Assembly: GCF_017875765.1 (NCBI RefSeq)
Contig: NZ_JAGGNA010000001.1
Location: forward strand, 891,001 to 955,000
Length of the DNA stretch: 64,000 bases
Reading direction: 5' to 3'
Source of the DNA: Flavobacterium sp. CG_23.5
GTDB taxonomy: Bacteria > Bacteroidota > Bacteroidia > Flavobacteriales > Flavobacteriaceae
Position numbers and translations under genes: made by a program. Of this stretch, positions 1 through 64,000 are shown piece after piece; the first letter of the stretch is position 1, and every line of letters begins with the position of its first letter. The notes beneath the pieces were generated by a model, which was not told the DNA's origin, did no database searches, and saw only the letters and a list, made by a program, of their open reading frames with translations.

Positions 1-501
1 GCTTCTGGACCACGTTCAGGAATTGGTGAAATCATCATTCCAGAAAACGAACCAGGTTCATCCATTATGCCAGGAAAAGTAAATCCTACTCAATGTGAAG
101 CATTAACTATGGTTTGCGCACAAGTTATGGGGAACGATGTTGCTATATCTGTTGGTGGAATGCAAGGTCATTATGAATTGAACGTATTTAAACCGTTGAT
201 GGCGGCTAACTTCTTGCAATCAGCCAGATTATTAGGTGATGCATGTATGTCTTTTGACGAACATTGCGCACAAGGAATCGAGCCTAACTACAAACGAATC
301 AAAGAATTAGTTGATAATTCTTTAATGCTTGTTACTGCATTGAATACTAAAATTGGATATTATAAATCGGCTGAAATTGCTCAAACAGCGCATAAAAACG
401 GGACAACTCTAAAAGAGGAAGCCGTTCGTTTGGGTTACGTAACGCCAGAAGATTTTGATGCTTGGGTTAAACCGGAAGACATGGTAGGAAGCTTAAAATA
501 A
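1..501 (+). CDS. fumC: Fumarate hydratase class II, C-terminal part
   Basis: TCA-cycle enzyme that interconverts fumarate and malate in the cytoplasm. The reading frame is open from base 1, so the gene is cut by the window edge and about 166 codons are visible; a full FumC has about 465. The fumarase/aspartase signature [11 protein letters not shown] lies about 20 residues into the fragment and is followed by the usual C-terminal helical part. An internal ATG at 67 is not the true start. A strong intrinsic terminator follows 32 bp after the stop, so this is probably the end of a transcription unit. Argininosuccinate lyase and aspartase share the signature, but the surrounding residues ([21 protein letters not shown]) fit FumC. 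Confidence 0.93.
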
Positions 502-502
502 T

Positions 503-657
503 TATGAGTTATAAATTATAAGTTATAAATTGGAAAACCCTGAAATGTAAACATTTCAGGGTTTTTTGTTTTTAGTTTAGTCCGTATTTTAAACAGCCTT
601 ACTGTTCCCTAAGAATCATTGGAGATTCATAATTTACAATTCATAACTCATAACTCA
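503..657. repeat. AT-rich inverted low-complexity tracts
   Basis: Tracts made of repeated TTATAAATTATAAG/TATGAGTTA words at 503-530 appear in inverted form at 625-657 (CATAACTCATAACTC). They flank the fumC terminator between two convergent genes. Such word-repeat tracts are common between flavobacterial genes; no function is visible. Confidence 0.45.
534..571 (+). terminator. Intrinsic terminator after fumC
   Basis: A 15-bp perfect stem (AAAACCCTGAAATGT and its complement, loop AA) runs directly into a T-rich tract. It ends the fumC transcript; in the other direction it could also stop the convergent gene at 661-1863. Confidence 0.85.
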
Positions 658-660
658 AAT

Positions 661-1863
661 CTATTTTCCATCTACATAATCTTGTAAATAACTGAATCTT
701 GGCGTCAGTTTTCCTTTTTCGGTGATTTTGGCTCTTTGGAGAATTCCGTCTTTATCTCCATTAAAAAAGGCTGGAATAACATGTTCCATAAACATTTCTC
801 CAAAACCTTCGCTGGCATCTTTTGGCAATTCACATGGTAAATTATCAACAGCCATTATGACAATTGCCGCAGGATGAAATACATCTACTTCTTTATTTTC
901 ATTAGGTAAATATCCATACAAAGGTTCTGCAATAGTTGATGATCTAAGCGTACACGCAATTGGACCATTGACATCACAGGAAATATCACCTACGACTTTT
1001 ATTTTACAATCTTTGGCTTGAAGCATTTCCTGAGTTAGAATAACTGGCGCTTCATTACCATAAAAATGTCCTGCAATAAAAATCTCTGTTACCTTTGTGA
1101 ATTTTTCAAAATCAGAAACATATTCCGTTGGATTTTGATAAAAATCAGTAAAATCTAATACTTGCCCATCTTTACGTTTGTTGTAATCCAACACGTCAAT
1201 TTGAGTGTAAACAGGTTGAGAATAATTCTTTGTCAAGTAATTTTCCACTGAAACTTCTTTTACTTTAATGGCATCCAAAACTTCTTTGGCTCCATTACCT
1301 ACTTTTCCAGTACCGGTAATCACAAATTTTAATGGAGGCAAAACCAAACGCTTTAAATGAGTAATTAATGCTTCTTTACCCGAGAGTGTTTCCGCTTTTG
1401 GAATTTTAAACAATCCGAATTTTATTCCAAAGGCTCTAATGCTATTATAAGCACCAACAATTCCTGCATATCTTCCAAAACCGATTAACCTGCGGTTGTT
1501 AGCATCTACTATCGTTTCATGATCGTATAAATCAATGTTTTTATCAAGAATGGCTTGCAGTAACTTTCTATTATAAGGCTGTTTTTTTATAGTATGCGAA
1601 AAAAAGAAATAAGATTTATTAGGAATTAAATCTTCTGTTGGGACTTCTTTTACACCAAATAAAACATCACAATCACTAAGATCATTTGTTATTTCAATCC
1701 CCAATTCTTTGTATTGCTCATCTGTAAAAATTCGAATATCAGAACTTTCCACTTTTATAGAAGCGTCTTGGTAAAGCTGCTTTATTTTTGCCAATTCATC
1801 TGGTGAAAAAACAACTCTTCTGTCTGGTGGGTTTTTTCTTTCTTTAATAATTCCGAATTTCAT
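661..1863 (-). CDS. NAD(P)-dependent oxidoreductase of the alanine dehydrogenase / saccharopine dehydrogenase (LYS1-type) family
   Basis: 400-aa cytoplasmic protein. The N-terminal AlaDh_PNT-like domain (about 1-140; FGIIKERKNPPDRRV at the start, SHT near 90, FGRYAGIVGAYN near 129) is followed by a Rossmann domain with the nucleotide-binding loop VITGTGKVGNGAKE (181-194). This is the layout of lysine-forming saccharopine dehydrogenase and of alanine dehydrogenase; the C-terminal part (DISCDVNGPIACT, FHPAAIVIMAVDNLPCELP) resembles the former more. The substrate cannot be fixed from sequence, and no lysine-pathway gene is adjacent. The gene stands alone and converges on fumC. Its promoter region carries a perfect inverted repeat at 1907-1930. 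Confidence 0.8.
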   Translation of the reverse strand: MKFGIIKERKNPPDRRVVFSPDELAKIKQLYQDASIKVESSDIRIFTDEQYKELGIEITNDLSDCDVLFGVKEVPTEDLIPNKSYFFFSHTIKKQPYNRKLLQAILDKNIDLYDHETIVDANNRRLIGFGRYAGIVGAYNSIRAFGIKFGLFKIPKAETLSGKEALITHLKRLVLPPLKFVITGTGKVGNGAKEVLDAIKVKEVSVENYLTKNYSQPVYTQIDVLDYNKRKDGQVLDFTDFYQNPTEYVSDFEKFTKVTEIFIAGHFYGNEAPVILTQEMLQAKDCKIKVVGDISCDVNGPIACTLRSSTIAEPLYGYLPNENKEVDVFHPAAIVIMAVDNLPCELPKDASEGFGEMFMEHVIPAFFNGDKDGILQRAKITEKGKLTPRFSYLQDYVDGK

Positions 1864-1906
1864 TTTTAAATACTTTTATTTTGATTTAATATAACTTAAT
1901 AGTTTT

Positions 1907-1930
1907 AATTTGTTACAAATATAACAAATT
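1907..1930 (-). promoter_or_regulatory. Perfect inverted repeat enclosing the -7 element of the gene at 661-1863
   Basis: AATTTGTTA, six bases, then TAACAAATT: a perfect 9-bp inverted repeat. On the minus strand the centre reads TATATTTG (1916-1923), an exact match to the Bacteroidota -7 element TAnnTTTG, about 50 bp before the start codon. A protein bound here would cover the promoter, so it is a candidate operator. Confidence 0.5.
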
Positions 1931-2081
1931 AAGGTAAATTTAATTTCTTTTTTTAATAAAATAAAATGGCTAATTTCTTTAAAAGCTGATGTCCACAAAG
2001 ATAGAAATCTGCCATTGCAAGACTTTAATAAAATAGTGTTAAGATTTTGGAAAAAAAATAAATCAACAGAGATTGATTCTA

Positions 2082-2089
2082 TATATTTG
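2082..2089 (+). promoter_or_regulatory. -7 promoter element TATATTTG
   Basis: Exact TAnnTTTG match 19 bp before the ATG at 2109. It argues for a very short leader and against the in-frame TTG at 2073, which lies upstream of the expected transcript start. No well-placed -33 TTG was seen. Confidence 0.5.
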
Positions 2090-2108
2090 CGTTTCTAGCA
2101 CTATGGAA

Positions 2109-3317
2109 ATGAATTTTATAAAAAAAGCAAATATAATACAATTACTCGTCCTTACATTAGTTTTGAGTTCTTGTACAAAAGATAAAAAGAAAGTAGAATT
2201 AAGCGATGCTCAACTCCCAAAAAGCACATTGCCTAAAATGGTTCCTTTAACAAACGAGCAACCCAAACTAACGGCTGAATATATCAATTCTAAAAAAGGA
2301 TCGATAGAGTATTTTTACAACAAAACCTGGCCACACAATAGTTTAAACGGTAGTTTTCTTGTGGCTAAAAATGGTCAAATCATTTATGAAAAATATGAAG
2401 GTTATGCCAATTTTAGAAAAAAGAGATTAATTACCAGCTCTACACCATTACACTTAGCGTCAGTAAGTAAAGTACTGACCGCAACGGCAGTATTAAAATT
2501 AATAAATGCAAAAAGAATTGGTCTAGACCAAAAAGTAAACACGATATTAAAAGAATTTCCTTATCCACTAGTAACGGTTAAAATGCTATTGGACCACAGA
2601 AGCGGAATGCGCAACTATGCTTATTTCACTGATAAGAAAGAAATTTGGGACAGACATAATCGACTTAGTAATCAAGATATATTAACTATCATGGCTACTA
2701 AAGGTATTACTTTAGAATATAAAACTGACACACGCTTTGGATATTGTAACACTAATTACGCTATGTTGGCTTTGATAATTGAAAAGACAACGAAACTCCC
2801 CTACAAAAAAGCAATGCAAGAAATGATTTTCAAACCACTGGGAATGAAAAACACGTATGTTTTTGATTATGAAAGAGATAAAGACAGTATTGCTCCGTCC
2901 TATAAAGGTAATGGAGTTGAAATTGGTAAAGATTTTTTAGATGAAATTTACGGTGATAAGAACATCTATTCTACTGTTAGGGATTTATTGAAATTTGACA
3001 GAGGTAGAAATGCTCCTGGTTTTTTGAGTCCAAAATTGCTTGCACAGATATATACTGGATTTAGCAATGAACGCGTAGGCGAAAAAAATTACGGCCTTGG
3101 TATACGAATGATAAATTGGAAAACAGGACAAAATTTTTATTTCCACAACGGTTGGTGGCACGGAAATACATCGTCCTATATAACTTTAAAAAATGAAGGT
3201 GTAACGATAATTGCATTGTCTAATAAGTTCACAACCAGAACATATCAGGTTAGAAAACTGGCTAGGATATTTGGAGACTATCCATTTCCTTTGACAAAAG
3301 GAGAAAAAGAGGAATGA
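2109..3317 (+). CDS. Beta-lactamase-related serine hydrolase, lipoprotein
   Basis: About 402-aa exported lipoprotein with the serine beta-lactamase/penicillin-binding-protein fold. It begins with a hydrophobic signal segment ending in the lipobox LSSC (Cys about 22). Catalytic motifs are the SxxK tetrad SVSK (about 118-121), YCN (about 212-214, the YxN motif) and HNG (about 351-353, replacing KTG). The set fits class C-like esterases, D-aminopeptidases and DD-peptidases better than true resistance beta-lactamases. I chose the ATG at 2109 because the signal peptide then starts MNFIKK and because of the -7 element just upstream; ATG 2103 is possible. Natural substrate unknown. Confidence 0.8.
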   Translation: MNFIKKANIIQLLVLTLVLSSCTKDKKKVELSDAQLPKSTLPKMVPLTNEQPKLTAEYINSKKGSIEYFYNKTWPHNSLNGSFLVAKNGQIIYEKYEGYANFRKKRLITSSTPLHLASVSKVLTATAVLKLINAKRIGLDQKVNTILKEFPYPLVTVKMLLDHRSGMRNYAYFTDKKEIWDRHNRLSNQDILTIMATKGITLEYKTDTRFGYCNTNYAMLALIIEKTTKLPYKKAMQEMIFKPLGMKNTYVFDYERDKDSIAPSYKGNGVEIGKDFLDEIYGDKNIYSTVRDLLKFDRGRNAPGFLSPKLLAQIYTGFSNERVGEKNYGLGIRMINWKTGQNFYFHNGWWHGNTSSYITLKNEGVTIIALSNKFTTRTYQVRKLARIFGDYPFPLTKGEKEE

Positions 3318-3368
3318 TTTTTGATACAGAGTTGCTAGTTTAGTAGATAGAATTCAAGTTTTAAATTG

Positions 3369-3376
3369 TATATTTG
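3369..3376 (+). promoter_or_regulatory. -7 promoter element upstream of tmRNA
   Basis: TATATTTG, an exact TAnnTTTG match, lies 38 bp before the predicted mature 5' end of tmRNA. That fits transcription of a short 5' precursor that is trimmed. No clear -33 TTG at standard spacing. Confidence 0.5.
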
Positions 3377-3413
3377 CTGACCGAAATTCATTTTTGAGTT
3401 TCAAAATAAAAAA

Positions 3414-3806
3414 GGGGTCGACTGGTTTTGACAGCAAGTCGAATTGAGAAGTAAGCACGTCGAGCATTGAGACCTTGCTCGTAAATATAAGATCTTACAA
3501 TTTTACACGGCGAAAATAACTACGCTCTAGCTGCATAATCTGAATTATAGTAAGATTAGCCTCGTTCCTATCAGATAGGAAAGCAGGATTCTCCTTGAAA
3601 GCCTTGGTTTGTGGCGGTCAGTTAAGGAGAACCGTAAAAATAAACCTAGATTTCCATGAGCTTCGGGTGGATTTCGAAATTAAGAAGATAAGTAGTGTGT
3701 GGCTGTTTCTGGCCCAGCATACTATCGAAAATCTAATCAGAAAATAAACGCGTAGAAAGCCTTTTAGTTGCTTGTTTGGACGGGAGTTCGATTCTCCCCG
3801 ACTCCA
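3414..3806 (+). ncRNA. ssrA: Transfer-messenger RNA (tmRNA)
   Basis: Rescues stalled ribosomes and adds a degradation tag. The 5' end GGGGTCG (3414-3420) pairs with CGACTCC (3799-3805) to form the alanine-tRNA-like acceptor stem, and the T-loop GTTCGATTC is at 3787-3795. The tag-coding segment (3509-3538) reads GENNYALAA followed by TAA, probably preceded by the alanine carried by tmRNA itself. The CCA end is not encoded (the stem is followed by ACAAT), so it would be added later. A terminator follows within 5 bp. The antisense reading frame over the 3' half is not a gene. Confidence 0.95.
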
Positions 3807-3810
3807 CAAT

Positions 3811-3848
3811 AACCCTTATAAACCCACTGTTTATAAGGGTTTTGTTTT
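3811..3848 (+). terminator. Intrinsic terminator of tmRNA
   Basis: A 13-bp perfect stem (AACCCTTATAAAC and its complement, 5-base loop CCACT) followed by TTTGTTTT. Confidence 0.88.
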
Positions 3849-4268
3849 AAAGGGGCTTGATTAGGGGATTATTTCAATCTATACTTTTATTTTTGATACC
3901 CTATTATATAATTCTATTCTTAAAAAGATACTCATCCGCTTTACGACTTTTATCTTCTTAGTTGTCACCCTAAATATAATTATACAGCTAACAATTCTGC
4001 TTTAGTAAAATACAATTATTTTCTAATTTTAAAATTCGGCATCGATTCGTTGTGCACAAAACCATAAATTGATGGAACGGCTAAACTAATATATTTGCAA
4101 CTTGCTGACCATTCATTCATTCTTTTTCATTGCTTGGAGTAGCAGAATTCGATTTTTCAAAAGCCTTTTCAATTCTATTTTGTCTTTCTAAAATTATTTC
4201 AACTGGGTTTTCGATAATTATATTACAATTTTAATTTAAAAAAATAAAAATTACTATTTATTCTTTTA
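3849..4268 (-). pseudogene. Gene-poor stretch downstream of tmRNA with a possible protein-coding remnant
   Basis: No complete gene is visible in these 420 bases. On the minus strand, 4117-4230 holds an open frame of 37 codons without a start, with the protein-like composition IIIENPVEIILERQ...SNEKE, ending at a TGA. It looks like the charged C-terminal tail of a lost gene. On the plus strand there is an orphan -7 match TATATTTG (4090-4097) with no gene behind it. The 3' end of ssrA is a classic integration site, so remains of an old insertion are plausible, but I see no repeat of the ssrA 3' end and no recognisable integrase. Confidence 0.25.
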
Positions 4269-4883
4269 TCATTTCCTAGCTACTAATTTTACATTGTAGG
4301 GAAAAGAAAATTCTTTAATAGGCGCGCCGTCTAACCATCTAAGTTCATCTTCGGGATGTAATACGACAGGCATTCGTTTTTTATGGTTGTGTATTTCTGC
4401 CATTAATTCATTAGCTTCTGTAGTAAGAATAGTGTAGGTATTTTTGATTTCGCCAGTATGCGTGTCTGTCCAATGAGAATATAATCCTGCGAAAGCGAAG
4501 AGTTTTTCATTACCGATACCTATTTCGTATTTAACTTTATTTTTCCCTTTTGAATCCAGCCATTGCCATTCGTAAAAACCATTGGCTATCACCAAGCAGC
4601 GATGGCTTACAGCATCCCGAAACGATGGCTTTTCTTCTACCGTTTCAATTCTAGCATTGAGTGTAATTGCTCTAATTTGATCGTCTTTTGCCCAATGTGG
4701 AATTAAGCCCCAACTATAATGTTCAATTACTTCCGGGTGTTCGTCTGTGATAATAGGTGTTTTAGGAAATGTAAAACCATTGAAATGCTCATGAGGCGCA
4801 AATTCATTTATGTCCTTAATTTTGGCGTTGAAGCGTTTTTCGATTTGTACAGCTAGTTTGTTTTGAATGGTATGAAAACACAT
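4269..4883 (-). CDS. SOS response-associated peptidase (SRAP, HMCES/YedK family)
   Basis: 204-aa protein that covalently captures abasic sites in single-stranded DNA. The catalytic Cys is residue 2, exposed after removal of Met1. Further active-site residues are Asn76 (in LNARIET), Glu105 (in GFYEWQ) and a His in the IHNHKKRMPVVL segment (165 or 167). Length and residue order match E. coli YedK, so the protein appears intact. It is followed on the same strand by an exonuclease/nuclease fusion and a LexA-like repressor, which supports a role in DNA damage. A perfect palindrome lies 19 bp upstream of the start codon. Confidence 0.92.
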   Translation of the reverse strand: MCFHTIQNKLAVQIEKRFNAKIKDINEFAPHEHFNGFTFPKTPIITDEHPEVIEHYSWGLIPHWAKDDQIRAITLNARIETVEEKPSFRDAVSHRCLVIANGFYEWQWLDSKGKNKVKYEIGIGNEKLFAFAGLYSHWTDTHTGEIKNTYTILTTEANELMAEIHNHKKRMPVVLHPEDELRWLDGAPIKEFSFPYNVKLVARK

Positions 4884-4901
4884 GGCTTTACTTTTTTAGT
4901 A

Positions 4902-4915
4902 TAGTAAAGTTACTA
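4902..4915 (-). promoter_or_regulatory. Palindrome in the SRAP gene leader
   Basis: TAGTAA-AG-TTACTA, perfect 6-bp arms with a 2-bp spacer, 19 bp upstream of the SRAP start codon. It is a candidate operator, but differs from the TGTTA-N7-TAACA sites before the two S24 repressors, so a shared regulator is not shown. Confidence 0.35.
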
Positions 4916-4985
4916 TTTTTTATAATAATGAATTATGGTTTTATTATTCGAAAAGTAAATACTTACTAAACATTTTAAGGTTAAA

Positions 4986-6356
4986 TTATTTTTCATGAGT
5001 ATGAACTTTTCCAGGGTACTTCTGTACAAAAGAAAAAATTAACTGCATGATGTACTGGTTCGTTTTATAAGGTGTAATATGTTCTTTGATTTGCGACAGG
5101 TCATTAATTGCTAAATCAGAATCAATATATCCCATGCCATAAAAGTGTCCGTTTTCAACCCAAATACAACTGCGTTCGTCATTAGTTCTTCCTTTGTCAA
5201 TGATAGCAAAACTGGGTCTACTATTTAAGTGAAAATCTATTGCTGCTTGAATTTTATCGTTATGAGAATCAACGTCAGGTAAATCTGCGCTATTATTTTG
5301 AAACGGAAATACATCATCTGACATACTTCCATATTTGCAAAACCTTTGATCAATCTCAAATTGCTGCGCTAGTTCACTGAGCAAATTTATTCCACTATAT
5401 ATTTTATCAAAAGTTTCAATACAATTTTGATTTTTGGCTAGTTTACCAATTGCCAAGTAACGGTATCCATTTCTAGCTTCATATTCGAACAATCCATATT
5501 TCGGCTCAAAGCGTTTTAATGCTTTATTGTGAATTGGCCACAATTGTTTTATCTCAGAACATTCTAGCAATAATGCCATTAATTCGGTACCGCAAACTTC
5601 AAAAGTAATAGCGAATATATCACGAAGGAAATGTTGTCTTTGTGGCGTAATTTTATGACCTCCAAAGTGTGAAGCTACTCGTTTTTTTAAGTTGACCGCT
5701 TTACCTATATAAACTACTTTATTATGTTCATCATAAAAATAATAAACACCGGGTTTGTCTGGTAATTTTTCAAAGTCTTCCCGAGGTAGATTTGGTGGTA
5801 ATCGCTGATCTTGTGATGTTTTCTTGATCATAACATCCATTACCTTTTCAGTGTCCCATTCCAATAATCGAGTAAACAAGATGGCCGTAGCATCGGCATC
5901 GCCTCCAGCGCGGTGGCGGTTTTCTAAATCTATATCTAAAGAGTTACAAAGCCTTCCTAAACTATAAGAAAGCAATCCAGGTCTAATTTTTCTTGAAGCT
6001 CTGACGGTACATAATTTTTTGGCTGTCCATTTAAGACCCGCTCTTTCTAATTCGTGACGAACAAAGGAGTAATCAAAATTAACGTTATGAGCCACAAATA
6101 TTCTGTCAGAGAGCAGTTCAAAAACTTTATCCGAAATAGTATCAAAAACAGGAGCATTACTAACCATTTCATTGGTAATTCCCGTCAATGCAAAAATGGC
6201 AGGCGGTATGTCTTTTTCAGGATTAACAAGTGTTTCCCATCGATCTATTACTTTTATTCCATCATGTATTATAATTGCTATTTCAGTAATGCGACTATGA
6301 CTGGCATTACCACCAGTGGTCTCAATATCTACTATAGCGTATTCCTGCTTTTTCAT
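4986..6356 (-). CDS. DEDDh 3'-5' exonuclease fused to a UvrC-like GIY-YIG nuclease
   Basis: 456-aa two-nuclease protein. Residues 1-175 form a DnaQ/PolC-epsilon-type exonuclease: VDIETTG with Asp10 and Glu12, AHNVNFD (89-95), and HRAGGDAD with His148 and Asp153. A GIY-YIG domain follows (GVYYFY 203-208, YIGKAVNLKKR 216-226), the catalytic module of the UvrC N-terminus and Cho. The remaining about 170 residues are of UvrC-homologue type without visible helix-hairpin-helix repeats. The fusion is known in other bacteria as a UvrC/Cho-like repair protein. It lies between the SRAP and XRE-S24 genes, all on the minus strand, 100 bp from each. It most likely excises DNA lesions; direct replication proofreading is less likely. 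Confidence 0.85.
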   Translation of the reverse strand: MKKQEYAIVDIETTGGNASHSRITEIAIIIHDGIKVIDRWETLVNPEKDIPPAIFALTGITNEMVSNAPVFDTISDKVFELLSDRIFVAHNVNFDYSFVRHELERAGLKWTAKKLCTVRASRKIRPGLLSYSLGRLCNSLDIDLENRHRAGGDADATAILFTRLLEWDTEKVMDVMIKKTSQDQRLPPNLPREDFEKLPDKPGVYYFYDEHNKVVYIGKAVNLKKRVASHFGGHKITPQRQHFLRDIFAITFEVCGTELMALLLECSEIKQLWPIHNKALKRFEPKYGLFEYEARNGYRYLAIGKLAKNQNCIETFDKIYSGINLLSELAQQFEIDQRFCKYGSMSDDVFPFQNNSADLPDVDSHNDKIQAAIDFHLNSRPSFAIIDKGRTNDERSCIWVENGHFYGMGYIDSDLAINDLSQIKEHITPYKTNQYIMQLIFSFVQKYPGKVHTHEK

Positions 6357-6457
6357 TACTTATATAATATGTAAAAGATTCCGTGTTATTAAAAATGAAG
6401 ATTCTATCTAAGCTAATTTTCATACTTTATTGGTTTCAACAGCGTTGCGTATTTGTA

Positions 6458-7234
6458 TTAATTGGTGAGACCAATACTGTTTTTTACCTCGTTGATGTCT
6501 CTTTTTAATTCAACAAACATGTTTTTAATGGTATCGCTTTCCAAAGCTTCTGTTCTTTTGTCACTTCGGGCAATGCTACATTGGTATTCCCAAATTTCAA
6601 GAATATGGGACGCTTTAACTTCGTACGGCGGATAGAAATAATTATCTGATGCTAGTACCAAGGCATTTTTATTGTTTTTGTTAAGTCGCTTATACACCAT
6701 TCCTTCGCTTCTAGTGATGAAAATATAGGTTTTGCCGTCTAAAACTTCGCCCAAACCTTCTACATAACGACCCACAATAATATCGCCATCTTGATGTGGT
6801 GGCATAGAATCACCTTCAACAGGAAAACCACGGTATTTACCCGCTCCTAAAAATGGTAAAGATATTTGTTGTAACTGTTCAATGTACTCGGGATCGGCAT
6901 ACCCATTCAGGTACCCAGCTTTTACTTTTTGGGTTACAATTTCAATGCGGTTTTCACCAATTTGATCTACTTGTATGGGTAGAATTAGGCGGTTATTTTC
7001 AAGTTTTAATAAATCACCAACCTCAATTTTACGAGTATCTACTGACAACAATAAGTCGATACTGATTTGGTAATACTGAGCGATTTTCTTTAGGATTTCA
7101 TAGGGTGCCTCCGAAGTTCCATCTTCGTACTTGACATAACGTCCCCTGGTGATCATTAGACTTTCGGCAACTTTCTCCTGTGATATTTTATGCTTCACCC
7201 GCATGGCTCTAATATTGTCTGAAAATAACGACAT
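6458..7234 (-). CDS. XRE-family HTH / S24 peptidase LexA-like repressor, copy A
   Basis: 258-aa transcription repressor. Residues 1-65 form an XRE helix-turn-helix (ISQEKVAESLMITRGRYVKYEDG); the C-terminal half is an S24 self-cleaving peptidase. The catalytic Ser is in GDSMPPHQDGD (Ser143), the Lys in MVYKRL (Lys182), and the likely scissile Ala-Gly bond is A106-G107 in KVKAGY. All parts needed for RecA-stimulated autocleavage are present. A close paralogue lies at 22834-23601, next to error-prone polymerases. Two operator-like sites overlap its own promoter, so autorepression is likely. Its targets probably include the nearby SRAP and nuclease genes, but that is inference. Confidence 0.87.
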   Translation of the reverse strand: MSLFSDNIRAMRVKHKISQEKVAESLMITRGRYVKYEDGTSEAPYEILKKIAQYYQISIDLLLSVDTRKIEVGDLLKLENNRLILPIQVDQIGENRIEIVTQKVKAGYLNGYADPEYIEQLQQISLPFLGAGKYRGFPVEGDSMPPHQDGDIIVGRYVEGLGEVLDGKTYIFITRSEGMVYKRLNKNNKNALVLASDNYFYPPYEVKASHILEIWEYQCSIARSDKRTEALESDTIKNMFVELKRDINEVKNSIGLTN

Positions 7235-7242
7235 AGCATTTT

Positions 7243-7293
7243 TGTTATAATTTGTAACAGCAAAGATATTAAAAAATGTTATTATTTGTGCTA
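7243..7293 (-). promoter_or_regulatory. Double operator and promoter of XRE-S24 copy A
   Basis: Site 1, TGTTATAATTTGTAACA (7243-7259), is palindromic in its outer 5 bases and starts 9 bp before the start codon. Site 2, TGTTATTATTTGTGCTA (7277-7293), lies exactly 34 bp further out. Between them the minus strand carries the -7 element TATCTTTG (7261-7268). The same arrangement with the same spacings occurs before copy B at 23610-23660. Confidence 0.65.
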
Positions 7294-7833
7294 AAATTGA
7301 GACTTAAAATAAAATGAAATGACAGCTGTAATTGTAAATCTAGATTTGGATACTTTTCTTTTTCTTGTGGTATATTGAGGAAATCTCAATTGGAAGGATT
7401 TCCGTTAATTAGTGATTGAGATTACTGCTGTGTGGTGGCCTTTTGTTCAATAGGAAGCGAAGACTTTCGACGTAAATTCTATAATAGAAGCTATGCACTA
7501 TTACAACCTTAATTTGGCATAATGCAAATTTATTCTCCAAGTGCGCACCTTTTTATTTACAGAAATTACTTTATTAAACATTTTACTGTTTTATTTATAT
7601 AGTATTGCGTAGCAACTCTTTTTAAACCTCGGCACAGCGATATTTTACGTGCGAATTTTTTAATTCTTATAAGGCCGTTTTTTAGTGAGTCTTCAAAACA
7701 GTCAATCTACATTACTTTTGCACCTTCTATTAAAAATAATTTAGCGATTATCTAGCCAGTACCATCTCACTGTCTTTGATAATCGCTACTCTATTTTAAA
7801 ATTTTCATTTTATATTTTAATCACGAATTGATT
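7294..7833. other. 540-bp intergenic region with an orphan promoter-hairpin pair
   Basis: No protein gene is visible. On the plus strand a -7 match TACTTTTG (7713-7720) is followed by an 11-bp perfect inverted repeat, TAGCGATTATC (7742-7752) and GATAATCGCTA (7778-7788), then by T/A-rich sequence. It could be a short noncoding transcript of about 70-80 nt; on the minus strand the same hairpin could end the gene at 7834-8331. The rest (7294-7700) shows only short hairpins such as ATTGAG-GAAAT-CTCAAT. Confidence 0.25.
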
Positions 7834-8331
7834 TTATAAACTAATTTTTCCGTGTTCCCCTTCATCATATTCTTTTCCAGTAACAATAGCTTTTAGCATA
7901 TTGAAAAGAACTACCATTTTACTTGAACTGCTGTCCCAATAATTAACTTCGCTAGGCGTAACTTTAATAAGTAACATGTCGGGATCATCTAAACCAAGTG
8001 GAAACCATGCTTTCATAATGGAACTCCACAACGCTGCCATTTTGGCTTTATCGTTAACTAAACTTGCAGTTCCATGAATCATTAAATAGTTATTGCTGCT
8101 TTCATTGGTAATGGCGAGAGATACTTTTTTACTCTCTTCTATTTCGTCAACTTTATAGGATGATTTCTTGGTAAAAAACCACATAGTGCCATCATCATCA
8201 ATTTTAGCTATACTCATTGGCCTGCCTGATAAATTTTCGGCATTTTTTTCATTTGTAATGAGCATACAGGTACGCACATCTTTAATCATCTCGATAAGCT
8301 TTTCTACATTTTGATTGTGTTCCGGTTTCAT
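7834..8331 (-). CDS. Pyridoxamine 5'-phosphate oxidase-family protein (general stress protein 26-like)
   Basis: 165-aa split-barrel flavin-binding protein. Features are the N-terminal segment KLIEMIKDVRTCMLITN, the FMN-contact region GRPMSIAKIDDDGTMWFFTKKSSYKVDEI, and the C-terminal LLIKVTPSEVNYWDSS. This is the layout of the Pyridox_oxase_2 / general stress protein 26 group, not of true PdxH. Members bind FMN or F420-like cofactors and are often stress-induced; the substrate is unknown. The gene stands alone and lies upstream of a decayed PAP2 gene on the other strand. Confidence 0.82.
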   Translation of the reverse strand: MKPEHNQNVEKLIEMIKDVRTCMLITNEKNAENLSGRPMSIAKIDDDGTMWFFTKKSSYKVDEIEESKKVSLAITNESSNNYLMIHGTASLVNDKAKMAALWSSIMKAWFPLGLDDPDMLLIKVTPSEVNYWDSSSSKMVVLFNMLKAIVTGKEYDEGEHGKISL

Positions 8332-8499
8332 AAAATTTATTTTAAGATTTAATAGTTCTTTTAACCAATAGGTCCAAAACTATACAGTAAAGTTCCTGTT
8401 TTTAAAACGAGGGGGTGTTACACATTCGTGGAAATAAATTATAACATTCACACTTTTTTATAAATGGCCGTAATTAAATAAGTTAACAGCTTCACTTTA

Positions 8500-8846
8500 T
8501 GGTTTAAGCACAATGGACATAGAAGGTGAAAATAATTTAATTTCTTTCTGTCTGTCGATTTTGTAAAAGCGTTTGCAGGTGCCGAATTTCATTGTCAAAG
8601 ATATAAGAACGTTTCCGTTTACGATGTAATTTGAGGTCCCATTATTCCTACCGATACAGGTATATTCAGTACGCATAATGACCAATATTGGATAATTGAT
8701 ATAGCAGGAGGTGCATTAATTGGTGTTTTATGCACAAAAACCGCTTATTGTTTGTACGAAAAATTACTTTTCGAAAAAGAAACAAAACTGCCGTTTTAGT
8801 AACTCCTTTTTTTGATGGAAACCAAAAAGTTGAATTTGTAACTTGA
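8500..8846 (+). pseudogene. Decayed PAP2-family phosphatase gene (C-terminal half)
   Basis: No intact gene lies between 8332 and 9030, but the plus strand encodes recognisable pieces of a PAP2 (phosphatidic acid phosphatase type 2) protein. Frame 8566 reads KAFAGAEF...YKNVSVYDVI, hits an in-frame TGA (8632-8634), and continues GPIIPTDTGIFSTHNDQYW-IIDIAGGALIGVLCTKTAYC, which matches the PAP2 HW-SDVVAGAGIGILSTKLAYW block. The frame then shifts near 8800, and KTAVLVTPFFDGNQKVEFVT ends at 8846. Upstream, the FPSGHT block seems scrambled (about 8540-8565). One stop and at least one or two frameshifts make this a pseudogene. The 62-codon antisense frame over it is not a gene. Confidence 0.7.
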
Positions 8847-8891
8847 ATCCAGCTTTAAAAAAAATTAAAGTTAAATAGAAACCCTATTTGA

Positions 8892-8929
8892 AATAATAAT
8901 AATAATATTAGTAATAGTAATAATAATTG
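8892..8929. repeat. AAT/AGT trinucleotide-rich tract
   Basis: Imperfect microsatellite of AAT units between the PAP2 remnant and the rhtA-like gene. No function visible. Confidence 0.6.
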
Positions 8930-9000
8930 CCGGTCTAAAATTTTTTATTTTATTCTAATGTACTCGTGCATGCAAAACCTTTTTTGAGGTATAAATTTTG

Positions 9001-9008
9001 TAGTTTTG
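9001..9008 (+). promoter_or_regulatory. -7 promoter element TAGTTTTG of the rhtA-like gene
   Basis: Exact TAnnTTTG match 22 bp before the GTG start codon at 9031, which supports that start and a short leader. Confidence 0.5.
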
Positions 9009-9030
9009 TCCTGCTCCATCTAAATTATAA

Positions 9031-9876
9031 GTGAAGAATAAACTACTTGACATACCACCAATACCCGCTGTTCTTTTCGCTATAATAAGTGTTCAGTCTG
9101 GTGCAGCAATTGCAAAAAGCCTTTTTCCAGTTATTGGAGCAGCTGCAACTGCATCCATGAGAATTGGTATATCAGCAATACTATTATTAGCAGTTTACAG
9201 ACCCAACTTATTCCAGATTACCCTTAAGCAATGGAAAATTGTAATCCCTTATGGTTTGTCTTTGGGGGCAATGAATTTAATTTTTTATCTTGCAATAGAG
9301 AGAATTCCTATTGGACTGGCTGTTACACTGGAATTTATAGGTCCTTTATTAGTAGCTGTTTTTGGCTCAAAACGTTTCATCGATTATTTGTGGGTGCTTC
9401 TGGCGGCAGCAGGAATTGTTTTGATTGCTCCGTGGACAAATAACGGAATAGACCTTTTAGGTATATTGTTTGCGCTATTGGCAGGTGCTCTTTGGGCCGC
9501 TTACATCGTTTTGGGAGGGAAAATTTCGAGAATAATGAAAAGCGGAGAGGCCGTAGCTACAGGAATGCTCTTTGCTTCGCTATTGATTGTGCCTTTTGGA
9601 ATTATAGGAAACGGACTCAACAGTATCACACCAACATTTTTTTATTTAGGTATAGCCCTCGCTCTTTTGTCCAGTGCCATTCCTTTTACATTAGAAATGA
9701 AAGCACTTGGCCAACTTCCTGCCCGTACATTTAGTATTTTAATGAGTTTAGAACCAGCAGCAGCTTCTATTTGTGCCTTTTTATTTTTACAAGAACACCT
9801 TACTTTCAATGAAGTTTTGGCAGTTTTTTTTGTAGTTATAGCTTCCGTAGGATCAACGCTTACATCTAAATCATAA
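9031..9876 (+). CDS. rhtA: EamA-family exporter, RhtA (threonine/homoserine efflux) type
   Basis: 281-aa inner-membrane protein of about ten transmembrane segments in two EamA repeats. The N-terminus (PPIPAVLFAIISVQSGAAIAKSLFPVIGAAATASMR) closely follows E. coli RhtA, which exports threonine and homoserine. The start is GTG at 9031; no upstream in-frame ATG exists and a -7 element sits 22 bp before it. The sulfur island begins after this gene. Its last 35 bp (9843-9877) recur in diverged form at 22716-22750, at the far end of the island. Substrate inferred from family only. Confidence 0.82.
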   Translation: MKNKLLDIPPIPAVLFAIISVQSGAAIAKSLFPVIGAAATASMRIGISAILLLAVYRPNLFQITLKQWKIVIPYGLSLGAMNLIFYLAIERIPIGLAVTLEFIGPLLVAVFGSKRFIDYLWVLLAAAGIVLIAPWTNNGIDLLGILFALLAGALWAAYIVLGGKISRIMKSGEAVATGMLFASLLIVPFGIIGNGLNSITPTFFYLGIALALLSSAIPFTLEMKALGQLPARTFSILMSLEPAAASICAFLFLQEHLTFNEVLAVFFVVIASVGSTLTSKS

Positions 9877-9877
9877 G
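9843..9877 (+). repeat. Left copy of an imperfect 35-bp direct repeat (3' end of the rhtA-like gene)
   Basis: Matches 22716-22750 at 31 of 35 positions. Here it encodes the C-terminus SVGSTLTSKS with its stop. The two copies bracket about 12.8 kb holding all genes of the first sulfur cluster. Confidence 0.7.
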
Positions 9878-10246
9878 AACATTAATATTTTCAGTAGTCT
9901 TTAAACATCTTTTTAAAATCTAATCTAAAAAGGCTCCAGATTATAAAATATAGAGCCTGTTCTTCATCATGAAAGAAAAACCGATCTTGACAAAATCTCG
10001 GATGTGCATAAAAAAATTGATTTTTTCTTATTTAGAGTATTCTAAACCTTTCATTTTTCACAAAAACCGAATCATTACTTTATAATCTTCTGTTGCATCT
10101 TTTCATATGGTTTATAAAAATAAAAGCGATTCCCTTTTGCTCAAAAATGACCTTGTAATAGATAAATAATTCGCGAAATGTACAGGTAGTACTGATTTCA
10201 TTTTTTTTCTCTCTTTACTAATCTATTTCTTGAAAAAAATCACCTA
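9878..10246. other. Intergenic region before the sulfur island
   Basis: About 370 bases with no supported gene. A short GGCTC/GAGCC inverted repeat (9932-9957) after the rhtA-like gene may be a weak terminator. The minus strand has only broken frames. Confidence 0.3.
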
Positions 10247-10291
10247 TGTGATAAATGTTACTGTACGTGGAATTTTAACGTACAATCTTTG
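10247..10291 (+). promoter_or_regulatory. Crp/Fnr-type site and -7 element, tauE copy A promoter
   Basis: TGTGA-TAAATG-TTACT (10247-10262) followed by the -7 element AATCTTTG (10284-10291). The palindrome centre is 36.5 bp before the last G of the -7 element, i.e. about 41 bp before the expected start of transcription, a class II activator position. The same distance holds at six other promoters in the window. Confidence 0.75.
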
Positions 10292-10311
10292 CACCATAAA
10301 ATTTACAACTT

Positions 10312-11100
10312 ATGGAATATATCGGTTATTTTGCGTCAATCCTTATTGGCGTTGCCTTGGGATTAATTGGCGGTGGTGGTAGTATTCTAACAATTCCTAT
10401 ATTAGTTTATCTGTTTCAAGTCAATCCAAAATTAGCGACCACCTACTCCTTATTTGTGGTTGGTTTTACTGCTTCCATTGGTGCGGTCCAACATTATCGC
10501 ATGGGAAATATCAAGTTAAAATCAGCAGTATTATTTGCCATTCCTTCTCTAATTACACTTTTACTAGTTAGAAAAATCATTTTACCATTAGTTCCAGAAA
10601 CATTATTTACTTTTAATGGGTTCCTGCTTACAAAAGATGGTTTTATTATGGCATTATTTGCCGTGCTAATGATCGCTGCTTCTTATTCTATGATTAAAAA
10701 TTCTAAAGAAATTTTTGTCACTTCAGATACAAATCCTTTGAAAGTGGCACTTATTGGAGCGTTGGTGGGAATTGCTACTGGTTTTTTAGGAGCTGGTGGA
10801 GGTTTTTTAATTATTCCTGTCTTACTATTTTTTACAGGTATTACCATGAAACAAGCAGTAGGCACCTCCATATTGATAATTTCTTTCAATTCCTTATTAG
10901 GATTTTTGGGTGATGTTGTAAATGGCGTCACAATAGATTATGAATTTTTAATTCTTGTTACTGCTTTTGCAACTGTAGGTATTTTTATAGGCACACTTCT
11001 TTCTAAAAAAATAGATGGTAATAAACTGAAACCTGCATTTGGCTGGTTTGTTTTAGTGATGGGATTTTATATAATAACCAAAGAGCTTTTTCTAAAATAA
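10312..11100 (+). CDS. TauE/SafE-family sulfite/sulfonate exporter, copy A
   Basis: 262-aa inner-membrane protein of the TauE/SafE (TSUP) family with two homologous halves. Each half has the Gly-rich motif (GLIGGGGSILTIPILVYLF in the first, GFLGAGGGFLIIPVLLFF in the second) and about eight transmembrane segments in all. Members export sulfite, sulfoacetate or related anions. A paralogue of identical length at 40983-41771 also sits directly before a persulfide dioxygenase gene, so sulfite removal after persulfide oxidation is the most natural role. It has its own Crp/Fnr-type promoter; another such promoter separates it from the SQR gene 83 bp downstream. Confidence 0.87.
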   Translation: MEYIGYFASILIGVALGLIGGGGSILTIPILVYLFQVNPKLATTYSLFVVGFTASIGAVQHYRMGNIKLKSAVLFAIPSLITLLLVRKIILPLVPETLFTFNGFLLTKDGFIMALFAVLMIAASYSMIKNSKEIFVTSDTNPLKVALIGALVGIATGFLGAGGGFLIIPVLLFFTGITMKQAVGTSILIISFNSLLGFLGDVVNGVTIDYEFLILVTAFATVGIFIGTLLSKKIDGNKLKPAFGWFVLVMGFYIITKELFLK

Positions 11101-11108
11101 AAACCTTT

Positions 11109-11153
11109 TGTGACATAAGTCACAAGATAAGAATGAAATAAACAGTACTCTTG
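11109..11153 (+). promoter_or_regulatory. Crp/Fnr-type site and -7 element, SQR promoter
   Basis: TGTGA-CATAAG-TCACA (11109-11124), extended to a perfect 18-bp palindrome at 11108-11125, the best site in the window. The -7 element TACTCTTG (11146-11153) has one mismatch to TAnnTTTG, and spacing is again 36.5 bp from centre to last G. Confidence 0.8.
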
Positions 11154-11183
11154 ATAGTTTTATTATTATAAAAAATCTAAAAA

Positions 11184-12458
11184 ATGTCAAACCATTATCA
11201 AATACTTGTCATAGGTGGGGGAAATGCAGGACTTTCTGTCGCTTCAAAATTGCTTCGAAAAAGAAGTGATTTAAAAATTGGAATCATTGATCCTTCTGAA
11301 AAACATTATTATCAACCTGCATGGACACTGGTTGGCGCTGGCATATTTGATATAAATAAGACCGTTCGAAATGAAAAAGAAGTTATTCCAAAAAATACTA
11401 CGTGGATCAAAGAAGCCGTGACTGAATTTACGCCAAAAGAAAACAAAGTAAAATGCCTTTCTGGTAATGAATATACTTACGATTACTTAGTGGTATGTCC
11501 TGGAATTCAATTGGATTGGAATAAAATAGAAGGACTCAAGGACACATTAGGAATAAATAATGTAAGCAGTAACTATTCTTTTCAACACTCTCCATATACT
11601 TGGGAAATGATTGAAAATTTCAAAGGTGGTACAGCGGTTTTCACCAACCCAACTACTCCTATTAAATGCGGAGGAGCACCTCACAAAATTATGTATTTAG
11701 CTTGTGATTATTGGCGTAAACAAGGAATTTTGGATAAATGTGATGTTCATTACATTTCTGGAGCAAACTTGATATTTGGTGTCAAAGAATATGCAGAGAC
11801 ATTAAATAAAGTACTGGCCAAATATAATATTCACGTTCACTATGGAGCTAATGTCACAGCTATACAGGGTCAAAACAAAACGGTGGAATTTGAAATCAAA
11901 GAAATGGATGAAAATCTAAATAAAAAACTATCCTCTGAAAACGCAGGCTGTTATGGTATCGTAGAAAATAGTGAAATGGAAGAACTTAAAAAAGTGACCC
12001 TGAATTTTGATTTATGCCACGCCGTCCCCCCGCAATCCGCTCCTGATTTTATAAAAAATAGCCCTTTGAGAGATATAGAAAACCCATTGGGATATGTAGA
12101 AGTTGACAAAAACACGCTTCAACACACTCGTTTTCCAAATGTATTTGCTCTTGGAGATTGCACCAATGCTCCTTGCAGTAAAACGGGCGCAGCAATTAGA
12201 AAGCAAGCCCCAGTCGTGGTAGAAAATCTTTTGGCTGTTATGGATAATAAAGTTGCAACAGCTCAATATGATGGGTATAGCGCATGTCCTATTCCAACGC
12301 AATACGGAAAATTAATGTTGGCTGAATTTGATTATTCAAATACACCAAAAATGACTTTCCCTTTCAATCAGGCAAAACCAAATTGGGCTATGTGGATTCT
12401 TAAAACTAAGATTTTACCATGGTTGTATTGGAATAAAATACTTAAAGGAACGGCATAA
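11184..12458 (+). CDS. sqr: Sulfide:quinone oxidoreductase, type II-like (mitochondrial SQOR-like)
   Basis: 424-aa FAD flavoprotein that oxidises sulfide and passes electrons to the quinone pool, giving persulfide or polysulfide. The FAD dinucleotide fold is at the N-terminus (VIGGGNAGLSVASKLL, 9-24), followed by HYYQPAWTLVGAG, a motif typical of SQR. Redox cysteine candidates are Cys162 (PIKCGGAPHKIMYLA) and Cys326 (ALGDCTNAPCSKTGAA). These two positions match the two catalytic cysteines of type II enzymes such as human SQOR. CHAVPPQSAP (278-287) is the quinone-side segment. No signal peptide; probably bound to the inner face of the membrane. A flavocytochrome c subunit is less likely because no partner cytochrome is adjacent. 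Confidence 0.88.
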   Translation: MSNHYQILVIGGGNAGLSVASKLLRKRSDLKIGIIDPSEKHYYQPAWTLVGAGIFDINKTVRNEKEVIPKNTTWIKEAVTEFTPKENKVKCLSGNEYTYDYLVVCPGIQLDWNKIEGLKDTLGINNVSSNYSFQHSPYTWEMIENFKGGTAVFTNPTTPIKCGGAPHKIMYLACDYWRKQGILDKCDVHYISGANLIFGVKEYAETLNKVLAKYNIHVHYGANVTAIQGQNKTVEFEIKEMDENLNKKLSSENAGCYGIVENSEMEELKKVTLNFDLCHAVPPQSAPDFIKNSPLRDIENPLGYVEVDKNTLQHTRFPNVFALGDCTNAPCSKTGAAIRKQAPVVVENLLAVMDNKVATAQYDGYSACPIPTQYGKLMLAEFDYSNTPKMTFPFNQAKPNWAMWILKTKILPWLYWNKILKGTA

Positions 12459-12485
12459 TAATCATTACTATTTTTTAAATTATCT

Positions 12486-12519
12486 TCCCTTTCAAATAAA
12501 CTTGAAAGGGATATTTTTA
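12486..12519 (+). terminator. Intrinsic terminator after SQR
   Basis: CCCTTTCAA (12487-12495) pairs with TTGAAAGGG (12502-12510), followed by ATATTTTTAT. It separates the SQR unit from the persulfide dioxygenase unit. Confidence 0.75.
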
Positions 12520-12608
12520 TTAAAATGGTAGCTAAATTAACAACATAGCAATTACACTAAGAACACAAAAATTTATTTTTGGTAAAATAATCAAGTTATA
12601 AAATCCTG

Positions 12609-12653
12609 TGTAACATTAGTCACCAACTTTACCAGAAGTACGCCCTAAATTTG
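12609..12653 (+). promoter_or_regulatory. Crp/Fnr-type site and -7 element, persulfide dioxygenase A promoter
   Basis: TGTAA-CATTAG-TCACC (12609-12624) and a perfect -7 element TAAATTTG (12646-12653), with centre-to-G spacing of 36.5 bp. Confidence 0.75.
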
Positions 12654-12687
12654 TCGAATAAATTAGAAACTTAAAAAAATAAGCGAT

Positions 12688-14088
12688 ATGTATTTTCAAC
12701 ACATTTACGACAAGAGTCTTGCTCAAGCAAGTTATTTTATTGGCTGTCAAAAAGCAGGAGTAGCCGCGGTAATCGATCCTAAAAGGGATGTAGATACCTA
12801 TCTCGAAATTGCTAAACAGAACAATTTGAAAATTACTCATATTTTAGAAACACACATCCATGCTGATTTTCTTGCTGGCTCAAGAGAACTAGCGGCTTTG
12901 ACAGGAGCCGAAATGTACCTTTCAGCGGAAGGCGGACCAGATTGGAAATATGAATTTCCTCATGTTGACATAAAAGATGGTGATGTTTTAAAAGTAGGAA
13001 ACTTAAAAATTGAAGTAGTTCATACTCCTGGACACACTCCGGAAAGTATCAGTTTTCTTTTAACAGATACGCCTGCCAGCGACGAGCCGGTAATGTTATT
13101 CACCGGTGACTTTGTATTTGTTGGTGACATAGGAAGACCTGATTTACTTGAAAAAGCAGCAGGAATGATAGGAACTCAAGACATTGGTGCCAAACAAATG
13201 TATCAATCGATTAATAAATTCGACGCATTACCTGATTATATTCAAGTATGGCCAGGTCATGGAGCAGGTTCTGCATGTGGAAAAGCATTAGGAGCAGTAC
13301 CAAGTACCACTGTAGGATATGAAAAAATAAGAAACTGGGCTTTTCAACATAAAAATGATGAAACTGGATTTGTAAAATATTTATTGGAAGACCAACCGGA
13401 ACCACCAAAATATTTTGCGATGATGAAAAAACTAAATAAAGTTGATCGTCCGCTTCTTACGGCTGTTCCAAAATTGAAAAAACTGGATTACACCGAATTG
13501 ACAGCAGCTTTAGTCAATGGGACTAAATTGATTGATGCCAGAGATAAAACGGAATTTTCTACAGGATTTATTCCAGGAAGTATCAACATTCAAGGGAACA
13601 ATTCTTTTGCCACTTGGGCTGGATGGTTTCTGAGTTATGAAGAACCTTTTATCATTCTTGCCGATGAATCTCAATTGGATGACCTTACCCGAAAACTAAT
13701 GAGAATAGGATTAGATAACATTCAAGGTTACATTCCTTCTACAAAAATATGGGAAGTAAATGGCGGTTCTTTGGAAAAAGTGAATCAGATTTCATTAGAA
13801 GAATTTAAAACTTTAAAACAAGAAAAAGATGTTCAAATCGTTGACCTTCGAGGTGTTGCTGAATACAATACAGGTCACATCAAAGGAGCTGACAATGTAT
13901 TTGTAGGTACTTTAATAAACAATCTGGACAAAATAAGTAAAGATAAAAAAGTATTAATCCATTGCCAAGGCGGGGACAGAGCAGCAATTGCGTATTCTTT
14001 ATTAGCTAGAAATGGCTATAAAAATGTATTCAACTATTCTCCTGGAATGAATGAATGGATTAGCCAAAACAATCCTATTGAATACTAA
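12688..14088 (+). CDS. Persulfide dioxygenase-rhodanese fusion (ETHE1/CstB type), copy A
   Basis: 466-aa protein of three domains. Residues 1-250 form an ETHE1-like metallo-beta-lactamase fold with HIHAD (His56, His58, Asp60), His116 (HTPGH) and Asp141 (GDFVFVGDIGRPDL), an iron site that oxidises glutathione or coenzyme persulfide to sulfite. A first rhodanese domain (about 260-365) lacks the catalytic Cys; a second (about 365-466) has it in HCQGGDRA (Cys426). The combination can make sulfite and combine it with sulfane sulfur to form thiosulfate. It follows SQR, whose persulfide is its expected substrate. The stop is 11 bp from the next rhodanese gene, so they form an operon. A paralogue lies at 41851-43263. 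Confidence 0.9.
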   Translation: MYFQHIYDKSLAQASYFIGCQKAGVAAVIDPKRDVDTYLEIAKQNNLKITHILETHIHADFLAGSRELAALTGAEMYLSAEGGPDWKYEFPHVDIKDGDVLKVGNLKIEVVHTPGHTPESISFLLTDTPASDEPVMLFTGDFVFVGDIGRPDLLEKAAGMIGTQDIGAKQMYQSINKFDALPDYIQVWPGHGAGSACGKALGAVPSTTVGYEKIRNWAFQHKNDETGFVKYLLEDQPEPPKYFAMMKKLNKVDRPLLTAVPKLKKLDYTELTAALVNGTKLIDARDKTEFSTGFIPGSINIQGNNSFATWAGWFLSYEEPFIILADESQLDDLTRKLMRIGLDNIQGYIPSTKIWEVNGGSLEKVNQISLEEFKTLKQEKDVQIVDLRGVAEYNTGHIKGADNVFVGTLINNLDKISKDKKVLIHCQGGDRAAIAYSLLARNGYKNVFNYSPGMNEWISQNNPIEY

Positions 14089-14099
14089 AAATCTCAATT

Positions 14100-14417
14100 A
14101 TGTTCGGAATTTTTAAAAATATGTTTTCAAAAAAAGATACAACGCAAATGGAAAAAATACTAAAAGAAGGTGCGTTCCTCGTAGATGTTCGCACACCAGC
14201 AGAATTTGCTGAAGGTCACGTAAAAGGATCAATCAATATTCCTTTGGATCAAGTACCAAATCAGTTGGCTAAATTTAAAGGAAAAGAGCAAATTATTGTT
14301 TTTTGCCGAAGCGGGAATCGCAGCGGGCAAGCCAAAATGATTTTGGAACAAAATGGTTTTAAAAACGTTACCAATGGCGGTACTTGGCAAGATGTGAACG
14401 AAGCCATAAGCAAATAA
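14100..14417 (+). CDS. Single-domain rhodanese (sulfurtransferase)
   Basis: 105-aa protein with one rhodanese domain. The active-site loop FCRSGNRSG carries Cys69, and the N-terminal LVDVRTPAEFAEGHVKGSINIP is the standard rhodanese/GlpE block. It probably moves sulfane sulfur between SQR, the dioxygenase fusion and an acceptor such as thioredoxin. It lies 11 bp after the dioxygenase gene and is surely co-transcribed. The N-terminus (MFGIFKNMFSKK) is short and weakly hydrophobic, so cytoplasmic location is likely. A long hairpin follows the gene. Confidence 0.9.
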   Translation: MFGIFKNMFSKKDTTQMEKILKEGAFLVDVRTPAEFAEGHVKGSINIPLDQVPNQLAKFKGKEQIIVFCRSGNRSGQAKMILEQNGFKNVTNGGTWQDVNEAISK

Positions 14418-14439
14418 GCAGAGATGTTATTAAAATAAT

Positions 14440-14480
14440 GTGCAGTTTAAAACAAGAAATAAATTTGTTTTAAACTGCAC
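14440..14480 (+). terminator. Long perfect hairpin after the rhodanese gene
   Basis: GTGCAGTTTAAAACAA (14440-14455) and its perfect complement (14465-14480) with a 9-base loop; outer AT-rich bases extend the pairing imperfectly. Only a weak T-run follows, so it could be a terminator, a processing or stability element, or a palindromic insertion. Confidence 0.55.
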
Positions 14481-14557
14481 AATTATTTATCTAAAATCAG
14501 AATTTAATTTTTGTTTCCCTGAAAAGGATTTAAAATTAATAAAAACCTTAATTGAAA

Positions 14558-15766
14558 ATGAATACAACCAAACTCGGACTGAAAGAAAATTGGAAACAAT
14601 TTACTATTTTGGTAATCGTCAATGCCTTTGTTGGCGGAATGATAGGAATGGAAAGAACTATTATTCCAAAGTTTGCTGAGATTGAATTTGGCATTGCTTC
14701 AAAAACGGCTATTCTATCTTTCATAATTGCCTTTGGAATTACTAAAGCAATAACCAACTATTTTACGGGCAAACTGGCGAATCGTTTTGGCAGAAAAAAT
14801 TTGCTTTTATTTGGTTGGATTCTGGCTATTCCTATTCCTTTTATTTTGATATATGCGGAATCGTGGAATTGGGTGATTTTTGCCAATATTTTGTTGGGAA
14901 TTAGTCAAGGACTCACTTGGAGCAGTACGGTGGTGATGAAAATTGATTTGGTAGGAGAAAAAGATCGCGGACTGGCGATGGGACTCAATGAATTTGCCGG
15001 TTATTTTGCCGTTGGTCTAGTTGCTTTTCTGTCAGGCTATATCGCCCAAAAATATGGAATTACACCCTACCCTTTTTACCTTGGAATTGGAATTTCCATA
15101 ATTGGTTTTTTATTGACTTTGTTTTTTGTGAAAGACACGAGAAAATTTGTAACAAAAGAAAACACGACCAATCAAACCGAAAAATTAGAAAATATTTTTC
15201 TAGAAACTACTTTCAAAAACAAAACATTAAGCTCGATAACTCAAGCAGGATTAGTTAATAATCTGAATGATGGAATGATTTGGGGTTTGTTACCTATTGT
15301 TCTTCTTTCTTTGAATTATGATTCTCAAAACATCGGAATTATAACAGCCATTTATCCTACCGTTTGGGGATTTGGACAATTGATAACCGGAAAAATGTCA
15401 GATGTTTATTCGAAAAAAAAGATGCTGTTTTGGGGAATGTTATTACAGGGAATAGCGATACTTTTTATTCCTTTTGCTATAAAATTCTATCAATTGGCAA
15501 CCATTTCGGCATTTTTGGGATTGGGAACAGCGTTAGTTTATCCTACTTTTTTATCGGCTATTGCCAAGGCAACAACTCCAACTCAAAGAGCGGAAAGCAT
15601 TGGTACATTTAGACTTTGGAGGGATTTAGGATATGCGATAGGAGCCATTATTTCCGGAGTAACAGCCGATTTATTTGGAGTAAATTATGCCATTGTGCTA
15701 ATCGGAATTATTACTATTTTGTCGTCCGTGGTCATTAAAACCCGGATGCCACAAGACACTTTATAA
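14558..15766 (+). CDS. Major facilitator superfamily transporter
   Basis: About 402-aa inner-membrane permease of twelve predicted transmembrane helices. Family signs are the loop 2-3 motif GKLANRFGRKNLLLFGW (about residues 71-87) and its second-half counterpart GKMSDVYSKKKMLFWG, plus GLNEFAGYFAVGL in helix 5. I chose the ATG at 14558 over the in-frame TTG two codons earlier. Substrate unknown; its position between a rhodanese gene and a TlpA gene inside the sulfur island suggests an anion or sulfur compound. It has no visible Crp/Fnr site of its own and may read through from the dioxygenase promoter past the hairpin at 14440-14480. Confidence 0.82.
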   Translation: MNTTKLGLKENWKQFTILVIVNAFVGGMIGMERTIIPKFAEIEFGIASKTAILSFIIAFGITKAITNYFTGKLANRFGRKNLLLFGWILAIPIPFILIYAESWNWVIFANILLGISQGLTWSSTVVMKIDLVGEKDRGLAMGLNEFAGYFAVGLVAFLSGYIAQKYGITPYPFYLGIGISIIGFLLTLFFVKDTRKFVTKENTTNQTEKLENIFLETTFKNKTLSSITQAGLVNNLNDGMIWGLLPIVLLSLNYDSQNIGIITAIYPTVWGFGQLITGKMSDVYSKKKMLFWGMLLQGIAILFIPFAIKFYQLATISAFLGLGTALVYPTFLSAIAKATTPTQRAESIGTFRLWRDLGYAIGAIISGVTADLFGVNYAIVLIGIITILSSVVIKTRMPQDTL

Positions 15767-15840
15767 AACAACAAAAAATTAAAAAATCAACATATAATTA
15801 AAATCCTCTCTTGGTAGCATGGATCTAAAATAAATCTAAA

Positions 15841-16410
15841 ATGAATTGGAAAACACCAAAAAAATCTACTATTCAGAATATTGCTTTTATCGTAATTATA
15901 GCATTACTTCTGTTCCCTCCTATAGGCACTTTTGTAAAAGTACAATTGAACCGTCTAATTGCTTTTTCTCCCAAAACAATAGCCGTAACAGATCAAAAAA
16001 TGTTGTCCAGTTACCAATGGAAATTGGTTGATGCTACTGGCAAGATTGTGAACTTGCAGGAATACAAAGGAAAAATCATATTTATTAATTTCTGGGCGAC
16101 ATGGTGTCCGCCATGTATCGCTGAAATGCCAAGCATGCAAAAGTTATACACTGATTATCAGGATAAAATTGTCTTTCTATTTGTCACTAATGATTCCTTT
16201 GAAAAGGCAAATGCGTTTTTAACCAAAGAAAACTTAACGCTTCCAGTCTATCAGTCACTTACAAATTCTCCAGTAGAAATGGAATCATCAACTATTCCGG
16301 CAACCTATCTTATTGATCAGTCAGGAAATGTGATTGTAGCCAAAATTGGCACAGCCAATTGGAATAGTGATTCGTTCAGAGAAAAACTAGATGAATTACT
16401 AAAAAATTAA
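15841..16410 (+). CDS. TlpA-like membrane-anchored thioredoxin
   Basis: 189-aa protein with an N-terminal membrane anchor (about 14-30) and a thioredoxin fold facing the periplasm. The active site is FWATWCPPC with Cys89 and Cys92, the TlpA/ResA type, followed by SSTIPATYLID with the cis-proline segment. Such proteins reduce disulfides in apocytochromes c or in periplasmic sulfur proteins. The TsdA-like cytochrome four genes on needs reduced haem-binding cysteines, so a maturation role is possible; recycling of sulfane sulfur carriers is another. A clear terminator follows 110 bp later. Confidence 0.87.
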   Translation: MNWKTPKKSTIQNIAFIVIIALLLFPPIGTFVKVQLNRLIAFSPKTIAVTDQKMLSSYQWKLVDATGKIVNLQEYKGKIIFINFWATWCPPCIAEMPSMQKLYTDYQDKIVFLFVTNDSFEKANAFLTKENLTLPVYQSLTNSPVEMESSTIPATYLIDQSGNVIVAKIGTANWNSDSFREKLDELLKN

Positions 16411-16520
16411 TCCGATAAGAAAAACACGTCGCAAACCGGTGGGAAAAATCAAAATATAAAAAAAACAGTAGCCAGTTGGACCTAATGTAGCAAAATATTA
16501 ATTTTTAGGATAGTTATTAG

Positions 16521-16550
16521 AAGTGTTTGAAAAATCAAACGCTTTTTTTT
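16521..16550 (+). terminator. Intrinsic terminator after the TlpA gene
   Basis: AAGTGTTTGA and TCAAACGCTT form a 10-bp stem (one G-T pair) around AAAA, followed by eight T. It ends the unit before the YeeE-TsdA-SoxB operon. Confidence 0.85.
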
Positions 16551-16657
16551 GGATAAATATTACTTATAAAATGGTTTTTAGAATATTAAATTATTGATTA
16601 TCAAATATCTACATAATAAAAAATAATTACCATTTTTTTTTAAAATTTTTTCAGTTG

Positions 16658-16702
16658 TGTGACAAAAGTAACATAACTACTCATTTATAAATTTAATCTT
16701 TG
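16658..16702 (+). promoter_or_regulatory. Crp/Fnr-type site and -7 element, YeeE/TsdA/SoxB operon promoter
   Basis: TGTGA-CAAAAG-TAACA (16658-16673) and -7 element AATCTTTG (16695-16702), centre-to-G spacing 36.5 bp. It precedes five closely packed genes. Confidence 0.75.
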
Positions 16703-16721
16703 CATTAATAAATCAAAAAAT

Positions 16722-17291
16722 ATGGAAATTTTAGAATTAATCAGACAACCTTGGCCATGGTACATTGCAGGCCCATTAGTTGGACTTACTGTTCCTGCTC
16801 TATTAATTATAGGAAATAAATCGTTTGGTATTAGTGCCTCTTTACGTCATACTTGCGCCATGTGCCTACCTGCAAATATTAAATTTTTCAATTACGATTG
16901 GAAAAAAGAAATCTGGAACATGTTTTTCGTATTCGGTATTTTATTTGGTGGTGTGATTGCTTTCAGTTTTTTATCAAATCCAAATCCAATTATTATCAAT
17001 GCGAACCTAAAAACAGAATTAGCTACTTATGGAATTACAGCCATTAATGGCATGTTACCGGAACAATTATTCTCGTGGGAAAATTTATTTACATTAAAAG
17101 GATTGTTTATGATGGTTCTCGGAGGCTTCTTTATAGGTTTCGGTTCTCGCTATGCGGGAGGTTGCACTAGTGGCCACTCTATTTCAGGTTTGTCTAATTT
17201 ACAAATGCCATCTCTGATTGCAACTTGTTGCTTCTTCGTGGGTGGATTAACTATGGCTAATCTCATTTTACCCTTTATCCTTTCACTTTAA
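16722..17291 (+). CDS. YeeE/YedE-family half-transporter 1
   Basis: 189-aa inner-membrane protein of the YeeE/YedE (TsuA) family, whose characterised members carry thiosulfate into the cell by passing it along cysteine pockets. The family motif FIGFGSRYAGGCTSGHSISG (about 139-156) contains the key Cys148; further cysteines are at 45 and 48 (RHTCAMC). It is half the size of a full YeeE; the second half is the next gene, 10 bp downstream. Pairs of half-size proteins like this are common in Bacteroidota and Proteobacteria sulfur clusters. Placed first in an operon with TsdA-like, DsrE and SoxB-like genes, a thiosulfate or sulfur import role is likely. Confidence 0.87.
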   Translation: MEILELIRQPWPWYIAGPLVGLTVPALLIIGNKSFGISASLRHTCAMCLPANIKFFNYDWKKEIWNMFFVFGILFGGVIAFSFLSNPNPIIINANLKTELATYGITAINGMLPEQLFSWENLFTLKGLFMMVLGGFFIGFGSRYAGGCTSGHSISGLSNLQMPSLIATCCFFVGGLTMANLILPFILSL

Positions 17292-17301
17292 AAAATTAAA
17301 T

Positions 17302-17799
17302 ATGCAAATTAAAGATCAAAATACAGATTTCGAAACTCGTTCCTTAGATACGGTTTGTATCAACGACAGTCAATTAGAACACAATTGGTACCATAATTTA
17401 AAATACTTAGTCATCGGTTTATTATTTGGAATTGTTTTCATTAAAGCCGAAATCATCAGTTGGTATCGCATTCAGGAAATGTTTCGTTTTCAATCCTTTC
17501 ATATGTATGGCGTTATAGGAAGTGCCGTTGTTGTTGGGATAATATCCGTTTTTCTGATAAAAAAATTCAATATTAAAACCATTTATGGCGAAAAAATTGA
17601 ATTTCACGACAAAACGTTCAACAAAGGACAAATTTACGGCGGACTCATCTTTGGATTGGGTTGGGCCATAACGGGAGCGTGCCCAGGACCCTTGTTTGCA
17701 CAAATTGGAACTGGTGCCACAGTGATGATTGTTACCCTGTTTTTTGCTATTGTGGGAACTTGGGTTTATGGTTATTTAAGAGACAAACTACCTCATTAA
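17302..17799 (+). CDS. YeeE/YedE-family half-transporter 2 (DUF6691-like)
   Basis: 165-aa partner of the preceding protein. The conserved block GLIFGLGWAITGACPGPLFAQIG carries the family Cys (Cys127). About four transmembrane segments. The first 30 residues are hydrophilic and carry one Cys (VCINDS). Together the two proteins would make one complete YeeE-like channel. Only 10 bp separate it from the first half and 6 bp from the cytochrome gene, so all belong to one operon. Confidence 0.86.
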   Translation: MQIKDQNTDFETRSLDTVCINDSQLEHNWYHNLKYLVIGLLFGIVFIKAEIISWYRIQEMFRFQSFHMYGVIGSAVVVGIISVFLIKKFNIKTIYGEKIEFHDKTFNKGQIYGGLIFGLGWAITGACPGPLFAQIGTGATVMIVTLFFAIVGTWVYGYLRDKLPH

Positions 17800-17805
17800 A
17801 GAAAT

Positions 17806-18903
17806 ATGAATTCAGAAAAACAAAATTTAGTCCAATTTAGATCCCTAGTAAAGAGATTAATCTATCTTTTTACAACTATTATATTCTTAGTAATGGCACT
17901 GTTCATCGTTTTGTTTTTCAATTCATCAATTACCTCTTGGTTTCAAAATAGTGATGCGGATTTCGATTCCCTTTACATTGAAGCAGAAAAAAAGGTGCTT
18001 TTACAAAATGAATTGGCAAAAGTTTGGAAACCTGCTGATATTAGTCTGATTAAAGATGCGAACTTAAAACAAGAAGTAGAATATGGCAAAGATTTAATTG
18101 CACATACGGCTAAATATTTGGGTCCAAATGGTAGTGTGAAACAAATCACCAACGGTATGAATTGCAACAATTGCCATCTGGATGCCGGTACAAAACCTTG
18201 GGGAAATAATTACGGTTCTGTATATTCTATGTACCCAAAAATGAGAGCGCGAAGCGGGCAAGTGGAAAACCTTTATAAAAGGGTAAATGATTGCATGGAA
18301 AGAAGTTTAAATGGTCAGCCTCTCAAAGAAGGCGACAAAGAAATGAAAGCCATGATTGCCTACATAGAATATATAGGCAGTAATGTTCCTAAAGGTAAAG
18401 AAGCAAATGCTTCTGGAATTTATGATCTAGAATATTTAAATCGAGCTGCTGATCCTGTAAAAGGAAAGGCATTATATGATTCAAAATGTGCCAGTTGTCA
18501 TCAAGTGAATGGTCAGGGAATTTTGGCAGAAGATAAAAAGGAATATACGTATCCGCCACTTTGGGGTAAAAATTCGTATAATAGTGGTGCCGGTTTATTT
18601 AGAATTAGTCGTTTTGCAGGGTATATAAAATACAACATGCCATTAGGTACAACCTATGAAAACCCGCAATTATCAGATGAAGAGTCTTGGGATATTGCAG
18701 CTTATGTAGAAAGTCTGGACAGACCATCGAAAGATTTAAGTCAGGATTGGCCAAAAATTGCCAAGAAACCAGTAGATCATCCATTTGGGCCTTATTCCGA
18801 TAAATATACCGAAATACAACACAAATATGGACCATTTAAACCTATAAAAAAGGAAAAAAAGAAAATGGAAGAAGCAGAGGTAAAATTAAAATCTAAAACA
18901 TAA
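17806..18903 (+). CDS. TsdA-like dihaem cytochrome c (candidate thiosulfate dehydrogenase), membrane-anchored
   Basis: 365-aa c-type cytochrome with an N-terminal transmembrane anchor (about 17-38). Two haem motifs are present: CNNCH (120-124, followed by LDAG) and CASCH (228-232). The segment YPKMRARSGQ...RVNDCMERSLNG is the TsdA hallmark; its Cys163 matches the unusual cysteine axial ligand of haem 1 in TsdA. Methionine in YNMPLG (about 278) is a candidate haem 2 ligand. TsdA joins two thiosulfates into tetrathionate, or does the reverse. Classical TsdA is soluble in the periplasm; the anchor and the Lys-rich tail (PIKKEKKK) here differ. Middle gene of the YeeE-SoxB operon. Confidence 0.82.
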   Translation: MNSEKQNLVQFRSLVKRLIYLFTTIIFLVMALFIVLFFNSSITSWFQNSDADFDSLYIEAEKKVLLQNELAKVWKPADISLIKDANLKQEVEYGKDLIAHTAKYLGPNGSVKQITNGMNCNNCHLDAGTKPWGNNYGSVYSMYPKMRARSGQVENLYKRVNDCMERSLNGQPLKEGDKEMKAMIAYIEYIGSNVPKGKEANASGIYDLEYLNRAADPVKGKALYDSKCASCHQVNGQGILAEDKKEYTYPPLWGKNSYNSGAGLFRISRFAGYIKYNMPLGTTYENPQLSDEESWDIAAYVESLDRPSKDLSQDWPKIAKKPVDHPFGPYSDKYTEIQHKYGPFKPIKKEKKKMEEAEVKLKSKT

Positions 18904-18909
18904 AAACAA

Positions 18910-19335
18910 ATGAAAAATTTAAAACTAATAACTCTAATTCTAATTGGATTATTTACCGTTAGTACTTTTGCTCAAAAAAGACCGAATAAGCACAAAGTAG
19001 TATTTCAGTTTACCAATGCCAATGATACTTTACAACAAAAAGCATTTGCAAACCAACTAAAAAATTTAACAGACCATTGGCCTAATGCAAAATATGAAGT
19101 GGTGGTTTACAATATGGGATTAGAATTTGTTATGGCAACAAAATCAAAGCATATCGCAGCAATTAGAGCACTTCATGCAAAAGGAGTTCGCTTTGTAGTT
19201 TGCGAAAACACCATGAAAAATCGAAAAATAACTAAAGAACAACTGATCCCTGAAGTAGAATATGTACCCGCCGGAATTGCTGAAATTGTTGAAAAACAAG
19301 AACAAGGTTGGAGTTATATTAAGGGCGGATTCTAA
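18910..19335 (+). CDS. Exported DsrE-family sulfur-relay protein
   Basis: 141-aa protein with a signal peptide (cleavage after about residue 21, ...TFAQ) and a DsrE/DsrF-like fold (HKVVFQFTNAND, YEVVVYNMGLEFV). The conserved Cys is in VRFVVCENTMK (Cys98). Family members bind sulfane sulfur on this Cys and hand it on. Export to the periplasm distinguishes it from cytoplasmic DsrE/TusD and matches periplasmic sulfur chemistry by its TsdA-like and SoxB-like neighbours. It starts 6 bp after the cytochrome gene. It might serve as the sulfur carrier that SoxYZ provides in Sox systems, which is missing here (inference). Confidence 0.82.
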   Translation: MKNLKLITLILIGLFTVSTFAQKRPNKHKVVFQFTNANDTLQQKAFANQLKNLTDHWPNAKYEVVVYNMGLEFVMATKSKHIAAIRALHAKGVRFVVCENTMKNRKITKEQLIPEVEYVPAGIAEIVEKQEQGWSYIKGGF

Positions 19336-19436
19336 ATTAAAATTGTAAATTATATTTTGCACAATCCTACACCATTAATTTGGCTGTAGGTTTTCCTGCA
19401 AAAACGCTAAAAACTAAACCAACAAACCTAAAAAAA

Positions 19437-21131
19437 ATGAGTAATAACCGAAGAGATTTTCTGAAATCAGTGGGGACATTAGGTCTGGGTGCTGCGATTA
19501 TTTCGCCTATTTCAGCTATTTCAAATACAAATCAGACTGAAGAAATAAACTTGGATGCAGCAATCGATAGCACAAAACCTCAAACGATTTCCATTCTTCA
19601 AACCACCGATGTCCACTGTCAGATTCATCCACATGATGAGTTGTTTTGGGAAAACGGTAAAATGGTTTTTAGAAAGACGGGTGGCTATGCCTATATGGCA
19701 ACTCTACTGAAACAATTAAAAAAGAAAAACCCAAACACCTATATAATCGACACGGGCGATATGTTTCAAGGCAGCGAATTAAGCGTAGAAACTACCGGTG
19801 AAGCTTTTGTTCCCATTTTAAATGCATTGAATTACGACTTATATCTTCCGGGAAATTGGGAAGTAATTTACGGAAAAAGAAAAATGCAAACACTATTGGG
19901 TTCTCTTGATGCACCAAAAATTTGCACCAATATGTACCACGATTTAGGCGAAGGAAAACGAGGTGAACTTATTTTTCAGCCGTATACCATTTGGCATATC
20001 GCCGGAGCAAAAATTGGTTTTTTAGGTTACACTGATCCTTTAGTACCCTTAAGACAAAGCCCCAATTACAGCAAGGGAATTCTGTACACTAATCCCGAAG
20101 AAAATCTGGCTCATTATGTGGATGTACTAAGAAATCAGGAACAATGCAGTTATGTAATTATAATTGCGCATCTTGGTTTATCACAGCAAATAGCATTGGC
20201 AAACCGACCGGAATGTGAAGGTGTAAACTACATTTTGGGTGGCGACACGCACGAGAGAGTTCGTAAACCCATTGTTTGCAACTATTCTAAAGTGGTGGAA
20301 CCGGGAGCTTTTGGTTCGTTTATTGGAAAATTAGATTTGACTATTCTCAACGGAAAAGTGGTTGAGGATAAGTATGAATTAATAGAGGTTGATTCTCCAA
20401 AAATAAAACCAGATCCTAAAATTGAAAAATTATTAAAAGACACAGAAGCTGTTTATCAAGAAAAAATCAATCAGGTTATTGGATACAGCACGATTCCTTT
20501 GTACCGTTATTTTGTGGTAGAAAATCCTATTGACACGATGATTTTGAATGCTCTAAACTGGAAATTCCCTGAAATAGACATTAATCTTTCTAATGGATTC
20601 CGCTTTTGTCCGCCAAAAACTACACCGGATAATACCGGAAACATTCCCATCACAAATGGATTTATTTTCGACATGTTACCAGTTGACAGTACCGTAAGAA
20701 CCGCAAAAGTAACCGGAAAGCAATTGAAAAACTGGCTCGAAAAAGAACTGAATAATGTTTTTGCGCAAGACGCTTCCAAACGTTTTGGCGGTTGGGTCGT
20801 AAAATTCAAAGGAATGGAGGTTCGCTTCAATGCTTTTGCAGAAATGGACAAAAGAGTGCAAAGTATTACCGTAAAAAATATTCCGATAGATTCTGAAAAA
20901 CGATATACAATCATGGCTTGTGAACGCGATGGCGATCCTGTGGATATGCTTTGCAGAATGAAAGGCGTAATGGATGCCAAAAACACAAACTCAACCTTGC
21001 ATACGGTAATGAGAGAATATCTAAAACAAAATTCTCCAGTTACGCCTACACCGCAAAAAAACGCCATAATTCTGGATGCTCCTGAAACCCTTTTAACGCA
21101 AGTTACTGGTGTTGATTATACGTTTAGATAG
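19437..21131 (+). CDS. soxB: SoxB-like metallohydrolase of the 5'-nucleotidase family, Tat-exported
   Basis: About 564-aa exported protein. The Tat signal NNRRDFLKSVG at the N-terminus fixes the ATG at 19437; the in-frame TTG at 19380 is upstream of it. A calcineurin-like metallophosphatase domain follows (TTDVHCQ with Asp58 and His60, DTGDMFQGS with Asp105/Asp108, AHLGL, GGDTHER), then a 5'-nucleotidase C-terminal domain. Instead of the GNHE motif of nucleotidases it has GNWE (139-142), as in SoxB, the thiosulfohydrolase that removes sulfate from SoxY-bound thiosulfate. No soxYZ, soxXA or soxCD is in the window, so its carrier would have to be different. A nucleotidase activity cannot be excluded. 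Last gene of the operon. Confidence 0.75.
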   Translation: MSNNRRDFLKSVGTLGLGAAIISPISAISNTNQTEEINLDAAIDSTKPQTISILQTTDVHCQIHPHDELFWENGKMVFRKTGGYAYMATLLKQLKKKNPNTYIIDTGDMFQGSELSVETTGEAFVPILNALNYDLYLPGNWEVIYGKRKMQTLLGSLDAPKICTNMYHDLGEGKRGELIFQPYTIWHIAGAKIGFLGYTDPLVPLRQSPNYSKGILYTNPEENLAHYVDVLRNQEQCSYVIIIAHLGLSQQIALANRPECEGVNYILGGDTHERVRKPIVCNYSKVVEPGAFGSFIGKLDLTILNGKVVEDKYELIEVDSPKIKPDPKIEKLLKDTEAVYQEKINQVIGYSTIPLYRYFVVENPIDTMILNALNWKFPEIDINLSNGFRFCPPKTTPDNTGNIPITNGFIFDMLPVDSTVRTAKVTGKQLKNWLEKELNNVFAQDASKRFGGWVVKFKGMEVRFNAFAEMDKRVQSITVKNIPIDSEKRYTIMACERDGDPVDMLCRMKGVMDAKNTNSTLHTVMREYLKQNSPVTPTPQKNAIILDAPETLLTQVTGVDYTFR

Positions 21132-21157
21132 TTTTCAATCGTAAATTAAAAAATCAT

Positions 21158-21195
21158 AAAGTCGAATGTATAAAGCATTCGGCTTTGTTTTTTTT
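21158..21195 (+). terminator. Intrinsic terminator after the SoxB-like gene
   Basis: AAAGTCGAATG pairs with CATTCGGCTTT (one G-T pair, 7-base loop), followed by a run of T. Confidence 0.85.
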
Positions 21196-21203
21196 AAGGC
21201 AAC

Positions 21204-21248
21204 TGTGATAAAAGTTACTTCCCATTTGTAATGATGGGAGTATTTTTG
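21204..21248 (+). promoter_or_regulatory. Crp/Fnr-type site and -7 element, porin promoter
   Basis: TGTGA-TAAAAG-TTACT (21204-21219) and a perfect -7 element TATTTTTG (21241-21248), spacing 36.5 bp. It follows the preceding terminator directly. Confidence 0.75.
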
Positions 21249-21270
21249 TACCAAATCTAAACGTTCAAAA

Positions 21271-22701
21271 ATGAAAAAGTTTTCCACTATAATTTATATA
21301 CTTACCTCCCTACTTTTTGCTATAAATATAAGAGCGCAACATCAGGAAATTTCAGATAAACCAACCGTTTGGAAAGAAAAAAGTAACGAAAAAATTGATT
21401 CCACATCGATTTTAAATGCTTTCAAAAACGGAAATTTCAGCGGCCATTTTCGCTATTTTTTTATGGGCACCAATAATGAAAAGGGCTTATCTGATTATTA
21501 TGCGAATGCCCTTGGCGGAGGCGTAAAATTTGAAACCGCTAAATTTCATAATTTTCAATTTGGTGTGAGCGGCTACTATATTTTTAATATTGGTTCCTCT
21601 AATTTTACTGAAAAAGATTCCATTACCAATGCACCCAATCGATACGAAGTGGCACTTTTTGATATTCAAAACCCATCAAACGAAGACAATCTAAGTCGGT
21701 TAGAAGAATTATATTTGAAATACAATTATAAAAATTCGACTATAACCCTTGGAAAACAACTGCTCAATACTTCCTTTATAAACCTACAGGACGGGAGAAT
21801 GCGTCCTACAGAAGTGAATGGAATTTGGGTGGATTTTAATGAAATAAAAAAAACTAAAATCAATCTGGGTTACCTCTACGGAATCTCACCACGAAGCACA
21901 CTGAACTATTTTGAAGTGGGAAAATCAATAGGAATCTATCCAACTGGAGTAAATCCTGATGGAACAAAATCTGATTATGCGGGGAATATAAATAGCAATG
22001 GAATTTTTATCATTGGCATACAAAACGAATCGATACAGCATCTAAAAACACTTTTGTGGAACCAATATGCGGATAATTTATTCAATTCGGCATTGTTCCA
22101 AATGGATTATACATACCCCATAAATTCAAACTCAAAACTGATTTTTGGATTTCAGACGATATATCAAAATGCGTTGAATTTTGGCGGAAATGAAGATCCA
22201 AGCAAAACTTATTTTCAAAAAAATGGCAACTCACAAACTTTTGGAGGAAGATTCGGCTGGAAAAACAACACACTGGAATTGACTTTAAACTACAACCGAA
22301 TAACGGCAAAAGGAAGATATTTAATGCCTCGAGAATGGGGACGTGATCCGTTTTACACCTTTATGGCCAGAGAACGAAATGAAGGTTTTGGCGATGTACA
22401 TGCGGTAATGACTAAAATACAATATACAAATCCTAAAAAGACATTCAAATCTCATCTAGCAGTGGGCTATTTTGATTTGCCGGATGTTAAAAACTTTGAA
22501 TTAAATAAATATGGATTGCCTTCCTATGTGCAGACAAATGCTGACATTCGATATCAATTTCAAGGATTCTTAAAAGGTTTTGATGCGCAACTATTGTATG
22601 TACAGAAATTTAATGTGGGTAAAACTTACGGCAATAAGAATTATGTTTTCAATAAAACTAACATGAGTAATCTCAACTTTATACTCAATTTTAATTTTTA
22701 A
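21271..22701 (+). CDS. Outer-membrane porin (OprD-like beta-barrel)
   Basis: 476-aa protein with a signal peptide (first about 22 residues, ...NIRAQ) and alternating beta-strand pattern ending in the aromatic strand LNFILNFNF, typical of outer-membrane barrels. Internal features such as NGNFSGHFRYFFMGT near the N-terminus, ITLGKQLL and PTEVNGIWV resemble OprD/porin families for small anions or organic acids. It has its own Crp/Fnr-type promoter, so it is probably the outer-membrane entry for the sulfur substrate used by the island. Substrate is inferred. The stop codon is 14 bp from the rhtA-like 3' remnant that ends the island. Confidence 0.78.
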   Translation: MKKFSTIIYILTSLLFAINIRAQHQEISDKPTVWKEKSNEKIDSTSILNAFKNGNFSGHFRYFFMGTNNEKGLSDYYANALGGGVKFETAKFHNFQFGVSGYYIFNIGSSNFTEKDSITNAPNRYEVALFDIQNPSNEDNLSRLEELYLKYNYKNSTITLGKQLLNTSFINLQDGRMRPTEVNGIWVDFNEIKKTKINLGYLYGISPRSTLNYFEVGKSIGIYPTGVNPDGTKSDYAGNINSNGIFIIGIQNESIQHLKTLLWNQYADNLFNSALFQMDYTYPINSNSKLIFGFQTIYQNALNFGGNEDPSKTYFQKNGNSQTFGGRFGWKNNTLELTLNYNRITAKGRYLMPREWGRDPFYTFMARERNEGFGDVHAVMTKIQYTNPKKTFKSHLAVGYFDLPDVKNFELNKYGLPSYVQTNADIRYQFQGFLKGFDAQLLYVQKFNVGKTYGNKNYVFNKTNMSNLNFILNFNF

Positions 22702-22715
22702 TACTGTTTATTCAA

Positions 22716-22755
22716 TTCCGTAGGATCAACATTTACATCCAAATCACAAGCTTAA
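22716..22755 (+). pseudogene. Right repeat copy: 3' end of a second rhtA-like gene
   Basis: Bases 22716-22750 match 9843-9877 at 31 of 35 positions. The frame reads SVGSTFTSKSQA and stops at 22755, against SVGSTLTSKS in the intact gene. Most differences are silent or conservative, so this is the end of a diverged homologue, not a recent copy. Nothing of the rest of the gene is left between the porin and this point. Confidence 0.65.
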
Positions 22756-22833
22756 TTTATACCCGCAAAAAGAAGGTTTCTTTTATTTTTTTAAATTATA
22801 TAAACCAAGGTGCCACTACAGTAGTTTGGTTCT

Positions 22834-23601
22834 TTAAGCAATTTTATTCCCCACCTCTCGAATCTCTCTTCTCAACTCCCTAACCATATCTTTTAAACTC
22901 TCCGTACTCAAATCATCAGGCGTAAACTCCTTAGTGGCGATACTGCAGGCGTACTCCCAAATTTCCAGAATCTCTGAAGCTTTTACTTGATAAGGCAGAT
23001 AAACCGTATTATCAGAGTGTAGCATCAACGCATTCTTTCCGTTTTTGTTTAACCGTTTATAAACGATTCCCTCGCTTTTAGTTACGATTATATACGTTTT
23101 TCCATCCATAACATCGCCCAAACGTTCCACATATTGGCCCACAATAAAAGAACCTTCTTTATGTGGAGGCATCGAATCTCCTTCTACCGGAAATGCCCTG
23201 AATTTTCCATTCCGCAGAAACGGAAGTGAGATATGCTGCAAATTTTCTATAAATTCTGGATCTGCATATCCTGAAGCATATCCGGCTCTCGCTTTGTGTG
23301 GTATAATTTCTATAATATTTTCGCCTTGTGGGTCAACGGTTATTGGCAATAATATCCTGTTATCGCCTAGTTTTAGTAAGTCATCAATAGGTATTTTTTG
23401 TACGTCAATCGAAAGTAAAACATCAATACTGACATGAAAATAATAGGATATTTTCTTCAAAATATCGTAAGGAGGTTCAGAACTGCCATCTTCATATTTG
23501 ACATACCTTCCTCTTGTTATCAAAAGATTTTGAGCCAGTTTTTCCTGAGAAATACCCTTTTTAATTCTTAGCTGTCTGATGTTGTCGGAAAATAAAGACA
23601 T
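22834..23601 (-). CDS. XRE-family HTH / S24 peptidase LexA-like repressor, copy B
   Basis: 255-aa paralogue of the protein at 6458-7234 and nearly colinear with it. XRE helix-turn-helix (ISQEKLAQNLLITRGRYVKYEDG), likely cleavage bond A106-G107 (KARAGY), catalytic Ser143 (GDSMPPHKEG) and Lys182 (IVYKRL). It is transcribed divergently from the Y-family polymerase gene with 133 bp between them; the shared region carries two operator-like sites. This is the expected place for the damage-controlled repressor of the dinB-dnaE cassette. Bacteroidota often lack classical LexA, so such S24 proteins probably substitute; that last point is inference. Confidence 0.88.
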   Translation of the reverse strand: MSLFSDNIRQLRIKKGISQEKLAQNLLITRGRYVKYEDGSSEPPYDILKKISYYFHVSIDVLLSIDVQKIPIDDLLKLGDNRILLPITVDPQGENIIEIIPHKARAGYASGYADPEFIENLQHISLPFLRNGKFRAFPVEGDSMPPHKEGSFIVGQYVERLGDVMDGKTYIIVTKSEGIVYKRLNKNGKNALMLHSDNTVYLPYQVKASEILEIWEYACSIATKEFTPDDLSTESLKDMVRELRREIREVGNKIA

Positions 23602-23609
23602 AGTTATTT

Positions 23610-23666
23610 TGTTATAATTTGTAACAGCAAATATACTTTATTTTGTTATAATCTGTACTAATTTTG
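23610..23666. promoter_or_regulatory. Double operator between XRE-S24 copy B and the Y-family polymerase
   Basis: Site 1 TGTTATAATTTGTAACA (23610-23626), identical to the site before copy A and likewise 9 bp from the start codon. Site 2 TGTTATAATCTGTACTA (23644-23660), again 34 bp further out. The repressor's -7 element TATATTTG (minus strand, 23628-23635) lies between them. Site 2 also overlaps a plus-strand -7 match TAATTTTG (23659-23666), so one protein could block both directions. Confidence 0.7.
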
Positions 23667-23734
23667 TAGTTCAAATTTGCCGATGAATTTTAAGATGAAA
23701 TGGATAAATGTATAATTATGAAAAATAAATCAGT

Positions 23735-24898
23735 ATGGCAAGGTCAATAGTACACATGGATATGGACACTTTTTTTGTGTCCTGCGAAAGGTTAACCAAT
23801 TCAAAACTAAATGGTTTACCGCTGATTATTGGTGGTGGTGACAGAGGCGTGGTCGCTTCTTGTTCCTATGAAGCCCGGACATTTGGTGTTCGCTCTGCAA
23901 TGCCCATTAAAATGGCACTTCGTCTTTGTCCGCAGGCAAAAGTAATGAAAGGAGATATGGAATTATATTCTAAATTATCCCATGATATTACCCAAGTTAT
24001 TGAAGAAAAAGCGCCCATTGTAGAAAAAGCGAGTATCGATGAGTTTTATCTAGACATTACGGGAATGGATCGATTTCACGGCTGTTACCAATGGACAAAT
24101 GAACTTGCACAATCAATTACAAAAGAAACAGGATTGCCACTAAGTTTTGCACTATCCGTTAACAAGACCGTTTCAAAAATTGGAACTGGAGAATCAAAAC
24201 CAATAGGAAAATTAGAAATCCCAGAAACCATGGTGAAAACGTTTTTGAATCCATTGTCGATCCAAAAAATTCCCATGGTTGGTGACGTCACTTTTCAATT
24301 GTTGTCGCGCATTGGCATTCGAACCATTCAAACACTTTCAGAAATGCCCGCAGAAGTGCTGCAGCAAATGATTGGTAAAAATGGTATTGATATTTGGAAA
24401 AAAGCAAACGGCATTGATAATAATCCGGTGGAACCTTATACGGAACGGAAATCAATTTCGACGGAACACACCTTTGGACAAGACACTATCGACATTCAAA
24501 AATTAAAATCAATATTAGTTGGTATGGTCGAAAAACTGGCTTTTCAGTTGCGTTCGGAGGAATGGCTCACCTCAACAGTTGTGATAAAAATACGCTATTC
24601 TAATTTTGATACCGAAACAAAACAATGCCGAATCCCATACACTTCGGCTGATCATACTTTGACAAGGAGCGTTACTGAATTGTTCGATAAGTTGTATCAG
24701 CGTCGCATGCGGTTGCGGCTAATTGGTATTCGCTTTAGCGGATTGGTTCGCGGAACCTACCAAATCAATATGTTTGAAGATACCGAGGAAATGCTGTCGC
24801 TGTATCAGGCGATGGATCGAATGAAAAAACGCTACGGTTTTGATGCGGTAGCCCGTTGTGCCGGCGCAAATCTTAAAACAAAGATTCTACCACGATGA
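23735..24898 (+). CDS. dinB: Y-family DNA polymerase (DinB / Pol IV-like)
   Basis: 387-aa translesion polymerase. Catalytic residues are Asp9/Asp11 (HMDMDTFF) and Asp102/Glu103 (KASIDEFYLD); Phe14 is the likely steric gate. Palm, fingers, thumb (helix-hairpin-helix around IPMVGDVTFQLLSRIGIRT) and little-finger domains are all present. QINMF (343-347) is a plausible beta-clamp-binding motif. Divergent from the S24 repressor and followed by a dnaE gene on the same strand. This is the layout of damage-inducible mutagenesis cassettes (compare ImuA-ImuB-DnaE2 and LexA-DinB-DnaE in other phyla). The active-site acids are intact, unlike ImuB, so it should be a working polymerase. Confidence 0.9.
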   Translation: MARSIVHMDMDTFFVSCERLTNSKLNGLPLIIGGGDRGVVASCSYEARTFGVRSAMPIKMALRLCPQAKVMKGDMELYSKLSHDITQVIEEKAPIVEKASIDEFYLDITGMDRFHGCYQWTNELAQSITKETGLPLSFALSVNKTVSKIGTGESKPIGKLEIPETMVKTFLNPLSIQKIPMVGDVTFQLLSRIGIRTIQTLSEMPAEVLQQMIGKNGIDIWKKANGIDNNPVEPYTERKSISTEHTFGQDTIDIQKLKSILVGMVEKLAFQLRSEEWLTSTVVIKIRYSNFDTETKQCRIPYTSADHTLTRSVTELFDKLYQRRMRLRLIGIRFSGLVRGTYQINMFEDTEEMLSLYQAMDRMKKRYGFDAVARCAGANLKTKILPR

Positions 24899-24902
24899 GT
24901 GT

Positions 24903-25026
24903 GGGCGTGACCCCATCCCGACAAAAAGGGCTAATTCACTTTGCAATTATACGCCCTTTTTATCGGGCTGAGGTCGGGCTATCTGCGCTACTTCGGTAGC
25001 TTGCGTCTATCCCTCACGCAAATCCC
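24903..25026. repeat. Structured palindromic intergenic element
   Basis: Nested inverted repeats in 124 bp between the two polymerase genes. Outer arms are GCGTGA (24905-24910) and TCACGC (25014-25019). Arm 1 is CCCGACAAAAAGGGC (24917-24931) with GCCCTTTTTATCGGG (24953-24967), 15 bp with one wobble. Arm 2 has GCTAC-TTCG-GTAGC (24987-25000), a UUCG-type tetraloop hairpin, at its tip. The GC content and shape differ from the surroundings and suggest an interspersed repeat of the REP/MITE type; no second copy was seen in the window. The 15-bp arm could also act as a terminator. Confidence 0.6.
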
Positions 25027-25079
25027 ATAAAACCTGAACTTTTGTCTTTCATACAAAATTTAATTTTAAAAAAACAACC

Positions 25080-28000
25080 ATGTATCTCAACTGCCACTCT
25101 TATCACAGCCTGCGCTATGGCACCATTCCGTTAACCGAATTAGTGCAAATGGCCGCCGCATGCGGTGTAAAAGCCATGGCATTAACTGATATAAATACGG
25201 TTACCGGTATTTATGATTTTATCAAAGAATGTCAGGCTGTAAATATAAAACCCATCGTCGGAATTGAATTTAGATACCATAACAAACTACTTTACATTGG
25301 CTTAGCCAAAAACGCAGCAGGTCTTGCCGAAATGAACCGTTTTCTGACCCAGCATAATTTTGATAAAACACCCCTACCCGCTCAAGCGCCAGAATTCCAC
25401 AATGTAAGTATCCTCTATCCAGTTGAAAATGTGCCTGATATTTTTAGAGATTTTGAGTTTTTGGGCATGCGTCCAGAACAACTTCCCTTGCTATTTCATC
25501 CCGTATGGAAAAGCAAACTGGATAAAATGGTGGTTTTACAGCCAGTGACTTTTAGGACAAAGAAAGAATTCAATCTGCATAAAATCCTTCGAGCGATTGA
25601 TACCAATATCATTTTATCAAAACTTACCGAAGCCGATTATTGCAGGACATCAGAAACGATGATTCCATTGGAAGACCTATTGGGAAAATTTAGCGATTAC
25701 CCTCAAATTATTGAAAACACCGAAAGCATCATTGCCCAATGTAATTTTGAATTCGAATTCAAAACACCCAAAAATAAAACCTATTATACTGATAGTGGCG
25801 AAAATGACATGCAGCTGCTAACAAGCCTTGCGCACGAAGGAATGTTAAAGATATATGGCGACACTGATTTTTTGGCGCAAGCCAGAGTAGAAAAAGAATT
25901 GAAAGTCATCGATGAGTTAAAATTTAGCGGTTATTTTTTAATCACCTGGGATATCATTCAATACAGTAACAGCATGGGATTCATGCACATTGGTCGGGGT
26001 AGCGGTGCCAATAGCATCGTGAGTTACTGTCTTGGCATTACTGACATTTGCCCGATTGAACTGGATTTATACTTTGAGCGTTTTTTAAACCTCAACCGAA
26101 AAAGCCCACCCGATTTTGATATTGACTGGAGTTGGAAAGAACGGGATATAATTCTCGAATACATTTTCAATCGGTACGGTCGAGATCATGTGGCTTTTTG
26201 TGGTACCAATGTGGAATTCAAATACCGCTCGATATTTCGGGAAGTGGGTAAAGTTTTTGGTTTACCCAAAGAAGAACTGGATGCGCTGGCTAAAAATCCA
26301 ATGCAGCTGCACGATAACAACTCGGTAGTTGCCTTGGTACAAAAATACGGTATGCTGCTCGAAAAATATCCCAATCAACGCAGCATGCATTCCTGCGGAA
26401 TCTTGATTTCGGAAGAGCCTATTACAAATTATACCGTTTTAGAAATGCCTCCAAAAGGCTTTCCCATTGTTTTGTTTGACATGCACATTGCCGAAGGGAT
26501 TGGTTTTGAAAAATTTGATATTTTAAGCCAGCGCGGCATTGGTCATATCGATGACACGGTAAAACTGCTTAGAAAAAACCGCGGTATTGAAGTCAATATT
26601 CGCAACACGGCATTGTCAAAAAATGAAGCAAAATGCAATGAATTTTTAAGTACTGGAAAAACCATTGGCTGTTTTTATATCGAAAGTCCCGCCATGCGTG
26701 GCTTATTGCGAAGACTCAAATGTGACAATTATAAAATATTAGTCGCTGCTTCCTCCATCATTCGTCCAGGTGTGGCGCAAAGTGGTATGATGAAAGAGTA
26801 CATTTTCAGGCACAACCACCCCGATCAATTCGAATATTTCCACGAAACATTCCAAGAACATCTGGGAGAAACTTATGGTATTATGGTGTATCAGGAAGAT
26901 GTGATCAAAATTGCACTGCACTTTGCGGGAGTCCCCGCCTCGGATGGCGATGTTTTACGTCGGGCAATGAGCGGTAAAGGCCGTTCTATGGCAGCATTGC
27001 AAAAAGTAAAGGACAATTTTTTTGCTTGTTGTGAACAAAAGGGACATCCTTTAGCACTCAGTCAGGAAATATACCGGCAGATAGAATCCTTTGCGGGTTA
27101 CTCCTTTTGCAAGGCACATTCTGCTTCCTATGCCGTCGAAAGTTATCAAAGTTTGTACTTGAAAGTACATTACCCAATTGAATTTATGGTGGCCGTCATC
27201 AACAACCAAGGCGGTTTTTACAGGACAGAAGTGTATGTACATGAAGCCAAAATGTCCGGTGGTATCATTAACACTCCCTGTGTCAACAAAAGTGAGTATG
27301 AAGCAACTATCTATGGAATTGAGGTCTATCTCGGTTTGATGCAACTCGAAGGGCTCGATTCTAAAACTGCGCATCGCATCATTGCAGAGCGCAATAGGGA
27401 TGGCGAATACCAGTCGCTCGAAGATTTCATCAATCGCATTCCGATAGGTATAGAGGGAATTCAGATCTTAATTTTCATTGGAGCCTTCCGTTTTACGGGT
27501 CAGACTAAAAATCAATTACTGGTAATCGCCAGATTGATACTGGTAAATTTCAAACCCGAGAACCGGAATCTAATGCTGCTTCAGGAACCGGTCAAGGAAT
27601 ACAATCTTCCCGTATTAGAACGTTCTCCTTTTGAAGATGCATTCGACGAAATAGAACTACTCAGTTTTCCGGTCTCTTGTTCCCCATTCGATTTGCTGCA
27701 AACCAAATACCGTGGCGACGTCTTGGCCAAAGATTTACTGAAATATCATAAGGGTACAGTGAAAATGCTGGCCTATCTTATTTCGAGAAAACACGTCCCT
27801 ACTAAAAGAGGCACTATGTATTTCGGAACTTGGATTGATGCCGAAGGGGAATTCTTCGATACAGCTCATTTTGCTGATAGCCTGCAAAAATATCCGTTTC
27901 AGGGTGGAGGTTGCTATTTGTTATTGGGAACGGTCGAAGTGGATTATCATTTTCCTACTATTACCATAACCAAAATGGCAAAAATGCCTTTTATTCCTGA

Positions 28001-28130
28001 TCCACGTTATTCCAACTCCACAGACCGGCAATACAAAGCGCATCAACAAATTAAAGAGGATGTGAGTATGACACATCGAGCTCCTTATCCGCAGGAAGTC
28101 AATCTGCCAAGGCATAAGATGTCTGAATAA
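25080..28130 (+). CDS. dnaE: Second DNA polymerase III alpha subunit (DnaE, error-prone type)
   Basis: 1016-aa C-family polymerase, shorter than a main replicative DnaE (about 1150-1500 aa) and similar in size to DnaE2. An N-terminal PHP domain (CHSYHSLRYGT at the start, ALTDINTV) is followed by the polymerase core with RGSGANSIVSYCLGI and PPDFDIDW (about 343-350) holding catalytic aspartates. A helix-hairpin-helix region (LEDFINRIPIGIEGIQILIFIGAF) and a short OB-like C-terminus end the protein. It follows dinB by 181 bp, with the palindromic element between them, and would extend from lesion-bypassed primers. The genome must have another replicative DnaE elsewhere (inference). Confidence 0.9.
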   Translation: MYLNCHSYHSLRYGTIPLTELVQMAAACGVKAMALTDINTVTGIYDFIKECQAVNIKPIVGIEFRYHNKLLYIGLAKNAAGLAEMNRFLTQHNFDKTPLPAQAPEFHNVSILYPVENVPDIFRDFEFLGMRPEQLPLLFHPVWKSKLDKMVVLQPVTFRTKKEFNLHKILRAIDTNIILSKLTEADYCRTSETMIPLEDLLGKFSDYPQIIENTESIIAQCNFEFEFKTPKNKTYYTDSGENDMQLLTSLAHEGMLKIYGDTDFLAQARVEKELKVIDELKFSGYFLITWDIIQYSNSMGFMHIGRGSGANSIVSYCLGITDICPIELDLYFERFLNLNRKSPPDFDIDWSWKERDIILEYIFNRYGRDHVAFCGTNVEFKYRSIFREVGKVFGLPKEELDALAKNPMQLHDNNSVVALVQKYGMLLEKYPNQRSMHSCGILISEEPITNYTVLEMPPKGFPIVLFDMHIAEGIGFEKFDILSQRGIGHIDDTVKLLRKNRGIEVNIRNTALSKNEAKCNEFLSTGKTIGCFYIESPAMRGLLRRLKCDNYKILVAASSIIRPGVAQSGMMKEYIFRHNHPDQFEYFHETFQEHLGETYGIMVYQEDVIKIALHFAGVPASDGDVLRRAMSGKGRSMAALQKVKDNFFACCEQKGHPLALSQEIYRQIESFAGYSFCKAHSASYAVESYQSLYLKVHYPIEFMVAVINNQGGFYRTEVYVHEAKMSGGIINTPCVNKSEYEATIYGIEVYLGLMQLEGLDSKTAHRIIAERNRDGEYQSLEDFINRIPIGIEGIQILIFIGAFRFTGQTKNQLLVIARLILVNFKPENRNLMLLQEPVKEYNLPVLERSPFEDAFDEIELLSFPVSCSPFDLLQTKYRGDVLAKDLLKYHKGTVKMLAYLISRKHVPTKRGTMYFGTWIDAEGEFFDTAHFADSLQKYPFQGGGCYLLLGTVEVDYHFPTITITKMAKMPFIPDPRYSNSTDRQYKAHQQIKEDVSMTHRAPYPQEVNLPRHKMSE

Positions 28131-28201
28131 TTTATCGGTTTATTGTATCGAATGCGCATTGGCGATAAGCAAAACAGAAAAATATTTAAAGAGATTTATT
28201 A

Positions 28202-28405
28202 TTAATCTAAGTGGTAAAACTTTTTAATCAAAAAATTTAGAACAAAATAAACCAGTACTGCAACCATTGCAAACGAGAGCATAAAACTTACTAAGTTTAT
28301 GACAATATTTGGAACAAACTTTAATCTGGGGTGTGTGAAGTAAGGTTCCCGATGCAGCGTTTCGTGAATTTTTTGTTTTGCTATTTTGATTTTCTTTTTG
28401 ATAAT
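28202..28405 (-). CDS. Possible small membrane protein or gene remnant without a standard start
   Basis: The only protein-like signal in the 530-bp gap 28131-28662. The frame spans 67 codons from the preceding stop to TAA at 28202. It begins IIKKKIKIAKQKIHETLHRE, continues PYFTHPRLKFVPNIVINL and ends in one hydrophobic segment (VSFMLSFAMVAVLVYFVLNFLI) plus KKFYHLD. The amphipathic basic head and single transmembrane helix look like real coding sequence, but no ATG, GTG or TTG opens the frame before the internal Met42. Either it starts at ATT/ATC/ATA or it is the tail of a broken gene. Function unknown. Confidence 0.35.
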   Translation of the reverse strand: MIKKKIKIAKQKIHETLHREPYFTHPRLKFVPNIVINLVSFMLSFAMVAVLVYFVLNFLIKKFYHLD

Positions 28406-28662
28406 TTAAAAATTTTAAAGACTACCTCATCAATAAATTAAAAGTAATCAAATTGTTATAATGGGTTTGAATTGTTCTTTTTTGTTTGAACTTTAAACAC
28501 TCTAAATTAAGCAATTAATTTAATATAAAGGAGTTAACAAATACAAAATTATCCTTTACCGATTATTTTCTACTTTTTAATATTAGCAAAACTTCTGTTT
28601 CTTAAAACAAATGATATTTTTAGGTATTGAAACACTCTTAATGGTTTACTTAAAAGTACTGA

Positions 28663-30240
28663 CTATAATTTTGAATCCGTATTAAATGGTATTTGCGCCA
28701 TTGCTCTTTCTGCAATTGCTGTGATTGAAAGCGACGGATTTACTCCCGGATTAGCTGAAATCATAGCACCGTCTATTACGAACATGTTTTTATACCCAAA
28801 GACTTCATTATCCTTGTTAATTACTCCTTGCTCGCTGTCTTTTCCCATCACCGCACCTCCTAAAACATGAGCAGTTGATGGTATTCCTGCAATAGATTCT
28901 AAGGCAAATGAGGTGGGCACTCCATTAATTATTTTACTATACTTTTCAGTTAATTTTATAGATTCAGGGATATAGGCACTGGGTTTTACTCCTGTGCTGA
29001 CCGCTGAAGCCATTCCTCCGAAAAAATTATTTTTAAACTTTAAAGTGCTATCAATGGATTGCATGAATAACAAAACCGTTGTGCTTTTTGACCAACTATT
29101 CACAAAATAAATTTTGAAATAGCTTACTGGATATTTTAGTACTTGTTGCGCCATATTTAATAAACGACTTGGCGTATTTTTACCATTGGATAAAGGCAAA
29201 TGAAGTAATTTCCAAAAGCCGGAACCTTCAGAATATCTTACAATTTCCAGATGACTGTTTTCATCCGTGTGAAGTAAACTTCCAATAGCCACTCCTCTTG
29301 ATAAGTTTTTACTTTTATCCAAAGAGGAAACACTTATCAGCGTTTCGTTATTTGTTCTTATATCATCTCCCACTTTATCTGACAATAACGGAAGTGATTT
29401 TGTTTTTAGTTTTAGGAGTAATTTGATGGTACCCAAAACTCCTCCAGAAAAAATCACTCCTTTGGCAGTAAATTCTTTTTTGTGCTTAAAAAATTTAGTG
29501 CTTGAATTCGCAAAAACCTTATATCCAGTCGCTCCGTCTTTACCATCAATAGGAAAAACATCATAAACCTCATTTTCAGCTAGAATTTCTGCGCCTAAAT
29601 TTTGTGCTAAATAAAGATAATTTTTGTCCAATGTGTTTTTTGCATTATACCTGCAACCCGTCATGCATCCGCCACAAAAATTACAGCCAGCTCTTTCAGG
29701 TCCTTCACCCTCAAAATATGGATCTTTCACTTTTTCTCCTGCTTTTCCAAAGAAAACAGCGACATCGGGATGTTCAAATTGATCTTCTCGTCCTATATCT
29801 TTTGCTAATTTCTTTAACGCAATATCTCCATCAAATAATTTTGGGTTTCGGGCTGCACCAAGCATCATAAGCGCTTTTTGGTAAAATGGTTTTAATTCAT
29901 TTTCCCAATCTTCTAATTCGCTCCAACTTCCGGATTTGTAAAATGATGATTTTGGAACAGGCAAGGTATTGGCATAAACTAAAGATCCACCTCCAACACC
30001 CGTGCCCGATATAATCACAATATGCTTGAAAATGCTCATTTTCATTATACCAAAGAAACGTAAGGACGGCATCCATAGCCATTTAGGAAGATTCCAATTG
30101 GTTTTGGCAAAATCGTCGGATTTGTACCATTTTCCTTTTTCAATCACCAGAACTTTATAGCCTTTTTCAGCAAGCCGTAAAGCGCTGACAGAACCTCCAA
30201 ACCCACTTCCTATTATAATGTAGTCAAAATCGTATTGCAT
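28663..30240 (-). CDS. GMC-family FAD oxidoreductase (cholesterol oxidase-like)
   Basis: 525-aa flavoprotein. The FAD fold is at the N-terminus (YIIIGSGFGGSVSALRLAE, 7-25) with GTGVGGGSLVYANTL (79-93), the cholesterol-oxidase-type second FAD contact. The C-terminal GMC block has STAHVLGGAVMG and VIDGAMISANPGVNPSLSITAIAERAM. A cysteine cluster CNFCGGCMTGC (186-196) is present, as in a subgroup of bacterial GMC enzymes; it may bind metal or an iron-sulfur group (inference). Probable substrate is an alcohol or sterol-like lipid; it cannot be set from sequence. No signal peptide. Single gene, upstream of a TerB-like gene on the same strand but separated from it by a terminator. Confidence 0.82.
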   Translation of the reverse strand: MQYDFDYIIIGSGFGGSVSALRLAEKGYKVLVIEKGKWYKSDDFAKTNWNLPKWLWMPSLRFFGIMKMSIFKHIVIISGTGVGGGSLVYANTLPVPKSSFYKSGSWSELEDWENELKPFYQKALMMLGAARNPKLFDGDIALKKLAKDIGREDQFEHPDVAVFFGKAGEKVKDPYFEGEGPERAGCNFCGGCMTGCRYNAKNTLDKNYLYLAQNLGAEILAENEVYDVFPIDGKDGATGYKVFANSSTKFFKHKKEFTAKGVIFSGGVLGTIKLLLKLKTKSLPLLSDKVGDDIRTNNETLISVSSLDKSKNLSRGVAIGSLLHTDENSHLEIVRYSEGSGFWKLLHLPLSNGKNTPSRLLNMAQQVLKYPVSYFKIYFVNSWSKSTTVLLFMQSIDSTLKFKNNFFGGMASAVSTGVKPSAYIPESIKLTEKYSKIINGVPTSFALESIAGIPSTAHVLGGAVMGKDSEQGVINKDNEVFGYKNMFVIDGAMISANPGVNPSLSITAIAERAMAQIPFNTDSKL

Positions 30241-30395
30241 TGTTTTTGAATTATATTCCGAAAATAAGTAATTAATTTGAATAATATGCGTGCATACTAA
30301 AATACCGTAATAAATTTATTATTAGATTGAAAAATTACTTCGCTGCTTCTAGATTAAAAAAGACTTGAGTAATTATTTTGGTATAAAATAATTAT

Positions 30396-30430
30396 AAAAA
30401 AAAGAGCCTTTCGGTTTGAAATGCTCTTTT
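30396..30430 (-). terminator. Terminator of the TerB-like gene
   Basis: AAAGAGC with GCTCTTT and an inner TTC/GAA pair form a hairpin; on the minus strand it is followed by a run of seven T. Confidence 0.7.
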
Positions 30431-30508
30431 AGTTTGTCTTTTCGTTTAAAAAAATAATAATTCCTAACTAATCTGTTATAAGCAACAAACTATTTTTGCA
30501 GTGACAGT

Positions 30509-30955
30509 TTATATTCCTTTAACATTCCCTTTATTTTTTAAGAATATAACTTCAATTATTTTACTGGCCATTCCAAGGTCCATTTTCAGCAGTTTTGATA
30601 AAACTTCAATTATATTTTTTTCTTCTTTCTCCAATATTCCATCCGCAAGTAAAACTTCCAATGCGAGAGCAAATACCGTTTCTTTATCCTCGTCTTTAAT
30701 CCATTCACAACAGTCCGAAATGTATTTTAATTGTCCCATCTCCGTTCTTAAATGGAATGATTTTGCATAAAGAGGCCCAATATCGATTCCCATAAATTTC
30801 GTTTTAGAATGCAACAATCGTGATAATGATGCTGTTTCCGAATCCGTAATTTGATTGTCTGCAGAAATACAAGAGTATAAAATTCCAACCCAAGCTTCAA
30901 ACTCTGAGGTTACAGGATTTTGTTTACTATTATTTTTATCTTCAAATGAGTTCAT
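30509..30955 (-). CDS. TerB-like (tellurite resistance) family protein
   Basis: 148-aa all-helical cytoplasmic protein. The repeated pattern SCISADNQITDSETASLSRLL and LEVLLADGILEKEEKNIIEVLSKLL has the acidic DG/DN...E motifs of TerB/DjlA N-terminal domains, which bind metal and act as scaffolds in stress proteins. Two short cysteines (DCCEWI) are in the middle. True tellurite resistance operons contain terC/terD; none is here, so the name reflects fold only. Stands alone, with a terminator at its end. Confidence 0.68.
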   Translation of the reverse strand: MNSFEDKNNSKQNPVTSEFEAWVGILYSCISADNQITDSETASLSRLLHSKTKFMGIDIGPLYAKSFHLRTEMGQLKYISDCCEWIKDEDKETVFALALEVLLADGILEKEEKNIIEVLSKLLKMDLGMASKIIEVIFLKNKGNVKGI

Positions 30956-33546
<2,591 letters not shown>

Positions 33547-33570
33547 TTATTAGAATATTAAATTTAGCTT

Positions 33571-33606
33571 AAAAGGTGGTCTAATAATGGACCACCTTTT
33601 TTATTT
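33571..33606 (+). terminator. Intrinsic terminator of katG
   Basis: AAAAGGTGGTC and GACCACCTTTT, 11-bp stem with an 8-base loop, then more T. The next 260 bases (to 33870) hold nothing recognisable. Confidence 0.9.
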
Positions 33607-33870
33607 TCTAAATTGATGTGTTTTTAGCCTTTTTAACTATTTGAGTTAGTAATACTTTAGAAGATATCAAATCTTTGTCAAACTGAGCTTATCAAACTAC
33701 TGCACCTCCTAGTAATATCAAGTTATAACTTTTGCTTTCATTGGTGGTGATGAATTAAAAAACCCTTTTATATTTTTATTAAAAAAATTTCGAAATCCCA
33801 AACTACCCATAAAAAAAAACATCTCATTTCTATAAACAAGACAGTTTCTTTATATTTTAAAACCTATGAA

Positions 33871-34590
33871 CTACTCCACTATTTTATAATAGAATATTTC
33901 TGGAACCCCTTCTACACCTGCATCCATCATCAATTTTTTCTTTGCCTCAGAGGTAATGCTTTCTTTTGCTTTTTTCATATCTGTGATAGCAAAAACTATC
34001 GTTACCATATTAGGATCATCAATACCACGCGCCAATCCTCTATCAATGAAACCTTCTTCCATTCTTTTGGCAGTTCCTTCGGCATCGTACACTTTGAGCC
34101 AAGCATCAAAATCTTTTACTTTATGGGTCACCATTACCCTATCTTTCTGGTCAATTGGCGTATCATCATTACGTATCACCTCATGATAAGAAAATTCAGG
34201 TTTACCAATCACTCCAGCTTTTTTCATTGCTTCTTTTAGGTATGGAAGTGCGCTGAAATCTTTCGCTTTTTGCAAATCAACAAATTTAGTTGCTGTCACA
34301 ATCATATTGGCATCATCAGTTCCTCTTCCTACCATATAATGTGAAATAGTATAAGCTGTCCGTATCGAATCATGAGCATCGTATTCTTTTCTCCATTTAT
34401 CGTAATCAGCTACTTTATGCTTAATCAACATTACTTTAAAGGGTTCAAATACGGCAACAGCGGTAGCAGTGTCCTTAGGCATTGCCTCTTCAGTTTCTGT
34501 TTTCTCTGTCTTATTGTTTTTACAAGATAAAAATGAAGTGACCAAAAATACTATCAAAACTGGTTTTAAAAATTTTTTAATGTTTTTCAT
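33871..34590 (-). CDS. Lipoprotein with two tandem ABM-like ferredoxin-fold repeats
   Basis: 239-aa exported lipoprotein (signal segment ending in the lipobox LSC, Cys23, then a charged linker). Two homologous repeats of about 85 residues follow. Repeat 1 is VMLIKHKVADYDKWRKEYDA...GRGTDDANMIVTATKFVDLQKAKDF; repeat 2 is VMVTHKVKDFDAWLKVYDA...ARGIDDPNMVTIVFAITDMKKAKE. Each ends in a VxGxPEFxYxxV-like strand. The pattern of strand, helix (D-[YF]-D-x-W) and strand resembles antibiotic-biosynthesis-monooxygenase (ABM) or dimeric alpha-beta barrel domains. The tandem repeat would let one chain form the barrel alone. Ligand unknown. Confidence 0.7.
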   Translation of the reverse strand: MKNIKKFLKPVLIVFLVTSFLSCKNNKTEKTETEEAMPKDTATAVAVFEPFKVMLIKHKVADYDKWRKEYDAHDSIRTAYTISHYMVGRGTDDANMIVTATKFVDLQKAKDFSALPYLKEAMKKAGVIGKPEFSYHEVIRNDDTPIDQKDRVMVTHKVKDFDAWLKVYDAEGTAKRMEEGFIDRGLARGIDDPNMVTIVFAITDMKKAKESITSEAKKKLMMDAGVEGVPEIFYYKIVE

Positions 34591-34870
34591 ACTATTATTT
34601 TTTAAGTTGTTTTTATTACGTAAATATAACTATAAATACTGATAATGAGCGAATTACAGTTTATTTAGACGCGAAATTATTTCCCGTTTACTTGTAAAAT
34701 TCACTGAATTCACTAAATACCAATTTTACAGAAGAACAATATCATTATATTCGCCAAATAATTAGGACGATTAGTCATCACTATCTCGTTTGTTTAAAGC
34801 GGATTAGGGTTTCTTTTATTAATTTAAGAATGAATATTGGGGCTAATTAAATAATGTCAAAATTTATAAA

Positions 34871-35782
34871 ATGAAACGAAAAATATTACAATTGTTATTT
34901 TTAATACTGCCTTTTTTATGTAACGCTCAAGAATATATAGATCTATTTTCCGTAAACTATGGAAAATCACAAGAAAAAACATTTGAAAATTCATCTGTTA
35001 ATACCAGCATCTCCACATTTCAAACAAATCTTACTTTACCAGTTGTTTTAAATGAAAAATATACTGCTGTTGCCGGTGTAAATTTCAGCAGCTATAGCTT
35101 ACAATTATTTCCCGATTCCAATAACAATCATTTATATTCAACAAATTTAAGAGCTGGTCTGAGTGTAAAACATTCCGAACATTGGAGTGGACTATACCTT
35201 TTCCTGCCAAAAGTGGCATCTGATTATATTAATGTCAGCAGTGAAGATATTTATCTAGGCGGATTGGCTGTATTAAAATATAAAAGAAACGAAAATTTTG
35301 GTTACGGTTTAGGACTTTACGGCAGCAGTGAAGCTTATGGTATGTCCGTGGTTCCCATTGTTACTTTCTATTATCACAGTCCGAATAAACGTTTTGAAAT
35401 AAATGCCTTTATGCCAAATGATGCTGATATCAATTATAGTTTAACTGATAAAACAAGAATCGGTGTTGATTTTCTTGGTCATGGAAATAGTTACAAACTG
35501 ACCACTGATAATATTCGTTCGAATTATGTCGAAAATAACTCGATAGATTTTTCTTCTTACGTACAACGAAGTGTGCTCGACAAAAAAATTCTCTTACGTC
35601 TAAAATTAGGCTATTCTTTAAACGATTTTAGAGTATACCCAATGGATCAAAAACTTGATTTACAAATTCTGGCATTAAAATTTGGTGATAACCGCACCCG
35701 ATTGTTTGAAGACAAATCAAACACGATACTTTTAAAGATGGAAGCTATCTATCGTTTTGATTTGGGTAACGTTAAAAAATAA
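34871..35782 (+). CDS. Outer-membrane beta-barrel protein of DUF6268 type
   Basis: 303-aa protein with a signal peptide (about 19 residues, ...FLCNAQ). The rest alternates as in beta-barrels, with repeated YGLGLYGSSEAYG-like and YSLTDKTRIGVDFLGHGNSY segments and an aromatic last strand (MEAIYRFDLG). It resembles proteins annotated DUF6268 in Bacteroidota; their function is not known. Converges on an M1 peptidase gene with a shared terminator in between. Confidence 0.65.
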   Translation: MKRKILQLLFLILPFLCNAQEYIDLFSVNYGKSQEKTFENSSVNTSISTFQTNLTLPVVLNEKYTAVAGVNFSSYSLQLFPDSNNNHLYSTNLRAGLSVKHSEHWSGLYLFLPKVASDYINVSSEDIYLGGLAVLKYKRNENFGYGLGLYGSSEAYGMSVVPIVTFYYHSPNKRFEINAFMPNDADINYSLTDKTRIGVDFLGHGNSYKLTTDNIRSNYVENNSIDFSSYVQRSVLDKKILLRLKLGYSLNDFRVYPMDQKLDLQILALKFGDNRTRLFEDKSNTILLKMEAIYRFDLGNVKK

Positions 35783-35808
35783 CGCTATACATTATATTCT
35801 TAATTCAT

Positions 35809-35848
35809 AAAAAAACCGCCTTGTTTTACTATAACGAGGCGGTTTTTA
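35809..35848. terminator. Bidirectional terminator
   Basis: AAAAAACCGCCTTGTT and AACGAGGCGGTTTTT form a long stem flanked by A and T runs, so it can serve both converging genes. Confidence 0.85.
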
Positions 35849-35892
35849 TCATTCATATTACGTCAAACCAATTATCGACTTTATATCATCAA

Positions 35893-37776
35893 TTATTTGT
35901 TGATCCAAGTATTATTTATTGGCGTAGCATCCATGAAAATGCCGCCATCAAGTGTTACCGATTTTACTTTTTTGTTTCCTTTAAAAGTGAATTTTACCAT
36001 CTTTTGGTTAGCTTCCCAAACTGCCGGTGTTTTATGCACCGTTTCTTTCGTTCCATCCACATAAACAATATTTATATCAAAAGGAATCGCAAAACCACCT
36101 TCATTTTTTATAGAAATAGAATTGTTTGAAGCTTTGGAACTTGAATTTACAATTGCCAAATCAATATAATTATTGCTAAAAAACCAATTATTGAAAAACC
36201 AATTTAAATTTTTACCGGCACTGCTATTCATGGAATAAAAATAATCCCAAGGAATAGGATGTTTACCGTTCCAGTCTTGCATATAATTGTGTAGTGCTTT
36301 TTTAAATAAATCATCCCCAAGCATGTCTTTTAAAGCCAAATAAGAAAGTGAAGCTTTTCCATAAGAATTATTTCCATAACCAACACCTGATACTTGAGAG
36401 GACATGGAGATTATTGGCTGATCTTCTTCTGCAGATTTATCATTAATGTATCTATTAACTCTAAAGTTTTTATAAAATTTATCAGCGGCTTCTTTTCCAT
36501 GCTCTGCAATCCCAATTAAATATTCGAGTGTTGTTGCCCAACCTTCATCCATAAACGCATAACGGCTTTCATTTATACCCATATAAAACGGGAAATAAGT
36601 ATGCGCAATCTCATGATCTTGTACCAATTGTGCAAAAACTGGATCACCCATTTGTGAATCGTTAACCATCATAGGATATTCCATATCGGCAAAACCTTGA
36701 AATGCAGTCATTTTAGAAAAAGGGTAAGGTACTCCTGGCCAATTGTTAGAAAACCACGCTAATGCATAGTTGTTATTTTTTACCGAATTGATAAAATCAG
36801 TTCCTTTTACGTCATAAGCAGCCTGAGTACTCACACGACGATTGGTTTTATTGTCTACAATAACGCTTCCGGCATCCCATAAATAATGATTACTTAAACC
36901 AAAGCAGACATCCGAAATTGAATTTGCTTTGAATTTCCATGTATTCATATCATTCTGCAACGTTACTTTTCCATCTTTCATTTCCTGTTCATTGGCAATA
37001 TGCATCACCTCATCCGTCGTGTATGATTTTTTTAATCTCGCAGCGTATTCCGCTTGCAAAACCTCTTCAGGATTTAGCAAATCACCCGTGGCATATACCA
37101 CATAATTTTTAGGCGCTTTTATAGAAAAAGTGTAGTCATTGAAATCATTATAAAATTCCTGACGATCCGTGTGTGGAAGTCGATCCCATCCATTATAATC
37201 ATCATATACGGAAACGCGGGGATAACTGTAAGCGACAAAAAAAGTAGAATCGTCTATTTGTCCCTCTCTCCCGCTCTCTTTGGATAACGGATAATTCCAA
37301 TTGATATTTAAAGTTGCTTTTGTATGAGGAAGCAAAGGTTTTTTGAGTTTAACACTCCCTACTGTCCCCCAATTTTTAGCATTTTCGTTATAAATCTCAT
37401 CATTAATTTTAACGGAAGTCAAAGTCAATCCTGCTGATAAAAAATCTTCACTCACCTCTCCGCCACGAGGCGACATTGGCTTATGCAAATTGTTTACGAA
37501 ACGAATGACAATCGTTTTTAAAGTATCATTACTGTTGTTTTCATAAACAATACTTTCTGTACCGCTAACGATTTTGGTATCGGGATTTACGGAAATTTCC
37601 ATTGTGTAATTCCCTTTATTCTGCCAGTACTTTTTACCTGGTTTTCCAGTTGTGGAGCGGCTTTCTTTTAGATAAGATTCCTTAATATTTCTAGGTGTGT
37701 ATAGCTCTTGTGCTATACCGTTTTGCGCCCAAAAAGCGATTACAAACAACAATAATAATGGGGATTTTTTTTTCAT
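35893..37776 (-). CDS. M1-family zinc metallopeptidase, exported
   Basis: 627-aa aminopeptidase-like protein. A signal peptide (first about 22 residues, ...GIAQ) is followed by an M1-type beta-sandwich, then the catalytic domain with HEIAH (388-392) and the third zinc ligand Glu411 (MDEGWATT). The GxMEN substrate motif of classical M1 enzymes is replaced by FADMEYPM. Probably a periplasmic or outer-membrane-associated aminopeptidase for peptide use. Single gene, bounded by terminators. Confidence 0.88.
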   Translation of the reverse strand: MKKKSPLLLLFVIAFWAQNGIAQELYTPRNIKESYLKESRSTTGKPGKKYWQNKGNYTMEISVNPDTKIVSGTESIVYENNSNDTLKTIVIRFVNNLHKPMSPRGGEVSEDFLSAGLTLTSVKINDEIYNENAKNWGTVGSVKLKKPLLPHTKATLNINWNYPLSKESGREGQIDDSTFFVAYSYPRVSVYDDYNGWDRLPHTDRQEFYNDFNDYTFSIKAPKNYVVYATGDLLNPEEVLQAEYAARLKKSYTTDEVMHIANEQEMKDGKVTLQNDMNTWKFKANSISDVCFGLSNHYLWDAGSVIVDNKTNRRVSTQAAYDVKGTDFINSVKNNNYALAWFSNNWPGVPYPFSKMTAFQGFADMEYPMMVNDSQMGDPVFAQLVQDHEIAHTYFPFYMGINESRYAFMDEGWATTLEYLIGIAEHGKEAADKFYKNFRVNRYINDKSAEEDQPIISMSSQVSGVGYGNNSYGKASLSYLALKDMLGDDLFKKALHNYMQDWNGKHPIPWDYFYSMNSSAGKNLNWFFNNWFFSNNYIDLAIVNSSSKASNNSISIKNEGGFAIPFDINIVYVDGTKETVHKTPAVWEANQKMVKFTFKGNKKVKSVTLDGGIFMDATPINNTWINK

Positions 37777-37933
37777 AGCCGCGGAATTTCAAATATAAAT
37801 GTTAGTAATAAAGTATTAGTAGCAATAAATTCCATTTTGTAACACAATCATCTTGAATAAAAAATTTAGTTATTCTCCAATCTTAAATTTGTGGGCTTCC
37901 AAAAAATTAGAGGAACTGCGCATTTTGAAACAT

Positions 37934-37972
37934 AAAAAAACCGTCTCGTTATAATAAACGAGACGGTTTTTG
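37934..37972. terminator. Bidirectional terminator after the GapN-type gene
   Basis: AAAACCGTCTCGTT and AACGAGACGGTTTT with a short loop, flanked by A and T runs. It ends the gene at 37992-39572 before the M1 peptidase promoter. Confidence 0.85.
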
Positions 37973-37991
37973 ATTTTCGAATAAAACTCAA

Positions 37992-39572
37992 TTACAATAT
38001 GTAATCCGTAGTTATAAAATTTGACTGATCACTATTCAATAAAGCCTGTAAAATTGCATTATTATATTCATTGTCTTTTGAAGCTACGAAAGTTCTAATA
38101 GAGAACGAGCGCAAAGCGTCATGAATACTCAATGTTCCCACAGCGGAGTCCTTACGACCTGTAAAAGGGTAAATATCTGGGCCTCTTTGACAAGAACTAT
38201 TAAGATTGACACGGCAAACTAGATTTACTAATGTGTCGATAAGCGGTGCAATTGTTTTGATATCTTTTCCAAACAAACTTACTTGCTGTCCGTAATTAGA
38301 CTCTGCCATATCGTTTAATGGCTCTTGTATATCTTTGAAAGTTAAAACAGGCACTACGGGTCCGAATTGTTCTTCATGATACACCCGCATTTCCTTATTT
38401 ATGGGATATAAAACGGCTGGAAAAATATAATTTGGGGAATGTTCCCCTCCTTTTTCATTGATTACCTTCGCTCCTTTTGCAATAGCATCATCAATCAATT
38501 CTTGGATATAAGCTGGTTTTTCTTTCTCCGGTAAAGGCGTTAAAGAAACTGCTTTATCCCAAGGATTCCCAAAAACTAGCGCATCAACTTTGGCAGCGAA
38601 ACGTTTATTAAATTCTTCCGCTATAGATTCGTGCACATATAAAATTTTCAGGGCGGTGCAACGCTGTCCGTTGAAAGATAAAGTTCCGGCAATACATTCT
38701 TGAATGGCCAAATCTAAATCGGCGTCCGGTAATATTATCGCAGGGTTTTTGGCTTCCAAGCCTAAAATTAATCGCAATCTGTTTTTATTTGGGTGCTGAT
38801 CCTGCAAAGCAATCGCTGATTTACTATTTCCTATCAATGCCAAAACAGCCACTTTTCCTGATTTCATAATAGGCGAAGCCACCTCTCTACCTCTACCGTA
38901 CACAATATTTATAACACCCGCTGGAAAACTGTTTCTGAAAGCTTCCAATAAAGGCGAAATTAATAAAACTCCATGTTTTGCGGGTTTAAATACTACTGTA
39001 TTTCCCATAATTAGAGCAGGGATTAATAAGGCGAAGGTTTCGTTTAGCGGATAATTGTATGGTCCAAGACACAACACAACTCCTAGTGGTCCGCGACGTA
39101 CCATTGCATTTACGCCTTGGCTCTTTGTAAAACGGGCACTGTTTCGATCCAGTTGTTTGTAATCTTCAATTGTATCATAGATGTATTCTACGGTCCTGTC
39201 AAACTCTTTTTGGGAATCGGGCAATGTTTTTCCTATTTCCCACATCAAGAACTTCACTACTTCTTCACGGGTCGCTTCCATTTGAGTAACAAAACGTTTC
39301 ATGCATTTGATACGGTCCGCGACTTTCATGGTAGGCCATAATCCTTGACCATTATTGTAGGCAGCATACGCAGCATCAACCGCTTCTACTCCTTCTACTT
39401 CTCCCATAAAAGGAATCGACCCTAAGATGGTTGGATCATATTTTTCTGTGGAGGAAATCGTAGAAAATACGGGAGTTGTCTGCCCTTCCCATTTTTTTAA
39501 TTCACCATTTACTAAATAAGTATCTTGGTTTAATAAGGTCTTTATCTGAAATTCTTCTGGTATTGAATTCAT
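37992..39572 (-). CDS. NADP-dependent glyceraldehyde-3-phosphate dehydrogenase-type aldehyde dehydrogenase (GapN-like)
   Basis: 526-aa member of the aldehyde dehydrogenase superfamily. The cofactor region is [37 protein letters not shown]; the general base Glu is in [12 protein letters not shown]; the catalytic Cys305 is in [11 protein letters not shown], the form found in GapN. GapN oxidises glyceraldehyde-3-phosphate directly to 3-phosphoglycerate, making NADPH and bypassing ATP formation. Substrate choice between this and another aldehyde is inferred. A rhodanese gene lies 63 bp upstream on the same strand and may be co-transcribed. Confidence 0.83.
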
Positions 39573-39635
39573 TTTTGGTTGTTTTTGTTTTTTGGTATTT
39601 TAAGGTCCGAAAAGAAGTTATTGCCTTGTTCGGTT

Positions 39636-39947
39636 TTATGGAGAAACGATATCTCCGTTCCAAGCCAAAATTCCTCCCGTTAAATTATAGGCGTTTTCAA
39701 TGCCTAATTCATTCATAATTTCACAGGCTTTTGCACTTCTTGCTCCAGAACGACAATAAACATAATAGTTTTTACTTTTATCTAATGCGTCTATTTCGGA
39801 AACAAAAACGGGTCCTTGATGAATATCAATATTTATCGCATTGGATATAATTCCGTCATTGTATTCGTCCTCAGTTCTTACGTCTAGTATTACTGCATTC
39901 TCATCTGCTTCGAGCTGAGAAATCCAATCTTCTTGTGTTAAATTCAT
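39636..39947 (-). CDS. Single-domain rhodanese
   Basis: 103-aa rhodanese protein. VILDVRTEDEYNDGIISNAINIDI and the active loop YVYCRSGARSAKA (Cys about 77) are typical. No signal peptide. It is the third free-standing or fused rhodanese group in the window, but it is not next to a Crp/Fnr site and lies with the GapN-type gene, so a link to sulfide oxidation is not shown. Confidence 0.87.
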   Translation of the reverse strand: MNLTQEDWISQLEADENAVILDVRTEDEYNDGIISNAINIDIHQGPVFVSEIDALDKSKNYYVYCRSGARSAKACEIMNELGIENAYNLTGGILAWNGDIVSP

Positions 39948-40276
39948 GATGATGTTTTTTGTAAAAATACAACGTTTTTAAATAACTATAAACGGTCCCC
40001 TTCTAAATTATATTATATTTCACAGAAAACGTTTTAGTTAAACATTAATAATCAGCAAATTATATTTTTGTTTACGAAATTATTAACATTTAGTCCATTA
40101 AATCCATAGGAAATACATTTATATCTAACCTTGAATTTTGTTTTACATCCACATTTTCAATTAAATAGTTCCCCTGAATTATTAACTTTTTAGCTTACTT
40201 TTACACTACTTATCTTGATTTTTTTCAAAATAACGGTTCTTTTTTAACTAGATATATTTTAAAAAAACACTTCGCA
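39948..40276. other. Divergent intergenic region before the Crp/Fnr gene
   Basis: 329 AT-rich bases. No TGTGA-N6-TCACA site is visible here, so the regulator gene does not seem to be controlled by its own type of site. Confidence 0.35.
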
Positions 40277-40909
40277 ATGCATGATTCTGACGATTTAAAA
40301 AAAATATTTCCATCGTTTTCAGACGAGCTTATTAACGACATTGAAACTAACGCTGTTAGACACTCATATAAAGCGGGAGATATCATCATGCGCACAGGCC
40401 AGTATATAAACAATACACTTTTGATTATTAAAGGTCAAATTAAGATTTATCGGGAAGGAGAAAATGGAGGTGAGTTTTTCATGTATTATTTGCAGCCGGG
40501 ACAAGCTTGTGCGGTTTCTATGATTTGTGCGAATAAAAATCAAACAAGCCAAATTATGGCAAAGGTGGTTGAGGATGTTGAGCTAATTATGATCCCGCTT
40601 TCCTTGATGGAAAAGTGGATGATGGCGCATCGCAGTTGGTATGAATTTGTAATCTTTACGTATCGAACTCGATTTGAAGAAGTCTTGGAAGTTGTTGATA
40701 GTATTGCATTTCGAGCCATGGACGAACGATTAGAATTTTATTTAAAACGTCACGCTGAGGCTTGTGGTTGTAAAGAGTTAAAATTATCGCATCAAGAAAT
40801 TGCCACTGAACTCAATACTTCCAGAGAAGTAATTTCCCGCTTGCTTAAAAAGATGGAACAACGAGGTTTAGTTCGATTATACCGCAATAATATTGAACTT
40901 TTGACCTAA
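40277..40909 (+). CDS. Crp/Fnr-family transcription activator, likely regulator of both sulfur loci
   Basis: 210-aa protein with an N-terminal cyclic-nucleotide-binding-type beta-roll (about 20-115) and a C-terminal winged helix. The recognition helix TSREVISRLLKK has Arg183, Glu184 and Arg188 in the same places as Arg, Glu and Arg in E. coli CRP (RETVGR), which read TGTGA. Seven TGTGA-like palindromes lie before sulfur genes in this window; the nearest is 12 bp after this gene's stop. Cysteines 78, 84, 163 and 165 (ACAVSMIC, EACGC) are candidates for sensing oxidants or persulfide. No FNR-type four-cysteine N-terminus. Role as sulfur regulator is inference from sites and position. Confidence 0.87.
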   Translation: MHDSDDLKKIFPSFSDELINDIETNAVRHSYKAGDIIMRTGQYINNTLLIIKGQIKIYREGENGGEFFMYYLQPGQACAVSMICANKNQTSQIMAKVVEDVELIMIPLSLMEKWMMAHRSWYEFVIFTYRTRFEEVLEVVDSIAFRAMDERLEFYLKRHAEACGCKELKLSHQEIATELNTSREVISRLLKKMEQRGLVRLYRNNIELLT

Positions 40910-40920
40910 AAAATGTTCAA

Positions 40921-40965
40921 TGTGACATATGTTACTGTTTGTAAATTAGATACAAGCGACCTTTG
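40921..40965 (+). promoter_or_regulatory. Crp/Fnr-type site and -7 element, tauE copy B promoter
   Basis: TGTGA-CATATG-TTACT (40921-40936) and -7 element GACCTTTG (40958-40965), centre-to-G spacing 36.5 bp. It starts 12 bp after the regulator gene. Confidence 0.75.
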
Positions 40966-40982
40966 CAATAAAAAATTTAAAG

Positions 40983-41771
40983 ATGGAATATTTAGGTTAT
41001 TTTGCTTCAATTATTATCGGACTTTCCCTAGGTTTAATAGGAGGTGGCGGATCCATTCTTACCATACCGATTTTAGTCTATTTATTTAAAATAGAACCCG
41101 AATTAGCCACAAGCTATTCTTTATTTATAGTGGGAATTACTGCTTTATTTGGTTGTATAAGCCATTATAAAATGGGGAATCTTAAAATAAAATCAGCACT
41201 ATATTTCGCCATTCCTTCCGTATTTTCTATTTTGATAATTCGGGAAGTTATTTTTCCAAAAATAGCATCTACACTTTTCTCCATTGCTTCTTATCAAGTT
41301 TCAAAAAGTTTCTTGATAATGATTGTTTTTTCTGTACTTATGATGGCAGCGGCGATATCGATGATACGGAAAAGAAAATCAATCCCGAATCCTCCAAAAA
41401 CAAATTACACACAACTAGGAGTAATTGGATTTATAGTGGGAATTGTAACTGGATTTTTGGGTGCTGGTGGTGGGTTTCTAATCATACCCGCACTATTATT
41501 TTTCGCTAATTTACCAATGAAACAAGCAGTTGGAACCTCATTACTAATTATATTTATAAATTCAAGTATCGGTTTTGCAGGCGATTTATATATTGGCACA
41601 CCCATTAATTATTCGTTTTTACTTGTGATTTCGAGTATTGCTTTTGTCGGAATGATAATTGGAATCCAGCTTTCAAAAAAAATTGATGGGGCTAAACTTA
41701 AACCCATTTTTGGTTGGTTTATATTAGTCATGGGAATATATATTATTGCCAAGGAAATCTTCTTTAAATAA
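40983..41771 (+). CDS. TauE/SafE-family exporter, copy B
   Basis: 262-aa paralogue of the exporter at 10312-11100, the same length and closely similar throughout (MEYLGYFASIIIGLSLGLIGGGG at the start, GFLGAGGGFLIIPALLFF in the second half). Likely exports sulfite made by the next gene. Presence of a paralogous pair tauE plus dioxygenase in both loci suggests an old duplication of the module. It has its own Crp/Fnr-type promoter. Confidence 0.87.
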   Translation: MEYLGYFASIIIGLSLGLIGGGGSILTIPILVYLFKIEPELATSYSLFIVGITALFGCISHYKMGNLKIKSALYFAIPSVFSILIIREVIFPKIASTLFSIASYQVSKSFLIMIVFSVLMMAAAISMIRKRKSIPNPPKTNYTQLGVIGFIVGIVTGFLGAGGGFLIIPALLFFANLPMKQAVGTSLLIIFINSSIGFAGDLYIGTPINYSFLLVISSIAFVGMIIGIQLSKKIDGAKLKPIFGWFILVMGIYIIAKEIFFK

Positions 41772-41780
41772 AATACATTG

Positions 41781-41825
41781 TGTAACAATAGTCACAGTTA
41801 AATTGAAATTCAAGAATTACCTTTG
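41781..41825 (+). promoter_or_regulatory. Crp/Fnr-type site and -7 element, persulfide dioxygenase B promoter
   Basis: TGTAA-CAATAG-TCACA (41781-41796) and a perfect -7 element TACCTTTG (41818-41825), spacing 36.5 bp. It argues for the ATG at 41851 as the start of the next gene, as an upstream in-frame TTG at 41746 precedes the promoter. Confidence 0.78.
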
Positions 41826-41850
41826 TATTAGAATCTTTAAAAATAAAATC

Positions 41851-43263
41851 ATGAAAATAGAACAAATATATACCGGATGTTTAGCACAAGGCGCGTACTA
41901 CATAACTTCAAATAACGAAGCGGTCATTATAGATCCACTTCGCGAAATACAACCTTATCTGGACCGATTAAAACGTGATAATGTCAAACTTAAATATATT
42001 TTTGAAACCCATTTCCATGCTGATTTTGTTTCAGGACACATCGATTTAAGCAGAGAAACTGGCGCCCCAATTGTTTATGGACCAAGCGCTAATCCAGAAT
42101 TTGAAGCAATAATAGCAACAGATGGTCAAGAATTTCCGCTTGGAGATATTAAAATAAAAGCGCTGCACACGCCGGGGCACACGATGGAAAGCACAACTTA
42201 CTTGTTGCTTGATAAAAACGGAAAAGAATACGCCATTTTCTCAGGCGATACTTTGTTCATCGGCGATGTAGGAAGACCTGATTTAGCTCAAAAGTCGGCT
42301 CATATGACACAGGAACAATTAGCGGGAATATTATATAATTCGCTACGAACGAAAATAATGACTTTGCCCGATGAAGTCATTGTTTATCCAGCTCATGGTG
42401 CCGGAAGTGCTTGTGGAAAAAATATGAGTAAAGAAACTGTTGGTACAATTGGTAACCAAAAAGCAACTAATTATGCTTTGAGAGCTAATATGACTGAGGA
42501 CGAATTTATCAAAGAAGTTACAGATGGTTTATTGCCTCCCCCAGCCTATTTTGGTATGAATGTGGCCATGAATAAACAGGGATATGAAAGCTTTGACACC
42601 GTTTTACATAACGGAATGAAAGCAATAAAAGTAAATGATTTTGAATCTGTTGTCGAAGAGACTGGCGCTTTAATCTTGGACACTCGTAAAAATGGGGCTT
42701 TCGCCAAAGGATTTATTCCACAATCAATAAATATAGGTATTGATGGTGATTTTGCGCCGTGGGTAGGCGCTTTAATTGCCGATGTAAAACAACCGATTAT
42801 TCTCGTGACAGAACTAGGTCAGGAAGAAGAGTCAGTTACTCGATTAAGCCGAGTGGGTTTTGACAATTTAATTGGGCATCTTGAAGGTGGTTTCGAGGCT
42901 TGGAAAAACGGAGGAAAAGAAGTTGATACGATAAACCGAATTACCGCAGAAGAGTTTGCCAAAAAAGTAAAAATTGGTGAAAGCAAAGTAATAGATATCC
43001 GCAAAGAAAGTGAATATTGCGCGGAACATGTTGACGAGGCTTTCAGCAAGCCTTTGGCCAGCATAAATGATTGGATTAAAGATATTGAACCTAAAGAACC
43101 GTTTTTCCTTCATTGTGCGGGCGGATATCGCAGTATGATCGCGGCTTCTATCTTGCAGGCTCGTGGTTTCAGGAATTTTACGGAAATTGAAGGTGGATTT
43201 AACGCTATAGCAAAAACTGTTGTACCAAAAACCGATTTTGTATGCCAAAGTAAAGTGTTATAA
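41851..43263 (+). CDS. Persulfide dioxygenase-rhodanese fusion, copy B
   Basis: 470-aa paralogue of the protein at 12688-14088 with the same three domains. The metallo-beta-lactamase domain has HFHAD (His54, His56, Asp58), HTPGH and GDTLFIGDVGRPDL. A middle rhodanese domain (LILDTRKNGAFAKGFIPQSINIGI) lacks the catalytic Cys; the C-terminal one has HCAGGYRS (Cys422). It oxidises persulfide to sulfite and may form thiosulfate. The start at 41851 is set by the promoter just upstream. Followed by a small membrane protein and a methyltransferase fusion. A less similar MBL-rhodanese function (e.g. glyoxalase II) is unlikely given the rhodanese domains. Confidence 0.9.
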   Translation: MKIEQIYTGCLAQGAYYITSNNEAVIIDPLREIQPYLDRLKRDNVKLKYIFETHFHADFVSGHIDLSRETGAPIVYGPSANPEFEAIIATDGQEFPLGDIKIKALHTPGHTMESTTYLLLDKNGKEYAIFSGDTLFIGDVGRPDLAQKSAHMTQEQLAGILYNSLRTKIMTLPDEVIVYPAHGAGSACGKNMSKETVGTIGNQKATNYALRANMTEDEFIKEVTDGLLPPPAYFGMNVAMNKQGYESFDTVLHNGMKAIKVNDFESVVEETGALILDTRKNGAFAKGFIPQSINIGIDGDFAPWVGALIADVKQPIILVTELGQEEESVTRLSRVGFDNLIGHLEGGFEAWKNGGKEVDTINRITAEEFAKKVKIGESKVIDIRKESEYCAEHVDEAFSKPLASINDWIKDIEPKEPFFLHCAGGYRSMIAASILQARGFRNFTEIEGGFNAIAKTVVPKTDFVCQSKVL

Positions 43264-43361
43264 CAACTTTTTTTTAGTGCAATATTTTACTAAAACAACT
43301 CTATTTCAGCAAATTAAACCTTAAATTTACTTTAGATTTTAATCATTTAAATTGTAATATT

Positions 43362-43565
43362 ATGAAAAAAAACATGGGTCTCACTGATAAAATTATTAGA
43401 AGTAGCATCGCGGCTATTATTGCAATATTGTATTTTACCAATGTAATTAGCGGAACGCTTGCTATAATTTTGGGTGTTTTTGCGGTTATTTTTTTAATCA
43501 CAAGTTTTGTAAGCTTTTGCCCGTTGTATTTCCCTTTTGGTTTTTCAACTCGAAAAGAAGTATAA
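43362..43565 (+). CDS. Small DUF2892 (YgaP-like) membrane protein
   Basis: 67-aa protein with two transmembrane segments (about 10-28 and 32-52). MGLTDKIIRSSIAAIIAILYF and SFCPLYFPFGFST are the DUF2892 pattern, the same fold as the membrane part of the rhodanese YgaP. Here it is separate from a rhodanese domain but stands 98 bp after a rhodanese fusion. The stop and the next ATG are nearly adjacent (1 bp), so translation is probably coupled. Confidence 0.83.
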   Translation: MKKNMGLTDKIIRSSIAAIIAILYFTNVISGTLAIILGVFAVIFLITSFVSFCPLYFPFGFSTRKEV

Positions 43566-43566
43566 A

Positions 43567-44409
43567 ATGGAAGAAACTAAATGTTGCGTAGTATCTTGCG
43601 AAAAACCATTGGATCGAGAGTATTGGGATGCACAATACAAAGCGAAATCCACCGGTTGGGACTTAGGTGAAGTTTCCCCACCTATTAAAAACTATGTCGA
43701 TACTTTAGAAAATAAAAACAGTAGTATTTTAATTCCAGGATGTGGCAATACTTATGAAGCGGAATATCTTTTACAAAAAGGGTTTATCAATATTACCGTT
43801 ATTGATATTGCGCCAACACTAGTCGAAAACATAAAACAAAAATTTGCAAACAACAGCAACATAAAGGTTGTATTGGGTGATTTTTTTGCCCATCAAGGGG
43901 AATATGATTTGATTCTTGAACAAACTTTTTTCTGTGCCTTGCCTCCTACTATGCGTCAAAAATACGTTTGGAAAATGCATCAACTTTTAGCGGATGATGG
44001 AAAGCTTGCAGGGTTATTATTTAACAGAAATTTTGAGGTAAGTCCACCATTTGGTGGAAGCAAAGAGGAATATTCGCTTTTATTCAAAGAGGCTTTTGAC
44101 TTTTTAAAATTGGATGTGTGCCAAAATTCAATAGCTCCTCGAGCTAATTCAGAATTATTTATAGAATTCAAAAAAAATGCGGGTGCTATTGTGAATCTAT
44201 ACCAATTTGAAGGGATTACCTGCAGTGGTTGCAGTGAAACCATTACCAAAAAAATCGCTGAAATAGACGGAATCCTAAACCTAAGTATCAGTAGTAATTA
44301 TTCGGAAATACTGATCGTTAGTACCAAAGAAATTGCATTAGAAGAATTGCAAAAAGTAATTTCTTATGATGAGAAGTATACCATTAAAAAAATTAGTCAG
44401 TTGCATTAG
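43567..44409 (+). CDS. TPMT-type SAM methyltransferase fused to a heavy-metal-associated (HMA) domain
   Basis: 280-aa fusion. Residues about 15-200 form a thiopurine-methyltransferase-family domain: REYWDAQYKAKSTGWDLGEVSPPI, SAM motif ILIPGCGNTYEAEYLL (54-69), and LEQTFFCALPP. Residues 209-280 form an HMA domain with GITCSGCSETI (Cys219 and Cys222), normally a binder of soft metal ions. TPMT relatives methylate thiols, sulfide, selenium or tellurium compounds. Next to persulfide dioxygenase, methylation of sulfide or of a metal-bound sulfur or metalloid species is plausible. Four more cysteines near the N-terminus (KCCVVSCEK). ATG 43567 chosen; the frame is open upstream but that part overlaps the previous gene. 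Confidence 0.8.
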   Translation: MEETKCCVVSCEKPLDREYWDAQYKAKSTGWDLGEVSPPIKNYVDTLENKNSSILIPGCGNTYEAEYLLQKGFINITVIDIAPTLVENIKQKFANNSNIKVVLGDFFAHQGEYDLILEQTFFCALPPTMRQKYVWKMHQLLADDGKLAGLLFNRNFEVSPPFGGSKEEYSLLFKEAFDFLKLDVCQNSIAPRANSELFIEFKKNAGAIVNLYQFEGITCSGCSETITKKIAEIDGILNLSISSNYSEILIVSTKEIALEELQKVISYDEKYTIKKISQLH

Positions 44410-44427
44410 ATTACTAAATTAAAAAAA

Positions 44428-44619
44428 ATGAAAGAACTACTGTTTACCAATTGGCATGTAATGCGTTGGGTTCGTTTAGCCTTTTCTTTGTTTTTATTTG
44501 CGCAAGCATATATCCTTAGAGAATGGACGTTTATCGCTTTTGGTTTGTTTTTTTTCATTCAGGTCATTTTTAACTTAGGATGCGGACCAAATGGTTGCGC
44601 CATTCCAAACAAAAAATAA
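44428..44619 (+). CDS. Small DUF2892-like membrane protein with CGPNGC motif
   Basis: 63-aa protein with two transmembrane segments (MRWVRLAFSLFLFAQAYIL and WTFIAFGLFFFIQVIFNL) and the C-terminal pair of cysteines in LGCGPNGCAIP. The cysteines would lie at a membrane face and could carry sulfur or metal; function unknown. The stop is 7 bp before the thioredoxin start, so the two are co-transcribed. Confidence 0.75.
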   Translation: MKELLFTNWHVMRWVRLAFSLFLFAQAYILREWTFIAFGLFFFIQVIFNLGCGPNGCAIPNKK

Positions 44620-44626
44620 AATAAAG

Positions 44627-44926
44627 ATGAGTAATTTCGATACTATTATAAAATCTGAAAAGCCAGTATTAGTTGACTTTTTCGCTACATGGTGCGGGCC
44701 GTGCCAAATGTTAGGACCTATTTTAAAAGATGTAAAAGATAGTTTGGGAGATCGTATTTCTATCATAAAAATTGATGTGGATAAAAACCAACAAATAGCA
44801 TCACAATACCAAGTGCGAGGCGTTCCCACTATGATTCTGTTTCAAAACGGCAAGCAGTTATGGAGACAATCAGGTGTTCTGACTAAAGAGGATCTAATTA
44901 AAACGATATTAGAAAAAAGTAATTAA
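44627..44926 (+). CDS. trxA: Thioredoxin
   Basis: 99-aa cytoplasmic thioredoxin with the active site FFATWCGPC (Cys23, Cys26) and the cis-proline segment RGVPTMILF. The ATG at 44627 gives the normal thioredoxin length; the frame is open further upstream but overlaps the preceding gene. In this operon it likely reduces rhodanese-bound persulfides or regenerates the dioxygenase. It is the last gene of the second sulfur locus. Confidence 0.9.
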   Translation: MSNFDTIIKSEKPVLVDFFATWCGPCQMLGPILKDVKDSLGDRISIIKIDVDKNQQIASQYQVRGVPTMILFQNGKQLWRQSGVLTKEDLIKTILEKSN

Positions 44927-45119
44927 TTACTAAAAAAGGAACAGTCATAAATGCTATTGCAGGGTATTACCTTTATAGCTTTAAATTTGTTCTTCTAACA
45001 CTTGTTCCATAATTTACAAACCTTTAGAAAGTACTTTGCCAAGAAGTTTAAGGGAGGGATTGACATTTAATATGTTTTTTAAAAAAAGTTAGATTACTTT
45101 TTTTATCTTTAAAATCAGT

Positions 45120-45863
45120 ATGGAAAATAGACCAAAATTCAGGCTTTCAAAATCCGAATCTTCATTTATCAGGGAACCTTTATCAAGATTCAAAAACTTG
45201 ATTTTTACTTTTAAAGTACAATATAACTTTATTAAAGCATTTCGTAAGATGCATTTTATTGGCCCTTGCGTGACTGTATTTGGTTCTGCCCGATTTGGAC
45301 CAGAAACAATTCATTATCAAGATGCCGAACGAATTGGAGCCGAATTGGCTAAACTTGGGTTTACAGTCATGACCGGTGGCGGCCCCGGAATCATGGAAGC
45401 AGCAAATAAAGGGGCGTATGAAATTGGCGGTTATTCTGTAGGATGCAATATTGTTCTCCCTGTTGAACAAAAACCAAATCCATATTTGCATAAATGGATT
45501 TATATTCCTTACTTTTTTGTCAGAAAAGTGATTTTGATAAAATATTCCTATGCCTTTGTTGTAATGCCTGGCGGAATTGGCACTTTGGACGAATTATTTG
45601 AAGCACTAACGCTAATTCAAAATAAAATCATTAACAGTTTTCCAGTTGTAATTTATGATTCAAAGTATCATAAGGAACTTTGGGAACACATTCAAATGAT
45701 GTCAAAAAATGAGAGTATAACTCCGGAAGATATGAAGATGTTATTTGTTACGGATTCTGTTGAAGATTTAATAGCACATATTAAAAAACACTCTATCAAA
45801 AAATTTGGATTAGTAAAAGAACCATATAAATCCAAATGGTGGTTTAGAGAAAAAAGGAAATAA
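45120..45863 (+). CDS. LOG-family protein (TIGR00730-type, lysine-decarboxylase-like fold)
   Basis: 247-aa Rossmann-fold protein. GGGPGIMEAAN (86-96) and PGGIGTLDE (150-158) are the nucleotide-monophosphate-binding and catalytic motifs of the LOG family, which cleaves nucleoside 5'-monophosphates to release the base (cytokinin-activating in plants). Bacterial members probably handle damaged or surplus nucleotides. Single gene, converging on the histidine kinase gene after it. Confidence 0.87.
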   Translation: MENRPKFRLSKSESSFIREPLSRFKNLIFTFKVQYNFIKAFRKMHFIGPCVTVFGSARFGPETIHYQDAERIGAELAKLGFTVMTGGGPGIMEAANKGAYEIGGYSVGCNIVLPVEQKPNPYLHKWIYIPYFFVRKVILIKYSYAFVVMPGGIGTLDELFEALTLIQNKIINSFPVVIYDSKYHKELWEHIQMMSKNESITPEDMKMLFVTDSVEDLIAHIKKHSIKKFGLVKEPYKSKWWFREKRK

Positions 45864-45957
45864 AATATTTTTTTTAGCTATATAAAAAAGGCAAATTAGC
45901 CAATTAAGCAACTCATCTTCTAATTTATTTCTATCTATTTTGAAATAAAGAATAGTA

Positions 45958-48093
45958 TTAAACTATCCATTTCAACAATACTTTTTCTAAATCAGATTGA
46001 ATTATGGGTTTAGAAATATAATCATTCATTCCTGATTTTAAACATTTTTCTTTCTCTTCGATAAATATTCCAGCGGTCAATGCTATGATGGGAGGATTTG
46101 TAGAATGGCTCAATTTCCGAATTTCAGCAGTGGTTTCAAACCCATTTTTTTTAGGCATTTGTATGTCCATTAAAATAATATCCAGCTTTTCTTTTTTATA
46201 CAGTTTTATCGCTTCTTTTCCGTCTATAGCTTCAAAAATAATACAATTGGGAATTATTTTTTTTATTAGTTTTTTAGCCAGTAACATATTAATCCTATTG
46301 TCCTCAACAATAAGTACTTTGGTGTAATTGAGATTTTCTTTTACTGGTTCTTTTGTTTCCTCTAATTGAAAAGGAAAAGGTATTTTTAAGCTTTTGGATT
46401 TTTTAAATTCGACAGAAAAATTGAAATCACTTCCTTTTCCATAATGACTGTTAAGCTGTAACTTACTCTTCATCAATTCCAGAAGTTGATTAGAAATTGC
46501 CAGTCCTAAGCCTGTCCCTCCAAATTTTCGCGTGGTTGAAGCATCTTCTTGTACAAAAGAATGAAATATTTTTTCTTGATTGTTGTGTTTTATTCCAATG
46601 CCGGTATCTTTTACAGAAAAATTAATAGCAGCAATATTTTCATCAACAGAAGGTAATCCAGTAATATCTAAACTTATTGTCCCTTCGGAAGTGAATTTTA
46701 AAGCGTTACCAATTAAGTTTACGATAATCTGTTTGAGTCTTATGGAGTCAGCATAAACAAACTGAGGTACATTCTCATCAATAGTCAACATTAACTCAAT
46801 ATTTTTTAAATTTGCTTGGTGTTTAAAAAGACTGACGACTTGATGAGTTAGCAAAAAAAGATCAACTTCTTCCATATGTAATTCTAATTTCCCTGCTTCA
46901 ATTTTAGAAAAATCTAAAACATCATTAATTATATCCATCAATATTACTGCTGACTCATTAACAATATTTATATATTCCAATTGATTGGTGTCCAAGTTCG
47001 TTTTCATTAGCAAATCCGTAAACCCAATAATTCCATTCAACGGAGTCCTAATTTCATGACTCATATTCGTTAAAAAATTAGATTTAGCCTTATTGGCAGC
47101 CTCGGCTAGATCTTTTGCTTTTGTAAGTTCTTTTTGCATTAGCTTAATCTCAGTAATCTCAACAAAGCTGATTACTATTTCAGTTAATTCTCCCAGTGTA
47201 TTTTTCTCTGAGAAACCATTGACCAAAAGCGAAATAATTTCTTTGGAATGGGGACGTTTAACTCCAGCTATGAAATTTTTGAGCGGCTGTTGGCTCGTTA
47301 AAATTTGGTTTACCGGATAGTGTTCAAGTCGTAATGGCGCATTATTTTCATCTAAGAATTTCCATTCTGAATCAATTATTTGTTTCCCTTTCATCTGATC
47401 TTCACTTAAGCTAAGCAGTTCAGAAGCTTTAGGATTACACATAATAATGGATCCATTCGGGGAATGAACGACAATACCTACATCCAGATTATTTAATAAA
47501 TCCCGATATCTATTTTCGATATCTAACAATGCGACCTCAGCTTTCTTAAGTTCAGTTATATCAATCAATGTAACAAGACACTGTCCTTGATCTTTTGCAA
47601 CAACCCCAGTCAGGTAACCATAAAATACTGTAGTGTCATTTATCAAAAAACGTAACTCACAAGATTCTTTAACCTTACTTGTAAAGATTTTATCTAAAAA
47701 AAGATTGAAAATAGTTTTAGTGTCATTAGAAATAAAAAAGCCAAACATACCACTTATTAGTTTGGATCTTTCTCTAAATAGCATGTTAGAACCTGCTAAA
47801 TTAACGTCAATAATTTTTCCTTCATTAGAAAGGGTAAAATATCCTGAAGGGGCAAAATCATATAATTCAGTATATTTTTCATTAGCAATTTCAGCTTGTC
47901 CTTTTGCGAAAAGCAATTCTTCGTTCTGCATTTCAAGTTCAATCTGATGCACTTCCAGTTCATGAATGAGTTTCAAAGTCATGGCTTCAGAAAGTTTTCC
48001 GACCGCTTTTTCTTGAATTTTATTTGCTTGTAATTCTTCGGCTTTTTCGCGAAGAATTGCAATAATTTTCGATTTGTTTTTGGTATTTTTCAT
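45958..48093 (-). CDS. Hybrid sensor histidine kinase with two PAS domains
   Basis: 711-aa cytoplasmic sensor. A coiled coil (about 1-70) is followed by two PAS domains (about 70-190 and 190-320), HisKA with phospho-acceptor His346 ([12 protein letters not shown]), HATPase_c ([26 protein letters not shown]) and a C-terminal receiver domain with the phosphorylated Asp in [14 protein letters not shown]. No transmembrane segment. The C-terminal half is close to that of the next, much larger kinase, so the two arose by duplication. No output domain; a separate phosphotransfer partner would be needed. Confidence 0.92.
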
Positions 48094-48416
48094 ACGCTCT
48101 AACTATTAAAAAATATGCTGATATTGTCAATTCATTCTTTAAAAAATTATCTTTGAACCTAATTAATTCAATGAATCGTTGGAAGTAATTAAACTCCGTA
48201 AAACCAATATTACATCAAAATATAAAATTTCCTTCCAACTCAAAAATCTATCTCAAAATCAATTTTTAAAAATCTAAAAACTCCAAAAAGTAATTTTAAA
48301 TACATTCACGATATTAGTTTTTTTTAGGAAATTGAAGATACTGATTTCTAACATATTAACCAATGTTAAATCAATTTATTTTTTGTAAAAATTTGTTTCA
48401 TAGGCTTATAAAAAAA
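48094..48416. other. Intergenic region between the two kinase genes
   Basis: 323 AT-rich bases. It holds the promoter of the smaller kinase; nothing else was recognised. Confidence 0.3.
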
Positions 48417-51400
48417 TTATTTATCCAACCATTTATGTAAGATGTTTTCTAAATCAGTCTGAATTATTGGTTTTGATAAATAATCATCCATTCCTGATTC
48501 TAGACATTTTTCTTTATCGCCAATCATAATTCCCGCTGTTATTGCTATAATAGGAGTTTTAACAACATCTTCTAATTCTCTTATTTCCTGAGTGGCTTCG
48601 TAGCCATTTTTATTTGGCATTTGAATATCCATTAATATAACATCCGGTATCTCTGTCTTATATTTTTCTACAGCTTCATTCCCATCTTTGGCTTCAAAAA
48701 TAATACAGTTTGAAATTAATTTTTTCACCAGTGTTTTAGCCAACAACATATTAATTTTATTATCCTCAACAATTAAAACTTTTTTATTGGTAAGAATTTC
48801 CGTGGAAATTGGAGTTTCACTTGCATTTCCAACTATTTCTTCAAAAGGAGTCTGTTTTTTTGCTTTGGCCTTTCTAAATTTAATCTCAAAGAAAAAATCG
48901 CTACCATCTCCATATTTACTAATCAACTGCAGTTTGCTGTCCATTAAGGCTAAAAGCTGATTCGAAATCGCTAAACCTAATCCTGTTCCTCCATATTTTC
49001 GGTTGGTAGAATTGTCTTCCTGCACGAAAGAATTAAATATTTTTTTATTATTATTTGTTTTAATTCCAATACCAGTATCCTTAACAGAAAACTTTAGGGT
49101 TGTCCATTTTTTCTCTGAATCATCGATTACGTTAACATCCAACTGTATTTGGCCAAAAGTTGTAAACTTTACGGCATTACTCAATAGGTTTACCAATATT
49201 TGTTTTAACCTAATTGAATCCGCTAAAATCCACTTTGGAACATTACTGTCAATATTTAGTGACAAGGCTATCTTTTTTTGATTGGCTTGGTATTTAAATA
49301 AATCGATGACCTGATGTGTCAATTTAAAGATGTCTGTTTCTTCAATAAGCAATTCTAAATTTCCTGATTCAATTTTAGAAAAATCCAAAACATCATTAAC
49401 CAGTTGCATCAATGTTGTGGCGGATTCATTTACAGTTGACATATACTCCAACTGATTTTTTTCAAGATCTGATTTCATCAACAAATGAGTAAACCCAATT
49501 ATTCCGTTTAAGGGAGTTCGAATTTCGTGACTCATGTTGGCAAGAAAATCTGTTTTAGCTTTATTAGCGGCTTCCGCTTGTTCCTTGGATTTTAATAATT
49601 CAATTTCCATCAATTTTCGTTCCGTGATATCAATAAAACTAATCACAATTTCAGTAACCTCATCTTTGTTATCTTGAACAAGAAAACCATTGACTAAAAG
49701 CCAAATTATATCATTAGTTAACGGTCGATTGACTCCAACTGTAATGTTTTTAATTGATTTGCCAGTGCTAATAATTAGATTTACAGGATAGTCTTCTATC
49801 CGCATCACAGAATTATCTTCGTTTATAAACCGCCATTTCGGATCAATCACATTTCTCCCTAACATTTGATTCACACTTAATCCCAATAATTCTGATGCTT
49901 TCACATTACTCATAATAATTGAAGTATCAGGTTTATGTACAATAATCCCAGCATCAAGATTTTGTAATAGACCACGATATCTTTCTTCGCTTTTCTGCAA
50001 CGTATCATCTGCAAGTTTAACCTTAGTGATATCACGAGAAAGACATATAAAATGCGTATCATGTTCGGCAGTTTCTTTCATCGGAGCTATGGAAAGTTCG
50101 TACCAACGCAGTTCCTTTTCTCTATCCAAAACATACTGACGTCCTGTTGAAAATCCTTTTTCCGCTGCCTCTCGGATTGCTGAGAAGGCTAAATTAGCCG
50201 CATCAGCCGGTAATATTTCTGATATTTTCTTGCCAATAAATCGATCTGATGGGCTCAAAAGTGGATCTTTCCGATGGGAATGATACTTGTAAATAGTGCC
50301 ATCTAAACCTACTTCAACCATTAAATCTGGAATAGCATCAATTATTGCCTCCATCTTTTTATTGGTTTTCTTGAGTTCTTCTTCGGCTTTTTTGCGTTCA
50401 CTTACGTCTCTAACTATTGCTACGACACGTCCATCAGCGAGCATTTTAGCACTGATTTCAACTGCTACTAAAGATTTATCCTTGCGCAACATATTACGCT
50501 CAAGGGAAGTTCGTTCTCCATTGAGCAATTCTTCTCGCATAATTGGCCTATCGGCAAGCTCAATATTTGTAAAGAGATCTGTTATATTTTTTTCGCAAAG
50601 TTCTTCTTTGGTGTAGCCAAGCATAGCACAAGCGCTTTCATTCACTTCGAGCAAATCACCTGAAATATCATTAATAAAAATAGCATCTGAAGCCTGTTCA
50701 ATAAGACTACGGTATTTATCTTCGCTGCTAATAAGTTGTTCTCTTATATTTATTAATTCGGTAATTTCAGTCATTGCTCCATTTAAACGAATCACTTTCC
50801 CAGATTCATCTCTAGTTATAAAAACCCGATCGTAAAATATACCATAACTTCCATCCGCCTTTTGAAAACGAAATTCATTAGACCATGTTGAAGTGGTTTC
50901 TTCATAAGATGCATTAAGAGTATTAATTACTCTTTCATAATCATCTGGATGAACTTTTTCTTTCCACAGTGCTGCGTCTAGTTTTAATTTTTTATCTTCA
51001 TTATCTAAAGTAAAAAGGCTCAAAAAGGCATCATTGTACCAGCTTTCTTCTGTCAATATATTGTATTCATATAGCGCATCATTAGTGGCGCACGAAATCA
51101 TTTCAAATCGCTCATTGGCAATTTTTATTTTTTCCTCCGCTTTTTTAATGTTAGAAAGATCAAATCCCATTCCTAAGAGGCATTTATTTTCTTTATACTC
51201 AAAAGCATGAGAACTAATATAATATGGAATTTTAGCTTTGTTTTTTGTAAATAATTCTACTTCTATTCCTTGCGATTTTTTTTCAAATATGGTCTTTATT
51301 CTTGTTCTTATTTTTTCTTTAAAATCTTCGTCATAAAAATCAATCGGTTCCATTTGAGCTATTTCTTCTGTTGTGTAGCCCGTAATGGTCTCGAAATTTT

Positions 51401-54400
51401 TATTCCATTTTACAAACTTACCAGATTCATCATACAGATAAAAAATACCCGGAAGGTTATTGATTATTATTTCCGATAGTTGTTTCTCATTTAAGATTGC
51501 ATCTTCAGCAATCTTGCGTTCCGTTATATCAGTGGTTGTGCCAATATAACCCACAATTTGATTTTCAGAGTTTCGCTCCGGAATAGCCTGACCCATTACC
51601 CAAGTGATAGCACCATCAGGGCGAACAAAACGATATTCTGACTCCGAGATTTCCTGAAGTGAGGTAGCATTCTCCCAGCCTTCAAAAAGTTTATTTTTAT
51701 CCTCAAAATGTACAGCATCCAGCCAACCAATTCCTAATGCTTCCTGAGGGGAAAGACCCGACATCTGGCACCATCGAGGATTAACATAGGTGGTGCTACC
51801 TGATGCATCGGTGCGGAATATACCCACCGGAGATACTTCAGAAAGGGTATGATATCGTTGTTCGCTTTCAAAAACTCCTTGTTCTGCTTTTTTTCTTAAG
51901 GCTTCTTTTTCAAAAATTTCCATTGCAAAGCCAACATCACCGTTCGCTTCTTCTAATAACGCAATTTCCTCTTCGTCAAAAAAGTTTTTCTCACTGGCAT
52001 AAAAAGTAAAAATTCCAATTACTTTCCCGAATTTTTTTATGGGAAGTGTCATTAAAGATAGATAGCCCCGATCTACCGCCTCATCTTTCCAAGGCTTCAT
52101 CATTAAATCGTTTTCAATATCATTGCAAACAACATATCTTTGTTCCCTTACAGCAGTACCGCCTGGACCTCTGCCTTCTGGGAGGTCATCAGCTATAGAA
52201 ATAGTTTTAATGATTGAATGATACCCTCGATCTTCACCAGCAATCATTGCAGGAATAACTTTTTTAGAAGTTTCATCTATAATTCCAATCCATGCCATTC
52301 TAAACTTACCTACGTTTACAGCAATATCGCAAGCCTCTCTGAACAATGTTTGCTCATCAGTCGTACGAACAATCATCTGGTTGATTTGACTGATGAAAAA
52401 ATAAAGTCGATTCGCTTTTTCAATTTTATGTTCGGCTTCTATTCTCTTAGTAACATCAGTAATAATTCCATGACAAATTACCGTACCTTCAGGTTCAAGT
52501 ACCGGTAAAGAGTTTACTTCATGCCAAACCAATCCTTTAATTGGATGAAAATAGCGATATTCCACTTTAAGAGGAACTAACTGCGATTTGGTTTCTTTTA
52601 TGCTTTGAATCACTTTTCCTAAATCATCTGGATGAATTAATTCGAAGATTTTATCTGCATTATTCTCAATATCTTCAAATGAAAAACCGTAAATTTCTTC
52701 AACTGCATGACTGGCATAAGGATAAGTTAATGAGCCATCTTTATTTTGACGCATAGAATAAATTAATCCTGGCGAAGTAGCCGCAATTTTTGCAAATTTG
52801 TCTTTTTCTTTTATTATTATTTCATTGGCTTTTTTACTTTCAGTGACATCTCTTAAATTGGCAATTATACCTTTCACGCCATTGTGCTCAATCAAATTAT
52901 TCAATACTCCTTCCAACCAAATATAATTACCATTTTTATGTTTTACCTGAAACAAAACTGGATTTGATTTTCCAGGATTATCCAATGTTATTTGCATAAT
53001 CTGCTGCATATATTCGACATAATCTGGATGGAAATAGTCCGTATTTGAAATTTTTCTAAATTCTTGGCTTGTATAGCCGGTAACTCTCAAAGAAGAAGGG
53101 CTGCGAAAAACAGTATTTAAATTTTCATCAAGTAAGGTGATTATACTGTCATTATTTTCTACTAATGCGCGAAAACGTTTCTCGTTTTGTTCTATTATAA
53201 AATCTACTTTTTTCCTTTCTGTTATATCTTTTACAAACGCAATAAAACGATTCTCAGAAAGTTTCACTGCATCGACAAAAACAGTTACGATTTCTCCATT
53301 TTTATGAAAAATTATAAGCTCTCCTTTTAAGCTGCCGGTCTCCAAAAGAATTTTGAATTGTTGATTAGAATTCTCAAGAGATTCTGAAGTTGATAAATCA
53401 CCAAATTTCATTGATAATAATTCTTCTTTTGAATAACCCGTTATGAAACATGCAGCAGGATTGACTTCTAAATAATTGCCGTTTTCATCTACAACAAAAA
53501 CGCCATCAGGTGCATTTTCTATATAATTTCTAAATTTAGCATTACTTTTTTCTTCAATTAATTTGGAATTAAGAACGATCTCGCTCTGTTCATTGGCTCT
53601 TAAAGTTTCTTCGTGTTGCTTTTTTAAGGTAATATCTTGAGTGTTTCCTCTTAAAGCGATAACTTCTCCATGAGGATCTAACACCGGAATAACAATTACA
53701 TGCAGCCATTTTATTCTTTGGTCCGTAAAAACGGCACATTGCTCACATTCAAACGGTTTTTTATCAACTAAACATTGATTGATTTTATTTTGAAATATAG
53801 CGACATCCTCCTTTTCAAACCGACTCAAATATCCCTCAAATAAATTTTGCTCTGGTTTTTCTTCAATTTCATAAATCGAATACAATTCGTGAGACCAAAT
53901 CATTTTTTTTGTCATCAAATCGAATTCCCAACTTCCAATCTTAGCAATCTTTTGCGCAACATTTAACAAATTTTCACTGGATATTAAATTTTCCTGAGCC
54001 TTTCTTATTTCAGTAATATCTCTTCCAATTGCATAAATATTTCCAGAAGAAATGCTCTTTGCAGTCCATTGAATAGTGATAAATTCGCCGTTTTTTTTCA
54101 AAAATCTATTCTCATAATTTATTGAAGGTTTTCCTGTAGCAAGACTTTCAATCTCTGTTAACGATCTTTCAAGATCATCGGGGTGCAAAAGATGGATTAA
54201 AGAATTATTAAGCAATTCTTCTTTTGAATATCCTAAAATATCGACAAAAGTGGGGTTGATCTCTTTAAAAAAAGCATCAATTCCTACAATACATACTAAA
54301 TCCTTAGACTCTTCAATAAAAAACTTGAAGCTAGCTAATGACTCTTCTCTTTTTATCAATTGAATTATTTCTGATTCTTGTTCTTGCGTTTTTTTGAGTA

Positions 54401-54446
54401 ATTCATCGTAAGTTGGTTTGGCTTCTTTCATACCCATAAAATTCAA
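48417..54446 (-). CDS. Giant hybrid histidine kinase with about eleven PAS domains and one GAF domain
   Basis: 2009-aa soluble sensor. From the N-terminus: a short coiled coil, five PAS domains (about 40-680), a GAF domain (about 700-860), six more PAS domains (about 865-1615), HisKA with His1640 ([12 protein letters not shown]), HATPase_c ([26 protein letters not shown]) and a receiver domain with Asp1940 ([12 protein letters not shown]). PAS units are joined by the usual DITERK-like linkers. No transmembrane segment, so it reads internal signals such as redox state, oxygen or small ligands. The kinase-receiver part is closely related to the neighbouring 711-aa kinase, including the last PAS domain ([15 protein letters not shown]). 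Confidence 0.93.
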
Positions 54447-54746
54447 ATAATTATCAATAAATCTATTGTACCCGCTAAATATAATAAAATAAAAACAACA
54501 AATAAAATTCGACTCCTCATTATAATAAAATATTCAAACCGCGCTTCACTTCTGTTGAAGCAATTTGCTTAAAAAGTGTCGAAGACTTCGTTAATTAATA
54601 TAAGTATGGAGAATAAAATAATGTCGTTTTTTAAACCTATAAGACATATAAGTTTTTAATTATATTGTTGTAGTAAAATATCAGATATTGCCTAAAGATG
54701 ATTAAACCCTGTTTAATTATAACCCGCTGGTTTTAAATATCAAAAA

Positions 54747-54882
54747 CGTCGGATCGAGTGTTTTTTTTTGTGAAATAAAATGAAGCAAAAAATGGATCGA
54801 GGACCGTTTTTGATGATAAATTTTCTTATTCTCGACACAATTTTTTTCCCGATGCTTCGGGAGAAAATCACTCGAACTGACG
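54747..54882. repeat. MITE-like element with imperfect terminal inverted repeats
   Basis: Lies in the 674-bp gap 54447-55120, which has no gene. The ends CGTCGGATCGAGTG (54747-54760) and CACTCGAACTGACG (54869-54882) are inverted repeats matching at 12 of 14 positions. Inside are GGATCGAG/CTCGACA words and a CCCGA-TGCT-TCGGG hairpin (54848-54861). At 136 bp, without coding capacity, it resembles a non-autonomous mobile or REP-type element. Small palindromes such as GCTTCA-CTTCTG-TTGAAGC near 54545 lie further upstream. Confidence 0.5.
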
Positions 54883-55051
54883 AAAATTAATCGTTAAAGG
54901 CCACTTACATCCAAGAGGTCAATAACATCATAATATGAGGAGCTATAAATTAATAGAGTTACAAATTGTTCCTAGTACTTAATTCTAATTTTCTGCCAAA
55001 AATCTCTTATTTTAAAGTTCAGTTTTTTAAGGTGTAAAATCATTCATTAAT

Positions 55052-55085
55052 AACAAATTCCGAAATGAGAATTTCGGAATTTGTT
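55052..55085. terminator. Hairpin downstream of the large catalase gene
   Basis: AACAAATTCCGAAAT and its perfect complement around GAGA: a 15-bp stem. Flanking T-runs are weak, so termination is likely but not certain. Confidence 0.65.
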
Positions 55086-55120
55086 TACTCAGCTGCATAA
55101 TATTAAAAAATATAAATGGT

Positions 55121-57277
55121 CTAAAGTGCTTTTTCGCGATTCCAAAAACGATGCTGACCCATCGCTTCTATAAAGGATTTTACGAAGGCCTTATCCGCCT
55201 CATTCGCTTTTAAAACAATTCCATCTGTAACATCTTTGATATCAAATTGAACTTTAACATTCGTTTCACTAAAAATCTCAGATGCATCAGCACCAATAAC
55301 TTTACAGTGTTTATAAGCTTCATTTATAAATTCGATTACTTCAGGCTTTGAACTCAGGAAACCAATGTTTTTCCCTCCAGGAATATATACCGCATCAAAT
55401 AAAACCGAAGCAGCAATGAGAAAACTTTGATCTACTTTGATTTCACTTCCATCGTTAGCCTTTATTGTTCCTAAATGTGGCGCAACAATTTTCATACTCG
55501 CTCCTTCTTTATCCAACGCTGCTTTCATGGCATTAATAGCAGCCCTGTCAACCCCTTCCGAACATATAACAGCAACTTGTCGTGTCGCTATAGTTTTGGA
55601 CAGTGTTTTGTTTTTGAGCATACTTAATGCATCCGAAGGTTTCATGTGATTTGTAACTTTTTTAGGTTCGTATTTTTGTTTGTCTGCATTTGCACCTATA
55701 CCATGATTCATTGGTTTTTCAGGACTTTTTGGCACCTTAAGTCCCAAACCTTCCGCTACTTTATTTGCCAAATCTGCATCAATTTGAGATAACAATCCTA
55801 ACATACGGTTTTGTATCGCCAAGGTTTCCAGTTTACCTAATTCAAAACGCAAGGCATTTATAATGTGATTTTTTTCTGTTTGGGTTTGGCTTTTAAAAAA
55901 CAAGGTAGCCTGACTGAAATGATCCGAAAAACTTTCGCTGCGATCGCGTACTTTTTGCGCATCGATTCTTTCGTTGAAACTGCTAAAACCACCTTCTTCA
56001 ATTTTTGCTTGAAAAGGACAACCTCCACCGAGAGAATTTGGGTGATAACTAACCCGACCCACATTAATTTCCTGGCGCATGTGTCCGTCACGCTGATTAT
56101 TGTGCATCGGGGCTATAGTTTTATTAATTGGAATTTCATGAAAATTAGGACTGCCTAAACGCGATAATTGTGTATCCGTGTAAGAAAACAAACGTCCTTG
56201 TAACAAGGGATCATTTGTAAAATCTATCCCCGGGACAATGTGACCGGGATGAAAAGCGACTTGCTCCGTCTCAGCAAAAAAATTATCAGGATTGCGATTC
56301 AGAACCATTTTTCCAATTAGGGTAACTGGAACTAATTCCTCGGGAACAAGTTTCGTTGGATCTAATAAATCGAAATCAAATTTATGCTCATCGGCATCTG
56401 GTATGATTTGAACTCCAAGTTCCCACTCGGGAAAGTGTCCGTTCTCGATGGATTCCCATAGGTCCTGACGATGGAAATCTGAATTTTTTCCTGATATTTT
56501 TTGGGCTTCGTCCCAAAGCACAGCATGTGTTCCTAATTTTGGTTTCCAATGGAATTTAACAAAATGAGATTCGTTTTTTTTATTTATAAACCGGAAAGTA
56601 TGAACACCAAAACCTTCCATCATTCTTAAACTTCTGGGAATTGCTCTATCTGACATCACCCACATGATGGTATGCATCGTCTCTGGCATTAGGGAAATGA
56701 AATCCCAAAAAGTATCGTGTGCAGAAGCAGCCTGTGGCATTTCATTATTAGGTTCTGGTTTAACGGCATGGATTAAATCAGGAAACTTAATGGCATCTTG
56801 AATAAAAAATACCGGTACGTTATTTCCAACTAAATCATAATTGCCTTGCTCTGTGTAAAATTTTACCGAAAATCCTCTAATATCTCTTGCTAAATCTGTA
56901 GAGCCTCTAAATCCCGCAACCGTAGAAAAACGGGTGAAAACCGGAGTTTTAATGCTTGGATCTTGCAGAAACCCTGCTTTAGTATATTTCTCCATAGATT
57001 CGTAAACCTGAAAATAGCCGTGTGCTGCTGAACCTCGAGCATGCACGATTCTTTCCGGGATTCTTTCATGGTCAAAGTGAGTAATTTTTTCTCGTAAAAT
57101 AAAATCTTCCAGTAACGAAGGTCCACGTTCACCAACCTTAAGCGAATTATTATCATCGTTTATTTTAAGACCCTGATCAGTCGTCATAAACTGATTGGTG
57201 GCATCAGATTTGTTAAATTTTAAATCCTGCTGTTTTTGGTTTTCAGAATCGTCGAATTTTTTTTTCTCGTTTTTCAT
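55121..57277 (-). CDS. katE: Large-subunit catalase (HPII/KatE type)
   Basis: 718-aa monofunctional haem catalase with the extended C-terminus of the HPII group. The catalytic His79 is in [16 protein letters not shown]; Asn is in VGNNVPVFF; the haem-ligand Tyr is in [15 protein letters not shown] flavodoxin-like DJ-1/class I glutamine-amidotransferase domain (about 560-718; [28 protein letters not shown]) follows, as in E. coli HPII. Stands alone. With KatG it gives the organism two unrelated peroxide-removing enzymes. Confidence 0.96.
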
Positions 57278-57414
57278 TTTATTAGCTTTTTGGTTTTTAA
57301 AACTTTTTACGTTTTATAAATTTACATTTTTAAAGGTAAAAATTTTCAAAAAATAGTATAAAAATTTATAATATTCTTAAATATAAAAATTATAGCATTA
57401 TGATTTACAATGGT

Positions 57415-57699
57415 TTATATTTTTTTATCCAACTCTTCCAATAATTTTCTTGAAGAAAGTTTTAGCATAAAAATGATTCCACAAATCGTGGAAGATATGC
57501 CATTGGCTATAATAATAGGAACATCCGATTTCAAAATTCCATAAATCAGCCACATAATACCGCCCAGAAATAGCATTCCATAAGTGACTTTCGAGATATC
57601 TTTCGTTGATTTAGTTTTTATAATTTTATAAGTCTGTGGAAAATTTGCTCCTGTTGTAAATGCCGCTGCTGCTAAACCGAGTATTTGAATATATTCCAT
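57415..57699 (-). CDS. SemiSWEET sugar transporter
   Basis: 94-aa membrane protein with one triple-helix bundle. The PQ-loop ANFPQTYKIIKTKSTKDIS (about 18-36) is characteristic of SWEET/SemiSWEET proteins, which dimerise to form a sugar pore. Length matches bacterial SemiSWEETs. Substrate not predictable. It follows the DUF72 gene by 26 bp on the same strand and is probably co-transcribed. Confidence 0.88.
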   Translation of the reverse strand: MEYIQILGLAAAAFTTGANFPQTYKIIKTKSTKDISKVTYGMLFLGGIMWLIYGILKSDVPIIIANGISSTICGIIFMLKLSSRKLLEELDKKI

Positions 57700-57725
57700 A
57701 AATGAATTTTTTTTAAAATAATGAA

Positions 57726-58445
57726 CTAGAAAAATTGTGCCAATTCCAACGCATTCATCACTCCTGCAGCACTTGCTGTATTATTAAAATAGATATAAAT
57801 TTCATTGAATCTCGGTTCTTTAACGATATTGTGATACAAGATTTTCAGGTCATCATGACTATCATTAGAATAAAACATTGTTGGACTGCCGTGCAATCTC
57901 ACATAAACCGTAGTATTATTGACGACAATATTTCTAGGCAATGTGGGATGATTTACACGACAAAAAACGATTTGATTTTCTGATAAGCGATCATAAACTT
58001 TTTGTGACCACCAACTTTCATGTCGGAATTCAATTTCGTTTTTGAAATCTGGATTTATTGAACTGATGATAATCTCCAGTAATTGTAAGTTATACGGAAT
58101 GCCAGTAGGCAATTGAAATAAAATGCAAGCCAACTTCTCCTTAAATCCCTCTTTACAAATGGAATAAAAATTATTAATCTCTGCTTTACAGTCAATGAAT
58201 TTTTTGAGATGAGTAATTTGTTTTGGCGCTTTTACTGAAAATAAAAAATGGTCAGGACTTCTATCATTCCATTTCTGCAAGCTTTTAAGAATAGGAAATT
58301 TATATAAAGTCGCATTTACTTCATAGGTATCAAAATTCTCGCAATAAAATTCGAACCATTTATTTTGCGGGAGATCTTCTGGATAAAAAGTACTTTTCCA
58401 TTTCGTATTGTAAAAACTTGAACATCCGATATATTTATTTACCAT
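57726..58445 (-). CDS. DUF72 (YecE-family) TIM-barrel protein
   Basis: 239-aa cytoplasmic protein. Family signs are IGCSSFYNTKWKSTFYPEDLPQNKWFEFYCENFDTYEVNATLYKFP at the N-terminus (the GxSGWxYxxWxxxFYP-type start), FSVKAPKQITH, and IEFRHESWW. YecE-like proteins have a TIM-barrel fold and unknown activity. Start set by ATG at 58445. Confidence 0.85.
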   Translation of the reverse strand: MVNKYIGCSSFYNTKWKSTFYPEDLPQNKWFEFYCENFDTYEVNATLYKFPILKSLQKWNDRSPDHFLFSVKAPKQITHLKKFIDCKAEINNFYSICKEGFKEKLACILFQLPTGIPYNLQLLEIIISSINPDFKNEIEFRHESWWSQKVYDRLSENQIVFCRVNHPTLPRNIVVNNTTVYVRLHGSPTMFYSNDSHDDLKILYHNIVKEPRFNEIYIYFNNTASAAGVMNALELAQFF

Positions 58446-58835
58446 TTTTACTACTATAAAAAATTTTTTTTTTCGAAAATAATGTTTTTTTTATTAAAAC
58501 TGAAAGGTTTAACTCCCTTCTTTTACCATATTTTCTTGTCCCTATTTTAGATAAATTCCCGTTATTAAAAGTACTGCTTTTTTATGAATCTAAAATAGAT
58601 TTTAGTGCTTAGCACAATACTTATTAAATTTGATAAACGGTCCTGTGCTAGGTAGTTTCAAGTTTTTAATTTCCGTGCTATTTGTGCTTTTATTATGAAT
58701 ATATCATCAAGTAAGAATTGCAAACGCTTTATTTTTTTATAGTTGAATCTCAAAATAACTCTCTTTTTACATTTGCATTTATTAGTTAAGGATTGGCAAA
58801 AAGATACAGTTATTATTGTGTTAAAAAAGAAACAC
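58446..58835. other. Divergent intergenic region before the MarR gene
   Basis: About 390 AT-rich bases between the divergent DUF72 and MarR genes. No gene or repeat was recognised apart from the operator described next. Confidence 0.3.
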
Positions 58836-58868
58836 TTGTATATACAAATAAAAAAAGTGTTACATTTG
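58836..58868 (+). promoter_or_regulatory. MarR promoter with a palindromic operator
   Basis: TTGTATATACAA (58836-58847) is a perfect 12-bp palindrome whose first TTG can serve as the -33 element. The -7 element TACATTTG (58861-58868) follows 22 bp later. A MarR dimer bound here would block its own promoter and the operon behind it. Confidence 0.6.
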
Positions 58869-58893
58869 TACCAACAATTAAAACTTTGTTGGT

Positions 58894-59349
58894 ATGAAAA
58901 TTGAAGAAATTATAAAAAGTACAGCTCCATTAAACAATTCGACAAGAACTGTTTTGAATGTAATTTACACTCAAAATGTAATTACAGATAATTTTAATGA
59001 AATCTTGAAGCCTTTTGACCTTTCTGGAGAGCAATATAATGTTTTACGAATATTAAGAGGTCAAAAAGGATTTCCAGCGAATATGTGCGTCATTCAAGAA
59101 CGCATGTTAGCCCGAACAAGCAATACGACAAGATTAGTGGATAAATTATTATTGAAAAATCTTGTCACCAGGAATGTTTGTCCTGAAAACAGAAGAAAAA
59201 TTGAGGTATTAATTACTCAAAAAGGGTTAGGTATTCTAAAAGAATTAGATCCCAAAGTAGCAGAGCACGAACAATTTTTTTCAAAAAATTTGAGACCAGA
59301 AGAATTAGAACAATTAAATCATTTATTAGAAAAATACAGAAATAAATAA
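58894..59349 (+). CDS. MarR-family transcription regulator
   Basis: 151-aa winged-helix regulator. The core is FDLSGEQYNVLRILRGQKGFPANMCVIQERMLARTSNTTRLVDKLLLKNLVTRNVCPENRRKIEVLITQKG, the complete MarR helix-turn-helix and wing. Two cysteines (Cys in NMCVIQ and NVCPEN) could sense quinones or oxidants, as in some relatives. It is 8 bp upstream of a nitroreductase gene that is probably its target, together with the YceI gene behind it. The palindrome at 58836-58847 is its likely operator. Confidence 0.88.
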   Translation: MKIEEIIKSTAPLNNSTRTVLNVIYTQNVITDNFNEILKPFDLSGEQYNVLRILRGQKGFPANMCVIQERMLARTSNTTRLVDKLLLKNLVTRNVCPENRRKIEVLITQKGLGILKELDPKVAEHEQFFSKNLRPEELEQLNHLLEKYRNK

Positions 59350-59357
59350 CAATCATT

Positions 59358-59990
59358 ATGAGTACATTTTTAGAACACCAAAACTGGAGATACGCAACAA
59401 AGAAATTTGATGCTACAAAAAAAATTTCAACGGAAGATTTAAACATATTAAAAGAAGCCATTCGTTTAAGTACTTCTTCTTTTGGCTTACAACCTTACAA
59501 AGTCATTATTGTTGAAAATCTAGAATTAAGAGCAAAACTCCAACAAGCATCTTGGGGACAATCGCAAGTTATTGATGCATCCCATTTATTTGTTTTTGCA
59601 AACCAAATTAACATAGGTGATGCTGAAGTTGATGCTTATGTAAAAAATACTAGTATTGTTAGAGAATTACCAATCGATGCTTTAGCTGGTTTTGGTGATT
59701 ATATGAAAGGATATATCAAACCGTTAACGGAAGACGCAAAAAACATTTGGACTTCAAAACAAACTTATCTTGCGATGGGTAATTTATTGAATGCCGCTGC
59801 CGAATTAAAAATTGACGTTACCCCGATGGAAGGTTTTGTTCCTGCTCAGGTAAATGAAATTTTAGGATTAGACAAACTAGGTCTTAACGCTTCTCTTATC
59901 GCAACTTTGGGCTACAGACACGCAGAAGATGCGTCGCAACATTACAAAAAAGTTAGAAAATCAAACGAAGAATTATTTATCACATTATAA
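59358..59990 (+). CDS. NAD(P)H-dependent oxidoreductase, nitroreductase family
   Basis: 210-aa FMN flavoprotein of the NfsB/nitroreductase group: NWRYATKKFDATKKI at the N-terminus (FMN-binding Arg/Lys), LSTSSFGLQPYKVIIV, and ATLGYRHAEDASQHYKKVR at the C-terminus. It reduces nitro compounds or quinones by two electrons. Likely operon with the MarR gene 8 bp upstream; this pairing fits control by a reactive electrophile or quinone. Confidence 0.9.
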   Translation: MSTFLEHQNWRYATKKFDATKKISTEDLNILKEAIRLSTSSFGLQPYKVIIVENLELRAKLQQASWGQSQVIDASHLFVFANQINIGDAEVDAYVKNTSIVRELPIDALAGFGDYMKGYIKPLTEDAKNIWTSKQTYLAMGNLLNAAAELKIDVTPMEGFVPAQVNEILGLDKLGLNASLIATLGYRHAEDASQHYKKVRKSNEELFITL

Positions 59991-60023
59991 TTATTAATCA
60001 AAATCAAATTAAACACTTTACAC

Positions 60024-60590
60024 ATGAAAAATTTAAAATCAATTGCATTAGCATTAGTAGTAGTTTTATCTACTTTATCAGTAACAGCACAAACTAAAAA
60101 AGTAGATGCTTCAAAAAGTAGCATCAATTGGCTTGCTAAAAAAGTTACAGGAAAACACAATGGTACAGTAAACCTTAAAGATGGTAAATTAGTTTTCAAA
60201 GGAAAAAAGTTAATTGGTGGTGCTTTTAATGTTGACATGACATCATTAACATGTACAGATCTTACTGGAGAATACCAAGGAAAATTGAACGGGCACCTGA
60301 AATCAGAAGATTTCTTTGGAACTGAAAAATTTCCAACTTCAACATTAGTTTTCAAAAAAGTAGTTCTAAAAGCGCCTAATTTATATACTGTAACTGGAGA
60401 TTTAACAATCAAAGGAATAACCAAACCTATCACTTTTGATCTTGCAACGACAAAAAATACTGCTGCAACTACATTCATGGTAGACAGAACAAAATACGAT
60501 ATCAAATATAATTCTGCAAGTATCTTCAGCAGTATTGGAGATAAAGCCATTTCAGATGAATTTGAATTAGCTGTTGCTTTGAAATACTAA
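60024..60590 (+). CDS. YceI-family exported protein, copy 1
   Basis: 188-aa protein with a signal peptide (about 22 residues, ...SVTAQ) and a lipocalin-like YceI barrel (DASKSSINWLAKKVTGKHNGTV, TGDLTIKGITKPITFDL, YDIKYNS). Periplasmic members bind polyisoprenoid chains such as ubiquinone/menaquinone relatives. It begins 33 bp after the nitroreductase stop and may be in that operon. A paralogue follows. Confidence 0.88.
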   Translation: MKNLKSIALALVVVLSTLSVTAQTKKVDASKSSINWLAKKVTGKHNGTVNLKDGKLVFKGKKLIGGAFNVDMTSLTCTDLTGEYQGKLNGHLKSEDFFGTEKFPTSTLVFKKVVLKAPNLYTVTGDLTIKGITKPITFDLATTKNTAATTFMVDRTKYDIKYNSASIFSSIGDKAISDEFELAVALKY

Positions 60591-60610
60591 ACTCTTTCAC
60601 AACATATACT

Positions 60611-60645
60611 AAGCCCCAACAAGAAATTGTTGGGGTTTCTTTTTA
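60611..60645 (+). terminator. Intrinsic terminator after YceI copy 1
   Basis: CCCCAACAA-GAAA-TTGTTGGGG, a perfect 9-bp stem followed by TTTCTTTTT. Confidence 0.88.
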
Positions 60646-60810
60646 TATTACAATTTAATAAAAAAATTCATACTTGAAATTCTTACGAAAAATAAGTTGT
60701 TCCCCATTTTACTCCTTTAAAATAAAAATCATATTTTGTCAACTATAAGAAATGTCCTAAATGCATCTATTTATCAGGCTACTAATTAATACATTATCGA
60801 TTAATTCTAA

Positions 60811-60838
60811 TTGATTACTCTTGTTTTTTGTAACTTTG
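60811..60838 (+). promoter_or_regulatory. Promoter of YceI copy 2
   Basis: TTG (60811-60813), 17 bases, then the -7 element TAACTTTG (60831-60838). It shows that copy 2 has its own transcript. No gene lies in the rest of the 320-bp gap. Confidence 0.5.
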
Positions 60839-60911
60839 ATAATCAATATATAAACATAATCCTTGTTTAAATTTTAGTACAACATTGGCAATTAACTTAA
60901 ATTTTTGGACC

Positions 60912-61478
60912 ATGAAAAGTATAAAAAAGATTATTATTGTTCTGATAGTTACGCTATCTTTTCTTCAGACTGAAGCACAAACCTACAAAATTGACGTTTC
61001 TAAAAGTAAAATTACATGGATCGGTAAAAAAGTAACCGGACAACATGAGGGAATTGTAAAATTTAAAGATGGAAATCTAATTTTCAAAAACAAAAAATTA
61101 GTTGGAGGAAATTTCAATGCAGATATGAAATCGCTAACAAACACTGATCAATCAGGCACATCGAAAATGAAATTGGAAGGTCATTTAAAATCAAATGATT
61201 TTTTTGCGGTAGATGATTATCCAATAGCAAACTTAATTTTTAAACATATTAGAAACCAAGGTGACAATGTGTATTCTATTGTCGCCGATTTGACGATTAA
61301 AGGAAAAACCAATCCTGTAAAATTTGATCTTGTTGTTAAAAAAAATTCAGCAAAAGCGGATTTCACCCTAGACCGAACTAAATTTGACATTAAATATGGG
61401 TCAGGCAGTTTTTTTGATGATTTGGGAGACAAGACTATCTATGATGATTTTGATATGAATGTCAATTTGGTATTCTGA
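60912..61478 (+). CDS. YceI-family exported protein, copy 2
   Basis: About 188-aa paralogue of copy 1 with a signal peptide (MKSIKKIIIVLIVTLSFLQTEAQ) and the same barrel motifs (KSKITWIGKKVTGQHEGIV, VADLTIKGKTNPVKFDL, FDIKYGSGSFFDDLGD). I chose the ATG at 60912; the frame is open from a TTG nine codons earlier, but the signal peptide fits the ATG. Own promoter upstream and AT-rich hairpin after the stop. Confidence 0.87.
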   Translation: MKSIKKIIIVLIVTLSFLQTEAQTYKIDVSKSKITWIGKKVTGQHEGIVKFKDGNLIFKNKKLVGGNFNADMKSLTNTDQSGTSKMKLEGHLKSNDFFAVDDYPIANLIFKHIRNQGDNVYSIVADLTIKGKTNPVKFDLVVKKNSAKADFTLDRTKFDIKYGSGSFFDDLGDKTIYDDFDMNVNLVF

Positions 61479-61491
61479 GAAAAAATTTAAC

Positions 61492-61528
61492 AAAAAAACT
61501 AAAAAAATAATGTTTTTTTAGTTTTTTT
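61492..61528 (+). terminator. AT-only hairpin between YceI copy 2 and the trp promoter
   Basis: AAAAAAACTAAAAAAA and its perfect complement around TAATG: a 16-bp A-T-rich stem followed by T-rich sequence. It may be a weak terminator. Confidence 0.45.
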
Positions 61529-61531
61529 AGT

Positions 61532-61562
61532 TTTGTAAAATCAAAATACATTTATATATTTG
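61532..61562 (+). promoter_or_regulatory. Promoter of the trp operon
   Basis: TTTG (61532-61535), 19 bases, TATATTTG (61555-61562): an ideal Bacteroidota promoter, with the leader peptide start 17 bp downstream. Confidence 0.78.
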
Positions 61563-61578
61563 TAATCAAGAAATAAAA

Positions 61579-61635
61579 ATGAAAACAATTCTAAACAATA
61601 CTTGGTGGTGGAACAATTTACGTCAGTCGTCGTGA
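61579..61635 (+). CDS. trpL: Tryptophan operon leader peptide
   Basis: 18-codon open frame MKTILNNTWWWNNLRQSS ending in TGA. Three consecutive Trp codons (61603-61611) make ribosome progress depend on charged tRNA-Trp. It lies between an ideal promoter and a terminator hairpin ahead of trpE, so it is the sensor of classical transcription attenuation. Confidence 0.9.
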   Translation: MKTILNNTWWWNNLRQSS

Positions 61636-61707
61636 ACAAAGCTCCTGTATAGTATTAGTAAACTATAAAAATAAAAGGCTTGTCATCACGACAAGCCTTT
61701 TTTTATA
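61629..61707 (+). promoter_or_regulatory. trp attenuator: alternative antiterminator and terminator
   Basis: Terminator: AAAAGGCTTGTC (61673-61684), loop ATCAC, GACAAGCCTTTT (61690-61701), then T-run. Antiterminator: GTCGTGA (61629-61635), which overlaps the leader stop codon, can pair with TCACGAC (61686-61692). These bases include the first part of the terminator's right arm. A ribosome stalled at the Trp codons leaves 61629-61635 free and favours readthrough; one that reaches the stop codon covers it and favours termination. Confidence 0.85.
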
Positions 61708-61747
61708 CCTTATTTATTCATTATCAAATAATAATAAAATTTACAAC

Positions 61748-63148
61748 TTGAAACATTTTAAACTAAATACAAATTACAAGCAAATACTCGCAGATACCAT
61801 AACTCCGGTAAGTGTTTATTTTAAAATTAGAGATAAATTCCCTAATAGTTTGTTGCTGGAAAGTAGTGATTATCATGGCAGTGACAATAGTTTTTCCTAT
61901 ATCTGTTGCAACCCGATAGCATCCATAAAAATAGAAAATGAAACCATTTACAAAACCTATCCTGATGGAAGTTTTGAAAATAGTACAATAGATAAAAACA
62001 CCAACATCCCGGAAGTAATTCAAGAATTTTCAGGACAATTCCAATCGGAGAAAAACGGTTTTAAATTTATAAATAATGGTTTATTTGGATATATTTCCTA
62101 TGATGCTGTTCGCTATTTTGAGAAAGTAACTATTGCCAAAAAAGACAACAGCATTTCTATTCCTGATGTGTATTATGCGGTGTACCAAAATATAATAGCT
62201 ATCAATCATTTTAAAAATGAAGCGTATATTTTCTGTCACAGTTTAGACGGTAAAAATAATATTTCGGAAATTGAGCAATTATTGCAATCCCGAAATATTG
62301 CGTCCTATAAATTCTCAAAAGAAGGAGAAGGGTTTTCAAATTTAACCGACGAAGAATTCAAGCATAATGTGGCTTTGGCCAAAAAACATTGTTTCCGTGG
62401 TGATGTCTTTCAATTAGTTTTATCCCGAAGATTTACCCAAGGTTTCAAAGGCGATGAGTTTAATGTTTACAGAGCGTTACGAAGCATTAATCCTTCTCCT
62501 TATTTGTTCTTTTTTGATTATGGCGATTTCAAAATATTTGGTTCATCACCCGAAGCCCAAATAATTGTAAAAGACCGTAAAGCCGAAATTCATCCTATCG
62601 CAGGTACTTTTAAACGAACAGGTGATGACGAAAAAGACGCCATTCTAGCGAAACAGTTATCGGAAGATAAAAAAGAAAACAGCGAACATGTGATGCTAGT
62701 TGATTTGGCCAGAAATGATCTCAGCAGAAACGGTCATAATGTAAACGTAGAAAAATATAGAGAAGTTCAGTTTTTCTCACATGTGATTCATTTGGTTTCC
62801 AAAGTAACAGGCCATTTGCATGAAAATGCCACAACTATGCAAGTCGTCGCCGATACATTCCCCGCAGGAACATTGAGCGGAGCGCCAAAACACCGAGCGA
62901 TGCAATTGATTGAAGATTACGAGAAAACAAACCGTAATTTTTATGGCGGCGCAATTGGTTTTATGGATTTCCAAGGAAACTTTAATCATGCAATTATGAT
63001 TCGGACTTTCTTGAGCAAAAACCATCAATTGCACTCACAAGCCGGTGCAGGAATTGTTGCCAGCTCTGATGAAGAAAGCGAAATGCAGGAAGTTTATAAT
63101 AAATTGCGCGCTTTGAATACTGCTTTGGATTTAGCCGAAACGATATAA
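61748..63148 (+). CDS. trpE: Anthranilate synthase component I
   Basis: 466-aa chorismate-binding enzyme that forms anthranilate with ammonia from TrpG. The chorismate-site blocks are HPIAGTFKRTGD, EHVMLVDLARNDLSRN, FPAGTLSGAPKHRAM and GGAIGFMDFQGNFNHAIMIR, in order and complete. The feedback-type N-terminal LLESSD motif is present (about residues 36-41). No ATG opens the frame; translation most likely begins with TTG at 61748, giving LKHFKLNTNYKQILADTITP read as Met. Expression is controlled by the attenuator just upstream. Confidence 0.95.
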   Translation: MKHFKLNTNYKQILADTITPVSVYFKIRDKFPNSLLLESSDYHGSDNSFSYICCNPIASIKIENETIYKTYPDGSFENSTIDKNTNIPEVIQEFSGQFQSEKNGFKFINNGLFGYISYDAVRYFEKVTIAKKDNSISIPDVYYAVYQNIIAINHFKNEAYIFCHSLDGKNNISEIEQLLQSRNIASYKFSKEGEGFSNLTDEEFKHNVALAKKHCFRGDVFQLVLSRRFTQGFKGDEFNVYRALRSINPSPYLFFFDYGDFKIFGSSPEAQIIVKDRKAEIHPIAGTFKRTGDDEKDAILAKQLSEDKKENSEHVMLVDLARNDLSRNGHNVNVEKYREVQFFSHVIHLVSKVTGHLHENATTMQVVADTFPAGTLSGAPKHRAMQLIEDYEKTNRNFYGGAIGFMDFQGNFNHAIMIRTFLSKNHQLHSQAGAGIVASSDEESEMQEVYNKLRALNTALDLAETI

Positions 63149-63150
63149 AT

Positions 63151-63219
63151 AATTTAAAGATTCAATAATTTAAGAATTTAAAGATTGCTGAAACACTAGA
63201 ATTTTTCAATCTTTAAATC
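63151..63219 (+). repeat. AT-rich repeat/hairpin between trpE and trpG
   Basis: AATTTAAAGATT occurs directly at 63151-63162 and 63175-63186, and its complement in CAATCTTTAAATC at 63207-63219. The second and third copies can form a 12-bp hairpin. It lies inside the operon; effect on trpG unknown. Confidence 0.5.
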
Positions 63220-63241
63220 TTTCAATTTTTCAATAAAAAAA

Positions 63242-63808
63242 ATGAAAAAAATACTAGTTATAGATAATTACGATAGTTTCACTTATAATTTAGTGCATTA
63301 TCTGGAAGATTTGAATTGTGAAGTCACCGTTTATAGAAACGATGAATTTGATATTGACGAGATAGCAATCTTCGATAAAATACTACTTTCTCCAGGTCCC
63401 GGAATTCCTGATGAAGCGGGATTGTTAAAAGAAGTGATTCGGAAATATGCGCCTACCAAAAGTATTTTTGGAGTGTGTTTGGGTCAACAAGCGATAGGAG
63501 AAGTTTTTGGAGGAACACTTTCAAATCTTGACAAAGTATATCATGGTGTAGCAACAATGGTAAAAACGGTAGTCGTTGATGAACTTTTATTCGAAGGTCT
63601 AGGAAACGAATTTGAAGTGGGACGTTATCATTCATGGGTTGTAGATGCCGATTTACCTGATGTTCTCGAAGCCACTTCATTCGATGAAAATGGACAAGTA
63701 ATGTCCTTGCGACACAAAACATTCGATGTGCGTGGCGTTCAATTTCATCCGGAAAGTGTATTGACACCTAACGGGAAAAAGATATTGGAAAACTGGGTGA
63801 ACTCATAG
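63242..63808 (+). CDS. trpG: Anthranilate synthase component II (glutamine amidotransferase)
   Basis: 188-aa class I glutamine amidotransferase that supplies ammonia to TrpE. The nucleophile Cys79 is in FGVCLGQQAIGE; the His-Glu pair is in VQFHPESVLTPNG. LSPGPGIPDEAG near 50 is the oxyanion-side motif. It follows trpE by 93 bp in the same operon. In some bacteria the protein also serves p-aminobenzoate synthesis; the trp context makes the anthranilate role primary. Confidence 0.94.
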   Translation: MKKILVIDNYDSFTYNLVHYLEDLNCEVTVYRNDEFDIDEIAIFDKILLSPGPGIPDEAGLLKEVIRKYAPTKSIFGVCLGQQAIGEVFGGTLSNLDKVYHGVATMVKTVVVDELLFEGLGNEFEVGRYHSWVVDADLPDVLEATSFDENGQVMSLRHKTFDVRGVQFHPESVLTPNGKKILENWVNS

Positions 63809-63979
63809 TTTGCAGTGTTCAGTCTCAGCGTTCAGTAGTAATCAGGCAGCAAAAATTATATTTTAAGCATTGCCAATGTGTAATTCTTTGTGTGTAAAAA
63901 CCATTTCGGTAAAACAATCAAAGTATCCAACAATAAAAAAACTTTGTGTCTTAGCGCCTTCGAGGCAAATAACAACAAA

Positions 63980-64000
63980 ATGAAAAACATATTAAACAGA
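63980..64000 (+). CDS. trpD: First seven codons of the next trp gene, probably trpD
   Basis: ATG at 63980 opens MKNILNR, cut by the window end. Position after trpG and this start fit anthranilate phosphoribosyltransferase. The 171 bases before it carry CTTTGTGTCTTAGCGCCTT, a word type often seen in flavobacterial intergenic repeats, but no other gene. Confidence 0.5.

What the first reader, a model, noticed from the sequence alone, without database searches (positions are those of the whole stretch)
10247..41825. Seven sulfur-gene promoters share one Crp/Fnr palindrome at an identical 36.5-bp distance from the -7 element
Sites at 10247, 11109, 12609, 16658, 21204, 40921 and 41781 all fit TGT[GA]A-N6-T[CTA]AC. 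In every case the centre lies exactly 36.5 bp before the last G of a TAnnTTTG-like element, about 41 bp before the expected transcript start. This is class II activation geometry, with no need for a -33 TTG. The Crp/Fnr gene at 40277 has a CRP-like recognition helix (SREVISR) that should read TGTGA. Together this defines a candidate sulfide-responsive regulon spanning two loci 18 kb apart.
Basis: partly seen in the sequence, partly recalled or inferred. Interest (0 to 1): 0.85.

Follow-up and report, generated by a model that had tools for sequence, protein, structure and literature searches.

The report
Crp-type switch for sulfide-detoxification genes
A Flavobacterium carries an identical, precisely placed docking site for one Crp-type regulator in front of its predicted sulfide, persulfide and thiosulfate genes, and the same arrangement recurs across the phylum Bacteroidota, so a previously unnamed sulfur-gene switch can now be tested directly.

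Summary
All seven sites exist, and in each the last G of the -7 box lies exactly 44 bases after the site start. The shared motif is tighter than reported (TGTRAYANNNGTHAC). Flavobacterial sigmaA boxes lie at -12 to -5 (PMC9723704), so the palindrome centre is at -41.5, the canonical class II position.

The genome adds two promoters with this geometry: a rhodanese pair and a second YeeE/YedE pair. In 299 Flavobacterium genomes motif plus exact spacing gives 442 hits; the reversed-pattern control gives 7. Hits track the window's Crp (126 of 136 genomes) or a more distant homologue (75 of 115), and are rare without either (5 of 48). An FNR paralogue does not explain them.

The recognition-helix residue equivalent to CRP Glu181 is Glu in the window's type and Val in the sister type; operators covary (a G half-site in 99 of 115 sites against 5 of 34), with exceptions. 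The arrangement extends through Bacteroidota.

Best reading: an unnamed Crp/Fnr activator of sulfide/persulfide/thiosulfate genes. Sensing through an invariant Cys78 in the effector loop is inferred; ligand, binding and induction are untested. The open-paper searches showed no description.

The parts
10247..10262 (+). operator 1, TGTGATAAATGTTACT, before TauE1
   Evidence: centre 36.5 bp before last G of -7 box
10284..10291 (+). -7 element AATCTTTG
10312..11100 (+). TauE/SafE permease 1
   Evidence: Pfam PF01925
11109..11124 (+). operator 2, TGTGACATAAGTCACA, before SQR
11146..11153 (+). -7 element TACTCTTG
11184..12458 (+). sulfide:quinone reductase, type III-like
   Evidence: Pfam; NCBIfam NF049943 249.6 bits, below its cut-off of 525
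12609..12624 (+). operator 3, TGTAACATTAGTCACC, before PDO1
12646..12653 (+). -7 element TAAATTTG
12688..14088 (+). MBL-fold plus rhodanese protein, persulfide-dioxygenase type (PDO1); followed by rhodanese 14100-14417
   Evidence: Pfam PF00753 and PF00581; enzyme activity inferred
16658..16673 (+). operator 4, TGTGACAAAAGTAACA, before the YeeE/cytochrome c/DsrE/SoxB-like genes
16695..16702 (+). -7 element AATCTTTG
16722..21131 (+). probable operon: YeeE1 (TsuA-like), YeeE2, SoxA/TsdA-type cytochrome c, DsrE, SoxB-like thiosulfohydrolase
   Evidence: Pfam; NCBIfam (matches below cut-offs)
21204..21219 (+). operator 5, TGTGATAAAAGTTACT, before an OprD-type porin
21241..21248 (+). -7 element TATTTTTG
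21271..22701 (+). OprD-family porin
   Evidence: Pfam PF03573
40277..40909 (+). Crp/Fnr activator; recognition helix SREVISR, Cys78-x-x-S-x-x-Cys84 in the effector loop
40921..40936 (+). operator 6, TGTGACATATGTTACT, between the regulator and TauE2
40958..40965 (+). -7 element GACCTTTG
40983..41771 (+). TauE/SafE permease 2
   Evidence: Pfam
41781..41796 (+). operator 7, TGTAACAATAGTCACA, before PDO2
41818..41825 (+). -7 element TACCTTTG
41851..43263 (+). MBL-fold plus rhodanese protein, persulfide-dioxygenase type (PDO2)
   Evidence: Pfam; activity inferred

Best explanation
The Crp/Fnr protein at 40277 is the dedicated activator of a sulfide/persulfide/thiosulfate regulon. As a dimer it binds the palindrome TGTRAYA-N3-GTHAC centred at -41.5 and activates sigmaA polymerase in class II fashion, at promoters with an -11A/TTTG -7 box and no regular -33 TTG. 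In this genome it controls at least nine promoters (seven here, a rhodanese pair, a second YeeE/YedE pair). Shown by sequence: sites, spacing, conservation, co-occurrence, helix/operator covariation. Inferred: binding, activation, and that the protein is switched on by a sulfur species (persulfide or polysulfide) reacting with invariant Cys78, with Cys84 as partner in most members, in the loop where relatives bind their effector.
For: Exact spacing in the own genome. In 80 loci chosen by Crp homology, 103 of 124 tight sites have TTTG ending at +44, next commonest offset 6; of 133 loose sites with TTG there, 129 precede homologues of the window's target genes. A at -11 is 140 of 140 although not selected for, while the spacer is weakly conserved. 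299 genus genomes: 442 hits (summed) against 7 for the control (counted by eye). Co-occurrence 126 of 136, 75 of 115, 5 of 48. Phylum draw: 52 of 143 genomes with a family member against 4 of 252 without (counted by hand, tested in 75). Covariation: Glu184 in 120 of 120 window-type proteins, Val in 8 of 8 sister-type loci; sites with a G half 99 of 115 against 5 of 34 (150 retyped of 442 hits, one row from a genome with neither type dropped); before the same efflux gene 5 of 6 against 0 of 11 (hand count; tested in 68). Cys78 in 120 of 120, 120 of 120 and 22 of 22 sequences. Sigma box at -12 to -5.
Against: No binding, expression or ligand data. Ten of 136 genomes with the window-type Crp have no exact hit; five of 48 without either type have one. 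Some hits precede an RND pump, the FNR gene, or (by eye) cytochromes and cydA; of 13 loci outside the genus returned, six have no recognised target. Covariation has exceptions: V-helix loci L199 and L204 have two-mismatch PDO2 sites with G halves, and V-helix L259 an exact PDO2 site with one. Cys84 is missing in 5 of 22 phylum members. Genomes are related, so Fisher values overstate independence. The model loop with the cysteines has low confidence.
Confidence: 0.78

Rival explanations
1. The sites are read by the genome's FNR-type paralogue (N-terminal cysteines, L031), so this is an oxygen/NO regulon and the neighbouring Crp is incidental.
For: The FNR paralogue is in 272 of 299 genomes. In two genomes its own gene has the motif at the exact spacing (L125, L136); by eye one cydA-like and four cytochrome-c-like genes do too.
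Against: Genomes with FNR but neither Crp type: 4 of 33 have hits; genomes with window-type Crp but no FNR: 4 of 5 (7 of the 27 FNR-negative genomes were inferred from their absence in the table). FNR's helix has Thr where the Crp has Arg183, and G/A covariation follows the Crp types.
Confidence: 0.08
2. The Crp reads the sites and activates, but the signal is not sulfide/persulfide (for example NO, oxygen, cyanide or a small ligand).
For: No ligand data. Targets in other species include efflux and, by eye, respiration genes. HcpR of Porphyromonas is one of many fold relatives.
Against: In this genome eight of the nine matching promoters precede sulfur-type genes and the ninth an OprD porin; Cys78 is invariant and aligns to the NtcA effector loop (role of the loop recalled).
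Confidence: 0.25
3. Chance or inherited similarity of promoters in one gene cluster.
For: The loose motif alone is not enriched genome-wide.
Against: Motif plus spacing 442 against 7; hits at two unlinked places of the own genome; spacer weakly conserved while ends and length are fixed.
Confidence: 0.01

Closest known systems
E. coli CRP (CAP) at class II promoters
   Same: TGTGA half-sites, Arg/Glu/Arg helix residues, centre at -41.5, fold
   Different: far below the CRP equivalog cut-off; cysteines in the effector loop; Bacteroidota -7 box; sulfur regulon
Persulfide regulators CstR (CsoR), SqrR/BigR (ArsR), FisR, as described in PMC9774590 (passages)
   Same: control sulfide/persulfide genes; cysteine sensing (only proposed here)
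   Different: other protein families; CstR and SqrR/BigR are repressors; FisR acts with sigma54
HcpR of Porphyromonas gingivalis and FNR
   Same: Crp/Fnr fold; HcpR structure 9day
   Different: NO/oxygen sensing (recalled); the own-genome FNR has another helix
3dv8, unnamed Crp/Fnr protein of Eubacterium rectale
   Same: closest solved sequence and top fold match, shares C-x-L-S-x-x-C
   Different: its entry gives no function; distant (26%)

Membership tests
Crp/Fnr transcription factors | cNMP-binding domain plus Crp-type HTH | tested here: met
   PF00027 and PF13545 above cut-offs; fold matches
Crp/Fnr, CRP-type recognition | Arg-Glu-x3-Arg in the recognition helix and TGTGA half-sites | tested here: met
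   SREVISR, R183/E184 in 120 of 120; sites. Binding itself not tested
cAMP-responsive CRP | CRP equivalog score | tested here: not met
   NF008732 46.2 bits against cut-off 266; cAMP-contact residues were not aligned directly
FNR oxygen sensor | N-terminal Cys cluster | tested here: not met
   Cys only at 78, 84, 163, 165
Class II activator-dependent promoter | operator centred near -41.5 | tested here: met
   36.5 bp to last G, box at -12 to -5 from the paper; transcript starts not mapped in this genome
Class II activator-dependent promoter | activator dependence and contacts with polymerase | not testable with these tools
   needs in vitro transcription
Persulfide/sulfane-sulfur sensor | reactive cysteine whose modification changes DNA binding | not testable with these tools
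   invariant Cys78 only
Sulfide-oxidation regulon | SQR, persulfide-dioxygenase, rhodanese and thiosulfate-type genes share the operator | tested here: met
   by domain, activities not tested

The most novel reading that the evidence does not exclude
A phylum-wide subfamily of Crp/Fnr activators whose cyclic-nucleotide pocket has become a persulfide sensor (Cys78), working at -41.5, with a natural Glu-to-Val switch of the recognition helix matched by a G-to-A change in its operators, and with operator polarity fixed by gene (strong half upstream for TauE, downstream for PDO2).
Probability: 0.4. Interest if true: 0.75.

Novelty: new variant of a known kind. Interest (0 to 1): 0.6.

Why it matters
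No paper listed (titles and abstract starts; only the first 20 of 36 and of 58) describes how Bacteroidota control sulfide and persulfide oxidation. A regulator, exact operators, a predicted transcript start and a predicted sensing cysteine make it directly testable. Sister regulators with Glu or Val in the helix give a natural experiment in how an activator and its operators evolve together.

Tried and rejected
Loose motif alone: not enriched genome-wide, so the claim rests on the tighter motif plus spacing. FNR as reader: rejected by the cross-table. Autoregulation of the window-type Crp: none of the 140 sites was assigned to the Crp gene; the sister type has one-mismatch sites before its own gene in 3 of 8 loci (L198, L201, L202). 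An RND-pump OEP gene with this operator in relatives has only 22-26% identical matches in the own genome, so it is not claimed here; the regions upstream of those matches were not examined. Structure: the cysteine loop (80-87) has pLDDT under 50, so no Cys-Cys distance is claimed. Paper searches for a known Bacteroidota sulfur Crp, for class II Crp in Bacteroidetes (first 20 of 58) and for the CAP Glu181 specificity work gave nothing direct; the classical Glu181 mutants are recalled, not read.
Full report
What is there. The window is part of a 3.67-Mb, one-contig genome whose nearest named relatives are Flavobacterium. All seven sites are present, and in all seven the last G of the -7-like box is 44 bases after the site start. 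Eight of the 11 have the exact spacing: the seven plus one before two rhodanese genes. A ninth promoter, with one motif mismatch (TGTAACATTTCTCAC) and a perfect TATATTTG, precedes a second YeeE/YedE pair. With the loose motif, offset 44 holds 10 own-genome hits and no other offset from 29 to 59 more than 4; two of the ten are antisense inside ORFs.

Why -41.5. In F. psychrophilum the sigmaA box TAnnTTTG was mapped at -12 to -5 (PMC9723704, passages seen). The palindrome centre, 36.5 bp before the last G, is therefore at -41.5. In 140 sites (7 window, 133 from 80 loci) selected only for the loose operator and a TTG at +42 to +44, A at -11 is 140 of 140 and T at -8 is 0.96, while positions of the 21-base spacer carry at most 0.67 bits. 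No TTG starts at offsets 9-17 (9-14 are excluded by the operator itself), but T (0.70) and G (0.59) at -34/-33 and TTG at -31 in 14 of 140 hint at a degenerate element.

Conservation. In 80 loci (the best 80 of 513, chosen by Crp homology, 79 titled Flavobacterium, so biased to this neighbourhood) 103 of 124 tight sites have TTTG ending at exactly +44. Of 133 sites with TTG there, in 76 of the 80 loci, 129 precede homologues of the window's target genes: PDO2 58, TauE 52, OprD 7, SQR 4, YeeE1 3, TlpA 2, PDO1 2, rhodanese 1; four precede other genes. A check not tied to the Crp locus, one hit from each of 30 genomes (30 of 442), gave TauE 10, PDO 6, YeeE 3, an outer-membrane efflux gene 6, the FNR gene 2, and by eye cytochrome c 1 and a small Cys-rich protein 1; one had no ORF near. 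The efflux label rests on one Pfam-tested member and shared N-termini.

Who reads it. In 299 genus genomes motif plus spacing gives 442 hits in 206 genomes; the reversed control gives 7 (counted by eye). Genomes with the window-type Crp (best E at most 1e-80): 126 of 136 have hits, mean 2.31; with only a more distant homologue (E 1e-80 to 1e-30; those listed are 42-44% identical): 75 of 115, mean 1.06; with neither: 5 of 48, mean 0.12. FNR alone does not suffice (4 of 33) and is not needed (4 of 5). In a phylum-wide draw, 52 of 143 genomes with a family member at E at most 1e-25 have a hit, against 4 of 252 without. Of the 13 loci outside the genus that one search returned (L274-L286), seven have a recognised target (PDO 4, TauE 1, efflux 1, thioredoxin 1) and six none. 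In 8 of 12 regions fetched because a hit lay near a Crp gene, the site starts within 60 bp of the end of that gene, as in the window (regulator ends 40909, site 40921).

Specificity covariation. The window-type helix is SREVISR; the eight sister-type loci fetched in the genus have SRVVISR or SRVVVSR. Glu184 is kept in 120 of 120 window-type homologues; Val in 119 of 120 sister-type ones, but these are 98-100% identical to one query and add little. Glu184 corresponds to CRP Glu181, which with Arg180 is required for DNA binding (PMC4868304 passages; correspondence by motif). Sites with at least one G at the matching half-site position: 99 of 115 in window-type genomes, 5 of 34 in sister-type genomes (150 of 442 hits, one row dropped; the helix was not checked genome by genome). 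Before the same efflux gene it is 5 of 6 against 0 of 11 (hand count). Outside the genus, the eight E-helix loci with +44 sites at up to two mismatches (L247, L249, L250, L254, L255, L257, L258, L263) all have a G half; among V-helix loci L264 and L266 (which also holds an E-helix paralogue) have none, L260 has none at its two exact sites but two at a two-mismatch one, and L259 has one. Within the genus, V-helix L199 and L204 have two-mismatch PDO2 sites with G halves. So the trend is strong, not absolute. That CAP Glu181 mutants lose G preference at this base is recalled, not read. In TauE promoters the upstream half has G in 54 of 54; in PDO2 promoters only the downstream half has it in 57 of 59.

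Sensing, inferred. The protein is Crp/Fnr by domain and fold but matches no NCBIfam equivalog above cut-off. It has no N-terminal cysteines; its cysteines are 78, 84, 163 and 165. Cys78 is invariant in 120 of 120, 120 of 120 and 22 of 22 sequences (the last set is the window's own protein plus 21 from 20 loci); Cys84 in 119 of 120, 120 of 120 and 17 of 22. In the NtcA alignment Cys78 falls in the effector loop (role of that loop recalled). Reactive-sulfur regulators in the passages seen of PMC9774590 are CsoR-, ArsR- and Fis/sigma54-type; none there is Crp/Fnr. Sulfur sensing by Cys78 is the most economical proposal, but no ligand was tested.

Limits. Genomes are related and some incomplete, so p-values are indicative. 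Binding, activation and signal are not shown. The regulon varies: in other species it seems to include an RND pump (L270: OEP, adaptor, permease) and, in some, FNR and perhaps cytochromes or cydA.

Noticed in passing
L207, L270, L271, L273 and other loci: An OEP-adaptor-RND efflux operon carries the same operator and spacing in many Flavobacterium species; the window's genome has only distant OEP relatives (22-26%). Its substrate is unknown.
   Followed up: partly
L125 and L136 (genomes G188, G040): The FNR-type paralogue's own gene has the operator at the exact spacing, suggesting a cascade from the sulfur regulator to FNR or shared recognition.
   Followed up: partly
L188, L123, L189, L192, L194: By eye, a cydA-like gene and cytochrome c genes with a HCYLCHSP motif follow the operator in sister-type genomes.
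   Followed up: no
L307, L309-L312: Outside the genus, a small protein beginning MKKNMG, MKKNIG, MKKNMS or MKVNMG follows the Crp gene and operator; it looks like a YgaP-type membrane segment (by eye).
   Followed up: no
TauE and PDO2 promoters in the window and L034-L113: Operator polarity is gene-specific: G in the upstream half for TauE (54 of 54), only in the downstream half for PDO2 (57 of 59), conserved across species.
   Followed up: partly
window 10917-10932 and 11739-11754: Two motif-like palindromes inside coding sequence without the spacing; probably decoys.
   Followed up: no
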